Source: Ampullaceana balthica
Lineage: Eukaryota > Mollusca > Gastropoda > Lymnaeidae
NCBI GenBank assembly: GCA_944989445.1
Contig: CALYLW010000124.1
Coordinates: 64,501-128,500 of the forward strand
DNA: 64,000 nucleotides
Direction: 5' to 3'
Under the pieces are notes generated by a model, which saw only the letters and a list, made by a program, of their open reading frames with translations, made no database searches and was not told the origin of the DNA. Below are positions 1-64,000 of this stretch, piece after piece. The position numbers and the translations under genes are program-made. Position 1 is the stretch's first letter, and each line of letters starts with the position of its first letter.

Positions 1-465
1 TCTGTCTTAACTCAACTTTGCATCATAACCCTAGTGGGGGGGGGAGGGGTGGGTGGGGGGAGAGGGGAAAAGTCTGGTCACCGATTCGCTTGACCGAGCT
101 CAGAGTGACACGTAAAATGTAAACAAAAGCGCACCGTCGTTTCGTTGGGTCGCCTCAATGCTCAAACTTTCACGTGGCAAAAAAACAATAACAAATCGTG
201 AATTAAAATTACATACCTCATATAAGGATAAACTAAAAATGCATTAATTTAATTACGGTACGTTCGATCGATCTGAAATTTTGATACGATGCATTGTTAG
301 GTAAGACGGGTCCGTGTGCCAAATTTCAGTTCGATCGGATCATTGGAAGTGGGTCATTTTCGACTTTTGTTTTTCCGCCCGCCGAGCCCATGAGATGATG
401 AGAGAGAGACAGAGAGAGAGACAGACAGAGAGAGAGAGACGGCGGTGAAGTTAATATAAGGGATT
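1..465 (-). repeat. MITE-like repeat with ATATAAGGGATTT end, inverted copy
   Basis: Essentially the reverse complement of 10072-10500 and similar to 9603-10030, including the block around GAAATTTGGCACACGG and a terminus ATATAAGGGATTT (452-464). No coding frame. Contains a GA-rich microsatellite at about 394-440. Confidence 0.75.
394..441. repeat. GA microsatellite
   Basis: (GAGA)n with interspersed CAGA units inside the MITE arm; the other copies have only short remnants. Confidence 0.8.
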
Positions 466-469
466 TAAA

Positions 470-520
470 AATAACTTGCACGGTATGATACCGTGTAAGT
501 TAGTAAAAAAATAACTTGCA
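470..520. repeat. Palindromic repeat AACTTGCACGGTATG
   Basis: AACTTGCACGGTATGATACCGTGTAAGTT-like hairpin followed by a half copy; further copies at 1166-1265. Confidence 0.7.
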
Positions 521-534
521 CGGTACGGTAATGT

Positions 535-990
535 TTAGTTTTAATGTAAAAAATAGACAACTAAACCTAACCCTGACCCTAAAACTAATAATTACAATAT
601 AATTGTAATTATAAGAATGTTAAATTGATTTAATTAGTTTTAGTCCCTGTATTACTGTATTTGTTTTTCTATTTTAATGTAAAAAAATAGACAACTAACC
701 CTAACCTTGACCCTAAAACTAAAAGATATAATTTAATCGTAATTATAATAAGAATTTTTAATTGATTTCAATATATTTGTTTTTCTATTTTAATGTAAAA
801 AATAGACAACTAACCCTAACCTTGACCCTAAAGCTAAAAGATCTAATTTAATAGTAATTATAATAAGAATTTTTAATTGATTTCCATATTTTTTTTTCTA
901 TTTTAGTGTAAAAAAATAGACAACTAACTCTAACTCTGACCCTAAAAGTAAAGGATCTAATTTAATCGTAATTATAAGAATTTAAGAATT
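535..990. repeat. Tandem repeat, unit about 114-135 bp, four copies
   Basis: Each unit carries ATAGACAACTAA followed by CCCTAACC(T)TGACCCTAAA and an AT-rich tail. ATAGACAA recurs at 553, 688, 802 and 916, so the spacing is 135, 114 and 114 bp. The CCCTAA motif is telomere-like but not a telomere array. Confidence 0.8.
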
Positions 991-1009
991 GTAACAAAAA
1001 GAAAAAATA

Positions 1010-1100
1010 TTAGTCTCAACCGAAAATTGAACCCATGCCTGTTCTTCTACATTACGTTCTCTAGTCCAACTCTCAATTATGAGACCACGGAAGTTCGGTA
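1010..1100 (-). repeat. Degenerate tRNA-like sequence (SINE head)
   Basis: On the - strand it has a GGGTTCAATTTTC B-box-like segment and an A-box-like start, lengths as in a tRNA, but the arms do not pair well. Treated as tRNA-derived debris, not a gene. Confidence 0.4.
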
Positions 1101-1165
1101 CTTTTTGTAAATTTTAAAAATTTATAAATTATAAATAAGTGACTACAAAACCGTCTCTGCGCATG

Positions 1166-1267
1166 CGCAAATACCGTGCAACTTAGGAAAAAAATAACTT
1201 ACACGGTATGATACCGTGCAAGTTAGAAAAAAAATAAATTACACGGTATGATACCGTGCAAGTTAAC
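1166..1267. repeat. Palindromic repeats, second cluster
   Basis: Two head-to-tail copies of a 29-bp near-perfect palindrome (AACTTACACGGTATG / ATACCGTGCAAGTT) separated by A-rich spacers. With 470-520 they bracket the tandem array and the tRNA-like piece, like the ends of a composite element. Confidence 0.7.
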
Positions 1268-1334
1268 ACTACGATATTATTAAAGAGTTTTATAAATAAG
1301 TTTAAAATTGACCCAAATCATGTAGTTCCTCTGG

Positions 1335-1405
1335 TCTCATGAATAGTGCTATAGACAGCTGAACATCTGGTCCAGGGTTCGATTGTCAGTATGGTTGTGT
1401 CTGCT
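1335..1405 (+). repeat. Degenerate tRNA-like sequence
   Basis: TCTGGTCTCATGAATAGTGC followed ~45 bp later by GGGTTCGATTG, a B-box-like motif, then a T-rich tract. Probably the head of a SINE. Confidence 0.35.
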
Positions 1406-1479
1406 GTTGTTTTTTTGTTTGTTTTTTTTAAACATAAATTGATAATTAATAACATTTTTTTTCATGATTTGTCGCTGAC

Positions 1480-1860
1480 AGAATCAAATTTAAGGTTTAG
1501 TGATAGGTTTAAGGGTGTAGGTTATGTTTAGTGATAGGTTTTAGGGTGTGGGTTAGGTTTCCTTCTTCCCGTCCGGAATTCGGGCGTGGAATGGGTTGCC
1601 TGAAGAATCCAGGAAAACCAACACTTTATCAACATTTAAATCTCTAATAAAAATGCAGGACTAAACACAAACCATAGATAAGCGTAGGACGCAATAATCT
1701 TCTGTATAGAAGGAGCGTCTGTAAACAGATAAGATAAGATAAGATAGTGATAGGTTTTAGGGTTTGGGTTAGGTTTAGTGATAGGGTTTGGGTTAGGTTT
1801 AGACTTTAGTGAAAGATTTTAGTTCTAGGGTTAGTTAGGGATAGGTTTAAGGATAGTTAC
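1480..1860. repeat. GTGATAGGTTTTAGGG minisatellite interrupted by a LINE end
   Basis: Imperfect repeats of TTTAGTGATAGGTTTTAGGG occupy 1480-1560 and continue at 1742-1860; between them sits the LINE 3' fragment. Confidence 0.6.
1561..1741 (+). mobile_element. 3' end of a non-LTR retrotransposon
   Basis: Encodes FFPSGIRAWNGLPEES ... STFKSL and then a stop, the characteristic C-terminus of Jockey/CR1-like LINE polymerases. After the stop comes GGACGCAATAATCTTCTG ... AAGGAGCGTCTGT and a (AGATA)n tail. The same tail ends the SINEs at 6116, 8597 and 50363, so this is probably the LINE that mobilises them. 5'-truncated. Confidence 0.75.
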
Positions 1861-2121
1861 TCCTTTCTTCAATTTTTTAATCCCCCTTTTTTTTTAATTG
1901 CGTCTCTATAGCCTGTGGGCTATTAAGACGCTAGCGTCTCAATAGCCACTGCTATGCCTAATATGATTATAAACAGTTTAATAATAAACATTGTACAATA
2001 GTTGTTACTCATTGACATTCATTGCAACTCTTATACATCGTAATTATAAAATACAAGACTAGACTAAATTTATCCAAAACTAAAACTATGGAGTCATGGA
2101 GAAGTGTAGGAATAAGTTAAT

Positions 2122-2190
2122 AAGAATAAAATAAGATGCAAAAATCTTCTGGATAGAAGGAGCATCTGTAATATTAATAGATAAGATAAT
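2122..2190 (+). repeat. Isolated LINE/SINE tail
   Basis: Contains GATGCAAAAATCTTCTGGAT, AAGGAGCATCTGT and AGATAAGATAA, the shared tail without a recognisable head. Confidence 0.6.
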
Positions 2191-2925
2191 TAAATTAATT
2201 AAGCCTAAGATAATATAATAAGTTATAGAGTAATCTGTATTAGTATTAGTACTAATTACTTAATTAGTATTTATTATTTATTGATATTGATATACTGAAT
2301 TTACTGTAACTGAACTAACTGTAATGTAGATTGTAGCCTAGTTGTAGTAGTCAAAGTCAGAGTAGTGAGTAAACCCTACTCTTAATTTCTAAATTGTTAA
2401 ATAATTTTGAAAATGTATTTTAAGTTAAAATGAAATTGAAATGTCATTCTACAACATGTAACACACAGTAACTCAGCAATTTATTGAACAAATTGTAAGA
2501 TACAAAATTTTTATATTAGATTGACTAGGTCTAGGTTAGGTCTCCTTACGTGGATTTTATTAGTCAACACAATTATCACTTCTAATCCTATGCCTATGTT
2601 GTTGAGACTTTTGAATAGAAAGACGTTTAATACAGTTGTGGTTTTTAATGATAGTTGATCTGTTGGTATATGTTCTTGTTTTTAATAATTTATTTTATAA
2701 AGCTGGCATTTTTTGTTTGTTGTTGTTGCAGTTGCAGATTTAGAGCAGGAACATTGAGGCAAATTCACGTTCTTTATTAAAAAGTGTATAAGAAATTGAC
2801 TTGGACTTGGATGAAACCTGACTAAAAATGAGTAAACAAAATGAGCAGTGTACCTATTAGTTATATAGCCTAGATAATAAAGCCTTATACTTTAATACAT
2901 TTCATAAACAACTAAAAACAGAAAA
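2191..2925. other. Region upstream of METAP1D
   Basis: AT-rich with no coding frame. Holds the presumed METAP1D promoter; I see no TATA box or CpG-rich core. Confidence 0.3.
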
Positions 2926-5900
2926 ATGTGTCTATTAAACAGAATATTCAGTAAGTCACACATGATCATACAAGTACAGCAATCAAGGGTGTATACAAGT
3001 GTTAGTAATCCCAGAAGGACATTTAGTAAGTTAGTGCATTATAATTATGTTAATTATAAACCTATTCCAAGTTTAATACCATTACCTTCATATGTGACTA
3101 ATGGGGACATCAGAGTTCCAACCAACCCAGAAATAAAAACAAAAGAACAGATCAGTCAGATGAAACCAGCATGTCAGCTTGCAGCATCTATTCTAAGATA
3201 CATTGGTGGTAACTTAAGGGTGTGTATCTAGTATCTAATTAATAAGAGCCTATATATATATATAATCTATATATTTAACAATTTGTATTAAGGTTTTAAT
3301 TAAAAATATATACCTAATCTTATACCTGTACTTAAATAATACTTTAATAGATAGTCACTAATGTACCACTACAATAAGTTTAATTTTCTACAGCTTTTTA
3401 TACATTTAATTGTACATCTTCATGATTCATAGAACAGTTTTTAACATTTTTTTTTAGATTGGTATATCCACTGAAGAAATTGATGCAATGGTTTATTCAA
3501 AATGCATTGAAGCAGGTGCTTATCCATCTCCACTCCACTATAAAGGTTTTCCAAAATCTGTGTGTACATCAATTAATAATGTAGCCTGTCATGGTGTACC
3601 AGGAACTCATACATTAAAAAATGGTGACATTATTAATGTTGATATAACTGTAAGTTTGAGTGAAGGAAAACTTGAGATGTTAAATACAGTATTTAAGTTC
3701 AAAGATTCTATCTTGACTTGGTGAGCAGCAAATTTTTAAGAAAAATAATTTTTTGAAGATATTTTTAAAGTCTTTCATGTAATTTTTAAAGATTAAACAT
3801 TGTACTCTTACAAAATATTTCTCTTGAAAAATCTATAACTAAAGAAATTTTTTATTGTTGTTTCATTTATGTTCCAATTAGGTATTTTTCAAAGGCTATC
3901 ATGGGGATACATCTCAAACTTTCATTGTAGGGGACGTTGATGAAAGAACCAAAGCTCTTGTTGTAGCAGCTGAACTCTGTCGTGATGCTGGGATAAGTGC
4001 ATGCCATCATGGAGCATTGTTTTCTGACATTGGTGATGTTATCTAGTGAGTTCTTGAATCCTCTGGTGATGTTGTCTAGTGAGTTCTTGAATCCTCTTAA
4101 AAATTTTATATCTTTGGATGTCACACACTTAAATTTCATTATTTTAATTAAACCCGGTAGGTCTAAATTTTATTTATTGTTATGCAATAAAAAAATGTAA
4201 ACGCACCTTTATTTCTATCTAAAGTTGGATACCGGGTTCATATATAAATTGATTTTTCTAATGATTTTTGTGTTATTATAAAAGGTCACTCTGGGATTTA
4301 AAATGGGAAGTTGATTCTTTGTTAAGTCAATAAAGAAATTATTTCTTAAATGTTTCCTCAGCAGAGTAAAAGTACACGTAAAGATAAATATGACTTTTAA
4401 GATATTAATTACCCGGTACATATTTCAAATTAAATAATGTAAGGAAAATTAAACAAAAAATTATGACATTTCTAGAGATACATGTAAATGACTTGGATTT
4501 CATGCTCTTACTCTTACATACCTAGTCTGTAATCTAATTTATCCTCTGAAATTTTTCTGGTCTATGTTATTTTTAGTATAAAATGTGCGTATAATTAAGT
4601 TGCAAATAGCTTTATGGTAATCCTGATTAAAGTTGAAAAGGAAAAAGGCCCTTTACTTATCAAAGGACTTACTTTTTAGTTTGTTATTTTTGATTATTCT
4701 TTAAAAATCAAAGTTAAATTGTAAAATATTGTTTAATAACCATAATTTTCTGTGTTATCCATCAATATAAATATTCTTCCTTTTCAGCCACTATCTTTTT
4801 CCACAAAGATTACACATGAAAGACCTTTGGGATTTAATTGTCATTGAGAAATATTGTTTGTAAACTATTTCAGTTCAACAGCTTGTGAAGCTGGTTTTGA
4901 AGTCATACCTTATTTCTGTGGTCATGGGATAGGTGAATATTTTCATGGACCACCAGACATTGTTCATGTCCGTAAGTTATTAACTCTAGATGCATATGAA
5001 AATGTATTGTAAAACACATGGGTTTTGTTAAAACTACATCCACAAATGTAAGTGGTTACATGATCGTTGCATAAGTGAAAATCCAGGAAGATACTCTCTC
5101 TTTATCATTCTCTAAATGTCTCTTAAATGTTAAAAACTCAATTTTTTAAAATATAATGTGTATTGAATTTTCCATTGTAAATTAATCCTTAACTTCCAAG
5201 AAATTATTTTTATTTTGTGATAATATTATTATTAATAGATACGCCTCGTGGCGTAGCATACGCCACAGAATTGCTCATGGATAGTGCAAAGAAAGGGGGG
5301 AAAGAACAGTCACAAACTACAGCACGAAGAAATCAAAACAAAGCGAGTGAACATCGGTGGGGGTGAACCACCGACGCATTTTTGGTCTCGAGACATTTGC
5401 ACTGTGGTTATCTACCTGCCCACCACCCTTCACCACCCTAGCTTCCCAACCATAAACTGTGATTGGTCTACCCTAGTGAGGGTCAGCCATGTTCACAAAA
5501 AAGGGGGAAAGGAACGGGCACAAACACACATTTTTAAAAATTAAAAAATAATGTTTTCTTGGGGCTTGAACCCAGGACCTTCCGTGTGTAATGCGCACGT
5601 GATAACCACTACACTACGAATCACAAGTTATTCTTTGAAGGAACAACGCAAGTGAATGTAAGAACCATTGTTGGTCTAAAAAAAAATACATGCCCCTCTC
5701 TCCACCACCTCGGCTTGCCAACTTTTAACGATGGGTTGACCTCAGCGAAGGTCATTCGTCATGCTCATTTGCACATACTCGCTCTGGTGAATTATATATA
5801 TAGATTATTAAACAGCGAAGCTTAGCAACTGTGTTAACCTTTGAGCATGCTAGATTTTTTCACTAACTGCTTTCAGATTATGCATTGTATCAGAATATAT

Positions 5901-7489
5901 GTTTTAATTATAGCATTTAAAACTAAAAGGTATCCTATGACAATTTATAGTTTTATATAAACTGTCTATATTGAACACATCTCAGTTTGTGTTATTGCAA
6001 CTGTTGGAGAATAAAATAAGCTATGCCCCCTTAGTGATTTTCGTTCTCTTTGGGGGCAATTTGCTGGTACATGAGACTTCCTTTTCTATTGTGGTACATT
6101 ACAGAGTACATGTATGGGGGCTCGGTGGTCGAGCGCTATGCATGCTCGGCTAGCGTACCAAAAGTCACGGGTTCAAATCTCCATGAAGGCAGGGACTTGT
6201 TCCCAGGGCCAAGAATGTCCCCGAGTCCACCCAGCTCTGATTGGGTACCTGACTACTAATGGAATCTAAGGTGGCTGGGAATAGTATGGTCCCTCATAGC
6301 CGTGGCCTGTGAACACTGCATCACTTGCCAGCATGATAAGTAGGATGCAATAATCTTTTATATAGAAGTAGAAGGAGCATCTATAATAGATTAGAAAAGA
6401 TATTAACTTAGACATTATGAATAAAGCACATTTATACATTCAATAATTTTTGCTTGCCAGGTAATAAGTATGTTGACGTGACTTCCTTTGCTAAAAAATT
6501 AACATTCCATATATTTGTTTACAATACAATTTACACAAATGAACTATTTGATTAAAACAATAAATTAAAGCTTTATAATTAATAATCGACAAATACATAT
6601 GTAAATGTTTTGGCTAATGCCTTCAACAGTTCACTTAAACAAAAGTATTTACAATATATATTACCTACTATACCATGGAAAAAATGATTAAGTAGGGATT
6701 TTTTTAAAAAAAAACAGAAGGGAAAAGAAGAAAGATGAGCACAAGTACTTAACAAAAATACAGGATCAATTTGTTGTTTTAATGACACTATTTGTTTGTT
6801 TATCTTGTATTTTATTTGAAAGCTTTATGGCTGTCCAATTCTGTTGGCTTTAAATGTTTAGTGTGATTTCTTAAACATTAAAACTTGTATAACTTTAACA
6901 TTTTCATATTTTTTGTGTACAACAGCAAGCGATGCAGTTGGTCAAGAAAGAATGTTATCTGGCATGACATTTACCATAGGTAATTAATTATGTCCTTATA
7001 ATTCACTTATTTACAGTTTTTTTAGAACTTCACATTGCTAGTCCTTTACATTGATTGGATTAGAGATATATGATGTAGTCTTTTCAACTTTATGTGTGAG
7101 GGAAAAAAATTAGAATATCAATAAGGAGCATCAATTTAAAAGCCTTTTAGAATTCAAAGCTAAATCATTTAAGGCAATCTTCATTTTTGAGGAACGTATT
7201 TACTTTTTCAAAAACTTTATTTCAAATTGTATTTTTTCATGTTATTATTTTTAGAAAATTATTGTTTGGGGGAAGAGGGATTCCTGTATACATTTTTATA
7301 TTTGACAACTTGAATTGAATTACTTTGAATGGGACCTTATTAACAGAGCCCATACTTTGTGATGGAAGCCCTGAAATCCAGGTACTTGATGATGGCTGGA
7401 CTGTGGTTACAAAAGATGGAAGTAATTCTGCACAGTTTGAGCACACCATCTTAGTCACTGAAAGTGGATGTGACATTTTGACAGCTTAA
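2926..7489 (+). CDS. METAP1D: Methionine aminopeptidase 1D, mitochondrial (six exons)
   Basis: Removes the initiator methionine from nascent mitochondrial proteins (family knowledge: MetAP type 1D, M24 family, two divalent metals). Exons that I join by GT-AG and phase: 2926-3219, 3458-3649, 3882-4045, 4874-4971, 6926-6979, 7347-7489, giving 314 residues; human METAP1D is 335. The N-terminal ~40 residues are basic and Ser-rich without acidic residues, as in a mitochondrial presequence. Substrate His is in NNVACHGVP (about residue 143). Metal ligands are Asp160 (INVDIT), Asp171 (YHGDTSQTF), His234 (GHGIG), Glu268 (FTIEP) and Glu299 (QFEHT); a second active-site His is in EYFHGPP (241). All are intact, so the gene looks functional. 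Exon 1 ends in a weaker donor, GTGTGT. The long fourth intron is filled with repeats. The first ATG giving the presequence was taken as start; an upstream non-coding exon is possible. Confidence 0.95.
4031..4096 (+). repeat. 33-bp tandem duplication over a METAP1D splice donor
   Basis: TGGTGATGTTATCTAGTGAG and its neighbour occur twice (4031-4063, 4064-4096) with one base difference, so two equal GTGAGT donors lie 33 bp apart. The first gives the conserved protein; the second would read into TAG at once. Confidence 0.85.
5232..5800. repeat. Diverged repeat pair around a tRNA-like relic, METAP1D intron 4
   Basis: Two divergent copies of a segment with TTGGTCT, CCACC(A/C) and a GTGAGGGTCAGCCATG / GCGAAGGTCATTCGTCATG motif flank a - strand tRNA-like piece. 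A GTGGCGTAGCATACGCCAC palindrome marks the left side. No coding frame. Confidence 0.45.
5551..5625 (-). pseudogene. tRNA-Val-like pseudogene or SINE head
   Basis: The - strand reads GTAGTGTAGTGGTTATCACG and, after the anticodon region, AAGGTCCTGGGTTCAAGCCC, very like eukaryotic tRNA-Val A and B boxes; the loop would give a TAC anticodon. The anticodon stem has two mismatches and the acceptor stem does not pair, so it is not a working tRNA. Confidence 0.6.
6116..6401 (+). mobile_element. tRNA-derived SINE, copy 1
   Basis: Head GGGGGCTCGGTGGTCGAGCG, B box GGTTCAAATC at 6170-6179, a body with GAAGGCAGGGACTTGTTCCC and CACTGCATCACTTGCCA, then the LINE-like tail with AAGGAGCATCT. Lies in METAP1D intron 4. 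Confidence 0.85.
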
Positions 7490-8521
7490 GACTATTATTT
7501 CTTGTTATTGCATGTAAAATAGAAAAAAAGATCTTCATTTCTGTCATATGTGAGATTGAATGAGAAAATAATTCTGCCTTATAGGAATAATATACAGTTG
7601 AATTTTTAAGTAAATGTATGAATTTTATTAATTCTTGAGTCTGTTCCCAATTATTCTTTTAAATTCCAGTGTACAAAATATTTCAAATTAAAAACGTTTC
7701 TTGTTTATTTATTCATTTTTAATGTATCTGGTTAAGTATTTCCATAGACACTTAAGAATATGTAATGACTAATTTTTGTTCATTTGAAAATAAGTGCCTA
7801 AAGTTATAGCAAATGGAAAATTTGCATCCATTGAAAATCAAAGCTTAAACATATTTACCTAAGGTGGTATGGTAGCTGGAAGTTGACAAAGGGCAAGTAA
7901 TACAAGTCTGCCGGTCAGCTCATGCAGACCACTCTACTCTAATGCTACTAAATCTATTAAGTTATGCAAGACTTTTTGGGAAGGAATTGATTCATATTAC
8001 AGGATGAATCAATGTTAAATTTATTGATATTAGTTCTTAACTATTAATCAGCTGTTACTGCACACAACTGATGGCTCGTTGACAAGTTCCAGTCCAACAT
8101 TCACCCCCACCCCGCTATACAGTAAATATGCACACCTGTACCTGTAGTGAGATTCAGATAGTCAAAAATATCAAACAATAAAAATTGTACTTAAGTATAA
8201 ATGAACAGGTAAAATTGTATGAGCAAGGCCGAAACTTGTATAATAAATCATCCAAACAAATATTACATACCCACCAAAAAGTAATATTTTCTTACCTCCC
8301 CCATTTTGCACCTCGTACTTTTTTGGTATCCCCTTACCTTAAGCGTAGGTACAAATTAATTTTAAGCCATAGTCACAGAATATTGGTTTTACTATTTATA
8401 GTTTTTGTAATATCGTGGTTTTCATATTGAAATAATTTTTTAAAATATATAACTATAACTGCTGAAGCACCGGTGGGTGAAAGAGAAACCTACTACATGT
8501 AATTTCAAGAAATAGAAATAT
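7490..8521. other. METAP1D 3' flank
   Basis: 3' UTR and intergenic AT-rich sequence. No further gene recognised; the short open frame at 8185-8430 is AT-driven. Confidence 0.4.
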
Positions 8522-8585
8522 GGGGCTTCCATAAATGACGTCACGCACCTAAAAAAGGGGGAGGGGTTAAGAATTGTCACGTCAG
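8522..8585. repeat. Fragment of CCATAAATGACGTCACGCACC repeat
   Basis: GGCTTCCATAAATGACGTCA followed by a G-rich run and GTCACGTCAG; an end of the same family as 8951-9317. Confidence 0.6.
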
Positions 8586-8596
8586 AGGCGTCACTA

Positions 8597-8855
8597 GGGT
8601 TGGTAGTGGCAGTGTGCTCGACTGGCGTACCGATGGTCACGGGATCGAATCCATGTGAAGGCAGGGATTTGTTCCCGGGGCCTAGGGCGTCCCTGAGTCA
8701 CCCAGCTCCGAATGGGTACCAGTACCTAACACTAGTTAGGCGGCTGGGTAATGCGTGGCCTGTGAACTCTGCATCACTTGCCAACAGATAATCTGTCATG
8801 GTCTGTGGACGCAATTATCTTCTGCATAGAAGGAGCGTCTGTATAGATAAGATAA
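8597..8855 (+). mobile_element. tRNA-derived SINE, copy 2
   Basis: Same body and tail as copy 1 and closer to copy 3. B box GGATCGAATCC near 8641. The head is truncated or fused with a CAGAGGCGTCACTAGGG transposon-like end at 8583. Confidence 0.8.
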
Positions 8856-8950
8856 GACCCCCCCCACACACGACTTACCCTATAGACCTTCGAATCTCCA
8901 TTGCCAAATACCGGGGACTTATAGACAGCGGCGTAGCTAGAACTTTTAGG

Positions 8951-9317
8951 GGCCGTCCATAAATGACGTCACGCACCTGGGGAGGGCGAGGGAAGTCACA
9001 CATTTGACGTCACATCAAAACGCGAAACTTTAAATAAAAACTCCACTTAAATATATGATTACCGACACTTTATTTAATGACGTTTTACATGGCTTCACGC
9101 ATGTTACGATATTAGAGATCAGCCTTACTTACACTAAAAAAAAATATTTTAATTTTAAAAAAATTGATTTGAAACATGCTTATTTTCAAATAGAAAATAC
9201 GGCTTTTATGGGGGGGGGGTGAATTCATATTGAAGAAGGGGTCTAAGTTTTTGTGACGAGGGGGAGGGGGTGCAAAATGAGCCACAATTTCATGACGTCA
9301 TAATTATGGACGGCCCA
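8951..9317. mobile_element. MITE with GGGCCGTCCATAA ends
   Basis: The left end GGGCCGTCCATAAATGACGTC and right end GACGTCATAATTATGGACGGCCC form an inverted repeat. G-rich subterminal stretches and a repeated GTGACGAGGGG motif. Non-coding. Confidence 0.75.
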
Positions 9318-9602
9318 TTTAGTCAATCACATGGTGGTTTTTATAAATTAATAAACATGAATAAATAAGTGTATTGAAACGAAGTAAAGGTGGGGAACAT
9401 GTGTACCATTGCATCATGCCCTATTAATGTAAGCAGTAATAAAAGAGGGCGCATAAAATGATATACCTATAAATACACATTTATAAAACTACAATTTACT
9501 TTTTTGTATAGGCCACAAGAAAGTTATTGAGGCCCACCCCTAAATGAGACAAAACATATTCTAAATTTACACCCAAAAAAACAGTACCAATTAATATGGT
9601 TT
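9318..9602. other. AT-rich spacer
   Basis: No gene or repeat recognised. Confidence 0.3.
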
Positions 9603-10034
9603 TTAAATCCCTTATATTAACTTCACCGCCGTCTCTCTCTGTCTCTCGTCATCGCATGGGCGGGCGGGCGGAAAAACAAAAGTCGAAAATGACCCACTTC
9701 CCGTGATCCGATCGAGCTGAAATTTGGCACACGGACTCGTCTCACCAAACAATGCATCGTATCAAAATTTCAGATCGATCGAACGTGCCGTAATTAAATT
9801 AATGCATTTTTAGTTTATCCTTATACGAGGTATGTAATTCAAATTCACGGTTTGTTATTGTTTTTTTCCACGTGAGTTTGAGTTGACGCTTAGACGTCGA
9901 CCGTCGTGCCGACACCCCCTCGCGACCCATCCCCCGTTAAAAGACAGAGGACATCACTCGGTGTCAGTCCGTAAATATTTGTGGCGTTGAAACATAATCA
10001 ATACTTTTAATTATGACTCAAATATAAGGGATTT
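9603..10034 (+). mobile_element. MITE with AAATCCCTTATAT ends, copy A
   Basis: Starts TTTAAATCCCTTATAT and ends ATATAAGGGATTTATA, an inverted repeat. Body shared with 10070-10573 and, inverted, with 1-465. Confidence 0.75.
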
Positions 10035-10069
10035 ATAGTAGAATACTTTGTTTTTACGGGTTTGTTTTA

Positions 10070-10573
10070 TTTTAAATCCCTTATATTAACTTCGCGGCCG
10101 TCTCATCATCTCATCATCTCTTTCTTGGGCGGGCGGGCGGAAAAAGAAAAGTCGAAAATGACCCACTTCCAGTGATCCGATCGAGCTGAAATTTGGCACA
10201 CGGACCCGACTCACCTAACAATGCATTGTATCAAAATTTTAGATCGATCGATCGTACCGTAATTAAATTAATGCATTTTTAGTTTATCCTAATATGAGGT
10301 ATGTAATTCAAATTCACTGTTTGTTATTGTTTTTTTTTCCACTTGAAAGTTTGAGTAGACGCGTTGAGGCGACCCATCGAAGCACCGCGGCGCTTTTGTT
10401 TACATTTTACGTGTCACGCTGAGCTCGGTCAAGCGAATCGGTGACCAGACTTTTCCCCTCTCACCCTCAGGGTTATGAAGCAAACTTGAGTTAAGACAGA
10501 TTCAGTCTGTAAATGTTTGAAAATAATCACTACTGTTAGTTATGTCTCATATATAAGGGATTTATAGTCAAAA
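10070..10573 (+). mobile_element. MITE with AAATCCCTTATAT ends, copy B
   Basis: Same ends and body as copy A, 36 bp downstream in the same orientation. Ends CTCATATATAAGGGATTTATAG. The same right end occurs alone at 23458-23478. Confidence 0.75.
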
Positions 10574-10798
10574 ACGTTGTTTTTACGGGTTTGTTTTATT
10601 TATCAACTTCAGTTTGGATAACCTCCCTTCACAACTATAGAAACACTGATAACAATTGTTGAAAAAAATTATTTGCAAAATTCTAATGTTGGATATAGAA
10701 TTTCCCTATCTACACTGTTGAATATATTTTAATATATCAAGGGGGCCTGTTCCCCCGTTTTTCTAACATAATGCCTCTTCTTGTAGTGTAGATACAGC

Positions 10799-10985
10799 CA
10801 GGGCTGGTCTTAGGCCACCGAAACCTATGAGGCCGCAGTGGGCCCCGCGCTTTCATAGGCCCCACTTAACTTAATTTTCACTTATTATCCTTATCAATAC
10901 CTTACCCCTACCCAAACTGGGCCCCGCACAATCATTTTCGCATACTAAGCCCCATAGGGCCCCGCAATTGCTAAGACCAGCCCTG
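10799..10985. mobile_element. 187-bp MITE with perfect 15-bp inverted repeats
   Basis: CAGGGCTGGTCTTAG at 10799-10813 and its exact reverse complement at 10971-10985. Internal GGGCCCCGC repeats. hAT-like end; the 8-bp flanks match at only about half the positions. Confidence 0.75.
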
Positions 10986-11058
10986 TGAACAACCATAAAA
11001 ACCTGGATCCTTTTTCTTTCAATATTGAACTATTCTTTATCGACGTCAATAAAGATAT

Positions 11059-11414
11059 TTATTTGAGGTTCAAATTCTTCATTAGGTTACTTGGTATTAT
11101 ACACGAATATTTTCTTACAAGGACATGCAACTCACCAACGCTTTCTTTTATAATTCCAAGCATGGATAAAAACATTTCTCTTTGTACTTCTAGCTTTAAA
11201 GAGTGAACCACGTCTTCTGAATTTTCCCCACTCATTTTTTCTCTTTCTAGCTCGGCATTTAGTTGCAGAAGCGTATCTGGGCTTTCCGCGCCCTTGGCTA
11301 ATTCATATTTGGCGCCCATGAGAAATAGGGAACATACTTAATTATACAGAAAAAATTGATTAATTGATAAGCCCTTGGCAACTGCCCCGATGCCAAGTCG
11401 TAGTTACGCCTCTG
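11059..11414 (-). pseudogene. hAT transposase fossil (ZMYM-type), middle part
   Basis: The frame 11059-11319 on - encodes EVQREMFLSML ... LVRKYSCIIPSNL, matching the same stretch of the + strand fossil at 54400-54600. The piece ends at a GTAGTTACGCCTCTG terminus (11400-11414), a hAT-like end also seen at 18942. Truncated. Confidence 0.7.
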
Positions 11415-12302
11415 TTCAGTTGATATCTCCAACTCTCTATAACAGCGTTCTGTAATAGCACATCACTTTGTTCTATGAAATGAGTTTGAATTATTTTTTT
11501 TTAATAAAGGGTTCCCATAAATTGAGATTACATAGAAAAGAAAAAGATTGCATTGATTTAACTGAGTAAAATTGCAGCATCTGATCTCGTTTTACTAGTT
11601 ACTTCTTCAGATGTCAATTTTTCCAAAACGCACGAAATTTTAAAGTATGTCTTTTTCGAAATTATTTATGCTAATTAGGTGTGTATTAACGGTGAAATTT
11701 AAATATTTTCATATTCCTGTCATAAATCTTAATAATTTTCCACAAAATAGATGAATTCAAATTATGTACACATTTACTTAGTTTAATTTTTAATTGGATA
11801 GGCGTAACATTTTTAATGAATAACCGTATTTTAATGAAAAACGCAAATTATGTGCGCTATTTTTAATGCAATAAAAATATAATAAATTTAATTTTTAGTA
11901 AGTTACCTTACAATAATTTTCTGAAAACTGAAACAGTAAAATAAATTACTACTTGCAAGTTAAACACGATATTTGAACCACCATGCCATGTAGGTACTTG
12001 TTAGCGCATCATTCTGCGCATGTCGAAATTCCACGCAAAAACTATCGTGGCAATATTAATAGCACATATCATTCGGCCCAGCGGTGATGTGTTGTTTTTT
12101 TTATTTTATTTTGTGTGTGTGTGTGCATTTGTCTTATAAAAATGACATCTGTGACGCATACCGCTTAATTTTCCAAACAAATCGATACCTTTTTAAAGCA
12201 ATTAAAAATTTTGAACGGGTTTGCGTTAGTTATAACAACCACTATGTAATCAAACACATGTTGCGTAAATCCATTAATTAAGCCTCAAAATTAAGAATAT
12301 TT
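11415..12302. other. AT-rich spacer
   Basis: No gene or clear repeat; open frames here are short and AT-driven. Confidence 0.3.
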
Positions 12303-12436
12303 TTGTCCCACCTTGGTTTTCCCCCTTCAAAAAAAAGGCGGTTATCGGAAATGCCTTTACTTTTCAAATGCTGCCCTTTAAATGTGTGCCGCCCGGAGCG
12401 GACCGCCCCCACCGCTCCCCCAGCTACGCCACTGCA
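12303..12436 (-). repeat. Terminal fragment of a CAGTGGCGTAGCT hAT element
   Basis: Ends AGCTACGCCACTG with GCCGCCCGGAGCGGACCGCC just inside, as in the right end of the element at 53010-55387. Only the end survives. Confidence 0.65.
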
Positions 12437-12584
12437 TACAGAATCCTTAGTAGCGTTTCTAAATGTAGGTCTAATATTTACCAAATCAATAGGAGAAAAT
12501 TTGTATTCAAGTTGGGTAGGTAAAAGAGTGTAAGAAGTTAAGAACTACGTAGAAAAAATGTTACTTTTTAAATTGTTATTTTAA

Positions 12585-12900
12585 TAATAATAATAATTGA
12601 TAATTTATATAGCGCTGTATCCCAGTAGGGAACCAGGCTCACAGCGCTTTACACTGAGATCATAACATACATATAATAAATTAAATAACCATTCATACCA
12701 TAATAACAACATAAAGGACAGTACATTACACACAAGCTACGCTAATCATTAAAACAAATGTTTTTTCTTCAATTTTGTAAATAGATTTTGAAAATATGCG
12801 TTTTAAGTGCAGTCTTGAAGGACTTGGTAGTTCGAATACTACGGATGTGTAATGGTAGAGAATTCCATTGTATGGTCGCACAAAAAGAAAATTTTAAGGA
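12585..12900. repeat. Dispersed repeat, GCGCTGTATCCCAG family, copy 1
   Basis: AATAATAATAATTGATAATT, then AGCGCTGTATCCCAG ... CTCACAGCGCTTTACA; closely matches 28810-29110. Confidence 0.7.
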
Positions 12901-13129
12901 CTTCTGTTATTTAACAGTAATATTTTAATACTGACAAACTTACAACTTAATTACGTTCCATCAAAATTTACCTTTATATTACTTTACACAATTTACAAGT
13001 CATTAAATTACCAACCATGGCAATGCAACCTCAAATGAGATGTTGTAATGGGTTTGCAGAATATTTATCAGAAGAGTATGCAATAATTCAAATTATGATT
13101 CCAGATTAAATCTCAACAAATTCAGAACT

Positions 13130-13953
13130 AAGCTTTCCTGGTCTGAAATAGCTGCAAACTTTTTAACTATTTCATCAAAGTCAACGTCGTTTTCTTTCGC
13201 CGAATCACTTACTATTGATATTATGGAAGATCAGGAAGCTATGACTGTCCTGTTGTAGATCGCAAATTATTCTTTTAAGCTTTGAAAATCTCCTCTCACA
13301 TGTAGCCACTGACATACAGATCGTAACAAATAATCGTAAGCTAACAGAGATATGGGAGAGTTTCTACGAAGTCCTCTTCAGCTATAAATTTCAAAACGTC
13401 AAGTACGGTCCAGTCTTTGGCTACTTCGAGATCAATCTCGGCTGCCTTCAGGCGCCTTCTCAGCCTTGTATTTAAAAAAAAATTTAAAATCTCATTATAG
13501 AAAGTGGACAACCTTGGAATGGACAACAATAACTCTTCTTCAGTGGCAGTAACTAAACTTTTGAGTTGAACAACCTCAAACATGGCTGCTAGTTTCTTGA
13601 TGGCGCTAGATCAGATCTGAAGTTCAGAATGGAAACGATCAATACACTCAAGCATCGCCCTTTTATTTTCTTGCAGAGTTAGTCCAGCATCTCTTGTCTT
13701 CTCACCTGTCATCCGCTTCTTGAACATGTGTCTGCTCTCTACTGAAATTCCAATTTGTTCTGATTTTAAAAGCGCATGTTCAAAATCTCCCCCTCCCCCC
13801 CAATATTTCTCATTTGTGCTAGGTGAACACATTTTGTCATATCTTTTTGTAAAATGGAATCGTAGCCATTAAATTTTACATTTTGGTGTCACCCCTTGTG
13901 ATGGTGTTACCGGTGCGGTACGCACCTTCCGCATCCCCCTAGTGACGACTCTG
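13130..13953 (-). pseudogene. hAT transposase fossil (ZMYM-type), C-terminal part
   Basis: The - strand frames 13611-13832 and 13341-13583, then VTICMSVATCERRFSKLKRI at about 13250-13310, the hAT C-terminal dimerisation motif. The 5' end carries a transposon terminus on + as CCCCCTAGTGACGACTCTG (13935-13953), with GGTGCGGTACGCACC inside it. Frameshifts and stops; dead. Confidence 0.75.
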
Positions 13954-14880
13954 TATATAAGTAAACTTCAAGGTACTCAATGGTGTGCAAGAATGGGTTC
14001 AGAAATATACCATGGAGCCATTTAAGCTTATTTGACAGATAAAGGAAACTGACAGAGGCAGATGAAAACTTAAACACGCAAACAGACGCATGAAAGTTGT
14101 TTGTCACAATGGAATATTTTACCTCTCGAATATGACATTATTGGTTAATTACTCATCTTAAGAAACTATTTCTAATGAACTAGGCTATCTGGGTTGAATT
14201 TTAAAGCTAAATCTATTGATTAGATTGTAAATAAAATGCTTTAATATTGTAAGTAGAGCTTCAGAAATTAATGATTAATTTCTTGAAAAATCATTTTAAA
14301 AAATTCACAATTAAATTATTTTTAACGATTAATCGACCCATCACTTAAAAATTATTGTAAGTCAAAAAGTATTTAAAATAAAATAATAAAAATAGCGGCC
14401 AATAAATAATAACAAATTTCCTGACAATTACATGAACATTTTGGTTTTAAACTATTGACTGACGGGAATGTTCAAAATGTTGATAAAGATTGCCTACCTT
14501 GGTTCTAACACTTTGCCTACTTATCAAACGGCAGCTCTTCTTATGAATTACTACGTTCCAAAATGGAGATGAAAGTTCCCGAATCCATTAACCCTCTACA
14601 ATGGTGGAAACTTAATGAACACCGATATCCCATTATAATGTCATTCCTTGCCAAGACCGTTTTGTGCATACCAGTTACCTCAGTTCCATGTGAATGATTT
14701 TTCAGCTCGGCTGGTTATATTGTCAATTAGACCTGCTCATCATTTGAACCAAGTAATGTCAATTCGTATTTTTTCATAGTTGGATAAAAGATGACATAAA
14801 GGAGACATTCCAGTGTTATTTAGATTTTCAACAAGAACGTTTATTAAGTGTTACTTGTGGCATTATAAATATTATTTTTT
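13954..14880. other. Unassigned spacer
   Basis: Contains ACGATTAATCGACCCATCAC at about 14324-14343, a hAT-end-like motif also seen near 21960. No gene found. Confidence 0.35.
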
Positions 14881-15010
14881 TGCTTTAGACTACCGGAAAC
14901 TAAATATTAAAACTATGGGCGACGCCTACCCGTTACCACGCATCCAAGAATCCTTGGACTTGGACACTTTAGTGGTAGCCCAGTTCTTCTCAACTCTTGA
15001 TTTAACCAGC

Positions 15011-15597
15011 CTATGGCGGATTAAGGGGGGGCTGAACGGGCTAAAGCCAGGGGCCCCCGATGATTTGGGGCCCCCAAACTTAGCATATTTTATAATAAAT
15101 GTGGACAAATGTATACATGAATTGCTGAAAATATGATAAATTAATAAAATCTCATCTATTAAAATGATCTCTTTTCCCACACGATAGTCTTAGCAGTCAA
15201 AAAACCTGATTTGATAGGCTCAATAACAGAAATTATTAAAGAATATTATATATATATTTTAAATTGACAATCCTAAATGAGATCTCGTGGCCGAATGTGA
15301 AGTACTAAGGCTTCTGGTGCAAGCGGTTGCGGGTTCGATCCCCGGCTGAGGTATGACATTTTTTTTCCAGGTGTTTTTTATTTTATAAAATTGTCTTTTA
15401 CACTCAATTTTAGGATACCGGCAAAAAGTTATTTCTTCAAATTCGGTTTTATCATGAATAATCATTTTGGATGAATATTTACAAGTTACAGTCTTATATT
15501 AGCTGCTAGCAATCATTTTATCTAAAGGTACACTGGCTGGATAGGGCCCCAGTTTGAATTGCAGCCAGGGGCCCCGTGCAGTCTTAATCCGCCCCTG
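15011..15597. mobile_element. 587-bp hAT-like element inserted in the gypsy RT
   Basis: Flanked by the exact 8-bp duplication TAACCAGC (15003-15010, 15598-15605), so the insertion point is certain. Ends CTATGGCGGATTAAGG / CTTAATCCGCCCCTG form an imperfect inverted repeat. Contains a tRNA-like piece. Its right part recurs at 49723-49832. No transposase. Confidence 0.88.
15282..15352 (+). repeat. tRNA-like sequence inside the hAT-like element
   Basis: CTCGTGGCCGAATG resembles an A box region and GGTTCGATCCCC is a good B box; CTT-CTGGTGC-AAG could form an anticodon arm (anticodon GGT). Acceptor arms do not pair. A T-tract follows. Likely a SINE carried by the element. Confidence 0.5.
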
Positions 15598-16879
15598 TAA
15601 CCAGCGGCTACCACCAGATAGCCCTGCATCCAGGGGACCAGCACAAGACCGCCTTTGTCACCCCTATGGGCTTATTCGAATATACCCGTATGCCCATGGG
15701 GCTCACTTCGGCACCGGCAACCTTTCAACGACTGATGCAACGCATCATGTCCGACTTCCTCTTCCAATTTTTATTGGTCTATCTGGATGACCTACTAGTC
15801 TACTCCAAGACGTTCGAGGAACACTTGCAACACCTTGATAAACTACTGAGCCGTATAATAGAGACCGGTTTAAAGTTGCGCCCAGACAAATGCCAGTTTT
15901 TACGGCGTGAAGTGAACTTTCTAGGCCATACCATATCAGCCAAGGGAATTGGCTGTGATGTTTCTAAGGTGGAGGCGATGAGAAACTGGCCCACCCCAAC
16001 TACTACAACAGAGCTGCGCAGTTTTGTAGGCTTTTCCAGCTATTTCCGGCGATTTCTAAAGGGATTTGCAGAAATAGCCGGACCACTTCATGATCTTGTC
16101 ACCCTCGGCACCAAGGGGTCTAACAAGAAGACGGTTAAAATAGCTTGGCTCTGGGAAGAAAAACATCAACAGGCGTTTGATCGGCTTAAATTAGCTCTCA
16201 CGGCTGCACCCATATTGGGATATGCTGATTTCACGAAGCCCTTTATTCTTGAAACCGATGCCAGTCATGTGGGACTAAGTGGAATACTATCACAAGAACA
16301 AGAAGGTGCACGACGCATAATCGCCTACGCCAGTCGACGTCTACGACCTACTGAAAAGAATCAGGCCTCCTACAGTAGTTTAAAATTGGAGTTTCTTGGT
16401 ATGAAATGGGCAAGCAGTGTAAATTTCCGTCACTATCTAATTGGTGCCACGTTCACTGTTTACACTGATAACAACCCATTGGTATATTTTCGTACCGCAC
16501 CGCTGGGTGCTTTGGAACAACGCTGGGCCGCACAGTTGGCACAGTTCAACTTTGATGTTAAATACCGGCCGGGGAAACAGAATTCGGCAGAATCAGATGC
16601 TCTGTCCAGGCTTCCAGGGGATTTTCAAACGGCCACCGCGGTGCCAGCAGAAATTGCCGTCGCACAGGAAGCACAATGTCAGAAGCTGGAGGCCGCCATG
16701 CCAAACGGAAAACATACATGGGCCCGCGGGGGAAGAAGTAGGCCGCAAGACTGAAGGGAATACTTTTCTACCTCGGTGGTCCAGCAGCGAATTGATTTCA
16801 ATGCAGACAAAGGATAAAACATATTGGTCCGCTGCTGGAGTCATGGCCAGAGCGCCCCCGACCAGGTCAGGGAAGCAGG

Positions 16880-18267
16880 ACATTAAGTAACCAACACAAG
16901 AGATTGTTGCTCCACAAAGGTCTGTTGTTTAGGAGGATCACGGATCCAGCCCAGGGTACCTCATGTGATCAGTTATTGTTGCCTTCCAGGCTTATCCCTG
17001 AAGTATTATACTCGCTTCATGATGCCATGGGTCATCAGGGCGTGGAACGAACAATTGGGCTCCTAAGATCGCGCTGCTACTGGCCTGGCATGTATGCACA
17101 GGTACGAGAGTACATATCCACATGCATCCGCTGCACAATGGGACGGTCTCCTGGCACGCTGCATACTATACGTCAACTCCGATTATCGCGACATATCCCT
17201 GTGAGATAATAGCTGTTGACTTCACCAAGCTAGAGACCCGCCAGTGATGGCAGAGAGGATGTGTTGATAATCACCGACGTGTTTACCAAATTTTCTCAAG
17301 CTTCACCCACCCGTAATCAGGAGGCGGTCACCTTGCCATGGCCACCGCACTAGTGAGAGATTGGTTTAAAAAATATGGCGTCCCAATGCGAATTCATAAT
17401 GACCAAGGTCGGTCTTTTGAATCACGACTGATGGCTGAGTTGTGCTCCTTATACAACATCAAGAAATCGCATACCACGCCATACCATCCTCAGGGAAATG
17501 GACAGTGTGAGCGGTTCAACCGAACACTGCACAACCTACTGCGATCTTTACCACCCGAAAGGAAATGTCAGTGGCCTGTTTTTCTACCAGAATTGGTACA
17601 GTCATACAATAATACACCCCATGCCTCTACGGGATTTGCACCTTACCATCTACTATTTGGCAGGGCCCCTAGGCTCCCCATTGACGAACTTTTACATCGA
17701 CCCATGGATGCCGCGGTAGCAGGTACAGACTGGGTCAGACAACATCACTACCGGCTACAAGAGGCCCACCGCCTCGCTTTACAGAAACTGAAACAGGAGG
17801 CCAGTGAAAGGACATCGTTCAAGGACAAGCATGCGAGCGAACATCATCTATCAGTAGGCAACTTTGTCTATTTACGTAATAGAGTGCTAGGACGGAATAA
17901 ATTCCAAGACTATTGGAGACCAGATTTATACTGTGTCACTGCCCGCTTTCCGGACAGACACGTATATAGACTGCTTCCCCTGGCCGGAGGTGAGGAAAGA
18001 ACAGTGAATCGGAAGGATCTTCTTTTGGCAGAGGAACCTCTATCGGAGCTCGTACCAGAGTCAGAGGTAGTCCCCACAGATATACCACCCTCTGAAAGTG
18101 GAGATGAAGAAGGAGATATGGTGATCGTCTCTACAGTGCGACCCAGAGACAATCGACCCGGTGCAGGGATAAACTTACCCCTCCCGGTTGAACCGCGCAG
18201 ATCAGCACTTATTGCTGAACGCGCAAACATTAACAAGTTGAGACATCCCCCAGAAGTAGACCAGTGA
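16880..18267 (+). pseudogene. Ty3/gypsy integrase
   Basis: The frame 16904-17209 holds the HHCC zinc-binding domain (GHQGVERT ... CTRC-like CIRCTMG). A damaged stretch 17200-17337 keeps the first catalytic Asp (AVDFTK, IITDVFTKF) in shifted frames. The frame 17338-18267 has the second Asp (HNDQGRSFES) and catalytic Glu (GNGQCERFNR), then a C-terminal GPY/F-like region and a Ser/Glu/Pro-rich tail. No chromodomain seen. At least two frameshifts between domains. Confidence 0.88.
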
Positions 18268-18800
18268 CCAAACGTTGATGTGACGCTTTTCGAACAAATT
18301 GACTTTTTGTTGTTGTTTTTTTTTACTTTAGTTATAATCATGGTGTTGGTATTTGTCCATATCCTTCATGCATTGTTGGGCACGCAGTTAATTTTTCGTC
18401 CTTTTCAGCAAAGGGCTTACTCAGACCTGCTGTGTTTTTTTTTAATGTAGAGTTCTATCCAAATTTATCATTATATGTGACGTTTTTTTTATGTATTGAC
18501 CAGCGAGGGCGCTGGCATTCAGGGGCCTGGGGAAACTGTAGCCGTCTGCTAGAGTATGTTTTACTGCAGGGACACGCCGGTGGGCCAGTAACACACTGCC
18601 CCTGGTCTGTGATAGTGTACATACTGTGCATACCCACATAGCGCCGCAACATGTGCATCGCACCGAGATGCACTGGGAGGTAGTGACTGAGTGACGTATT
18701 GGTGCGTTTGGGGTTGTTCCGGTTCGAACGCAAAAAGTGTTTGGTTGCTGAGTTATAAAAACAAATAAACCTTCATAACTATAATCCTCCACCTTATTGT
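18268..18800 (+). repeat. Probable 3' LTR remnant of the gypsy element
   Basis: Directly follows integrase. Contains TTATAAAAACAAATAAACC at about 18752-18772 (TATA-like plus AATAAA), as in an LTR promoter/poly(A) region. No second copy is present to fix the ends, since the element is truncated. Confidence 0.45.
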
Positions 18801-18869
18801 TGACTATAAAATATTGTATATTAGAAGCCTACACACGGCTACATTTAATTTAAAAATTAGAGATTTAGC

Positions 18870-18942
18870 GGTGCCCTTTTGAACTGGCGCAGGCCGGCAC
18901 CCTTGGCAACTGTCTCAATGCCAAGCCGTTGTTACGCCACTG
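18870..18942 (-). repeat. hAT terminal fragment
   Basis: CCTTGGCAACTG ... CAATGCCAAGCCGTTGTTACGCCACTG, nearly the same as the end at 11370-11414. Confidence 0.6.
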
Positions 18943-18984
18943 CAAATGTATACAATTTCATTGTTTGTAAATCAAAATCACATA

Positions 18985-19595
18985 TTTATAAATAAAAAAA
19001 TAAAAGAATAGTAATTGGTAATGTTTTTTGGGTGTTAATTTGGAATATTTTCTCATTTATTAAGACTCCTAAGTATTTTGCATCTTTAGTTTGGGTCAGT
19101 TCTTTTCCATTAATGTAATATTTTGAATTTATTTGTTTCTTTTTCTTTGTTACTCTTAACAGTTGACACTTTTCTGGGTGGAAAGACATACTCATTTCCC
19201 ATTAGTTTCCCATTTTATCAATTCATCTAAGTCTTTTTGTAAAATTTTGCTATCTTGTTCTGATTTAATTGTTCTATAGATTATACAATCATCAGCAAAT
19301 AACCTAACTTTTTTCTTGTTGAGATGTTGTTGGGTAAATCATTTATATATATTAAAAAGAGTAAGGGACCTAGCACAGTACCTTGTGGAACTCCTGAATT
19401 GACCTTTATTGGTGCAGATTTAGATCCCTTAATTATTACAGTTTGCTCCCTGCCCAAAAGGAAGTCTTGGATCCAGTGATGTAAGGAACCTGAGATTCCA
19501 AAGTAGTTAAGTTTTTTAAATAAACTAAGGTGGTGAACTTTGTCAAATGCTTTTGAGAAGTCTAGTAATAATGTGTTTGTAGGGATTTGGGGGCC
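18985..19595 (-). pseudogene. LINE reverse transcriptase fragment
   Basis: On - the frames show LLLDFSKAFDKVHHLSLF, GVPQGTVLGPLLFLIYINDLP and then FHPEKCQLLRVTKKK ... KDAKYLGVLIN, the standard order of motifs in Jockey/CR1-like LINE RT. The catalytic ADD region and neighbours are damaged; frameshifts throughout. It might belong to the same LINE family as the 3' end at 1561. Confidence 0.85.
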
Positions 19596-19755
19596 CGGAG
19601 GGCTTGACCTCTTTGGGCGGCCCTGTATAAATGGCGGTGGCGAAATATTTAATTAAAATTTTTTTGGACGCTCCTTTGGGAGCCCCCCTGAAGTAAGGGC
19701 CAAGGGGGGACTTTTGAATTTGAACCCTCCTCCCCTCCCTTAGCTACGGCACTGT
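19596..19755 (-). repeat. hAT-like end with G/C-rich blocks
   Basis: GGGCGGCCCTGTATAAATGG, GGAGCCCCCCTGAAGTAAGG, ending TTAGCTACGGCACTG, a decayed CAGTGGCGTAGCTA-type terminus. Confidence 0.45.
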
Positions 19756-20379
19756 ACTTAATTTGATTATTATTTTATTTTAAATTTAAATCAAAATTAT
19801 TTATTATTTTCTCATACAATTCAAACCTTATCGTGCATTAAAAAAATGGCATTTAAAAATTGAAAGGCTGATCAAAAGCTCTGCAATCAGGCCACATTGG
19901 CTTCCATTTTAACTTAAAAAGGAAAACTCAAAAGAAATACACTGATGATGATTTTAAGTTACATAATGTCGTCCATTTAAATTTATTTATACTGCATTTA
20001 CAGTGTTTTTTTTCTGCATGACCATAAGGTCTTATCTATATATAATAAATATTTTATTTATGTTTTTACGTTTTGACTAATCACTTCTCGGATGCCAAAA
20101 AAGGTAGCCAAGCTCCACTAAGTACTAAAATGTCTCATAGAACACTTGCCAGTTGTGACGTTTGTTAATTAAATAGCTATAATAATATAGTTGATTTTAT
20201 GTACACTCATTTAATTAAAGTAATTATTTAATATTTGTATTTTTATATTTTTTTATATATTATGTGCCTCAAATTACTTTTGAATAGTACTTTCAAACAT
20301 GTATTTTAACCTACTAATTTTGACAGCAAAAATTTATTATCTGGCTAGCTAGATTAATTGCATTTTCTAGAGCGAAGCC
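19756..20379. other. AT-rich spacer
   Basis: No gene or recognisable repeat. Confidence 0.3.
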
Positions 20380-20480
20380 GTTGTGAAAATGGCGTAGTTG
20401 GCGTCTCTTTATGTTAGGACTGAAAATTGATCCAGTTGTATCAATTTACTATCGGTTGCTGTGTTTTGCTGGATAAAGGT
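20380..20480 (+). promoter_or_regulatory. Candidate 5' leader exon of the zinc-finger gene
   Basis: A locally GC-richer stretch ends in a good donor (GATAAAG then GTAAGC at 20481). It holds two short upstream ORFs, one of two codons (ATGGCGTAG) and one of 22 codons that stops just before the donor. It could be the untranslated first exon of the zinc-finger gene, 4 kb upstream of the common coding exon. No TATA box is evident. The link to the gene is inferred from order, strand and the donor only. Confidence 0.3.
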
Positions 20481-20799
20481 AAGCAATGATTAATATAAAA
20501 GATATTGATTGTCAAGATACATAGTCTTTCACCATTTCTTAATAGCTAATAGCCTAGTTAAATTTTCCCAGATGAGGTGTCCTATTTAATTTTGGGTGGG
20601 ACCCGGTAATCTTCTACTTGTCTACTTATTTGACGGCCGGTCTTTTTAAGATGTACCACCTGGCTTTTCAGTTCTCAAATTATGTTTATCATTACTTTTA
20701 GTTTATTTCCTGGATCGAAGAGTCCTAAATTTTAACAAATATCAATTCACAATGAAAGAAGTATAGGGTCCATGTCCATTTAAAGATTGACCGGCACTA

Positions 20800-20905
20800 T
20801 CACTACGTATACCACCGCGGTATACCTACGTATACCACCGCGGTATACGGTATACCTAGCCCAGGAGCGATATAACTAGCCCAGGAGCGATATAACTAGC
20901 CCAGG
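20800..20905. repeat. Two short tandem repeats
   Basis: Two copies of a ~23-bp unit with CTACGTATACCACCGCGGTA, then about 2.5 copies of CTAGCCCAGGAGCGATATAA. Confidence 0.8.
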
Positions 20906-21700
20906 TGCGTCCAAACTTTTGCATGGTGGCCCATATTCAATGAAGTGAACATGCGGGGGACAGATTAATATAATTAACAAAAATGACATACATTTAATTT
21001 AGAAGTTTTTATTGCACTATTTTATATGAAACAGATCTTGACTGTAGTAAATAGGCGAGGTCAGGCTCGATTCCACTGGTTTTTATATGTATATCACACA
21101 GCACAGGTGAGAGTCACTTAGTCCAGACCTCGCACAGGGACAGTTCTTGTTAAAATTCATAACTGAGAATGTTTGCTCATATATGTCGAGCAAACAAGTT
21201 TTAACAAGCGGAACATTTTCTTAGCAAATGTTCGAATCTCTTGGAATCTGTCTTTATTCAGTCAATGAACGAAAGCTGCTTTGTCTTCTGTGACATCATT
21301 CAGCATCACTTTGCAACTCAATGAGTTTCAATGAGTTCCAGTATCAGATGGCCTGGGGCATCATCAGGGTCCACAGAGACCGGTGAATACATAAACAACA
21401 ATTCCTTTTTAATAGTTTCAAAGTTCTCAAAGCGTTGATGAAATTCATCAGCCATGGATATATCTGCAACTTACCTCTGCCTTACCACATTGAAGTTTCT
21501 CTCTGGAAAAGTTATTTAATTAGCTTGTCACTTCATTTTGCCCTTGAAGACTTGGGATAAGAATGTTTAAATGTCTTGTCACATCAACTAAAAACTAAAA
21601 ATGCAAAATCAGCCAGCCAAACAGGATGAGATAGTTCTGGAATTGATTGTTCCTTATTCGCCATGAAATGCTCAATTTCTTTTTAAGTCCTATAAGGACG
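20901..21700 (-). pseudogene. hAT transposase fossil, GTF2IRD2/SPIN-like
   Basis: On - the frames read ADEFHQRFENFE, SPVSVDPDDAPGHL and YEQTFSVMNFNKN ... GLSDSHLCCVIYI, the typical C-terminal hAT order. The + strand edge CAGGTGCGTCCAAACTTTTGC followed by GGTGGCCC looks like a hAT terminus. Many stops; dead. Confidence 0.75.
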
Positions 21701-21797
21701 CATTTAGTCGCATTAGGAGCTAGTGAGGTAATTTCAAAACAAGCCCATAAAATGACTTAAAGTAAAGAAATAAAATTTTTAAAAATAATAATTTACA

Positions 21798-21870
21798 GTG
21801 GGGCCCGCTTAAGTCGACAGCCTCGAGGTATGAAATATGGCGCCGAGATAACCGATCACCGAGTTAAACG
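21798..21870. repeat. Pogo/Tigger-like terminal sequence
   Basis: CAGTGGGGCCCGCTTAAGTCGA, CCTCGAGGTATG and CGCCGAGATAACCGATCACC resemble the ends of Tigger-type elements. The opposite end is not certain; ACCTCGCTAACCTCGACAG near 23202 is a candidate. Confidence 0.4.
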
Positions 21871-21945
21871 AAAACCAATATGGCGGCAAAATATTAACAT
21901 GCGCTTGAAATTTCTTTATAATTATATACATGATTAATTGCGTTA

Positions 21946-22910
21946 ATAAGTGATGGGACGATTAATCGGAATCGTATCGGAATATCGTGACCCTATTTCT
22001 TCACTCTTTCCTAAGGTTGTTAAGACCGTTTGTTTTTAATGACCGTTTAAATTTAACCCTTTATTGTGTTAGCGCAGTTTTTTTTCCCTAGTACATAACT
22101 ACATGTATAAGGAATTCATCTAGTCCTGCCCGACACACCTCGTGCGCGCGCAAGGTCCGCTGGTGACTGGTGACTTTCCTTACAAGCTACACAACAAATA
22201 CATAACCCACCCCGTCCCTTCAGCTTACAATAGACTCAGAATTCCTTCGGTAACTTGAGTGCTAATCGGAATAACCAACAACAATGGTGTGGGAGATTTA
22301 GAGTAGGGGTGGGTTAACTGTCTGTAGTCTGTTATATTATATATTTTAAAATCTGGGGAGCCTTGTTTACAGTAAGCACCCTATGATTTTTCATCTCATT
22401 ACTAGCGTTAATAAATTAGAATGTACATTTACATGCACATGATTTTGGAGGGTTTTTTTTTACACAAAGGCGTTGCCGTTATTTGTTTATCATGACCTAT
22501 ATATGACTCATAACAAAGCGAACTCTTCTCCATAAAAGTGTACAAAAATAAATTAGGAACTCCTTTTGAACCTTCAACTTTGATACTTGTTGTCATTGGC
22601 AACCATTGATCCTTCAACCTCGTTTTCACTCTATTACAATTACTTTGTTCTCATTGTTTCATTCATAAAAGGTGGCCGTGTGCAAAAGCCATTAAACTAT
22701 TGATTAGAATTAATAATTATGAGTTAAAGTTTCAAAAGGAATTCCTAATTTTGCTTGTACATTTTCATAAAGGATGGTTTGTTTTGTCATGAGTTTTGTA
22801 AAGGTCATGAATTGGAACTTGTAAACACATCAGAAACTTCGTTTCGGCCACACACACAAAAAATCGGTAATATCGGCAAAACTGAATATCGGCAGATCCC
22901 TAATTATAAA
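21946..22910. mobile_element. Possible fold-back element
   Basis: Left edge has GATGGGACGATTAATCGGAA, right edge ATATCGGCAGATCCCTA. Within it 22490-22600 and 22735-22810 are imperfect reverse complements (around TTAGGAACTCCTTTTGAA / TTCAAAAGGAATTCCTAA), so the transcript could fold into a long hairpin. No coding sense. Confidence 0.45.
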
Positions 22911-23419
22911 ATATAAATAAATCATTTCTTAATAGTGATCTCCCCTTTCTAAACGTAAATTAAATCATTCACATTTTTAAAGAAGATTTTACTAACTGCC
23001 GTTTATATCAGCAGGGGCACCACAGACAGGGGGATTACGTCCAACTATTCGCTGTTAAGACAGTTGTACTCTTAATATTAAGGTATATATATAATTAACA
23101 AGTCATTACTGTTAGTTGATCACCCACATAAGAGACATGGGGGGGGACACGCTAACTTTGTTACATGCTTTTGTTGGGTTTTTAAAAACTAAGTAAAAAT
23201 ACCTCGCTAACCTCGACAGTTAACAGGTTAAGTGATAATTTTTTTTAATGGTAAACTAATCCCCAAAATTGATAGGTTTAGCAACCTTACTATTTATGCT
23301 CTAATGGCCTCCCTAATATAATATTACATCATTTCTTACAATTGTCATGATGTGAGAGATGCTTCTCTAAACTGAAGTTAATCTAAAATAATTAAATATT
23401 TAAAAAATCTTTTTTTAAA

Positions 23420-24440
23420 AAAGGACACACTTTTAACATAATCACTACTTTTAGTAATGTCTCATATATAAGGGATTTATAGTCAAAAACTTAGTTTTTA
23501 CAGCTATTTTTTAAAACTTATAATAAAAACTCTTTAAAATTCACGTCTGAAGCCCACACATCTTTTTTACCACTATTTTTTTTATACCAAACACCTCAAA
23601 AGCGCCCGCCCAACGTTTTATACCACGGTGTTGTGTTCACGTGGTGAACTCATGGATGTCAACAAGGCAGACGGGTACAGATGCTTATAGATAAACTAAA
23701 AATGCAATAATTTCAATACAGTAGTAGATCTCTAGGACCATCAGAAGTGGTATAATTTTACGTTTCAAGTTTTGAAGGATGGATACAACATACAAACATT
23801 GTGACTTAAATAAAAGCGTGTAAATTAATTGCAATCATCGAGTAATCTAAGTGTCACTATTTTGGCTATTAACATGGAATGACTAATAACACTGATATTT
23901 ACATTGTCATCAGAGATTTTATATTGGTTATTAAGACCACTCCTTTTTGGGAAATGGTTAAACGTTTTAAAAGCGACCCTTTAATGGTCTGCTAGCTGAG
24001 CAATGTTCTCAGAATCCACAAGAGTTAATGTCGACTCAGCATATTCACCCAAAAGAAAAAGTTGTGAGCCAAAGGAGTATGAGTAAACAAGGATCAATCA
24101 TTTAAAATTTAAAAAATTTAAATGCTATATTTTTCAATTGTCAACTAGGCGGGATTATATTTAAATTGACATTTTATGGTTGTTTTTAAGATTTGACACC
24201 AAAAAAAAACTTGAGGTGTCATGCCAAAATTAATGAATTAAAATTATTTTAAAAGGTTAGAATAAACAGGACTGGTCCTGTTCTTAGGACCAGTTAATGG
24301 TTAACAAACGTAAGTGCTGAGATTTTAAATTTATGACTGACCAATAGGATTCTATTGACAAATTAATTGCTTTGGGGTTCACATTTAAATCATGTCTTTT
24401 TCAAGGTAAAAAACTTGTTTTCTAGATTCATTAACAACCA
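23420..24440. repeat. Decayed MITE and hAT-end fragments in the 5' intron
   Basis: TCATATATAAGGGATTTATAG at 23461-23481 is the right end of the AAATCCCTTATAT family; GGACTGGTCCTGTTCTTAGG near 24270 and TTAAGACCACTCC near 23942 resemble the TAAGGTTGTTAAGACCG family. No gene. Confidence 0.45.
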
Positions 24441-24452
24441 ATTAAATTTTAG

Positions 24453-24497
24453 ATGGCTCAGTTTTAAATATACTCAAACCACCAGCACTTTGTACAG
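24453..24497 (+). other. Candidate 45-nt microexon upstream of the common exon
   Basis: Bounded by an AAATTTTAG acceptor and a TACAG/GTAAAT donor. Read from phase 1 it is open (GSVLNILKPPALCT) and ends in phase 1, which joins in frame to the next acceptor at 24620 and continues through FSSLVIWK into MPELQ. It is therefore either part of an extended N-terminus whose start lies in an unseen exon, or leader sequence. Read from its own ATG it stops after four codons. Confidence 0.35.
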
Positions 24498-24619
24498 GTA
24501 AATCATATTGATGGGCATACATTCATTCATTGTAGAAACTTTATATTTTTACATACTAATTCTGCTGACCAAAGCTCTTTTATTGCATCAATTAACATTA
24601 TTCTTATCCTTTTCTTTAG

Positions 24620-25765
24620 ACTTTTCATCATTAGTCATTTGGAAAATGCCTGAACTACAGCATATGGATGCAGCAGTTGCTAACAGGTTTATTTCTAGCC
24701 TCAGCAAATCACTTCAGGCCTTGTGCCACGGTTGTATGGAATTTGATTCTGGCATTGAAATTGTAGGTTACATTAATGTCAACATTGATAGTGGAAGCAA
24801 AGTAGACTATGTACTTAATGAAAAGGTACTAAAAAGTACTACAAATTCTATGACATTTGTGAGCAATAGCTTTCTTGCAAAAAAGGATCAACCTAAACAG
24901 ACTCGTGATGGTGCCTGTTCACCTGTTTCAGACACCGGATCGCAAAATCAATACCCAAGTCGTTTCAGAGGCTCATTTCATGGTTCAAGTTCATTTTCTC
25001 AGTCATATGTTCTTAGAGGTTCTCAAAAACGTTCAGCTGGAATGGAAAGAGATTGGAGATCTCCAAAAAAGCTTAGAGGCGGTAGACATCAATACACATC
25101 TCTTCATGAATCTTCATCTTCCACTGCAGGCATACCATTTCCTTCACTCTCATCAGTTGATGGCAACTTTAAATCTCCAATGAATCAGAGTACTGATATA
25201 ACTAGTGATGAAGGACAAATAAACATTAAGAAAGAGATTTTAGATAGTGATAATAAATCTGAGTTTCCAAACGATCCAGATCAATCAGATCAGAATCAAG
25301 ATTTATCATCTATTAAAAGAGATCCTGATGCATCAATGCTTGGTGAAAATGAAACATCCGATGAACCTTCTGATGCTACCGACAAAGAATTTAAAGGAAC
25401 ATTTCTTCAGCCCTCAACATCTGCAGATCATCAATTAGAGGAAGGATCTTCAGATGTTAACAGCCCAAGCGCAGAAAAACAAAGTTCTTCACTTTCAAAG
25501 TCGTCAGACAACTCTGCTTCAGTAAAACCAAGAAGAGTTTCAAATACAAGTCCTGTTGATGAAAGGGGTGTATCAGAGGATGCACCAGCAGAAAATATTG
25601 CCTCTGGCTCAGAAGTGCCTGAGTATGATGAAGCTGGTGAAGAAGGTGCATATGATCAGTCAGGTTATTCTGATCCTGGAGAAGGCTCTAGTGATGCCGG
25701 TCAATTTGAAGTAATTGAAATTGATGATGAAGATGAAGACGTGCAAGCTATGTTTGCAGAATCTC
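24620..25765 (+). CDS. Common coding exon of the zinc-finger gene (shared N-terminus)
   Basis: The acceptor is CTTTAG at 24619, the start ATG is at 24646 (A at -3), and the donor is C/GTAAGT at 25766. It encodes 373 residues. Residues about 7-65 look folded and slightly hydrophobic (AVANRFISSLSKSLQAL ... VDYVLNEKVLK); I do not recognise a family and see no BTB/POZ, SCAN or ZAD signature. Residues about 85-155 are Ser/Arg-rich with a basic KKLRGG-type stretch (possible NLS). The remainder is Ser/Asp/Glu-rich and probably disordered. IKKE (about 194) and IKRD (about 223) fit the SUMO acceptor consensus. VIEIDDEDED (about 356) fits a SUMO-interacting motif followed by acid. An open frame upstream to 24508 exists but is AT-rich and precedes the acceptor, so it was not used. 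The shared exon probably provides localisation and cofactor binding, while downstream exons provide DNA binding. Confidence 0.8.
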
Positions 25766-25771
25766 GTAAGT
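25766..25771 (+). other. Shared splice donor feeding all 25 alternative exons
   Basis: GTAAGT, a near-ideal donor, lies directly after the acidic end of the common exon. If it is not used, the frame runs on for 54 more residues to a stop at 25927-25929, giving a finger-less protein of 427 residues. Confidence 0.75.
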
Positions 25772-25929
25772 TAAATTTTCTTTCTTCTGAATTTAGTGGT
25801 ATTTATTACTTAAAAGATTATTGGTACTTCAAAAAATGTAAAATTCTGTTGGAAATAAAAAGAAATAACATTAGTATTTTTAAACCATCAGTAAGAGGAA
25901 ATGAGGTCATTATAAATCTTTATTTTTAA

Positions 25930-26459
25930 GTAATAATACCACTTCTTAATGTTTGTCTTTGGGGTTATTTTACAAAATATCAGTTCTTCATTGTGCATCT
26001 GCTGCTATCCTATTTTTCCTTATTCAAATTGTACTACTGTTTTTAACTTGAAAAGCCAAGAAAAATAACCTGGATTTTATTATTATTGAATCTATTCAAA
26101 ACTTTTAAGGGATTTGCTTGTATGTCATTTAAAGTTTAAAAATCAGAACCAACATTTGCAATATATTTTTTTTAAAAATTAGTTCATAGACTAGTTTTTG
26201 CCTCAAAGGTTTCAGGTGCAATAATTATTCATTTAAATTTGCTGAATAGCCTTGTTCTTTTTTTTTCCATCCATTTATCTATCTTTTCAAAATAATCCAT
26301 GCTTATTTCGAAATTATTTTTGGGCAAGCATGTGATATTGAAATTAATAAATAAAAGGTTTTATGTTACCTATCAGCTATCAAGTAAAAAAAAGAGGATT
26401 AATTGCACTAGTTTCCTCGTTTCGTGTTATGGTTGAAACTTGTATCAAAAAGAGTGCTA
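25930..26459. other. Start of large intron, no feature
   Basis: AT-rich intron sequence between the common exon and the transposon nest. I see no exon or RNA gene. Confidence 0.4.
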
Positions 26460-26530
26460 GAAAATACTAGGGACCAAGGGGAAACCGCACCGGACATTCG
26501 CCCCAGCCGGATATCGGGTTTTTCGGAACT

Positions 26531-28436
26531 ACCATATTTTCACGCATATTCCCTGCGAGTTATACCAGATTTTACAAACCCCGAACCCCCCCTGCGGGGT
26601 ATCTGAATTTTTTTTTACTGAATAATGAATCAATGGCACTATTACTTACAAAACACGAATATAAAATTAGATTCTGTATAACTTCTGGTATTATACGTGT
26701 CTCCCCGGTTAACCTCGGAATCGAATAGTCCAGTTTAAACCGGTTTGGAAGCAATTCTTGTTCATGTCGTAAATCGAATGTTTTGTATAACGACTGCAGT
26801 TGTCTGATGGTACGGTGTACAGGAAAAAATAGTGCACACTTGTTTACGTTTAGCCAATGGAATAAAATATCAAAATTATAATTTTATAATTATTTATAAT
26901 ATTTTTATTAAAATAAACAATTACTTTTTAAGTAATAAGAGATATTTTTGTATGCATGGTATTGATAGAGTTGTGAAAATATAGTACGGTAAGTACATCT
27001 CCTAGAGTGGTTCATCGTAAGGTTGTTAAGACCGATCGTTTTTGAGGACCGGTTAGCCGTTCAAAAAAAGACCGGTTAACAGCAAGTCCTTATATGCCTT
27101 ATGTTTTGAGAACCAACGAGTCAATGTTTTTTCGCCTCGCGTCGTCTGATGGTGGCATCAGAGCCCGATTCCCCTGCTGGCGTTCAGCTCTTTTTTGTGA
27201 CGCCCTCAAGTCAGCGAATTTTTAAAAAAAATTTAAAAAATATTTTTTAAAATTCAAAGAATTAAGTAAACAGTGATGGTTAATAGCCAATTTTTAAAAA
27301 AAATTTAAGACTCGTGATTAACCGTTCTAAATAAGAGGTCCGGTTAAACCTTTAGTTAAAGTTAGCGAGGTATTTTTCATAAGTTTAAAAAACCCACTCC
27401 TCGCCTCGTTCGTTGGGACGTCGTGTGACTCTCCTGTGTTTTGTGCGTGATGCCGGTCAACTCTGATGCGGTCAACTCGCGAATTAAAATTAATAATAAA
27501 AATAAAATTATAAAGCTTACAGAGTAAACAGTGATGATAAAATGGAATTTGTTTAAATTTGTTTTTCAATCGTCAACTCGCCAGAATTATTGAATTTTGC
27601 GGCGCACACGACGTTCTCATTTTTCCTGTTGAAATAGGGTTAGATCTACTCTCACGGTACTCCCCTTCCAACGCATAAGAATTACATTTTTTAAAAGAAA
27701 ATATCAGTTTTGATATTAATGTGGTAAGCTTACGTCAAATGCCTTTGACTTGCAGGAAATTTGTCACTAAATGACCGAACTCGAATTTGAGAACCGATTA
27801 ATCGCCCGGTATCTTTGCTACGTCTATCAAATGACTTGTAGATACTTCACTAAGCGGCTCGCGCCGATCAATTATTTTGATGCGGGAAACAGACTATAAA
27901 CCGGTGACCAGAGAATGCCGTTAGGTCACGGGGTCATATGGTTTTATAGCTTTCTTTGTCTTTATAAGAAAACGGCTATAATTAATATAAATAGAAACAG
28001 TCGCGGCCTTGACTGTTGTTGACATCAAACGCGCACTGTGTGTAGCTTTCGGACAGTGCCTCGACTACTAAGCAAATTCTTTAAAAAAACATTCTTTAGC
28101 CGTAGGCGAACTAAACTAATAGTGATGACGTGTATATTATTTATATACCCGGAATATGGAGAAAGCGATTTGATGTCACCGTCGCTCGCGTTAGTCTCGT
28201 ATGCTGCCCTGCATCTTAACAGTAAATTTGCGGTTAACCGATCCTGATTAAATAGGACCGGTCCTGATCTGAGGACCGGTTAACCGTTAACAACCTTAGT
28301 TCATCGTGATATGATTGTGCAGGGTATAAGCGTGGGCGGGTTATACCACAATTTTTTTACAGGATCTAAAAATTCTGCGGGGTATATGCGTGGGTGGGTT
28401 ATCTGCACGTGCAGGGAATATGCGTGAAAATATGGT
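26531..28436. mobile_element. Nested element with perfect 26-bp terminal inverted repeats
   Basis: The left end 26531-26556 (starts ACCATATTTTCACGC) is exactly the reverse complement of 28411-28436. No clear target duplication next to these ends. No coding capacity. Subterminal GGGTATATGCGTGGG-type repeats near the right end. Confidence 0.7.
27018..28298. mobile_element. Innermost hAT-like element, 1281 bp
   Basis: Ends TAAGGTTGTTAA / TTAACAACCTTA with an exact 8-bp target duplication GTTCATCG (27010-27017 and 28299-28306). Subterminal copies of GACCGGTTAACCG-like sequence on both sides. No transposase. Related fragments start near 22015, 23940, 24270 and 52208. Confidence 0.78.
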
Positions 28437-28809
28437 ATTCGCCTCGGCAAATAGTGCCCACGCTAATTGCCAAATATCTTAAAAAAAATACCTTAAAATA
28501 CAATTTTGGAATTCAAGAAATATAAAGATAAGTATACTTACAAATTGTTAAAAATATAACACATGTAACCTAATGATAGAAATTAATCATTTGAAATTAT
28601 AAAGATATAAAGTTAATAAACTGATTTTCTACGACAATATCGTGTTTACTTCTAGCAATTAGCGCCACAAATTTAATGTGTAAAATAAAATTTCATTGGT
28701 AGAAATCTTGAAAGATAAAAACAAGGCGGTTATGGTTTTGCGAATTAAAGCAAACACTAATCGTTTTTCAAAACCGAAATTAATTCGAATTTCCAATTTT
28801 CGTTAAATA

Positions 28810-29110
28810 ATAATAATAATGGATTGGTAATTTTTAAAGCGCTGTATCCCAGCGTGGAACTGGGCTCACAGCGCTTTACATGGAGATAATAACATACATA
28901 TAATAATTAAATAAACATTCATATCAAAATAACCACATAAATGACAGTACGTTACACATAAGCTACGTTAATCATTAAAAGAAATGTTTCATAAATTTTG
29001 AAAAGGTTGCGTGCAGTCTTGAAGGCCTTGGTAGTTGAAATACTACGAATGTGTAATGGTAGAGAATTTCATTGTTTGGCTTCACAAAAAGAGAGTGACC
29101 TTTCACCGAA
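28810..29110. repeat. Dispersed repeat, GCGCTGTATCCCAG family, copy 2
   Basis: An AATAAT-rich start, then AGCGCTGTATCCCAG ... CTCACAGCGCTTTACA and GTAATGGTAGAGAAT. Closely similar along its length to 12585-12900, so the same interspersed family; it includes a GCGCTGT/ACAGCGC inverted repeat. Confidence 0.7.
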
Positions 29111-29228
29111 TGTTTTAGTTTGTGTCTTAGTACTCGGATTCGTACCTGGATCCGGCAAATAGTACATCTAACTATTTGGATTTGGTATCCGGTAGAAAAC
29201 GTCTACCCGGTTGGTCCCTAGAAAATAC

Positions 29229-30687
29229 ATATTTAATATCAACCACTGGCATTAAAACAGGGTATGGTTTCTTTTGTTATTCCTTGAGATCAGACCTGAT
29301 CCAGATACATTTTTTAAATTATGGATATTTAGAATAGCAAGGTACCAGTTACTTTTTGAATGTAACTATAAATTTATAGTTTTGGAATGAAATAAATAAT
29401 AACTTTTAATTGTAATTTTAAAAGAAAGCACCAAAATCATTTTACCATCTCATGTTTTTAAGTCAACAAACTATAAAAACAAAATTGAAGCACACTGTAC
29501 CAAACAAGCAATCAAATAGTTAACACCCCGTCCCCCCTTTTCCGGTCAAATTGCCAGTAGAGAATTATACAAACTTTCTTAACTTAAAACATTTTTTAAA
29601 AAAAATGTCTTTCCCATACAGTTGACTCCTTCAAATTTGTTTTTTTAAACATTTGTTTCATAAATTCTTAAAATTAAATTTCTAATTTATATCAAGACTC
29701 CCTTATACAAAGATTTACAACATTCCATCATCAGATGCACGATGAAAGCACTGAGCTTGGGTATTTTAAATAAATACAAATTAAAAAAAACAAAACAAAC
29801 AAAATAACATAGCCTGTATATTTTAAGTCTATTTCCCTTTTTTTTTAAAATGTCTGTTACGCTACTGTATTTATTAAAATGTATATCTTTATTATTTTTT
29901 TTACCTTTATACTTTTGCAATCAAGCCTATCAATTATTACAAAAATGCAACATAATCTGTCCTCATTTAACAAATATTTCTCAAACCCAATTATCTTGAT
30001 TAATAAAAAAATTTATGTGCACTTTCCAGCAATTTTTGTTTTGATATAGTTATCTATAATATAAATTTTGTTTTATGAGAATTGTACCTTTTTATATTTT
30101 ATAGAACAAAATATGACATGAATTTTGTTTTTAATTTAATCCAAGAGTTAGTGTTAAACTTATTTTATTTACAATTGTTCAAATTATGTATTTGATGAAT
30201 ATCCATTGATTTGAAACAATAAATTCTGTGTTTTATACAAAGGTTATACCTTATGTAAGTGATATTATTTGCCAATTGCTTATTTCAAATTTATTGTTTT
30301 TCCAAAGTAATATTTAAAAATGTTTTATACACATTCTATGGAAATTACCTATCTCATATTTCGGTTGTTTGTTTTTGTAAGTATAATTTTTTGCAAATTA
30401 TTTTTGAGTGTGTGCATTTATAATTAATATGCATAATTTATCTTATTGTCAGCTGTAAAAACTAAATAATGTTTTATTTTAAAATAACATGATCTATGGG
30501 TATTAATAATTACTTTATATATTGCATTTTTTTGTTTCTTGTTAATGTAGAAGCTATTGGTTTCAGCATTTATACTTGTTATCCACACCATAATGGCCTG
30601 TTAAATTTTGTGTCTTCTTACTAGTCTTATTGTGATATTTTTGCGTCTTGTTAGCAATTGGGTGTATCTACAATTTTCTTATTTCAG
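29229..30687. other. Intron sequence before the finger array
   Basis: AT-rich, with no open finger-coding frame, no tRNA and no recognisable transposon. Serves as the last part of the intron from the common donor to exon 1. Confidence 0.4.
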
Positions 30688-31148
30688 ATATTTCACAAGA
30701 CTCGTTAACTTCCTCTAAACTCGTTGGCTCACATCACTTTGGCAATCATAAAAAGAAACCATTTCCTTTCATGCCTCAACATCAGTTAAAAGACTTGCCA
30801 TCTTCTTCAAATTCATCACATTCTTTTATTGGGACAAGTGTCCAGATTCCTTCAAAAGCTGAGTGTCCTTTTGATGAAACAATACAGCGTTATATCTGTC
30901 CCATCTGTTATCACAAATATTTAACATACTCCTCGCTTTGCAACCACATGAAGTTCAAGCATATGGGATTATTCGAAGTATATTGTGAAATATGTGGAAA
31001 AGGCTTTCAGCGCAGAGTGCATTTGGAAGGACACATGGCTATGCACGGAAAACCTATGAACTTTGCATGCCATATCTGTGGAACTAAATATGCTCATAAA
31101 ACATCATTGCGTGCACATGAAAAGCTAACTCATGGAATATTATCGTAA
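30688..31148 (+). CDS. Alternative terminal exon 1 (three C2H2 fingers)
   Basis: The acceptor is TTATTTCAG at 30687, and the first codon is completed as CAT (His). Encodes 153 residues, so the isoform would be about 526. Fingers begin CPICYHKY, CEICGKGF and CHICGTKY, all C-x2-C-x12-H-x3/4-H. The fourth CCHC finger found in most sister exons is missing; the exon stops just after the third finger (GILS). Finger 2 carries QRRVHLEG in the recognition helix instead of the usual YSxSGL, making this the most divergent module. It is the first in the array, about 4.9 kb from the common donor. No AATAAA was seen in the following 220 bp. Confidence 0.85.
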
Positions 31149-31365
31149 AATTGTGCTGTGATTTTCAAAGAAATATTTCTGCCCTCCCAAAAATACTACT
31201 ATTATTTTCATTCATTTTATTGAAATTTTTCTATTGTGAACTTCTTTAGAAAAAACATAAGCTATGAAGTGTGGTAAAAATTTATATTCATTTATGCATG
31301 CCTTCATGTGCCAATTCATATAGCTAAAGCTATTTCAAAACAATTGTTTTAACACTTTATTTCAG

Positions 31366-31868
31366 AGCAATATGTCAATCAGAGTTCTACTGGAGCAACA
31401 GGGTCTGTTCCATTCAGGATGGGTCGGACCTCAAGGCATAATTTGTCTTTCCAATCAAAGTTTTCCCAGGGGCTTACCTTAGATGAGTCATATCCCTCTT
31501 CCTCATCATTGGATCATTTAAATCTTCCCACTGAACAATCATCTTATGAATGCAATATTTGCAATACTGTTTTTGATAATAGACTTTATTACCAAAGGCA
31601 CATGAATAGCCTGCATAGAGAGTCAAAGAGTTTGCCTTATATTTGTTCTCACTGCCATAAAGGATTTTTCTCAAAAGTTGGATTGCATCAACATGAAGTG
31701 CAACATACAGGACAGATGTTTCATTGCTCATGGTGTAGCTCTAAATTTACATTTAAGAGGAATTTGAATCGTCATATAGAAAATCAGCATGGAACCAAAC
31801 ATTGTAGATATTGTGGTGTCAACTATAATATTCAAGGAAGCTATGCGCATGAGTGTTCAAATACATAA
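31366..31868 (+). CDS. Alternative terminal exon 2 (three C2H2 fingers plus degenerate fourth)
   Basis: Acceptor TTATTTCAG at 31365; split codon CAG (Gln). Encodes 167 residues (isoform about 540). Fingers begin CNICNTVF, CSHCHKGF and CSWCSSKF. The fourth, CRYCGVNY, ends H-E-C, with far too short a spacing between the last two ligands, so it may be a broken finger. Finger 2 is followed by the HTGQMF linker rather than TGEKP. AATAAA at 31932-31937 can serve as poly(A) signal, 64 bp after the stop. Confidence 0.86.
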
Positions 31869-32021
31869 TTGTACCTTTTATTATTTTTTAAATTCACTCT
31901 GTGCATTTATAACCGTAGCTGATTTGTGTACAATAAACCCCTTTCTCACTGGTAAAAAAAATACATTCCTCGTGGTGAATCTTAAAGGATATTATGCCCA
32001 CTTTCATTCTTTTTGTTTCAG

Positions 32022-32578
32022 AAGAGTATTGCAGTCAAATGGGGCAAAGACAGATTCATCATCCTTCAGTTGCAGAAGAAATTCACCCGAACCGTAGAAA
32101 TATGCTTGCCTCTAAATCTAGCATGACAATTTATACTGGTGCTGAATCTCAGATGCCTGATATGGGATTGTCAAGCTTTAATGCTATAAATGCATCAGAC
32201 ACTGATCAGTCAGCATTGCTGAAGTTTGGATGTCAGTATTGCTTTAAACAGTTTGATACAAAAATGATTTTAAACAGACATATGAAAGATGACCATCATG
32301 GACTACAAGCTTCATATCCATATAGTTGTACAGAGTGTGGAAAGGGTTTTTTCTCATATTCCGGACGCAAACATCATATGGAAAGTCATTTCGTCAAATC
32401 AGAGTGTACGTTTTGCGGCCACACGTTTAAGTACAGCAGAAATTTGAAGCGGCATATTGAAATTAACCATAACATGAAAGAGTGTAGACAATGCAAGAAT
32501 TATGTAAGCAGATATGATTTTGACGGTCATGTTCTGATTTGTACAGGAGTGTCCTTAACAGAAGCAGCAAGGCAGTGA
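32022..32578 (+). CDS. Alternative terminal exon 3 (four-finger module)
   Basis: Acceptor TTGTTTCAG at 32021; split codon CAA (Gln). Encodes 185 residues, the longest module (isoform about 558), because its pre-finger region of about 75 residues is long and Ser/Gln-rich. Fingers begin CQYCFKQF, CTECGKGF and CTFCGHTF (the last following a short HFVKSE linker), then the CCHC finger CRQCKNYV ending HVLIC. Finger 4 lacks the EYNQ box seen in most others (DFDGH instead). No canonical poly(A) hexamer is obvious nearby. Confidence 0.87.
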
Positions 32579-32721
32579 TAAATTATTTATTGAAGCCAGT
32601 TCATAAATGATGTCTTTTTATCTTCACACAGTTTTTCCTAATATCAATTAATGCTTGAGTGTGTAACAATTTTGAAATAGGTTATGACAGATTTCAAATT
32701 CAAGCATTTTGTTTGTTGCAG

Positions 32722-33260
32722 GTGTTAATGGTATCAGTCATCAAAGAAAGCATCTACGAAAACGACGTCCATTCAGCTCCACATCACAAATACTTCATGG
32801 TCTTTGCCATCATACACAGACCCCAGAGCTACACACTCAAATTCCTTTTAGTGGTGAATCTGGACAGTCCCTGCGCAGCTCAGTGGACATTTGTGCTATA
32901 TGTAGAATTGCACTTCCCTTTGGTATTACTTACCAATACCACTTTAATGAAGTTCATGCTATTGAATCTCCTGGTGGCCTTCTAAGTGGTATAGATCCTT
33001 TTGCTTGTAACATTTGCTTCAAAGGATTTGCAACTAAGGAGAGATTACGCCAACACAGTTCTGTGCATGACACAACAATTTACTCATGTTACATTTGTGA
33101 TGTAAAATTCAAGCATAAGAAAAATATTGGACGTCATTTGGAAAGTACCCACGGATTGAAAAAATGCATGTATTGTATGGCTCTATTTAAGAAAGGAGAC
33201 GATTTTAACAATCATATTTTGGGTTGTGATACATCAAAAGAAACTGGCATTCATTCATAG
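32722..33260 (+). CDS. Alternative terminal exon 4 (four-finger module)
   Basis: Acceptor TTGTTGCAG at 32721 (the -3 base is C as usual, the rest of the tract is weaker); split codon CGT (Arg). Encodes 179 residues (isoform about 552). The pre-finger region is strikingly basic (RKHLRKRR), a likely NLS. Fingers begin CAICRIAL, CNICFKGF, CYICDVKF, then CCHC CMYCMALF ending HILGC. The gap between fingers 1 and 2 is longer than in other modules (ESPGGLLSGIDP). AATAAA at 33411-33416. Confidence 0.87.
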
Positions 33261-34128
33261 TTATTCAATTTAAATTATTATTTTTTCTTTGTTGGATTGT
33301 TGTCTTCTTTTCACTGAAAATTATAATAATTTTTGCCTCACATTTTTCTCATGATTGTGATATTTATGTCATTGCCTGTACAAGAAATGTTTATATACCA
33401 AGTTACAACAAATAAAATGGTCAAGTAAATATTCATTGTTGTTTTGTTTTTTTAATGAAAAGGAATGGGTCTTTCGTTCTTAGTGTTTTAGATTACTTTA
33501 AAGGGTAAATGTTGATTGCAAATTTAAGATTAGCTTTAAAAACACTTAGATTGATGTAATCACATTATATTGCATTAGACAAAGTTTAATAATTGGTTAA
33601 AATTTGTAAAAAAAAATTCACTGTTTGAAGAACATTATACTGTTAGAAAACATTAGTTAATTTATTACAGGATAACTTAAAAAATGAAAATGTTAAACCT
33701 AATATTAGAGACATGAATTACAAACCATGTGAATATATATTTGAGTTTAACCAATTCATTTCATAAAGTAAATGTGTAAAATTGAGTGTTCACTAAAAAT
33801 ATTTTTGGAAAGGTTTATATACTGATAAGCCTTTGAGATTATATTTAACTTTGTAAATGCTTTGCTTATGTATTTTTATAGGCTAATGTAAATATAACTA
33901 TTTAAATTTTCTGTCAGGAAATATCAAAACAATATTCTTTCACAACTGTAACAGCATTTGAAACTTATGGGCTGTAAATATATTGCAATGTAAGTGTAAA
34001 ATTGTATAATTCTAAATCAAGTATTTCATATAGTCTTCAATGTTTGTATGTAACAGCAGCAGAATAATTACAATGCCTACTAGCATTGTGAGCAATAAAC
34101 GAACATATAATCACTTTCTCTGTTTCAG
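33261..34128. other. Array spacer between exons 4 and 5
   Basis: 868 bp with AATAAA at 33411 and 34094; no cysteine-pair finger code in any + frame. Confidence 0.4.
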
Positions 34129-34658
34129 GAAGAAGATCTTCCTTCGCAAGTCAAGCTCCTTCCCAACACTTTAAGAATACATTTGATCAGCTTGGGCCTA
34201 ATCACTCATTAGTGCATTCCCAAGCAAACTATTTTGGGTCCCACCATGACAGTGCTGCAAATTTTGTCAGCACAGACACTTTTAGAAGTTCTGAATCATC
34301 AGTACAATGTTCTTTCTGTGACTGCAAACTTGATACGCGTGGGATGTATCAAAAACACATGAATGAATGTCATAGAGAGAAAAATGCCTTGCCTTTTACT
34401 TGTTCAATGTGTCAGAAAGGATTTTTCTCACTGACTGGATTACGGCACCATATAGAGGCACATAATGGGAGGCAATTTGTCTGTGCTATATGTGATGCCA
34501 GATTTCAACATAAACACAATTTAAAGCGCCATGTATTGGGTGTCCATCGGCTACAAGAATGTCCCAATTGTACAACAACGTTGCCAGCTGGACCAGAATA
34601 TAATTTACACCTCTTACGATGTGGAACAGATGTGACAGATAGGAAACTTTCACATTGA
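34129..34658 (+). CDS. Alternative terminal exon 5 (four-finger module)
   Basis: Acceptor CTGTTTCAG at 34128; split codon CGA (Arg). Encodes 176 residues (isoform about 549). The frame is open upstream of its first in-frame start-like codon back to the acceptor, which supports use as an internal coding exon rather than an independent gene. Fingers begin CSFCDCKL, CSMCQKGF, CAICDARF, then CCHC CPNCTTTL with EYNLH and a final LLRC. The spacer before it (33261-34128) is the widest in the first half of the array. Confidence 0.88.
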
Positions 34659-34853
34659 AAAAGGAATCCCTATTCATTTTACAAGGTTTATAATGTGGAT
34701 ATGTGAAGTCAAATTATTCATTAATTGAGATTCCGATTTGACATTGTATGATTTCACAAATTTAAAAACTAATTATCATATCCCCGGCTCTGCATTGCAA
34801 TATAGAAACTGCCATTTGACGGCTAGAAAACATTTGGTTTTCTTTTTTTTCAG

Positions 34854-35359
34854 GCACCAAGGAGACTGGATGCAGAAGAAAGATACATAATATGAATCTA
34901 CCAGGAAACAAACTTTGTATACCTACTGACTATACAAGTAAATTTAGAAGTGATCATTCAAGCTATAACTTTAATTCCAGAGCATCAAATGATACCAACT
35001 TAAATCAAGACTGTGCCACTGACCAACCAAACAAGTGTCCTTACTGTTTGATAACAACGCATACTCGTACACTTTTGCAGAGGCATATGTCAACAAATCA
35101 TGGTGAACAATTGCCCTTTTCCTGCTCACTTTGCTCTAGGGGATTCTATACTCAATCAGGTCTTCAAAGGCATATAAAAGATCATGATGCTGCCTCCTTT
35201 TCCTGCATGTACTGTGATCTACAATTAAAACGAAAGCAGTATCTTGTTAAGCATTTGAAAGCTGTCCACAAACTTTTACCATGTCTGTATTGTTCATCTA
35301 CATTTAGTATACAGCAAGAACTGAACCAGCATCTTTTAAATTGTGGAAAAAAGTTCTAA
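34854..35359 (+). CDS. Alternative terminal exon 6 (four-finger module)
   Basis: Acceptor TTTTTTCAG at 34853 preceded by a long T-tract; split codon CGC (Arg). Encodes 168 residues (isoform about 541). It starts TKETGCRRK, so it is again basic directly after the junction. Fingers begin CPYCLITT, CSLCSRGF, CMYCDLQL, then CCHC CLYCSSTF ending HLLNC. Finger 2 has SRGF in place of GKGF. No canonical AATAAA seen before the next exon. Confidence 0.88.
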
Positions 35360-35558
35360 CTTACATGCAAAGGTTTTGAGATTATCTGAAACCAATTTAC
35401 TTTCTATGTGTGTTACTTATTTGCATTTTTAAGAACAACCTTTTTTGAACTAGTACACAGTATATTCAGGATCATGTCATGTTGTCATCAGCCATTTCTC
35501 ATCCTTTAGTGCTAAAGGTATTACATTGTGAATTTCCAAACCTTACTTTTTTTTTCAG

Positions 35559-35935
35559 GTGCAGGTTTAAAGCATGCATTTGACAGACCTCGCACATCAT
35601 CATCCAGAATATCTCATGATTCATTACCAAGTCAAGATGGGATATTTCCCAATATTAGTTTATTAGAGAATAGCACTTGCACATTTTGTGGACTTCTACT
35701 CTCAACACCTTTTCTGTTGAAACAGCATATTTCATACAACCACAGTGAGCGTTTACCATTTAGCTGTGCACTTTGTGGCAAAGGATTTATAAGCTATTCT
35801 GGACTTCGTCATCATAAACGTACGCACTTGGGATGGTTATTCCCTTGTGATTTTTGTGGAGCCAAATTCAAACATAAGCATCATATGAAAGATCACGTGA
35901 AAAAATTCCACACTGAATTTTTGAATGGCTCATAA
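35559..35935 (+). CDS. Alternative terminal exon 7 (three fingers, fourth lost)
   Basis: Acceptor TTTTTTCAG at 35558; split codon CGT (Arg). It encodes 125 residues, the shortest module (isoform about 498). Fingers begin CTFCGLLL, CALCGKGF, CDFCGAKF; the protein then ends TEFLNGS, exactly where the CCHC finger would start. The following exon shows the same loss, so the two may descend from one truncated ancestor. Confidence 0.87.
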
Positions 35936-36075
35936 ACTTTTAAAATAATTTTCCCTAACCTGCAGAGGTGTATTTTATATGTCTAAAAAACTATAAAATA
36001 AGAATGTCTCTTTTGGAGCTGTGTGGAAAAGTGAGGCTGTTTCCTACTTACTGAAATAACTTTTCTTCATTTCAG

Positions 36076-36473
36076 AGATGATCAACCCAGATGCTAAAAG
36101 TTATTTTCGTCATGACAATTTGCAAACCAGCCCTGGTCATCCAGCAAGATTTATGGCTTACATAGGCAAACTGAGCTCTCCTGAAATGTCAAGAGATTAC
36201 TCAAACTTTTATGTGTGCTCCTTTTGTAAAACACAACATATTACATTGGCCTTGTACAAGCAACACTTGTCTTATTACCATGGTGATAAGCTACCCCACA
36301 GTTGCTCTATCTGTGGCAAAGGATTCTTTTCCAAGTCGGCACACTATCACCACAAAAGAGCTCACGAAGAGAGAAAATTTGAATGTCATGTTTGCAGTTC
36401 CAAATTTGTTATGAAACATCATCTAAAAATGCATTTGATTGGTGTTCATAAACTAGTGGTTGAAAATTTGTAG
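36076..36473 (+). CDS. Alternative terminal exon 8 (three fingers, fourth lost)
   Basis: Acceptor TCATTTCAG at 36075; split codon CAG (Gln), then ATG as the first full codon. Encodes 132 residues (isoform about 505). Fingers begin CSFCKTQH, CSICGKGF, CHVCSSKF; ends KLVVENL without a fourth finger. Finger 3 has KHHLKMH as in the KHHL-type exons 7, 20 and 22-25. The ATG just after the acceptor could in principle start a finger-only protein from a local transcript. Confidence 0.87.
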
Positions 36474-36684
36474 AATTTTGTAAATTCAACTGTTTTTTCC
36501 AATTATTTTCATCTGATACTGTTTCAAAAACTCTTTTTTTGTTCTTCTGTTTTCTTGTGTGCATTATCAAGAGTACATGTTTAATGCATTTACAGGGGTA
36601 AAGCTTATTTTCACTGATTGGCTTCCCACTAACTTTTTACACAGGATCAAGTGTGAGAATGACATAGTGTTTATTCTGTTTCAG

Positions 36685-37199
36685 GAGCAAAGTATTCATC
36701 GACCCAAAATAATCATCCAGGGATCATGAGAGCTACTTCTTCAAGAACACTTTATCCTCACTCAGGAGATGAATCATCAGCATATGAAACATTTCCTTGT
36801 TCTGATTCATTAGATTTACCAACTATTTTACAATGTCCACACTGCTCAGAAACATTCCTCGAAAATTCAGCCCTTAAGGCACATCTCTCTCAGTATCATG
36901 GGCAAAATATGCCTTACACCTGTTCATTATGTGGAAAAGGTTACTACAGTGCATCAGGTCTCTATCGGCACATTCGAGTCCACAAAGGAAAAATGATTAT
37001 GTGTCCAGTTTGCGATTCTAAATTTACCCAAAGCAGTGCTCTGAAAAGGCATTTAATACGATCACATGGCCTTATTCCTTGTAATTATTGTAAGCTTATT
37101 TTGAGACTGGGAACAGAATACAATCAACATATCCAACTATGTTGCCATTCAGTTCAAAAGGACATCAGTAGTCTTGACACATCTTTATCATTAAAATAA
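36685..37199 (+). CDS. Alternative terminal exon 9 (four-finger module)
   Basis: Acceptor TGTTTCAG at 36684; split codon CGA (Arg). Encodes 171 residues (isoform about 544). Fingers begin CPHCSETF, CSLCGKGY, CPVCDSKF, then CCHC CNYCKLIL ending TEYNQHIQLC, close to the consensus of the array. It continues for ~20 residues past finger 4 (SVQKDISSLDTSLSLK). Finger 1 (LKAHLSQYHG) closely resembles that of exon 10, pointing to a local duplication. AATAAA at 37687-37692, far downstream in a 700-bp spacer. Confidence 0.89.
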
Positions 37200-37899
37200 A
37201 ATATTTTTATCGTTAATAAGAATTTTCTTGCTAATGTAAAAATGTATTAAATATTAATTTAATGGTTAGTTATGTAAAACCAATAAGATTTGATGTATAA
37301 AGTTGCATTATCGTTGGCCAGTTTCCATTTTCCTTTCCTAATCCTATAAATCGTGAATGATTATGAAAATATGCATTGATTAATGCATCAAATTATGAAG
37401 TTTAATTTTTGTAAATTTTATTTTTATTCCTTTTGTCAAAAGTGTTATAAAATTTAAAATTTCAGAAAACTTGTGACCAAATGTATAAATTACAACTACA
37501 TTGTTATAATTAAATTTAATATTTTACAATAGCACTGACCTTAATATTATTGAATAATAATACATTCTTCTATGTCTATTTCGCATCTTCCTAAAATGCA
37601 TTGATTCCAAAGACTAGTGATAAAACAAAATAAATACTAGTGAATTCTTGTGTGATTCCTTAAACTAAATTTATAGAGTGCTTCCAAATAAAGCTTTTAC
37701 CATTTATAACTAAGATATTAAGGTGTGTAATGCTTTATGTACTAGAACGCTCTGATGTATCTTTTTTACTGTATGATTCTTTTGGATTCCATTTTCAACT
37801 GTTGAGTTGTGACAAGTTCAAGTTTTAAAGCAGTGAGGATGTAATGAAAAAATGACTTGGGTTTATAAAGTGAATCTTGAATTATTTTTTTTGTTTCAG
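37200..37899. other. Array spacer between exons 9 and 10
   Basis: 700 bp, very AT-rich, with a poly(A) hexamer at 37687. No finger-coding remnant seen. Confidence 0.4.
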
Positions 37900-38384
37900 G
37901 AAAGTCACACAAAACTTCAAGATGGAGTGGTGGAGATAATATAAGACTCATTAATTTTCCCGGAAGTTCTAGGGGCACTGCAGTCCCATTTAACAATATG
38001 GAATCATCAAGGCTCTTTTCCAATTTAGTAGACACAAACTTGTCTTTGCCATCAATTATTTGTTGCCCCGTTTGCCAAGAGACATTTTTGGATAACGGAA
38101 GCTTTAAAGCACACATGTCGCAATATCATGGAAATGAGATGCCTTTTACTTGCACACTATGTGGTAAAGGCTATGCAAGCTTTTCTGGCCTCTCTCTTCA
38201 TTTGCAAGTTCATGAAGGAAAATCCTTTCTCTGTCCTGTTTGTGACTCCAAATTTACACAAAATAGTACAATGAAAAGACATTTGAGGATGGTGCATAAA
38301 ACAACACAGTGCTTGACTTGTAGAAATATTTTCAAACTAGACTCACAGGAATTTCAACAACATATTTTGACTTGTGGTCGATAA
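37900..38384 (+). CDS. Alternative terminal exon 10 (four-finger module)
   Basis: Acceptor TTGTTTCAG at 37899; split codon CGA (Arg). Encodes 161 residues (isoform about 534). Begins basic (KSHKTSRW). Fingers begin CPVCQETF, CTLCGKGY, CPVCDSKF, then CCHC CLTCRNIF with one extra residue before QQHILTC. Finger 1 and finger 3 are close to exon 9; finger 2 matches the SGLxLH type of exons 11-13. AATAAA at 38478-38483, 94 bp past the stop, is well placed. Confidence 0.89.
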
Positions 38385-38550
38385 TTATTTGTATAAATGC
38401 CTCTACTCGAATAATGTGTAACTCCCTGAAATTGAAATGTCATTACTTTATGTTTGAGAAAATTCCTTAAAATGTAAAATAAATTAATAAAAAAGTAAAT
38501 GATTAAATTAACTATTAAATATCATTGTTTGTTTTTGTTTTATTTTTCAG

Positions 38551-39017
38551 AAAGAAAGGTTAGACGTCGAATGAGGTTAGGCGATAAAGCCAAAATGACA
38601 AGTAGTTACTCAGGGCTCAATGTGCCTTTAACTAAATACAATTACCCATATGAATCACCTAGTGGCTCTACTCTAAGTAATGACTCTGTTTTAGGCTATA
38701 ACTCTCTTGTGACAAACAAAATTCAATCTGATGGAGTTTTTCAAAATGATCCTCTCTTACTACAGTCTCATCAGCCAATGCCATTTAATTGTGACATCTG
38801 TAGAAAAGGATATGCCTCTTATACTGGACTTTTTTTGCATATGCAAACACATCAAGGAAAATCATACATGTGTCCAGTGTGTTCTGCAAAATTTACTCAG
38901 AGAGGCACTATGAAAAGACATTTAAAGATGATACATTCTAGTCTCCAATGTCGCACTTGTGAGGCTGTGTTGTTAATTGGATCTGTTTTTGAGCAGCATA
39001 CATTAAATTGTGGTTAA
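38551..39017 (+). CDS. Alternative terminal exon 11 (finger 1 lost)
   Basis: Acceptor ATTTTTCAG at 38550; split codon CAA (Gln). Encodes 155 residues (isoform about 528). It starts with a very basic RKVRRRMR stretch (likely NLS), then a Ser/Asn/Tyr-rich region with no cysteines where finger 1 should be. It retains finger 2 (CDICRKGY), finger 3 (CPVCSAKF) and the CCHC finger CRTCEAVL ending HTLNC. The MPFxC linker before finger 2 is intact, so only finger 1 has gone. AATAAA at 39297-39302. Confidence 0.86.
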
Positions 39018-39583
39018 TAAACTGAAAGGACTATCTCTGCTTACAATTTGTATATTATTTAAGTTTAACACATTTTTAAAAAAAATTTTTTTGAATGCAC
39101 TTAAAAGTAAGTGGTCTTGAAAAAGTAAAATCGTATGTAGTGATACATTTATAAAAACTGAGTTGTTTTGAACGCATATATGTTAATGAATATTTGAAAA
39201 GTTTGAAGTTGCTGAATCCATTACAATTGTCATGCATAAAGTTTGAAGACCAACTTATCAGGTGGTGTTTTTTCCCCTCACACCTACTTGGATATAAATA
39301 AAACACAGGGAAGCAAGGGGGTGGGGGCATAATCTCAACACTTGCATTGAAGGAAAACAGACACTGGAGTATTTTTAATGAAGCTTTGAAGGTCATCTGC
39401 ACACTAGCTTACATTTGCCAGAATTGGAAATTGAAGCCTGTGGAAAAAAATGTCCACCTAAAGTTAACATTTTGTCTTAAATCTTAACCTATCATTTGAG
39501 GTCATATCCTTATCAATTAATTCACCAGCAATTCTAGGAAACAGACCAAATGTAAAATTACTTGACTATATTTTTTGTTTCAG
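39018..39583. other. Array spacer between exons 11 and 12
   Basis: 566 bp with AATAAA at 39297-39302. No finger-coding remnant; a - strand open frame here is AT-driven. Confidence 0.35.
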
Positions 39584-39969
39584 GAGAACTGCCATCATCT
39601 TACAGAAATTCATATAGTCATCAATATAAAATGAAGGAAGGTCGACATGCCTGCATGTACTGTCCAGCACAGTTTTCGTCTACAAGTGCTCTCAAAGCTC
39701 ATATTATGGAATTTCACAATAATGTGCTGCCTTATGTATGCACAGAATGTGGAAAAGGATATCTTAGTTCGGGTGGCCTTTATCTCCATAAATTGACTCA
39801 TGAGGGAAAATACTACCTTTGCCCTGTCTGTGACTTAAAATTCGCACAAAACAGCAGTGTAAAAAGGCACATAAGAAGATCTCATTCATGCATCCCTTGT
39901 GGGAATTGTTCTGTTGTTTTTCCTATCGGGGACGAATATAACCACCACGTTTTGTTTTGTCATAAATAA
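39584..39969 (+). CDS. Alternative terminal exon 12 (four-finger module, short lead-in)
   Basis: Acceptor TTGTTTCAG at 39583; split codon CGA (Arg). Encodes 128 residues (isoform about 501) because only ~22 residues precede finger 1. Fingers begin CMYCPAQF, CTECGKGY, CPVCDLKF, then CCHC CGNCSVVF with GDEYNHHVLFC. Finger 2 (LSSGGLYLH) and finger 4 (FPIGDEYNHH) are closest to exon 13. Confidence 0.89.
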
Positions 39970-40227
39970 TTTAAATTGTACTATTAAGGCCAAAAATATG
40001 TTTATTTTTGTTGTAATGAGACCTTATAATTTTCTTGTATATTGTATGCATACCGGTATCAAATGTTATTTTCCTGGTTAATTGAAATGATTACAATATT
40101 TCTGAAATTTTATCATGTAAATTTGGTTGTTTTTTGTTGTAATACTACAGTGTTATGATCATGTTTATGTTAAGGAATATATTTTTAGCAATATAATATT
40201 GAATTATTAGCTGTTTCTTTATTTCAG

Positions 40228-40667
40228 GTAAAATTTCTAGGCATGAAGGCCACTGTAATCCTACTGATATTCGCTCACAACTAAATCAGTCGAAAAGATT
40301 TTCTCAGGACCACTACTCCACTTCACAATCAGTAACAGATATATATCAGTGTATTCATTGCTCTACAAAGCTGGCAAATGCTGCATTTCTAAAAGCACAC
40401 ATAGAAAGAGCACACCAGAACACTATGCCATTTTGTTGTTCATTGTGTGGGAAAGGCTATTTGAGCTCTACTGGTCTGTATCTTCACATGCTTTTGCATG
40501 AAGGAAAATCATATCAATGTCCTCTATGCCATTGGAAGTTTTCACAAAAGTGCAACTTGAAAAGACATTTGATGAGAGTTCATCATCGAAATCAATGTTT
40601 TATTTGTTCTAAAATATTTCCTTTTGGACTTGAGTATGATCATCATGTTTTGCAATGTAGAAAATGA
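40228..40667 (+). CDS. Alternative terminal exon 13 (four-finger module)
   Basis: Acceptor TTATTTCAG at 40227; split codon CGT (Arg). Encodes 146 residues (isoform about 519). There is no ATG until 40425, within the finger 1-2 linker, so an ATG-based ORF search would miss finger 1; the open frame back to the acceptor restores it. Fingers begin CIHCSTKL, CSLCGKGY, CPLCHWKF, then CCHC CFICSKIF with LEYDHHVLQC. This exon shows clearly that the modules are spliced, not separate genes. Confidence 0.89.
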
Positions 40668-40799
40668 TAGCTTGCTGAATATTTTTTCTTTAAAAGATTA
40701 TACAAAATTTTTGTTGTTGAAATTAACTGATACAAAAATCAAAATCTACTTGTAATCCATAACAAAAAAAAGTTTGAGTGATTGCTTATTTATTTTCAG

Positions 40800-41287
40800 A
40801 CAAATATTCTCACAGAAAAGAAAATAGAGAAGGCTCAGTGATTTCTCAATTTCAAGGTGCTACAAGTCAACAAAAGCAATTACTTCAGCACTCTGGGACA
40901 TTATCTGAAACTTCACTACTGTATCCACATGAATCACATAAGAAACCTTTTGTATCTAAAGGAATGGTCCAATGTCAACAGTGTTCAAAATTACTTCTGG
41001 ATGAATATTACTTGAGATGTCACATGTCAGAAAAGCATGGGGATACAATGCCATTTAAATGTTCTTTGTGTGGAAAAGGATATCAAACACAGATGGGCTT
41101 AAGCCATCATAAGCAAGCTCATAAAGGAAAAACTTTCATGTGTCCTATTTGTGATTCAAAATTTACTCAAAAATTTACAATTAAAAAACATCTAAGAAAC
41201 ATACATATGTCAATGCAGTGTACTTCCTGTTCTCTAATACTGAAACTGTCAGAATACAATCAACATGTATTAACTTGTCCACCTTAA
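40800..41287 (+). CDS. Alternative terminal exon 14 (four-finger module)
   Basis: Acceptor TATTTTCAG at 40799; split codon CAC (His). Encodes 162 residues (isoform about 535). Fingers begin CQQCSKLL, CSLCGKGY, CPICDSKF, then CCHC CTSCSLIL; the fourth finger is one residue shorter than consensus (KLSEYNQH, lacking the Gly). Pre-finger region is Gln/Ser-rich. Confidence 0.88.
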
Positions 41288-41449
41288 CTAGTTCTTTTGT
41301 AATAATTATGTATTAATTTTTCTACGTCATTTTAACATTTTCTTTGTTGGATTTTTTTCTACAGAATCTAAAAATTCTATTTTTAAAATATTATTATTGA
41401 TATTAACATGTTTCAAGAGGAAATCAGTGTTTATATACTTTCATTTCAG

Positions 41450-41898
41450 GAGAAAAATTTAGAAGAAATCTCTCTGTCCATCATGTGTCATCGTCAAATT
41501 TTCCAAAAGAATCTTACAAAACTGATCCTGTATCAACTGGCAGTATCTTCAAAAGTTTTAACGGTGAAAAGAGATTTCTCTGTCAACACTGCCCAGAAGA
41601 ATTCCCCAATTTTACCTCTCTTACTTCACATTTATATGAGAACCATGGCAAGCTATCCCCTTACCTCTGTTCATTATGTGGTAAATCATACAGCACATCA
41701 ACGGGTTTAAAGCACCATTTGGAAGTCCACAAAGGAATAAATTTTCTCTGTCCAATCTGTGACGCTAAGTTTACAAGGAAAGGAACTGTGAAAACACACT
41801 TGAAAACCGTTCATAGAGCATCACAATGTATGAGCTGTTCAAAGATATTTCGTTCCGATAATGAATTTCATCAACATGTTTTAAACTGCAAAAATTGA
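41450..41898 (+). CDS. Alternative terminal exon 15 (four-finger module)
   Basis: Acceptor TCATTTCAG at 41449; split codon CGA (Arg). Encodes 149 residues (isoform about 522). Fingers begin CQHCPEEF, CSLCGKSY (Ser replacing the conserved Gly of GKG), CPICDAKF, then CCHC CMSCSKIF with NEFHQHVLNC. Finger 3 has KGTVKTH helix residues, different from the common KxxLKRH. AATAAA at 41923-41928, just 25 bp after the stop, implies a very short 3' UTR. Confidence 0.89.
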
Positions 41899-42010
41899 TA
41901 TTTTAACCATATTGCTGTTATAAATAAAGAAGGCTTGGCTTTGTGATTTGTTAGAAAGGATATGGATTCAAATGTTCTTTTGAAAGAAAAGTTGTTCTCT
42001 TTTCTTTCAG

Positions 42011-42531
42011 GACACTCCTCCTCGGATCAGTCCACAGCAAAGGTTGAAAGAGCAACAAGTTCATCAGTTTTTGGAGAAAAGAATTATAAACAAACAAATA
42101 AGGTGAACAAGTCGTCTTTAGGGGGATCATTACAAGAAAGGTTTCCTTGTCCAAACTGCTCTTCAAAACTCCAAGATGAAGCCACATTTAAAAGTCATGT
42201 TGAAAAATGCCTTGAATGTTCAGAGTGTGCAGTAGTGTTTCCCAGTAAACACGACCTCAAAGTTCATTTGTCACAAGAACATGGCAAGTGCATGCCCTTT
42301 TCATGTCATCTCTGTGGCAAGGGTTATCAAAGTGCCATGGGATTAACTTACCACATGCGTGCCCATGAGGGAAGATTTTATCAATGCCCAGTTTGTGATG
42401 CAAAACTTACTCAGAAAAGTTCCATGAGGCCTCACCTCAAAAAAGTTCATGGTGTTGCCCAATGCAGTGTGTGTTCTGGAATATTTCGACTTGGCCTGGA
42501 ATACAACCAACATGTTTTATATTGTGTTTAA
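42011..42531 (+). CDS. Alternative terminal exon 16 (five fingers)
   Basis: Acceptor CTTTCTTTCAG at 42010; split codon CGA (Arg). Encodes 173 residues (isoform about 546). It is the only module with an extra finger: a CCHC finger CPNCSSKL ending HVEKC comes before the usual set CSECAVVF, CHLCGKGY, CPVCDAKL and the CCHC CSVCSGIF with LEYNQHVLYC. The extra finger looks like a copy of a finger 1 whose last His became Cys. Fingers 4 and 5 resemble exons 17 and 18. Confidence 0.88.
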
Positions 42532-42671
42532 CGTAAACCTTGCATCGAATCCAGACTTTTAAAAGTAGGCAATGTTTCTTACTTTAAAAATGTTCATTAG
42601 CAGTCCTTTAATAGCTAAAGCTGATGCCTAAAAACTCTATAATATTAACCAAATAATATTTTATCTTTCAG

Positions 42672-43108
42672 AACTGAAAATTAATAAAAGAATAAATCAT
42701 GATCATCAATCAAGATCTTTAGGGGAACCATCGGCTTCAACTGGACAACTACTTAATTCTTCTCCTACAACACCTGGGAAAAATTTTCAATGCCAACATT
42801 GTCCTAAGACTTTCTGTGATGAAAAATCTATACAGTTCCACATTTCACAAAGCCATTGTATTAAAATGCCTTATGAGTGTCATCTTTGTGGAAAAGGCTA
42901 TAGAAGTTTACCAGGCCTGCAGTACCACCTAGAGGTCCACAAGGGCACAACATTTTCTTGCCCTATCTGTGATGCAAAGCTGTCACAAAAAACCAAATTA
43001 AAGAGGCATCTTCAAAATCTACACAATTGTTCTCCATGCTCTATGTGCAATCAAATTTTTCGACTCGGTGTTGAATACAATCAGCATGTGTTGCATTGTA
43101 ATAAGTAA
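42672..43108 (+). CDS. Alternative terminal exon 17 (four-finger module)
   Basis: Acceptor ATCTTTCAG at 42671; split codon CAA (Gln). Encodes 145 residues (isoform about 518). No ATG before 42866, inside the finger 1-2 linker; the frame is open back to the acceptor, restoring finger 1. Fingers begin CQHCPKTF, CHLCGKGY, CPICDAKL, then CCHC CSMCNQIF with VEYNQHVLHC. Starts LKINKR, mildly basic. Confidence 0.89.
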
Positions 43109-43326
43109 AACATTGTCCATTCTTAAAAATATTGTGGCCTGGCATGCATGAATTTATATAATTATAATCATTAAATTATGTAATGTATATGTTTTGGAGT
43201 AAATGTTTTCTCATAGTAGCCTTGAAATGTGAATATAGTATATGATGACGTGTGCTTTTTTTATCAAAATGATTTTAAAATTCAAGGAGAGGAAAGTTGA
43301 ACATTGCCAACATTTTTTTATTTCAG

Positions 43327-43793
43327 GAAATAATACACCTGAAGCATCAAAATTCACAAATAGTGCTACAGTTGATAGATCCTCAACATTTGCATCTCAT
43401 TACTCATTGCTTCCTGGAAAAGCCTACAAATTATTGGGAGATGGATCGCTGACTACCCAAGTTAATTTACCATGTCCTCACTGCAAAGCTGAATTTACAT
43501 CCTCCATGCTTAGACAACATTTATCGGAAATTCATGGACATGACATGCCTTTTCAGTGCACATTATGCGGAAAGGGTTTCTACAGTGTTTCTGGCCTGAA
43601 TCACCATAAAAGAAAACACGCAGGACAGACATTTTTGTGCCCCATTTGTGATACAACTTTCACTCAGAAAAGCAAAGTAAAGAGGCACCTGAGAAGTATT
43701 CATGGATGTATCCCCTGCTCAACTTGTCCAGGAATATTTCGAGTCGGCCAGGAATATGATCTCCATGTATTGCACTGTCCTGATACTAAATAG
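43327..43793 (+). CDS. Alternative terminal exon 18 (four-finger module, short finger 1)
   Basis: Acceptor TTATTTCAG at 43326; split codon CGA (Arg). Encodes 155 residues (isoform about 528). Fingers begin CPHCKAEF (only 11 residues between the second Cys and first His, one fewer than normal), CTLCGKGF, CPICDTTF, then CCHC CSTCPGIF with QEYDLHVLHC. The same one-residue deletion in finger 1 occurs in exon 19. Confidence 0.88.
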
Positions 43794-43954
43794 ATATAGT
43801 CTTGCTTACCTTTGCTCACCAATTACTTTTGTTAAGTTGAACACTAGTTTCACCTTGTAAGGCTAAACAACCACCTTGGTCTTTGAACACATTTTCTCAA
43901 CTCAAAAACAAGAAAAAATGAGAGATTGAACTATAAATTTATTTATTGTTTCAG

Positions 43955-44421
43955 AGCAGCAACATAAAGGAAGCAAACTGTTGGACAAAGTCACTCGATT
44001 CAGTTCTACATCTGGTTGTTCTAAAGAAGTCAGTTTACATGGAGCTTATAATGTCAAAGAACGTTATGATCAGTTTCCATTAAGGACTGAAACATCTGAT
44101 TGGATTAAATGCTCTCACTGTGGGGAAGACATGAGTAAACTTATGCTGCGAGCACATGTTTCTCAGTTTCACTCAAATGAAATGCCTTTTCAATGTCAGC
44201 TTTGTGGTAAAGGGTTTTTCAGTCTATCTGGTTTGAATCACCACCTACTTGCTCATGAAGGAAGAAAATTCATGTGCTCGATTTGTGACTCCAAATTTAA
44301 ACAAAAAGCACACCTGAAATCTCATCTAAATAATGTTCACAAATTGGCGCAGTGTCCCACTTGTTCACAATTATTTAATGTAGGAAAAGAATTTAATCAA
44401 CATTTGATACAGAATCATTAG
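43955..44421 (+). CDS. Alternative terminal exon 19 (finger 4 of C2H2 type)
   Basis: Acceptor TTGTTTCAG at 43954; split codon CAG (Gln). Encodes 155 residues (isoform about 528). Fingers begin CSHCGEDM (short, 11-residue spacing as in exon 18), CQLCGKGF, CSICDSKF and CPTCSQLF. Finger 4 keeps the EFNQH box but ends H-x4-H (HLIQNH, the final His directly before the stop) rather than H-x3-C, so it is a classical C2H2 finger. A 680-bp spacer without a finger exon follows. Confidence 0.88.
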
Positions 44422-45101
44422 AGCTTTGGAAACATAATTAGTAGTTTTAGAGCACAGTTGATAATACAACAAAATACACATTTCAACTAAGATTACTAAG
44501 AATCTATATTTTAATAATAGACAATGCAGATATTAATTTCTGAAAATTTTATTAGCATATGAAGATTCTCTTTCTGATGAGGGTTCCACTACTATAATTA
44601 GTGTTTGTTTTACCATATAATCATAATAACAATAGTTTAAAGCTTTTCATGTTTGTTTTTTGTATAATTTTTCTCAAATTTTCTACTGTGTTAAAATGGG
44701 ATCACATGTATATGTACTTTTTTCACCGTTTACTTGTAATTGTATTGCTTTTGTAAAGAATTTATCATCAAAATTAACATCAATATTATGTATTTTTAAT
44801 CTGAGTAATTTTCTTAATTCTTTGAATAATGGTGCTTTAAGGTTTATCATGTTATGTCATAAATAACTTTCTTAGTTTAGGCTTGAATGTACAATATAGG
44901 GATATTTTGTTTTTAAAATCAGGCTGCCACAAAATGATTTCTAGATTTCTAAGTAATTTATTTATTTTTAGGCAATGATAAAGAAATTATTTTAATCTTG
45001 AAACATTTGCATGACTTGGTGACTGACAGCTTTGAAATAAGTAAGGAGTCTTCAAACAAAGGTAGAAACATAATGTGATACATTATTTAACTTTGTTTCA
45101 G
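44422..45101. other. Array spacer between exons 19 and 20
   Basis: 680 bp, no finger code. An acceptor-like TTTTTAG at about 44970 opens only seven codons before a stop, so it is not an exon of this type. Confidence 0.4.
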
Positions 45102-45556
45102 ACCCAGTATCCATGTTTCATCAAGAACCACCAAAGGTTTTTCCCAAATTTATGGAGCAAGGCAATTCACAATTGTTAAACATATCTGAGACTTTTCACT
45201 GTCAGTATTGTTCTAGTGTTTATAATGATAAACACAATTATAGAAAACATCTTTGTGAATCTCATGGAGACTTAATGCCTTTCTGTTGCAAAGTTTGTGG
45301 GAAGGGCAGCTTTAGCCGTCAAAATTTAATATTTCACATGCAGGGACATGAGGGCAGGACATTTGTCTGTCCAGTCCTTAACTGCAATGCCAAGTTCAAA
45401 CTAAAACATCATCTTCTGCGTCATGTTAGAACACTTCATTCTTTGCATCAGTGCTCCAAATGTCTTGTAGTATTTAGAGAAAGTCATATTTTTTTGGGTC
45501 ATTTATCTGCTTGTAAAAATACTTATTTATCTACTTCTAAAAATACTTGTGTTTAA
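45102..45556 (+). CDS. Alternative terminal exon 20 (finger 3 with C-x4-C)
   Basis: Acceptor TTGTTTCAG at 45101; split codon CAC (His). Encodes 151 residues (isoform about 524). Fingers begin CQYCSSVY, CKVCGKGS, CPVLNCNAKF (four residues between the cysteines instead of two), then CCHC CSKCLVVF ending HLSAC. The C-terminus carries a Lys/Thr/Ser tail containing a near-duplicate peptide (KNTYLSTSKNTCV). Finger 3 has the KHHLLRH helix. Confidence 0.87.
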
Positions 45557-45929
45557 CTTTATTTTGTATAGTAAGTGTTTAAAATAATATTTTAAAAAAA
45601 AATGTAAATGATTATGACAATATGAATATGATTGACAGTTTTATTCCATTCTCTTGTTAAAATTAAAGATCCTATATGCTGTATAAAGACATTTTTGTAT
45701 TCATAATTGTTTTGTAAATACGTTAATGAATCTTAATTGATTCACCATGATTTGGTATATATTTCATTGGTTTTGAAATTATAAAGGAAGTTGATCTATG
45801 AGAGCTAGTCGGAAAGTTAACAAGTTTCAGGATGATGTACCAACTGAGCCTCTAGGATTTTCACACAATCTATTAGTTATTATTGTGATAGTGATAGCTT
45901 CAAAGAGATTTTTCTTTTGTTTATTGCAG
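45557..45929. other. Array spacer between exons 20 and 21
   Basis: 373 bp, AT-rich, no finger remnant and no canonical poly(A) hexamer seen. Confidence 0.35.
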
Positions 45930-46360
45930 GATTTCACAAACACAAAAAAGGGCTTGCAAATTATATGGAATCTGTTTCAACACCAACATGCAGTGCATCT
46001 TCATTTGTACATCAGCCTCTCCCTAGAGACACAGGTTATGAGCAGTATCTAAGCGGATCAAATATTTCAGCGAAGGATTCTGCTCAAAATTTGCCTGGTT
46101 CTCAATTGCACAGTTGCGACAAACCTTATTCATGTGCTATTTGTGGGAAAGGGTTTTACTCTTCCACTGGATTTAACTTACACATGCAAGCCCATAAAGG
46201 AAGACAGTTTATGTGCAATATATGTGACTCCAGATTCAATCAGAAAGTTCATCTAAAAACACATCTTAAAAAAATTCACAAGCTGGCTCAATGCATGTTG
46301 TGTTGCCATGTATTTGGTATTGGGGATGAATATAATCAACACTTAATGAACTGTAAATAG
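45930..46360 (+). CDS. Alternative terminal exon 21 (finger 1 lost)
   Basis: Acceptor TTATTGCAG at 45929; split codon CGA (Arg). Encodes 143 residues (isoform about 516). The lead-in (FHKHKKGL, then Ser/Thr-rich) has no finger 1. Fingers present begin CAICGKGF, CNICDSRF and CCHC CMLCCHVF with GDEYNQHLMNC. Fingers 2 and 3 are closest to exon 19. It shares loss of finger 1 with exon 11, probably independently since the flanking sequence differs. AATAAA at 46481-46486. Confidence 0.87.
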
Positions 46361-46578
46361 TTGGATATGCCATGATTTTTAAAAAAAAATATCTATGTGA
46401 ACACTCAATTTTATTAATATTTACTGAAAAGGATTGTTTTAAATATTGTTTCTGTTATTGCTTGTAATTTTTATTTCATAAATAAATAACTTCAAACTTT
46501 TTTGTGTTACTTTTAAAAATCTGTAATTTTGAAAGCTCAGAATTTCAGTTTCCCATCAAATGTCTTGTTTTATTTCAG

Positions 46579-47000
46579 AACGTTGCTCTGTTAAACAAGG
46601 ACACATTCCCCATGGATTTAACTCATTTCCATCATCTGTATCTGGAGCCCAGAATTATTTTGATGAGGATGTAGTCTCTTGCTTACACTGCCCACAACAG
46701 TTCCCATCAGTAAAAATTTATAAAAGACATTTGTCTGAACAACATCCGGATACATTACCTTTTAGCTGTACAATCTGTGGTAAAGGATTTCACACAAAAA
46801 CAGGGCAGAACACCCACATGCTGGCACATGATGGCAGGACATTTTCTTGCTGTGTATGTGTAGCAACCTTCAAGCTGAAACATCATTTGAAAAGACACTT
46901 AAAAATACACGGTCTCTCACTGTGTGGAAAATGTTTGGCCACATTTAGAGATGTTCAAGAATTTAACCAGCATTTAGCACAATGTGTTTCATATCAATAA
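46579..47000 (+). CDS. Alternative terminal exon 22 (four-finger module)
   Basis: Acceptor TTATTTCAG at 46578; split codon CAA (Gln). Encodes 140 residues (isoform about 513). Fingers begin CLHCPQQF, CTICGKGF, CCVCVATF (adjacent cysteines and H-x3-H), then CCHC CGKCLATF with QEFNQHLAQC. Finger 2 has the TKTGQ helix shared only with exon 23, so these two are probably recent duplicates. AATAAA overlaps the stop (46996-47001), and another lies at 47054-47059. Confidence 0.88.
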
Positions 47001-47102
47001 ATATACAACTTCTCTTAAACAAAAAGTATCTTAAGTGAATGTTGCACTTGACTAATAAATCCATAAATATAATGCTCCATTGATAAAATTATTTTATTTC
47101 AG

Positions 47103-47491
47103 AGATTAATCAAGTGCAGGTTCACCAAAGGTTGAACCTATCATCTGTGCAACCTCTCCGATGTATGAAGTGCCTTGCGCATTTCTCAACTCTGAAAATG
47201 TACCACAGGCATTTAGCTGAAATTCACCCAGAGACCCTGCCCTATTCTTGTAGCATTTGTGGTAAAGGCTTTCAGACAAAGACTGGCCAACAAATTCATG
47301 TGCAGGCTCATGCTGGAAGATTATATTTGTGTGGGATTTGTGATTCAAAGTTCAAGCGTAAACACCACTTACAAGAACACACGAAGAGACTCCACAACCT
47401 CATTCAGTGTGGTAGATGTTTGGCCACTTTCAGTGATCAACATAATTATAATCAACATCTTCAGTCTTCATGTACAGCTTTCTTAAAATAG
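47103..47491 (+). CDS. Alternative terminal exon 23 (four-finger module)
   Basis: Acceptor TTATTTCAG at 47102, only 102 bp after the previous stop, the tightest spacing in the array; split codon CAG (Gln). Encodes 129 residues (isoform about 502). Fingers begin CMKCLAHF, CSICGKGF, CGICDSKF, then CCHC CGRCLATF ending H-x4-C. The TKTGQ helix of finger 2 and CGxCLATF of finger 4 match exon 22. The intervening spacer must hold both the poly(A) site of exon 22 and the branch site for this exon. Confidence 0.88.
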
Positions 47492-47664
47492 CTGGCAGTT
47501 TCTTCTAGCATTTTAGCGACCAAATCAAAACTTAATGTTGCAGGATTTTTGTATTACTCTATTTTTGTAGGCAGGTAGATTGCAAAAGTATATCATTACC
47601 ATACCACAAAGTGACTCTTCATATAACCTTTCAAGATGATTTGACTAAAAAAATTTCTTTTCAG

Positions 47665-48089
47665 AATCCAAGGCTGCTATAAATATTAACGCACAGATGA
47701 GGCATATAGATCCGCATTTTTCACCTTCAAGTTCATCTTATAATAGCTCTGAGCATCCACTCCAGTGTTTATACTGTTCAGTTATTGTTCCTAATAGAGC
47801 AGTATACCAAAAACATTTGTTGCATTATCACCCTGAATGCAACTCTTTTCCTTGTGGCTTTTGTCTTAAATCTTTCAAAAATAAATACAGTCTCCGTACA
47901 CACATGATAAATCACAGAGAAAGAAGGTTCAGTTGTGTTCTTTGTGATTCAAGATTTAAACTGAAACACCATCTTAAGAAGCACATGAAGTGTGTACACA
48001 AAATGTTCCAGTGTGGGAGGTGTATGGCTAATTTTCTGGATGCTGAGGAATTAAGCTGTCACCATCAGTTTTGTGGTGGCACCGTTTGA
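47665..48089 (+). CDS. Alternative terminal exon 24 (four-finger module)
   Basis: Acceptor TCTTTTCAG at 47664; split codon CAA (Gln). Encodes 141 residues (isoform about 514). Fingers begin CLYCSVIV, CGFCLKSF (the GKGF box replaced by LKSF), CVLCDSRF with KHHLKKH, then CCHC CGRCMANF ending HHQFC. Finger 2 helix KNKYSLRT is unlike other exons. No AATAAA before the next acceptor 80 bp downstream. Confidence 0.87.
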
Positions 48090-48169
48090 ACTAAAAGCAA
48101 GGAGACATATTATACTCATTTTAGGATACTTTTTTAAATTTGTCCATAAAAAGACTTTCTGTGTTACAG

Positions 48170-48591
48170 GAAACAGGTTTGTTACTCCACTGGGACCTCA
48201 TCATTCTCAACCACTTCAAGGATTATTTGGTTCGTCTGACGGAGAACAATTCAAGTGTGACCTTTGTTCACAAATATTTCCATCTTGGGTCTTCTATCAA
48301 CGTCACATGTCAACCTACCATCCTGTAAACAAGCCTTTCAGCTGTAAACTGTGTGGAAAAGGATTGCAGACCAAAGGAGGGTTGTACCTTCACATGGCTA
48401 CCCATGGTGATAGGAAATTCACCTGCTCTGTGTGTGGGTCCAAGTTTAAGTTTAAACACCATCTTAAGAAACACCTAAATGGTGTCCACAAGATCACAGA
48501 AGCCCAGGTAATGTCTTGCCCTACATGTTACTTGGTCTTTCAAAGTCAAGAGGAGTATTGGCAACATATTATCAACTGCAAGCCAAACTAA
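48170..48591 (+). CDS. Alternative terminal exon 25 (four-finger module, last in array)
   Basis: Acceptor GTGTTACAG at 48169, the least typical of the 25; split codon CGA (Arg). Encodes 140 residues (isoform about 513). Fingers begin CDLCSQIF, CKLCGKGL, CSVCGSKF with KHHLKKH, then CCHC CPTCYLVF with EEYWQHIINC. Finger 3-4 linker is longer (HKITEAQVMS). Poly(A) signals at 48770-48775 and 48849-48854. No further finger exon is visible downstream. Confidence 0.88.
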
Positions 48592-49640
48592 GATACGTTA
48601 TGGATGCACTTTAAAATTTTGAATATATTGAATAGCATTATGATAGGTTTTGTAATGTGATCTGATGTTTCCATCAATCTCAATTCATATTTTTCTTCAC
48701 TGTCTACATTTTTCCTTTAATTTTTATCTGATTCAAACATTTATTTTCTTATCTCCGTGCAAATCAAGAAATAAAGATTTGCATATTGTTTCTTTTAAAA
48801 CTTTTAGCCTTTATTATTACTTAGCTTTAGTAATACTAAAGTCTTGCCAATAAATCTTTTTTTATAATCATTTTTTTATGTGAACAGTTAGCTCTCTGCT
48901 GAATATTCTGCATTTGCATAAAATTAATAAAATATGTAATTAACAGTATGTCATGATTTATTATCCACTGTTGGTGTTTTTAATTTTGTCTTACCTCTGC
49001 TTACAATTACCATTATAACTAAGTCATTGTTTGGCATCTTATAATATAAGTTTTCCAGAAATTATTTACTATACTATAATTTTATAACCATACTTAAGTA
49101 TTAATCCAACATGATTTTTAAAAATAAATTATATTAATGAATGCTTGAATCACTGAATGCTTAAATCCATTGTTTTTAAAAATGCATGTTTGTTTTACTG
49201 ATATTTTGTATGAATCATTAATACGGTGTTTGTAAATTGATCCACAGGTTTTTTGTTTTGTTTAAATTACATTTTTTCCAAAGACTGAATATGAATAAAT
49301 TCAATCAATATTGTCTTGTTTATTTCCTTATCATTTTTGTGTTTGAAGTTTGTCACATTCTTCTTATTTTTAATTTTTTTAATTCTTCAGTGCATATTAA
49401 TAATATTACAAACATAATTGTAATAGTATTAGCCAACTATATTAATTTTTCATTAAAAAAAGACTCCATATTCATGTACACAAAATGGTTTACAATGTGA
49501 AATGAAATAATTGCCTTCTGATACTATAATCTGAATCTGACTAATCTGAGGTACACAAAATAAATAGCTGTACATTTAATAGTTATAGATAGTGATCTTA
49601 ATAATAAAATACTGACCAGAGTATTATATTTAATTTATGG
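48592..49640 (+). other. 3' flank / UTR of the zinc-finger locus
   Basis: Very AT-rich, no finger codons. AATAAA hexamers at 48770, 48849 and 49559. Marks the end of the array. Confidence 0.5.
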
Positions 49641-49722
49641 TTGTTTCATGAATTATCCTTTTGGCTGGGAAGGCCGATCCCGTAGTACAAAGCATGAGCA
49701 AGGAACCAATGGACTATAGCAT

Positions 49723-49832
49723 TACAGTCTTATATTAGCTGATAGCAATCATTTTACTTAAAGGGACGCTGGCTGATTAGAGCCTCAGTTTGAATTGCAG
49801 CCCTGGGCCCCATGCAATCTTAATCTGCCCCG
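49723..49832 (+). repeat. Right half of the GGCGGATTAAG hAT-like element
   Basis: Matches 15490-15597 along its length (AGTCTTATATTAGCTG ... CAATCTTAATCTGCCCC). Confidence 0.75.
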
Positions 49833-50362
49833 GATCAGCAATGAAGAAATAGGCTCAACTCTAACGGAGGACAGCATTGGTGCTGTTTAGTTTAATTAAG
49901 GGGACATCCATATATTACTATTACGTACGCAAGCAGGGGGGGGGTCCCGACTGAATGTGTACGTATGCACAACACATTTAATTTACATAATACTAAGCCT
50001 AGTAGCGTAAACTAAACCGCTCTGGCTGCAAACGACATTCGAGACCGACTGAGTCAAGACTGATATGCAATGTTTTATAAAATAATGTAATGCAAACGAC
50101 ATTTTGAAACTTTTAATTACTTCGAAGTAGGGCTGCGGAAATTAACGAATTTCTCGATTAATCGTTTAAATTTTTTATCGATTAAAATGAAAGAAAATAT
50201 TTATAATATTTTAAAATTTTTGTATTAATAAATAATTAATTATTAATAATAATTTATATATTTTTTTACGTATAAACTTCTCCCGCGAAATATAATTTAT
50301 TTTATTACTTTATGTGGACCGGCAGACGTCAACTAAAAAAATGGCTGACAGCATTAGCGCAG

Positions 50363-50651
50363 TTATCTTATCTTATCTATACAGACGCTCCTTCTATGCA
50401 GAAGATAGTTGCGTCCACAGACCATGACAGATGATCTGTTGGCAAGTGATGCAGCATTCACAGGCCACGGCTTTGTGGGTTCCACGCATTACCCAGCCGC
50501 CTAACTACATGTAGTGTTAGGTACCCATTCGGAGCGTGGTGACTCAGGGACGCCCTAGGCCCCGGGAACAAACCCTTGCCTTCACACGGATTCGAACCCG
50601 TGACCATCGGTACGACAGTCCAGTGCGCTGCCACTCGACCACCGCGTCCCC
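50363..50651 (-). mobile_element. tRNA-derived SINE, copy 3
   Basis: On - it reads GGGGACGCGGTGGTCGAGTG, B box GGGTTCGAATCC, the shared body, and ends GTATAGATAAGATAAGATAA. Best preserved of the three copies. Confidence 0.88.
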
Positions 50652-50705
50652 TAGTTAAATTTAAACATAACTAGAAAGTTGTGAAAAAAAATGTTTTTAA
50701 GCTAA

Positions 50706-52508
50706 GGGGCCGTCCATAAATGACGTCACGCACCTAAAAAAAAAGGGGGGGGAGGGGGTCACACTTTTGTGACGAGGGGGTTTGAAGAAATGTGACGTCA
50801 CATGAAAAGGTTAACTTTAAATAAAAACTCCACTGAAATATTTTGTCGCTTACAATTTATTTAATGTCTTTCTTTTCTTAAATTAGTGCTTCTCAATGTG
50901 CCGGTCGGTAGGCCATCAGACGCTGGTTGGCGTAAGCTATCAAGACACGAAAATTAAATCTAATTATAATCCTTAAGTTTGAGAATCCACAAGATAATGT
51001 ATGAAATTGTTACACTGCGTCGTTTGATGTTGACATCAAAGCATTTGTGATGTAACAGCTGCTCCGCTTGGTTCTCTCATGGCAGGAGTCGATTTTTTCC
51101 CCCAAAATATACAAGTTTATGTGTGCGTTACAGACTCTAGGTCCTGCTCACATGACTCGGGGATTTGGGGGAGCGTCGTTAGCCCCCCCCCCTGAAAATG
51201 CTACTGGTGAGTTTTACAAGCATGACAAGTGTCTAAAAATGATCTGAATAGGATTATGTGTAGATATTTTCAGTAAAAACGACACGGAATATCCTTTTTC
51301 TTTAAAAGGGGAGGGGGGTAGGGAATCTATTTGATAAAATTAAAAACGTTTTAAGTTTGGGTTAATTGTTCGATTGGTTTTTGGTCAAACGCCCTTGGCA
51401 TTCTAGTCTTCTAGATCAGTGCTTCTCAAAGTGGTGGTCCGCGGACCGGTGCCGGTCCTTGGGCCATCCGCAGATGTTCTCAAAAAAAGGACAGAAAAAA
51501 TTGTCAGTGCAAGAAAGATAGTAAAGTGCACCTTGGTGCAATGGAAAAAATTCCTGCCGGTCCGCCATACTAAAAAGTTTGAAAAGCACTGTTCTAGATA
51601 TAATGGTAAATGAGCCCATTTAAAATTAGTCAATTATTTATTAACTTTATTGAATGCATCAAATTCTTGACATTGCAATTTGAGAGGAGCACAAAACAAC
51701 TTTTCTTCTTAGCTCAGTTTTTAAGGCATTAATTTTAAATATCACAGAAAGGATGCTTTCTACAGACAGGTCATGTGGATTAAGATTATTGTCACTGGAG
51801 TCAATATAAATGAAAGTAGGGTAGATTTAGGTAAGAAATCTACATAGTTGTCAATTTTTAAAAAATGCATTTTCTGGAAGGAACCGGTTCAATAATGGGC
51901 ATATGTTCCAAGCGTACACGTACACATGACGTATTTTAATATATCTAGTGGATTGTAGTGGATGTTATATGTCCCAATTGAGTTTGCATTACCCCCAAGA
52001 ATTCCCTTTTTGAACCCAGATGAGGTTATGTACCTCTGTTCGCCAACCTCTTTCTTACAGGATGCCCGTCAGTCAATTGAGGGATTTTTTAAAAGATTTT
52101 TTTTAAAAATGTTATTTTTAAATATTTTTTTTCTAAACAAAGACGTTAACCGTGATGATTAATAGTCAATGTTTAATTTGTATGCATTAATATAAAATAT
52201 AATCTAAGGATGTTAACACAGTTCGTTTTCTGAAGGCCGGTTAAACGTTTTTAAAAAATGCTTCACGCGGGTTACGATATTACAATGTAGATCTCCACTA
52301 AACAAATAATAAATACTTAAATGACAATAAAAGTGATTTGAAACATACTTATTTTCAAATAGAAAATAAAGTGTTGTTTTGTTGTTGTTTTTTTTTGGGG
52401 GGGTCAAAGATTTGTGACGTATTTTTAGAGGGGGAGGGGGTCTAAGTTTTTGTGACGAGGGGGGGGGAGGAGGTCAAAAATCGCGTGACGTCATTTATAG
52501 ACGGCCCC
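50706..52508. mobile_element. Element with GGGGCCGTCCATAAATGACG ends
   Basis: Left GGGGCCGTCCATAAATGACG, right TGACGTCATTTATAGACGGCCCC, flanked by TAA on both sides (50703-50705, 52509-52511). Same family as 8951-9317 but enlarged by insertions such as 51417-51591. Non-coding. Confidence 0.65.
51417..51591. mobile_element. 175-bp hAT MITE with exact 8-bp duplication
   Basis: Ends CAGTGCTTCTCAAAGTGG / AAGTTTGAAAAGCACTG; flanked by TTCTAGAT on both sides (51409-51416, 51592-51599). GGTCCGCGGACC and CCGGTCCGCC inside. Confidence 0.88.
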
Positions 52509-52519
52509 TAACTGCGGAT

Positions 52520-52665
52520 GGCAAAGTCGAAGATGGTGAAAAAGTTTACTGTGTTCACTGCCATAAACAATTCTCTTTTAAAGGATCAAATACATCGCTG
52601 ACGTACCACCTTCAGCACAAACATCCGATCAAGTATCAACACATTGTCATAAAATTTAGTTCAAA
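52520..52665 (+). pseudogene. BED-type zinc finger remnant
   Basis: Translates as KVYCVHCHKQFSFKG, then SLTYHLQHKHP: C-x2-C with H-x4-H spacing and preceding aromatic, typical of BED fingers at the N-terminus of hAT transposases. Lies inside 50128-52801 and reads on +. The rest of the transposase is gone. Confidence 0.7.
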
Positions 52666-53009
52666 ATATTCTTAATTTTCAATGTCCGTGAGAAATTTCC
52701 GTTTAATGACGTCATAAATATCTATTTTTGGCTATCGATTAATTAATCGATAATTTTTCAAAAGTTAACGATTAAATTTAAATTAATCGATAACAGCCCT
52801 ACTTCGAAGTAATTAACATTTGATTCAGACCAAACGTTTACGGTAATTTACACATTACTAAAATATTTATATTTCCATTTCTTGTAATTAGATGAAGTTT
52901 CTCTTTCGCCCACCGTGCCTTAGCCGTTATAAACACACAACGGGACGGCGATTTCACGCACCTAGGGGGAAGGGGGGTGGGTCTACATATTTGTGACGTG
53001 GGGGATGGG

Positions 53010-55387
53010 CAGTGGCGTAGCTAGAGGGGGCGGTCCGCCCCGGCGGCACACATTTTGGGGGCGGCATTTGGAGGCATTTGAAAAGTATAGCCCTTTTGAC
53101 AACCAACTTTTTTTCTTTTGAAAGAGGAACACCCGGGTGAAAGTAAAATATTCGTACTTTCAATTTCAAGTCGTAATTAACGGATTCTCACAACATTTTT
53201 AAAAATTACATACTGTTTGCTATAACTAACCAAAATTTGCATAATGGTGAAAGTTTGTTAAGATCGTGGATGGTGTATTCACCATTGAAGAAAATTATAT
53301 ATTGTTTTCGCTGTTTACTGTTTGATAATCTTTTCCAATCAAATTTTAACACGGAAAAGGGTTTTAACAAATAGTGGAAATTTAATCTCAAAATAAGTCA
53401 ACACGAGTTGAGTCTACTGCACATTCGATCATTTTCCCAATGGAAGGAATTAGACATAAGAATTGGACAAGGCGCAACTTTTGATAAACGACAACAACAG
53501 AATATTGTTAAAGAAATAAGAAAAATATGATAGAAAATTCTCACAATACTTGATATAATTAGATTCTTAGCAAAACAAAATTTGGTGTGAAGGGTCATCG
53601 GGAAAGTGTTCAGGAGGAAGACATCAATTCAATTGAAAAAAAGAGGAAATTTTCTAGAGCTTGTTGACTTGTTGGGTGAGTACGACCCAGTTTTACATGA
53701 ACATTTAGTAAAAATTAAGATGGGTAAAAAATATAGTGTCTCCTATTTGTCGAAAATAATTCAAAATGAATTCATAGACCTATTGAGAGGCGCAGTGAGA
53801 AAAACCATGGACCAAATATAGCAAGCTAAAAACTTTTGTATGATATTTGACAGAACTCCAGATATTTTCCACAAAGATTAAACTTGTCAAATTAAAAAAT
53901 ACGTAGTTATTGATGTCAGCGAAGTTAAAGTTGTAGAATCGTTTATCTACTGTATAGAAAATAAAGGAAAACTGCTGAGGAAATCACAAATATGATTTTA
54001 AAGAAATTAGAAAATGTTTAGATACAAAAAATTGCAGAGGAAAGGCTTACGATAATGCTTCCGTCAGAGTTTGTAGCATGCACAAATCATTCTTTAAAAC
54101 TGGCATGTTTACATGCAGCTTGTACTGCTATTGATACCTTAACATTTTTTGGAACTATCGAAAAGTTGTTTTCATTTTTGTAATTCTTCCACGCGTCAAT
54201 GGGATGCTCAAAAATACCTTCAAATAAAAATTAAAGGCTTAAATGTTCACCAATGCCATATAAAACTAAATTCTTTGCAAACCCATTTCATGGAACAAAG
54301 AGATGTGCTAATACAAAAAGCTGTTATTACTGTTATAGCAGCCAAAAGAATTTGTGAAGAGATGGAGACATCGACTGAACGCCGAGTTAGAAGGGAAAAA
54401 CATATGAGTGAGGAAATTTCACAATCAGTTGTCCTATCTTTAGAACATGAAGTACAACGAGAAATGTTTTAATCCATGGATCGAATTATAAAGGAATTAA
54501 AACAACGCTTTGATCAGTTGCATGACCTTGTAAGAAAATATTCGTGTATAATCCCATATAACCTACTAAATGAAGAAATTGAATGTCAAATAAATGATTT
54601 TATTGACATTGATAAAGAACAGTTCCATATTGAAAGAAAAATGATCCAGGTTTTATGGCTGTACCTACATTACAAAAAGAGGCATTGCATTGGAAAAATG
54701 GAGGAAAAGGCCCCCTTGATTTATTAAAATTTATTCAATAGTATAGATTGGAAAATTCTGTAACCAACATTGTAATCTTGCTAAGAATTGTATAAAAATT
54801 ATTGTTATCAGTGTCGCTAGTTGTGAAAGGCGCTTCTCCAAACTGAAGTTGATAAAAAAAATTATCTTCGTTCCACAATGAGTGTATAAATTAAGACTAA
54901 AAAATCTTGCAATATTGTCCATAGAACAAATTATAACAAATTATTTAAAATTTGATAGCATAATACACGATTTTTCTATGAAAGTTAGGAAAATAAATTT
55001 ATAAATAATATGTTTACATACTAATGTACATTACACAATTTGTTTATAAAAAAATTATTAATTCATAATTTTTTTGTGTAAATTTGGAATATGTTTGTCT
55101 CAGTGGAGAACCTGCAACCTCAGTAACTTTCTTATACCCTTTAAAAAAAAGTATCTTGTAATTTTATAAAATATGTATTTATAGATATACCATCTTATTT
55201 GGCCTCCTTTATTGCTGCTTACTTAAATATGGCATCCAATGGTAAAAATGTTCGCCCCCTTTACTTTGTTTCAATTACAATTATTTACTTATGTTTATTA
55301 CTTTATAAAAACCATAGAGCTTTTGGCTTTGAAAGGGCGGCAAATTGGAGACCGCCCCGGGCGGCAAAAGGTCTAGCTACGCCACTG
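53010..55387 (+). mobile_element. hAT element (ZMYM-type) with CAGTGGCGTAGCTAG ends
   Basis: Ends CAGTGGCGTAGCTAG / CTAGCTACGCCACTG with mirrored GGTCCGCCCCGGCGG and CCGCCCCGGGCGGC blocks just inside. The 8-bp flanks are only partly alike (GGGATGGG, GAAATGTT). It contains the transposase fossil at 53590-54930, so this was a full-length element of 2378 bp. Confidence 0.8.
53590..54930 (+). pseudogene. hAT transposase fossil (ZMYM-type), near full order
   Basis: In order: FRRKTSIQLKKRGNFLELVD and KYSVSYLSKIIQNEFI (N-terminal DUF4371-like), a decayed middle, EVQREMF ... LVRKYSCIIPYNLL, then the dimerisation motif VASCERRFSKLKLIK in a shifted frame near 54815-54860. Several stops and frameshifts. 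The fragment at 11059 matches its centre. Confidence 0.8.
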
Positions 55388-56719
55388 GAAATGTTAGCGA
55401 AATGTGACGTCACATCAAAACTCGCAACCTTAAACTTAAATCAAAGTTCCACTTAAATATATTATTTTTACATGGTGTTTTACACGACTTCACACGGGTT
55501 ACGATATTAGAATGCAGGCCTACACTGAATAAATACTTTATTGACAAAAAAGTGATTTTAAACATGCTCTTTTTCAAATAGAAAATACAGCATTTATGCG
55601 GGGGGGGGGCGCAAAGCTTTGTAACGTCATATTGGGGGGTGGGTGGTCTAAGTTTTTGTGGGGAGGGGGGAGTGAAAAATCTACCAAAATCGCGTGACGT
55701 TACGCACCTAGAGGGGGGAGGGGGTCGACCATTTGTGACGAAGGGGAGGGGATAGTTTAAGAAATGTCACATCAAAACGCATAACTTAAAATAAAAGTTG
55801 CACTTAAATTTTAGATATTTGAATTTGTTTACAATTTATTTAATGACGTTTTACATGGGATTCGTGTGTGTTACGATATTAAAGTGCAGCCTTACACTAA
55901 ATACATACATTTAATGAGAAAAACGTTTTTTTGAAACCTGCTAATTTTCAAATTCTAAACTAAAATGTGTTTTTTTGGGGGGAAGGGGCATTTTTGTGAC
56001 GTAATATTGGAAAAGAGGGAGGGGGGTCTAACTTTTAGTGATGACGTGTGGGGGGGGGAATGAAAATCGGCCATAATCGTGGGACGTCATTAGTGGACGG
56101 CCCCAAAGCTTTAACCCCCCCCCCAAAAAAAAACAACAAAAAAACCCGCATTTTCAACTATTTTAGTGCGCATTTTGATGTGCCGTCACATTTCTTAAAC
56201 ACTCTTCTCTCACTCTTCACAAATGCGTGACCCCCTCCCCCGCCCTCTTTTTTAGCCGTGTGACGTCATTTATAGACGGCTTCAAAGAGTAAAACCAATA
56301 TCTTTTGACTTCGGCTTAAAAATTATTTTTTCATAGGGGGGGTGAGCGAATTTCTACGTACGCATGGGGGGGGGGTCACAAAAATGTACGGGATGCAACG
56401 GGGGGAGGGGGGTACAAAATACGAATTTTGTGCGTACGTAATATATGGATGACCCCTAAGTAGTACGAATTGAAATATCTACAGCAGATATTTGTGGTGT
56501 ATTTCATTTTATGGCACTTTTTATTCTAAGACAAAGGTACCGTACAGTTACTCTCTTTAAAAAAAAATGCTATTTTCAAATTTAGTGAAAATCGGCCAAA
56601 TATCGACTTTTTAAAAAATTATAATTTTTAATAATTTTGTTTTTTAATTAAAAGGGTCATTTTCAAGGAACTGTATTTTTTAAAAATAAATCATTAAGTG
56701 ACAGAGATGAAATAAATTT

Positions 56720-57660
56720 TGTACGTCACTATACCGGGGCAACTCAATCACTTTACTTTACACCTTTTCGTATTTGCAGAGCAAAGTTTAGATCCAAAAT
56801 CTCCATGTAAAGCAGACTCATTTTGCAAACAACTTAAGAACTTCAATTTCATTGTTTCAAATGCATTTGGTACGATATATTTCATCTTGTTCCAATTTAA
56901 TTACACCAGCAAATAGTTACAAAATATTTTTGTCGGTCTAGCAACTGCAGTTGACAGCATGAAAGATACTTGCAAATGGTTGAAATCATACTAAAATGTC
57001 GGTTTTGAAACAGCAATAGCAATAGTATTGCAAAGGAAATTGCCACAGATATAGAAGTTGAACCAATTGATATTGAACCCAGTTGAAAAAGAAAAAAAAC
57101 AATTCACATATGAAGGAGAAGATGAAGGATTTGTAGACGAAAAAAAGAAAAATTTAGTAAGATTTTTAAACCTGATTTTTGATATTTGATATGTAATAAT
57201 GTCGATGGACATAGTCGCCTTGAACAAATACTAATGCATCATGACTCGTTTTGGATTTCTTAAAAAATTTCAATTACAAAAATAATGAACTACTGAATTG
57301 CTGTATGAATCTGAGTATGAATCTCGAGAAAGGCTCACAGCCTGCGAAAGTAAGGATCTTGATGGTTTCATGCTTGCTGAAGAGTTGCAATCATTGAGTT
57401 CCATAATTCCTGCAGACACCTAGACCTAGATCGATTCTGTTAAATATTTTGCACTTTATTTCAGTAAGAAAGCGTTATTTTCCTAAAAAACACACTGCAC
57501 TTCGAATACTTCCAACTATTCCTGACACTTCGGCTTCCGAAGAAAGAAGCTTTTCAAAACTAAAACTTATTAAATCCTATATGAATATATGCGATAAACA
57601 ATGATTCGAGATCGGCTCAGTAACTTAGCTATTTTGTCCATCAAGAATGATGTTGCTCAG
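56720..57660 (+). pseudogene. hAT transposase fossil cut by the LTR element
   Basis: EQSLDPKSPCKADSFCKQLK, then LDGFMLAEELQSL, ERSFSKLKLIKSY and finally RDRLSNLAILSIKNDVAQ right up to 57660, where the LTR starts. The order fits the second half of a ZMYM-type hAT transposase. The rest presumably lies beyond the LTR element, outside the window. Confidence 0.75.
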
Positions 57661-57921
57661 TGTGGCGGAGTCGTTGTCTAGGGGTTGAGGTCCCCCCTTG
57701 GCCACAGATATTTACCACGTAGACGGGTAAAAGACTTAGCAACGCTGGGTTGTTTTCTTCAACATAAGTTTAATGACATCCAGAAGCTTTGAACATATTT
57801 ATGGTACAGTACAATTAGCAGTTTACAGTTGATGGTCATACCATCTAGAGTCCTCGGCCCAGCTCGACCGGATTGGACCACGTTCACAAAACTCCACACT
57901 CTATCGTACGTCTTTCACCTG
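57661..57921 (-). repeat. LTR (3' LTR of the - strand element), matched part
   Basis: 261 bp align without gaps to 63740-64000 with three mismatches by my count. Begins TGTGGCGGAG, so the LTR outer edge has the TG. The LTR probably continues past 57921; its inner edge cannot be fixed because the partner runs off the window. Confidence 0.92.
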
Positions 57922-59825
57922 CCTGCTACTTGGCAACTTAACACTCTCCCCGCGACACACAATGTGACCCCTATTATACCCCCGTCTTGTCCGACTGGTT
58001 TTGACTGGCCCCTGGGTCAATCACCATGTCTCCCTTTGACCGTGGTCCTGTCAATTCATTACAACTTGCACGTACCTTGAGTTCACTTGCCCCCGTTCCA
58101 CGAGGACAAGTGTTCACCACCCCATTTATGCGTAGTCATCCCCACACCACAACATCTGACCGTAACACCCCCCTCCTCACGAGCGACCTTAGCAAGAATG
58201 TCGCGAGTTTATAAACATAAGGTCTTGAGGTTTTGGTGTGTCATGATCTACTAATAATATATCCCATACTTACACACACAGGCATTTCAATAATATATAG
58301 TTATTTTAACAATATTTAACAATTGCAATGTTCACTATATACAGAATTTTCACCAGTAATATGCTAGCTTCCAAAAATATTAGTTCACAATAGTGGTGTA
58401 TATTCCCAAATACATAATAAGGAATCGTTTTATTTACATTGTGGAACTACCCGGTTTTCGTACCTGCGTACGAGTCTAGTCCTATACTACCTCGCTTTCG
58501 AGGGTAGCAAAGGTTATTACTACTCAAAATGTTAACGATATATATACATCAATATACAAAAGGAAAAAAATTGTCACATTTGAAGTATTAATATTCTTCA
58601 TATACAAAAAAAAATCTTGGTATGGTTAAATGACTTAAATGACACCCATGTTTCACAAGCAAAGAATCTCATGGTTCAATGATTTAGATGATCCCCATGT
58701 TTTACAAGCGAAGAAAGTCATGGTTCAGTGACTTAATTGCTCAACATGTCTCACAAACAATGAATGGCATGCTTCAATGGTTTAATTGCTAATCATGTGT
58801 CACAACAATCACTATCCACCCAATTTTCTGTCCCTTTTCATTAATACTTGCATCTGTATCTTTATGGGACATGTTATGTATGTTTTCTGTCCCCATAGCG
58901 GGATCTCGTACGTATATTTATCGTCCCCCCTACTGGGACCAGTTATAACCACCAGTTAATGGGTTACAAATTATCATATTCATAATCATAACATAGTCAT
59001 CGGCAAAATTTTCATGAATCAAAAATTTCATCATCATAACATATAATAAATACATATTATCAATGTTATACCAAATGCCTGAGGGCTCCAAACATGTTGT
59101 GCTTACATAATCAAAATGTGTCGTGCACATAAGAATTGTCTTATCAATTCATATAATAGTAATACTGGGAATTGGTCGCTCAGACCCCCCAAGTAAATAC
59201 AAAAATACATTATCATAACTCCTCATAGTTATCAACACATAGCAGCCTCATCATCCTAATCAAAACATTATCATCATAACAACATCTCTTATCATAAAAT
59301 TTGGACTGAGGTCTCCAGTGCACAAAATTTCTTATATGATCAACACATTTGTCATGAACATACGAACCACTTTATTTCATTTCACAATGATACTGGTACA
59401 AGGTCACTCAGACCCCAACTTCAATCCCAACAATATTATCATTATTCATCATAATTTTCAACAAATTATCATCATCATAGAAGACACAATACCAATTCCG
59501 TGTTATTTACGGCGCCCTCCTATACCGTAATACTCAGACAAATTCAATGGATGCATAAAAAATCATAGTCATTGTTTTTGATGGTGGAACATTTCGTATA
59601 TTTCCCATTCTAAACAAGAAACGACTCTTATTAGCATTACCAAGAGCGTACCCTAAAATTTGGAAACTACAATCATTTGTCATTGTCCCAGGCTTAATTA
59701 TTAGCTATTTTGATCATTCTTGTACTCAACCCTACAAAATCTGTCCGTATACTGGTAGTCTTAGTGGGATTAGTGGGACCGTGATTTTCTATCAGTCTTT
59801 TGTCTGTCCCTTCCCATTGCCACCT
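57922..59825 (-). other. 3' part of the LTR element, including the rest of the 3' LTR
   Basis: AT-rich, with imperfect direct repeats around TCACTCAGACCCC (59176-59192, 59404-59416) and ATCATCATAAC strings. No reverse transcriptase, integrase or envelope-like frame on either strand. Confidence 0.5.
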
Positions 59826-62800
59826 CTATCCTCTGCGATCCTCCCTGTCGCTACCTCTATGGCTTTTTCGGTTAAGTATACCTCCGCCTCTGAAATTTCC
59901 CCGATCACTCCTGTCACCCCCTCCACGACTTATCATATTAGCTTTACTTCCGCCCTTGAAATCTCGCCAATAACTTCGGTCACTACATTTGAATTTTCCT
60001 CCCTGACCTCTTTTGAATTGTACTCTTTGACCCGAAGGGCTGACCATTGCGTCTAAAAATATACCAACGCACGAGCTAACCACACAATTAAATGTGTTCA
60101 ACCGGACCCCAATTATTAATAAAACCAATATTCTCAACAGCCTGTCCAGTGAGTATTTGTCCGTCATGGTTTTATGCATTCTGGCCAGTCTTGATCGCAC
60201 TGTGTCATTGTTATTGTTTCTGTGTAGCTCCGTGTTTGCCCTGCTGCGTCCTTGGAGGTTATACGCGTCACCTTTGTTCAACAACTCACAACAGTGTTTA
60301 GCTGAGCCCACGTCATATTGTTGTATGGCTCCACTGAAGGGTTTCTTCTTAAGTTGCTTGTTTTTATCCCTATGTGGGATATCTGCTCTTAGCTTAGTAG
60401 CACACTCAATTTTCCCATCATTATCTTCAATATTCTCCTGATCTCTATCGATAAGTTTGCTATACTCTAGAAATTCAGTAGCACAATCAATATTTCCATC
60501 ATTATCCTTATTTCCCTTACATTCAATACATTTTGCTTGGGAGGTTAATGTTACTACTGTGACCACGGTGTGTTCAGTGACCTTCACCCAATCTTGCATA
60601 TCTGGGTCACTACTTTTCTTCTTATTCAAATTTTCAACAAAAATTTCCCTCTTTCGAAATTGTACTTCTTTAGTCCACTTTTCGTGAGGTTTTTCAACTA
60701 TTGTCCCAAGCATCTTGGACGTTCTCTGCACAATCACTGTCATGTCTGTATCATTACCAGTTAATCTTTGCGTTAATTCAGTCCTTTTCTCTTCCTTTTC
60801 AACAATGATTCGCCATAAGTCATTTATGTCTTCTTTGTTATGTGCTATAGTCAGTGTTAACTCATTATTCTCCTCTTCTTTTTGAGTTAGTGTGTCTTTA
60901 ATTTCCTTTAGCTTCCACTGTAAGTTCTGCAAACATTCATCTTTCTCAGTCACCGTCTTATTCAGGCCTGATATATTTTGGTTTGCAATGATTAAGTTTA
61001 ATTTCATCTCTGCTAGTTTTTCATCTTTACCCCTGACTATTTTTATTAGGCTAGCGTATACGTTGTCCATCTCGATACTTTTCATTTTCCCGGTCATGGA
61101 CTCAACTCCAGCTTCATTCAGTTTTATTTTGTTCTCTCTCTTACATTCTTCTAATGATTTTTCCATTTCGGCTAAGGCCTTACTCAGATTTGCTACGTTG
61201 TTTTGTGTACTGATTAGGTTTCTATCCATTTCTGTGTTTTCTATCTCTTTTCCTTTTAGTTCCCTCTGTAATTTTTCTAATAATTCACCTTTTTCAGCTT
61301 CAGACTTCTTCAGCTCTGTTACCTTTCTATCTTTGTCCTTAGTTATTTTAAGCCAGCTGGATTTTTCTTCATTATTTTGAGCCAGTAGTTTGTCCATTTC
61401 GGCAATTCTCATTCTTAAGTTCATTGATTCCACTTCAGTTTCCTCTATTTTTAATCTGTGTTTGATGTCAACTTTTTCGAGATCCGTTAGTCTAGTTTCA
61501 ACCTTGTTCAATGCTGACTCTAGTTTACTTACTGTCTCTTTGTGTTCCTTTAATTCATTCTCTCTAAGGGTCAGATTATTTCTCAATTCACTAATGAGTT
61601 TATTACTTTCTTCCCTGGCTATCTCGCCAGCTGCCGGTTCTGCCACCTTAACTTCTTTCGTTACATATGGCTCTTCCCAAAATAAGCTGGCTATTTCATA
61701 TAATTCTTCCTGACAGTTACTCACGTTACTTCTCCGTTTTCTTCTTTTCTCTTCATCATTTTCTAACATTTTCTCCTGTCTTTGTTCGTATTGTCGCTGC
61801 TTCTTTTCATCTTTCTTCTGTCGCAGTCTCTGTCTTTCTTCGTTTTGTCTCACTGATTCTTTATCTTCTTGCTCCCACTTTAACCGTACCTCTTCAATTT
61901 TTTTTAGCCACCAGCTATCTTCCCTTTCACCCTTTTCCTTCCCTTTATTAGCAGTCACTACATTAATTAATTGACCCTGCTTTATCTTCTTTTCATCCTT
62001 ATGTGTGCTCCTTTCTAAAGTATTACTAGCATAATGATTTATTCTATCATTTGATTCATCATATTCCACTCGTATGACTTTCTCTACAACTCCGATTCCT
62101 CCAGTCTTCTCATCACAGTCATTCTGAATTTCTATTTCTTCCGATTTAATTTCACCCTTTGTCCCAGCTGTTAATGCGTCTATAACTGAATGATCATCTC
62201 TCTTCTCTGGCTCAGGAATGTTTTCCTTGGTCTCTTTTCCTACCGCCTCCATCCTAATTTCGTCTCCGACTTGTTCGGCATAATTCTTTTCAGGTTCTAC
62301 CACTTTATTGTCTGTTTCTTTAACATTATTTTCAGGTTTTATAGGGTTCTTGTCTGTTTCTCCACCATTGTTGACATTTTCAACAACTTTCTTGTCCGAT
62401 TGCGTAATCGTTTTCACTCTTGCTAATTCTTTCCTGACTTTTCTACTTCCTTTCTTTTTGCTAGCGACAGCAGTGTCTACCGAAATTTTCCTAGTAGTGG
62501 ACTTCGAATCGCTTTTGAAAAACTTTTTATTCTCAATTTCGGCTACCTCTTTTTGACATTTCAACTCCGGTTTCTCAGTCACGTGTTTGTTTCTCGATTT
62601 ATATCTTTTCTTTGGTCCCGAAGTGGTTTGAGTAGTTAGAACGTTATTATTTGTACCTATCTTGTCTGCCTCTTTAACTCTATAGATTTCGTCGGCCATT
62701 TCAAGTTCTCTTTGTCTCACCATTTCTAACCTTCTTGACTCCTCCGCTCTTTTTAAAGCCCTTTCTTCTTTTCGCTTATCTCTTTCCTCATCTTCCTCCA

Positions 62801-63002
62801 TCTTCTTTCTACCTCTTTCCTCATCTTCCTCCATCTTCTTTCTACCTCTTTCCTCATCTTCCTCCTTATCGTTCTTTTCCCGAGCTATCCTGTACTCCTC
62901 TATTAGCCATTTCTTTGATTCCTCCCCTTCCAATCCTAGCTCCCGGGCCTTTTGTTTAAGTTCCTCTACATTAGGCAACCCCATCTCTCTGTCACTCGTC
63001 AC
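59826..63002 (-). CDS. 1058-residue coiled-coil/RGG protein of an LTR element (Gag-like N-terminus)
   Basis: An intact frame. The start MTSDREMGL is followed by ELKQKARELGLEG, resembling the N-terminus of Gag proteins of mollusc gypsy elements (inference from memory of the family style). At about residues 47-80 an 11-residue EEDEERGRKKM unit repeats nearly three times. Then follow long Glu/Lys-rich heptad-like stretches (about 360-760) typical of coiled coil. Residues about 951-986 hold a hydrophobic run (LLRILVLLIIGV ... CVGIFL) that could span a membrane. The C-terminal ~70 residues are RGG/GGG-rich, suited to RNA binding. There is no CCHC knuckle and no protease, RT or integrase, so the element would need polymerase from elsewhere. 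Confidence 0.75.
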   Translation of the reverse strand: MTSDREMGLPNVEELKQKARELGLEGEESKKWLIEEYRIAREKNDKEEDEERGRKKMEEDEERGRKKMEEDEERDKRKEERALKRAEESRRLEMVRQRELEMADEIYRVKEADKIGTNNNVLTTQTTSGPKKRYKSRNKHVTEKPELKCQKEVAEIENKKFFKSDSKSTTRKISVDTAVASKKKGSRKVRKELARVKTITQSDKKVVENVNNGGETDKNPIKPENNVKETDNKVVEPEKNYAEQVGDEIRMEAVGKETKENIPEPEKRDDHSVIDALTAGTKGEIKSEEIEIQNDCDEKTGGIGVVEKVIRVEYDESNDRINHYASNTLERSTHKDEKKIKQGQLINVVTANKGKEKGEREDSWWLKKIEEVRLKWEQEDKESVRQNEERQRLRQKKDEKKQRQYEQRQEKMLENDEEKRRKRRSNVSNCQEELYEIASLFWEEPYVTKEVKVAEPAAGEIAREESNKLISELRNNLTLRENELKEHKETVSKLESALNKVETRLTDLEKVDIKHRLKIEETEVESMNLRMRIAEMDKLLAQNNEEKSSWLKITKDKDRKVTELKKSEAEKGELLEKLQRELKGKEIENTEMDRNLISTQNNVANLSKALAEMEKSLEECKRENKIKLNEAGVESMTGKMKSIEMDNVYASLIKIVRGKDEKLAEMKLNLIIANQNISGLNKTVTEKDECLQNLQWKLKEIKDTLTQKEEENNELTLTIAHNKEDINDLWRIIVEKEEKRTELTQRLTGNDTDMTVIVQRTSKMLGTIVEKPHEKWTKEVQFRKREIFVENLNKKKSSDPDMQDWVKVTEHTVVTVVTLTSQAKCIECKGNKDNDGNIDCATEFLEYSKLIDRDQENIEDNDGKIECATKLRADIPHRDKNKQLKKKPFSGAIQQYDVGSAKHCCELLNKGDAYNLQGRSRANTELHRNNNNDTVRSRLARMHKTMTDKYSLDRLLRILVLLIIGVRLNTFNCVVSSCVGIFLDAMVSPSGQRVQFKRGQGGKFKCSDRSYWRDFKGGSKANMISRGGGDRSDRGNFRGGGILNRKSHRGSDREDRRG
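62760..62870 (-). repeat. 33-bp tandem repeat inside the coiled-coil ORF
   Basis: Units of CCTCTTTCCTCATCTTCCTC plus 13 bp, about three copies, encoding EEDEERGRKKM repeats in frame. Confidence 0.85.
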
Positions 63003-63739
63003 TCTACGGTCACAATCTCAAATTCGTCTACCGTCTTCCTATCGTTTTGTATTAGGGACCCAATATAACAATTACTATCTCAATAATACAATTTGGGGAT
63101 TCATCATATACAAATATATAATATATAATATCTAAACATACTAATTTAATATTAGAAATTAAGTTGTACTTGCCTGTACGATAGAAATTACCACACAAAT
63201 AGTACTCATACATAAGAAAAACACATTATACCAGGGCAGTATCAATATCCATAGGCGAGAGAGTCACAAAGTCACCGCCTTCACTGTCACGTATTACTGA
63301 GGTTGTAACCTCGAAGTTGTCCAGGCTGTAGTCAGCTTCTGTGTTACTGTCTAAGTTAGTGTTCGTTATTCCTCCGATGCTCTTCCGGGTGTAGTCTGTA
63401 TGGCCTCCCTTTCTGCGTCTGTCTGCAATTCCACTACTACGGCTGTCTACAACACCACTGCAACGGCTGTCTGTAACACCACTGCTACGACTGTCTGTAA
63501 CATCACTGCTACGGCTGTCTGTAACATCACTGCTACGGCTGTCTTCAACATCACTGCTACGGCTGTCTTCAACACCCCTGGTCTCGTCGTTACGAGGTGT
63601 AAGCCCTACGCTCTCGTGATGATCTTGCTATCGGGATGGCTAGTACGGCCAGTTCGTTGATGTGTTTTTCGTCGTTTCTCCTTTAGTGACGTGTCTTGAT
63701 GCACTGCGTCTTGGCTCGGTTTTTCGACGGGGCCCCCAC
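63003..63739 (-). other. 5' leader of the LTR element
   Basis: Between LTR and ORF. The sequence next to the LTR reads on - TGGGGGCCCCGTCGAAAA, in the position of a primer binding site; its first seven bases match the start of tRNA-Pro-type sites. Includes a 24-bp tandem repeat (63425-63585). Confidence 0.55.
63425..63585. repeat. 24-bp tandem repeat in the LTR element leader
   Basis: About six to seven copies of AACATCACTGCTACGGCTGT plus CTGT, with few substitutions. Confidence 0.88.
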
Positions 63740-64000
63740 TGTGGCGGAGTCGTTGTCTAGGGGTTGAGGTCCCCCCTTGGCCACAGATATTTACCACGTA
63801 GACGGGTAAAAGACTTAGCAACGCTGGGTTGTTTTCTTCTTCATAAGTTTAATGACATCCAGAAGCTTTGAACATATTTATGGTACAGTACAATTGGCAG
63901 TTTACAGTTGATGGTCATACCATCTAGAGTCCTCGGCCCAGCTCGACCGGATTGGACCACGTTCACAAAACTCCACACTCTATCGTACGTCTTTCACCTG
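63740..64000 (-). repeat. LTR (5' LTR of the - strand element), truncated by window end
   Basis: Starts TGTGGCGGAG; matches 57661-57921 without gaps. Contains GTGGTCC-type sequence and no obvious TATA in the visible part. Confidence 0.92.

Follow-up and report, generated by a model that had tools for sequence, protein, structure and literature searches.

Drosophila lola (longitudinals lacking) and mod(mdg4) are the closest described parallels to the locus analysed here. At least 20 isoforms are given for lola, with C2H2 and C2HC fingers mentioned among them (PMC1947980), and at least 31 for mod(mdg4) (PMC4667647); trans-splicing is reported for part of each locus. The lola gene is a single locus in which a common N-terminal part is followed by one of many unique C-terminal exons, mostly zinc-finger, and the same holds for a locus in a 64-kb stretch of Ampullaceana balthica DNA (the window, meaning the whole stretch analysed). 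The window locus likewise resembles mod(mdg4) in having a shared 5' exon and 3' ends that vary and include a zinc-finger module. However, lola carries a BTB domain in its common part and is in some cases trans-spliced, whereas the snail shared part has no Pfam match; mod(mdg4) combines BTB with FLYWCH and places part of its variable exons on the other strand, whereas the window has C2H2 and C2HC fingers on a single strand. Unlike lola, the snail genome holds at least four such arrays, and all species named among the matches listed are gastropods. The trait typical of both insect loci, many finger exons with their own stops behind one donor, is present in the window. Judged by its sequence the locus is predicted to work like lola and mod(mdg4), but it is not classed with them, as its shared part has no Pfam BTB and no clear fold match.

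We conclude that the window very probably holds one shared exon and 25 swappable finger exons which are joined to it singly, predicting 25 transcription factors (Table 1). Reading frame, spacing and homologues support this one-locus reading, with a non-BTB shared part and 25 ends, and so uphold the original prediction of a combinatorial locus in a non-insect genome.

Table 1. Features of the locus, in window positions, with the species in which a terminal exon has a reciprocal-best partner
Feature	Position	Strand	Partner or remark
Shared exon	24620..25765	+	ATG 24646; 373 codons + 1 nt; acceptor ends 24619
Splice donor GTAAGT, phase 1	25766..25771	+	orthologous proteins switch sequence at donor point
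E01, C2H2 fingers	30688..31148	+	B. glabrata, Aplysia
E02	31366..31868	+	B. glabrata
E03	32022..32578	+	B. glabrata, Aplysia
E04	32722..33260	+	B. glabrata, Physella, Aplysia
E05	34129..34658	+	B. glabrata, Aplysia
E06	34854..35359	+	Physella, Aplysia
E07	35559..35935	+	B. glabrata, Physella, Aplysia
E08	36076..36473	+	B. glabrata, Physella, Aplysia
E09	36685..37199	+	B. glabrata; L. stagnalis P0001 has E09 tail, 94%
E10	37900..38384	+	B. glabrata, Aplysia
E11	38551..39017	+	B. glabrata
E12	39584..39969	+	B. glabrata, Physella
E13	40228..40667	+	top match of B. glabrata P0032, non-reciprocal
E14	40800..41287	+	B. glabrata, Physella, Aplysia
E15	41450..41898	+	B. glabrata, Physella
E16	42011..42531	+	B. 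glabrata, Physella
E17	42672..43108	+	B. glabrata
E18	43327..43793	+	B. glabrata, Physella
E19	43955..44421	+	B. glabrata, Aplysia
E20	45102..45556	+	B. glabrata, Aplysia
E21	45930..46360	+	B. glabrata
E22	46579..47000	+	Physella, Aplysia
E23	47103..47491	+	B. glabrata
E24	47665..48089	+	B. glabrata, Physella
E25	48170..48591	+	B. glabrata; starts just 80 nt past E24 stop

A regex scan of the window in six frames found 25 C2H2-finger ORFs, all on the + strand between 30636 and 48591, and none on the − strand. The corresponding terminal exons span 30688-48591, and each has its own stop and an AG acceptor rich in pyrimidines; the two bases left after the acceptor fit the phase-1 donor of the shared exon. 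Joined to the shared exon, every one of them gives a single open frame of 498-558 aa (25/25); from the stop frequency of the region, the chance of 120 open codons is about 0.001. The exon structure originally proposed, a 373-codon common exon with a phase-1 donor and 25 one-strand exons each with acceptor, open frame, fingers and stop, is confirmed by the scan and the joins. When acceptors were ranked by a simple score blind to phase, the top one lay in the correct phase in 23 of the 25 exons and another phase was preferred in two; the acceptor of E09 (36685) was set from the Lymnaea stagnalis homologue and that of E25 (48170) from reading the sequence. As a control, a paralogous 50-kb stretch was shuffled 20 times and finger ORFs of at least 60 aa were counted on both strands: 18 shuffles gave none, one gave 1 and one gave 2. 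The last 260 residues of those fetched homologues that exceed 300 aa (250 of 305) matched nothing in the window by tblastn beyond the shared exon and the 25 exons, which by this test are therefore the full set.

The fingers are of the ordinary C2H2 type, and in many exons the fourth one resembles C2HC; this refines the earlier description of the module as different from the insect ones. Pfam assigned C2H2 families to the nine terminal exons searched (of 25, at E up to 0.1), and FLYWCH was not among the matches listed. Poly(A)-signal hexamers were not enriched within 300 nt of the stops (12/25, against a background of 0.49). We also looked for docking or selector sequences of the kind that guides mutually exclusive splicing and rejected them, as no k-mer common to the exons rose above shuffles.

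The shared exon begins with a conserved domain of about 80 aa, after which a poorly conserved linker carries IKKE (K195) and IKRD (K224), and an acidic VIEIDDEDED lies close to the exon end. With E up to 10, Pfam placed no family in the window shared exon, and none of the genome's seven shared exons gave a BTB match, so that at the Pfam level the absence of a visible BTB domain stands as first described. For the N-terminal domain, neither fold comparisons, with BTB not among the matches listed, nor PDB sequence profiles yielded a convincing relative. SUMO attachment and interaction motifs have customary definitions, which we used: all 29 aligned sequences, the window among them, retain psi-K-x-E, psi-K-x-D/E and an acidic [FL][ED][VC]IE[IV]; the number of psi-K-x-E per single protein is not above shuffles.

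Searching with the common-exon protein returned homologues in L. stagnalis, Physella, Biomphalaria and Aplysia, and the named gastropod records have a common shared part joined to differing finger tails. L. stagnalis P0001 consists of the shared part, 90% identical to that of the window, and E09. The orthologous locus is covered by LOC106060397 (Biomphalaria glabrata), LOC131937624 (Physella acuta) and LOC101862600 (Aplysia californica), whose tails match window exons and whose isoform numbers, among the matches listed, run up to X25, X25 and X28. RefSeq builds isoform models automatically, and these are computed models only, with names in best-hit style such as 'myoneurin-like'. The literature search found no paper describing the locus, and none on six LOC numbers of the gastropod family with shared exon and finger array; in this search, that no description was known held for papers and not for automatic gene models, which reach X37 for a paralogue. 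With 26 tails tested, B. glabrata supplied reciprocal-best partners for 22 of the 25 exons; Physella supplied them for 11 (13 tails) and Aplysia for 12 (27 tails). There are also contigs, P0103, P0113, P0119 and P0120 (1.6-2.2 kb), in which a shared part 38-45% identical to that of the window is followed by fingers, with no space for a kilobase intron; the 'lgn' label we take to mean assembled sequencing runs. A 200-aa profile search gave 85 matches, and the eight of them with a species name all come from gastropods, the caenogastropod Nucella lapillus among them; its length filter left out full-length proteins of other molluscs, and a restriction to gastropods is thus not proven.

We compared residues at the DNA-contact positions of the fingers, for which there is a conventional numbering, with those at other finger positions. 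Between orthologues (B. glabrata, Physella, Aplysia) contact residues were 68.1, 68.8 and 60.1% identical versus 62.3, 61.7 and 44.6% at other positions, an excess that was significant for Aplysia only (p 0.0009; B. glabrata 0.067, Physella 0.11). Between window exons they were 22.6-24.3% identical versus 29.2-30.4%, and all 25 exons have distinct contact-residue sets. The different finger ends are likely to recognise different DNA sites, as far as residues can predict it.

Beyond the window, the genome has six more copies of the shared exon (7 in all), and all seven have the N-terminal domain of about 80 aa and, close to the exon end, a [VIL]KxE. Three of the further copies are followed by arrays in which 19, 35 and 37 finger ORFs were counted, or 116 including the window, so that a same-strand finger array lies behind 4/7 shared exons. 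For the other three, on C822, the retrieved stretches contained few finger ORFs, and non-finger exons lie close to one of these copies. The window locus is not a lone one, as the genome has four or more arrays and related loci are present in other gastropods, automatic models of a paralogous one carrying isoform numbers to X37. Among the five shared-exon ends scanned (all but L006 and L007), a phase-1 donor was read at four (window, C67, C170 and C822 at 284 kb) and none was seen at the L004 end. The top acceptor fell in one common phase in 16/19, 29/35 and 35/38 paralogous ORFs. Homologues of the C170 and C822 classes have some 60-70 extra shared residues before the tail, probably from another shared exon located between the first one and the tails; the phase agreement in these classes would then not concern the donor of the first exon. 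Land-snail gene numbers track the order of the C170 array in 9/9 and 6/6 matched proteins, with one more unmatched. In Arion vulgaris records, presumably from a transcriptome, P0184 and P0185 share an identical run of 327 residues and P0208 and P0209 one of 309, after which the tails differ; both pairs belong to paralogous loci. Non-finger ends were not found in the paralogous stretches by a strict motif scan requiring two copies, which would miss P0209. By tblastn of non-finger tails, P0083 and P0095 matched the shared part only, P0209 and P0002 gave no match, and P0238 gave matches to L026 and to the region around the L006 copy, which therefore probably has a non-finger end. Tandem duplication of finger exons downstream of a single shared exon is the probable origin of the array, and whole loci were probably duplicated too.

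Tandem clusters of finger genes are common among animals, and the array might thus be 25 independent single-exon genes that lie behind a separate gene by chance. We rejected this explanation, which has next to no probability: 8/25 exons have no Met before the fingers even back to the upstream stop (10/25 have none from the acceptor to the fingers), the spacers measure only 80-868 nt, and all 25 exons have an in-phase acceptor. Single-exon genes are also contradicted by P0001 and the other named-species orthologues, which have the shared part, and by the paralogous-locus pairs, in which one shared part bears two tails. Those same spacers leave scant space for 25 promoters, and the 25 exons all have the orientation of the shared exon and are found within 23 kb, which makes it improbable that the finger exons have separate primary transcripts that are trans-spliced onto the shared exon, although trans-splicing is documented at both insect parallels.

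Joining in cis of one shared exon to each of 25 ends remains our preferred reading, and a milder departure from it is that just part of the exons are in use, the others being relics or spliced at noise level. E13 has no reciprocal partner in the three species tested and Aplysia offers partners for just 12/25 exons; against this, 25/25 frames are open and one or more of these species provide a reciprocal partner for 24/25 exons, and we regard partial use as unlikely, if less so than trans-splicing. The locus could finally be a true orthologue of lola or mod(mdg4) whose BTB exon has diverged or is absent from the assembly. The architecture is similar, and the fingers of C170, read by eye as C2HC then C2H2, resemble those of lola. 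However, the predicted homologues begin at the shared exon, mostly with MPE, and thus imply no coding exon upstream, and none of the seven shared exons has a BTB at the Pfam level; we consider such orthology very improbable.

In the cis-splicing reading, transcription would run through the whole array and each mature mRNA would take one terminal exon. The N-terminal domain may mediate self-association or cofactor binding, co-regulators may be gathered by the conserved psi-K-x-E sites and by VIEIDDEDED, which resembles a SUMO-interaction motif, and exon choice would differ among cell types. More broadly, and at somewhat less than even confidence, we propose a gastropod multi-locus system of modular transcription factors, independent of lola and mod(mdg4), with its own N-terminal domain, more than 100 ends per genome on a handful of SUMO-responsive shared parts, and a combinatorial cell-identity code. 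The exons, and their order in one array, are preserved across snail lineages. If the proposal is true, many DNA-binding ends behind one part would have arisen in snails without a BTB domain, and on a larger scale than in lola (20) or mod(mdg4) (31), with 116 finger ORFs and four shared exons. It would account for snail database entries misleadingly named 'myoneurin-like' or 'ZBTB-like', and a role in cell or neuron identity would be testable in Aplysia and Lymnaea, where identified single neurons can be sequenced.

The original prediction of a common 373-codon exon with a phase-1 donor agreed with our reading of the window, a section of contig C124 in an assembly of 1.097 Gb and 3363 contigs: an acceptor precedes an ATG at 24646, and 373 codons plus one base run to the donor GTAAGT. 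A 4.9-kb intron separates this shared exon from the first of the predicted one-strand finger exons, and we likewise found 25 C2H2-finger open reading frames (ORFs) on the (+) strand and 0 on the (−) strand. All 25 acceptors leave two bases, which fits the phase-1 donor, and joining the shared exon to each terminal exon gave an open frame in 25/25 cases (498–558 aa). A simple acceptor score blind to phase placed the best acceptor in phase for 23 of the 25, and 64% of the array length is exon sequence.

Were these 25 independent genes, each would be confined by spacers of 80–868 nt between one stop and the next acceptor, and methionine is absent between acceptor and first finger in 10/25 exons and even back to the upstream stop in 8/25. 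Also against independent genes are homologues that join the shared part to finger tails, which database comparison of the shared part returned from Lymnaea stagnalis, Physella acuta, Biomphalaria glabrata and Aplysia californica. In the Lymnaea protein P0001, the shared part (90% identical) runs into exon E09 (94%); among the best 120 of 146 matches, records of the other three species carry one shared part with differing tails, and isoform numbers reach X25, X25 and X28, respectively. A locus with one shared exon and 25 finger ends is real and well supported, and its mechanism is in part inferred.

Two Arion vulgaris records, P0184 and P0185, have 327 identical residues before differing finger tails, and P0208 and P0209 have 309 residues in common before fingers or a basic tail. 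Four further records (P0103, P0113, P0119 and P0120; 38–45% identity with the window's shared part) place shared part and fingers on contigs of 1.6–2.2 kb, too small for a kilobase intron. The Arion and small-contig records belong to relatives or paralogous loci; in A. balthica, splicing of shared exon to finger exons is predicted. Most likely, a single promoter upstream of 24620 would serve transcription running across the whole array, with each mRNA taking one terminal acceptor. We found no enrichment of poly(A) signals after the stops of the 25 exons, and no docking motif for exon choice in the array.

Fingers are not the only ends. Some shared parts (P0083, P0095, P0209) run into a basic R-x-Y-R tail, which is a second type of alternative end. 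The B. glabrata record most like L006, a shared-exon copy on contig C822, bears the name isoform X32; the non-finger tail of P0238, a relative of that record, has two matching pieces, both in L026, near one C822 copy. The L006 copy may therefore be joined to ends other than fingers.

The N-terminal part occurs six more times in the genome (10 candidates scored), and 240 kb was fetched around these copies. The numbers tabulated for the C67, C170 and C822 arrays count ORFs rather than exons, and with the window they give 116 finger ORFs or exons. Best-acceptor phase was uniform in 16/19, 29/35 and 35/38 ORFs of C67, C170 and C822 (284 kb), as counted before one further stretch was added and overlapping ORFs were merged. 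Homologues of the C170 and C822 classes share ~60–70 additional residues ahead of the tail, which points to a probable second shared exon between the first one and the tails in these classes.

Features of the window and sister loci in the same genome
Feature	Position	Strand	Observation
Part of methionine-aminopeptidase-like gene	2908–3231	+	No Pfam match; presumably of this gene (span 2908–3724)
Exon of methionine-aminopeptidase-like gene	3458–3724	+	Peptidase_M24 Pfam match
ORF piece	11059–11337	−	Related to 54143–54727, flanking the locus; VRKYSCIIP, VQREMF motifs by eye; duplicated gene or element
Ty3/gypsy-like pol	15588–18267	+	Reverse transcriptase, RNase H, integrase matches in separate frames
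Reverse-transcriptase fragment	19281–19652	−	RVT_1; perhaps non-LTR element
Shared exon	24620–25765	+	
First-intron repeat	27000–28300		Repeated GGACCGGTTAACCG-like word, by eye; perhaps mobile element
Exons E01–E25	30688–48591	+	
BED zinc-finger ORF	52418–52675	+	Perhaps of hAT-like transposon origin
ORF piece	54143–54727	+	See 11059–11337
Open frame, 1063 aa	59826–63017	−	No Pfam match; by eye Lys/Glu-rich and coiled-coil-like; GC and AT skew strong in the stretch around it
C67 array		that of shared exon	19 non-overlapping finger ORFs
C170 array		that of shared exon	35 non-overlapping finger ORFs
C822 array	copy at 284 kb	that of shared exon	37 non-overlapping finger ORFs
L007, C822 copy	113.6 kb		Few finger ORFs in fetched stretch
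L004, C822 copy	131.7 kb		Few finger ORFs in fetched stretch
L006, C822 copy	238.8 kb		Few finger ORFs in fetched stretch

In a tree of the 116 exons, the nearest neighbour came from the same locus for 82 and lay no more than two places away for 56, against ~16 expected; the arrays therefore probably grew in tandem. Window and C67 exons were mutual nearest neighbours in 19 cases and C170 and C822 exons in 11, with 4 exons crossing between the two groups, and this pairing suggests duplication of whole loci.

Tails reciprocal with the sister arrays were found in Physella (LOC131934882, 14/16; LOC131946536, 6/6; LOC131940994, 6/6), B. glabrata (LOC106079054, 10/11; LOC106064207, 12/12), Aplysia (LOC101845285, 6/17), Bradybaena (13/16) and L. 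stagnalis (2/2). If gene numbers run along the chromosome, as we assume, best matches of the land snail Bradybaena similaris are collinear with C170 for 9/9 matched proteins (a tenth was unmatched) and for 6/6 in a second C170-type copy, and reversed relative to C822 for 5/5, two of them with near-tied best matches. Bradybaena records P0190–P0205 place the C170-type array twice, on contigs of 157 and 124 Mb, and are annotated as many separate genes with an identical start.

The snail locus resembles the Drosophila loci lola and mod(mdg4) in its working. Excerpts of the sources describe lola as a BTB-containing common region to which unique C-terminal exons are joined in cis and in trans, for a total of at least 20 isoforms (PMC1947980), and mod(mdg4) as having at least 31 isoforms with BTB, most with FLYWCH (PMC4667647). 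In contrast, no BTB was found in the snail shared part at the Pfam level, as originally predicted, and because of this we do not file the locus with these two. Titles and abstracts of the open-access journal papers searched gave no description of the snail family. The existence of isoforms is not wholly new, since automatic gene models exist; the family, its scale, its conserved order and the lack of BTB in its shared part appear new within that literature.

Exon by exon, reciprocal best matches were found for 22/25 window exons in B. glabrata (26 tails), 11/25 in Physella (13 tails) and 12/25 in Aplysia (27 tails), E13 alone having none in any of the three; the tails were drawn from the best 120 of 146 matches, so some absent partners may lie outside that set. 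These matches suggest that most of the array was probably in place before these pond-snail families diverged, and part of it before their lineage separated from that of Aplysia. At four classic contact positions per finger, whose numbering we assumed, orthologues were 68.1% (B. glabrata), 68.8% (Physella) and 60.1% (Aplysia) identical, and at other finger positions 62.3%, 61.7% and 44.6%; the excess was significant only for Aplysia (p 0.0009; 0.067 and 0.11 for the two others). Among the window exons themselves, contact positions were 22.6–24.3% identical versus 29.2–30.4% at other finger positions, and contact sets were distinct in 25/25. Judged from these residues, the exons of the window would differ in their predicted DNA specificity.
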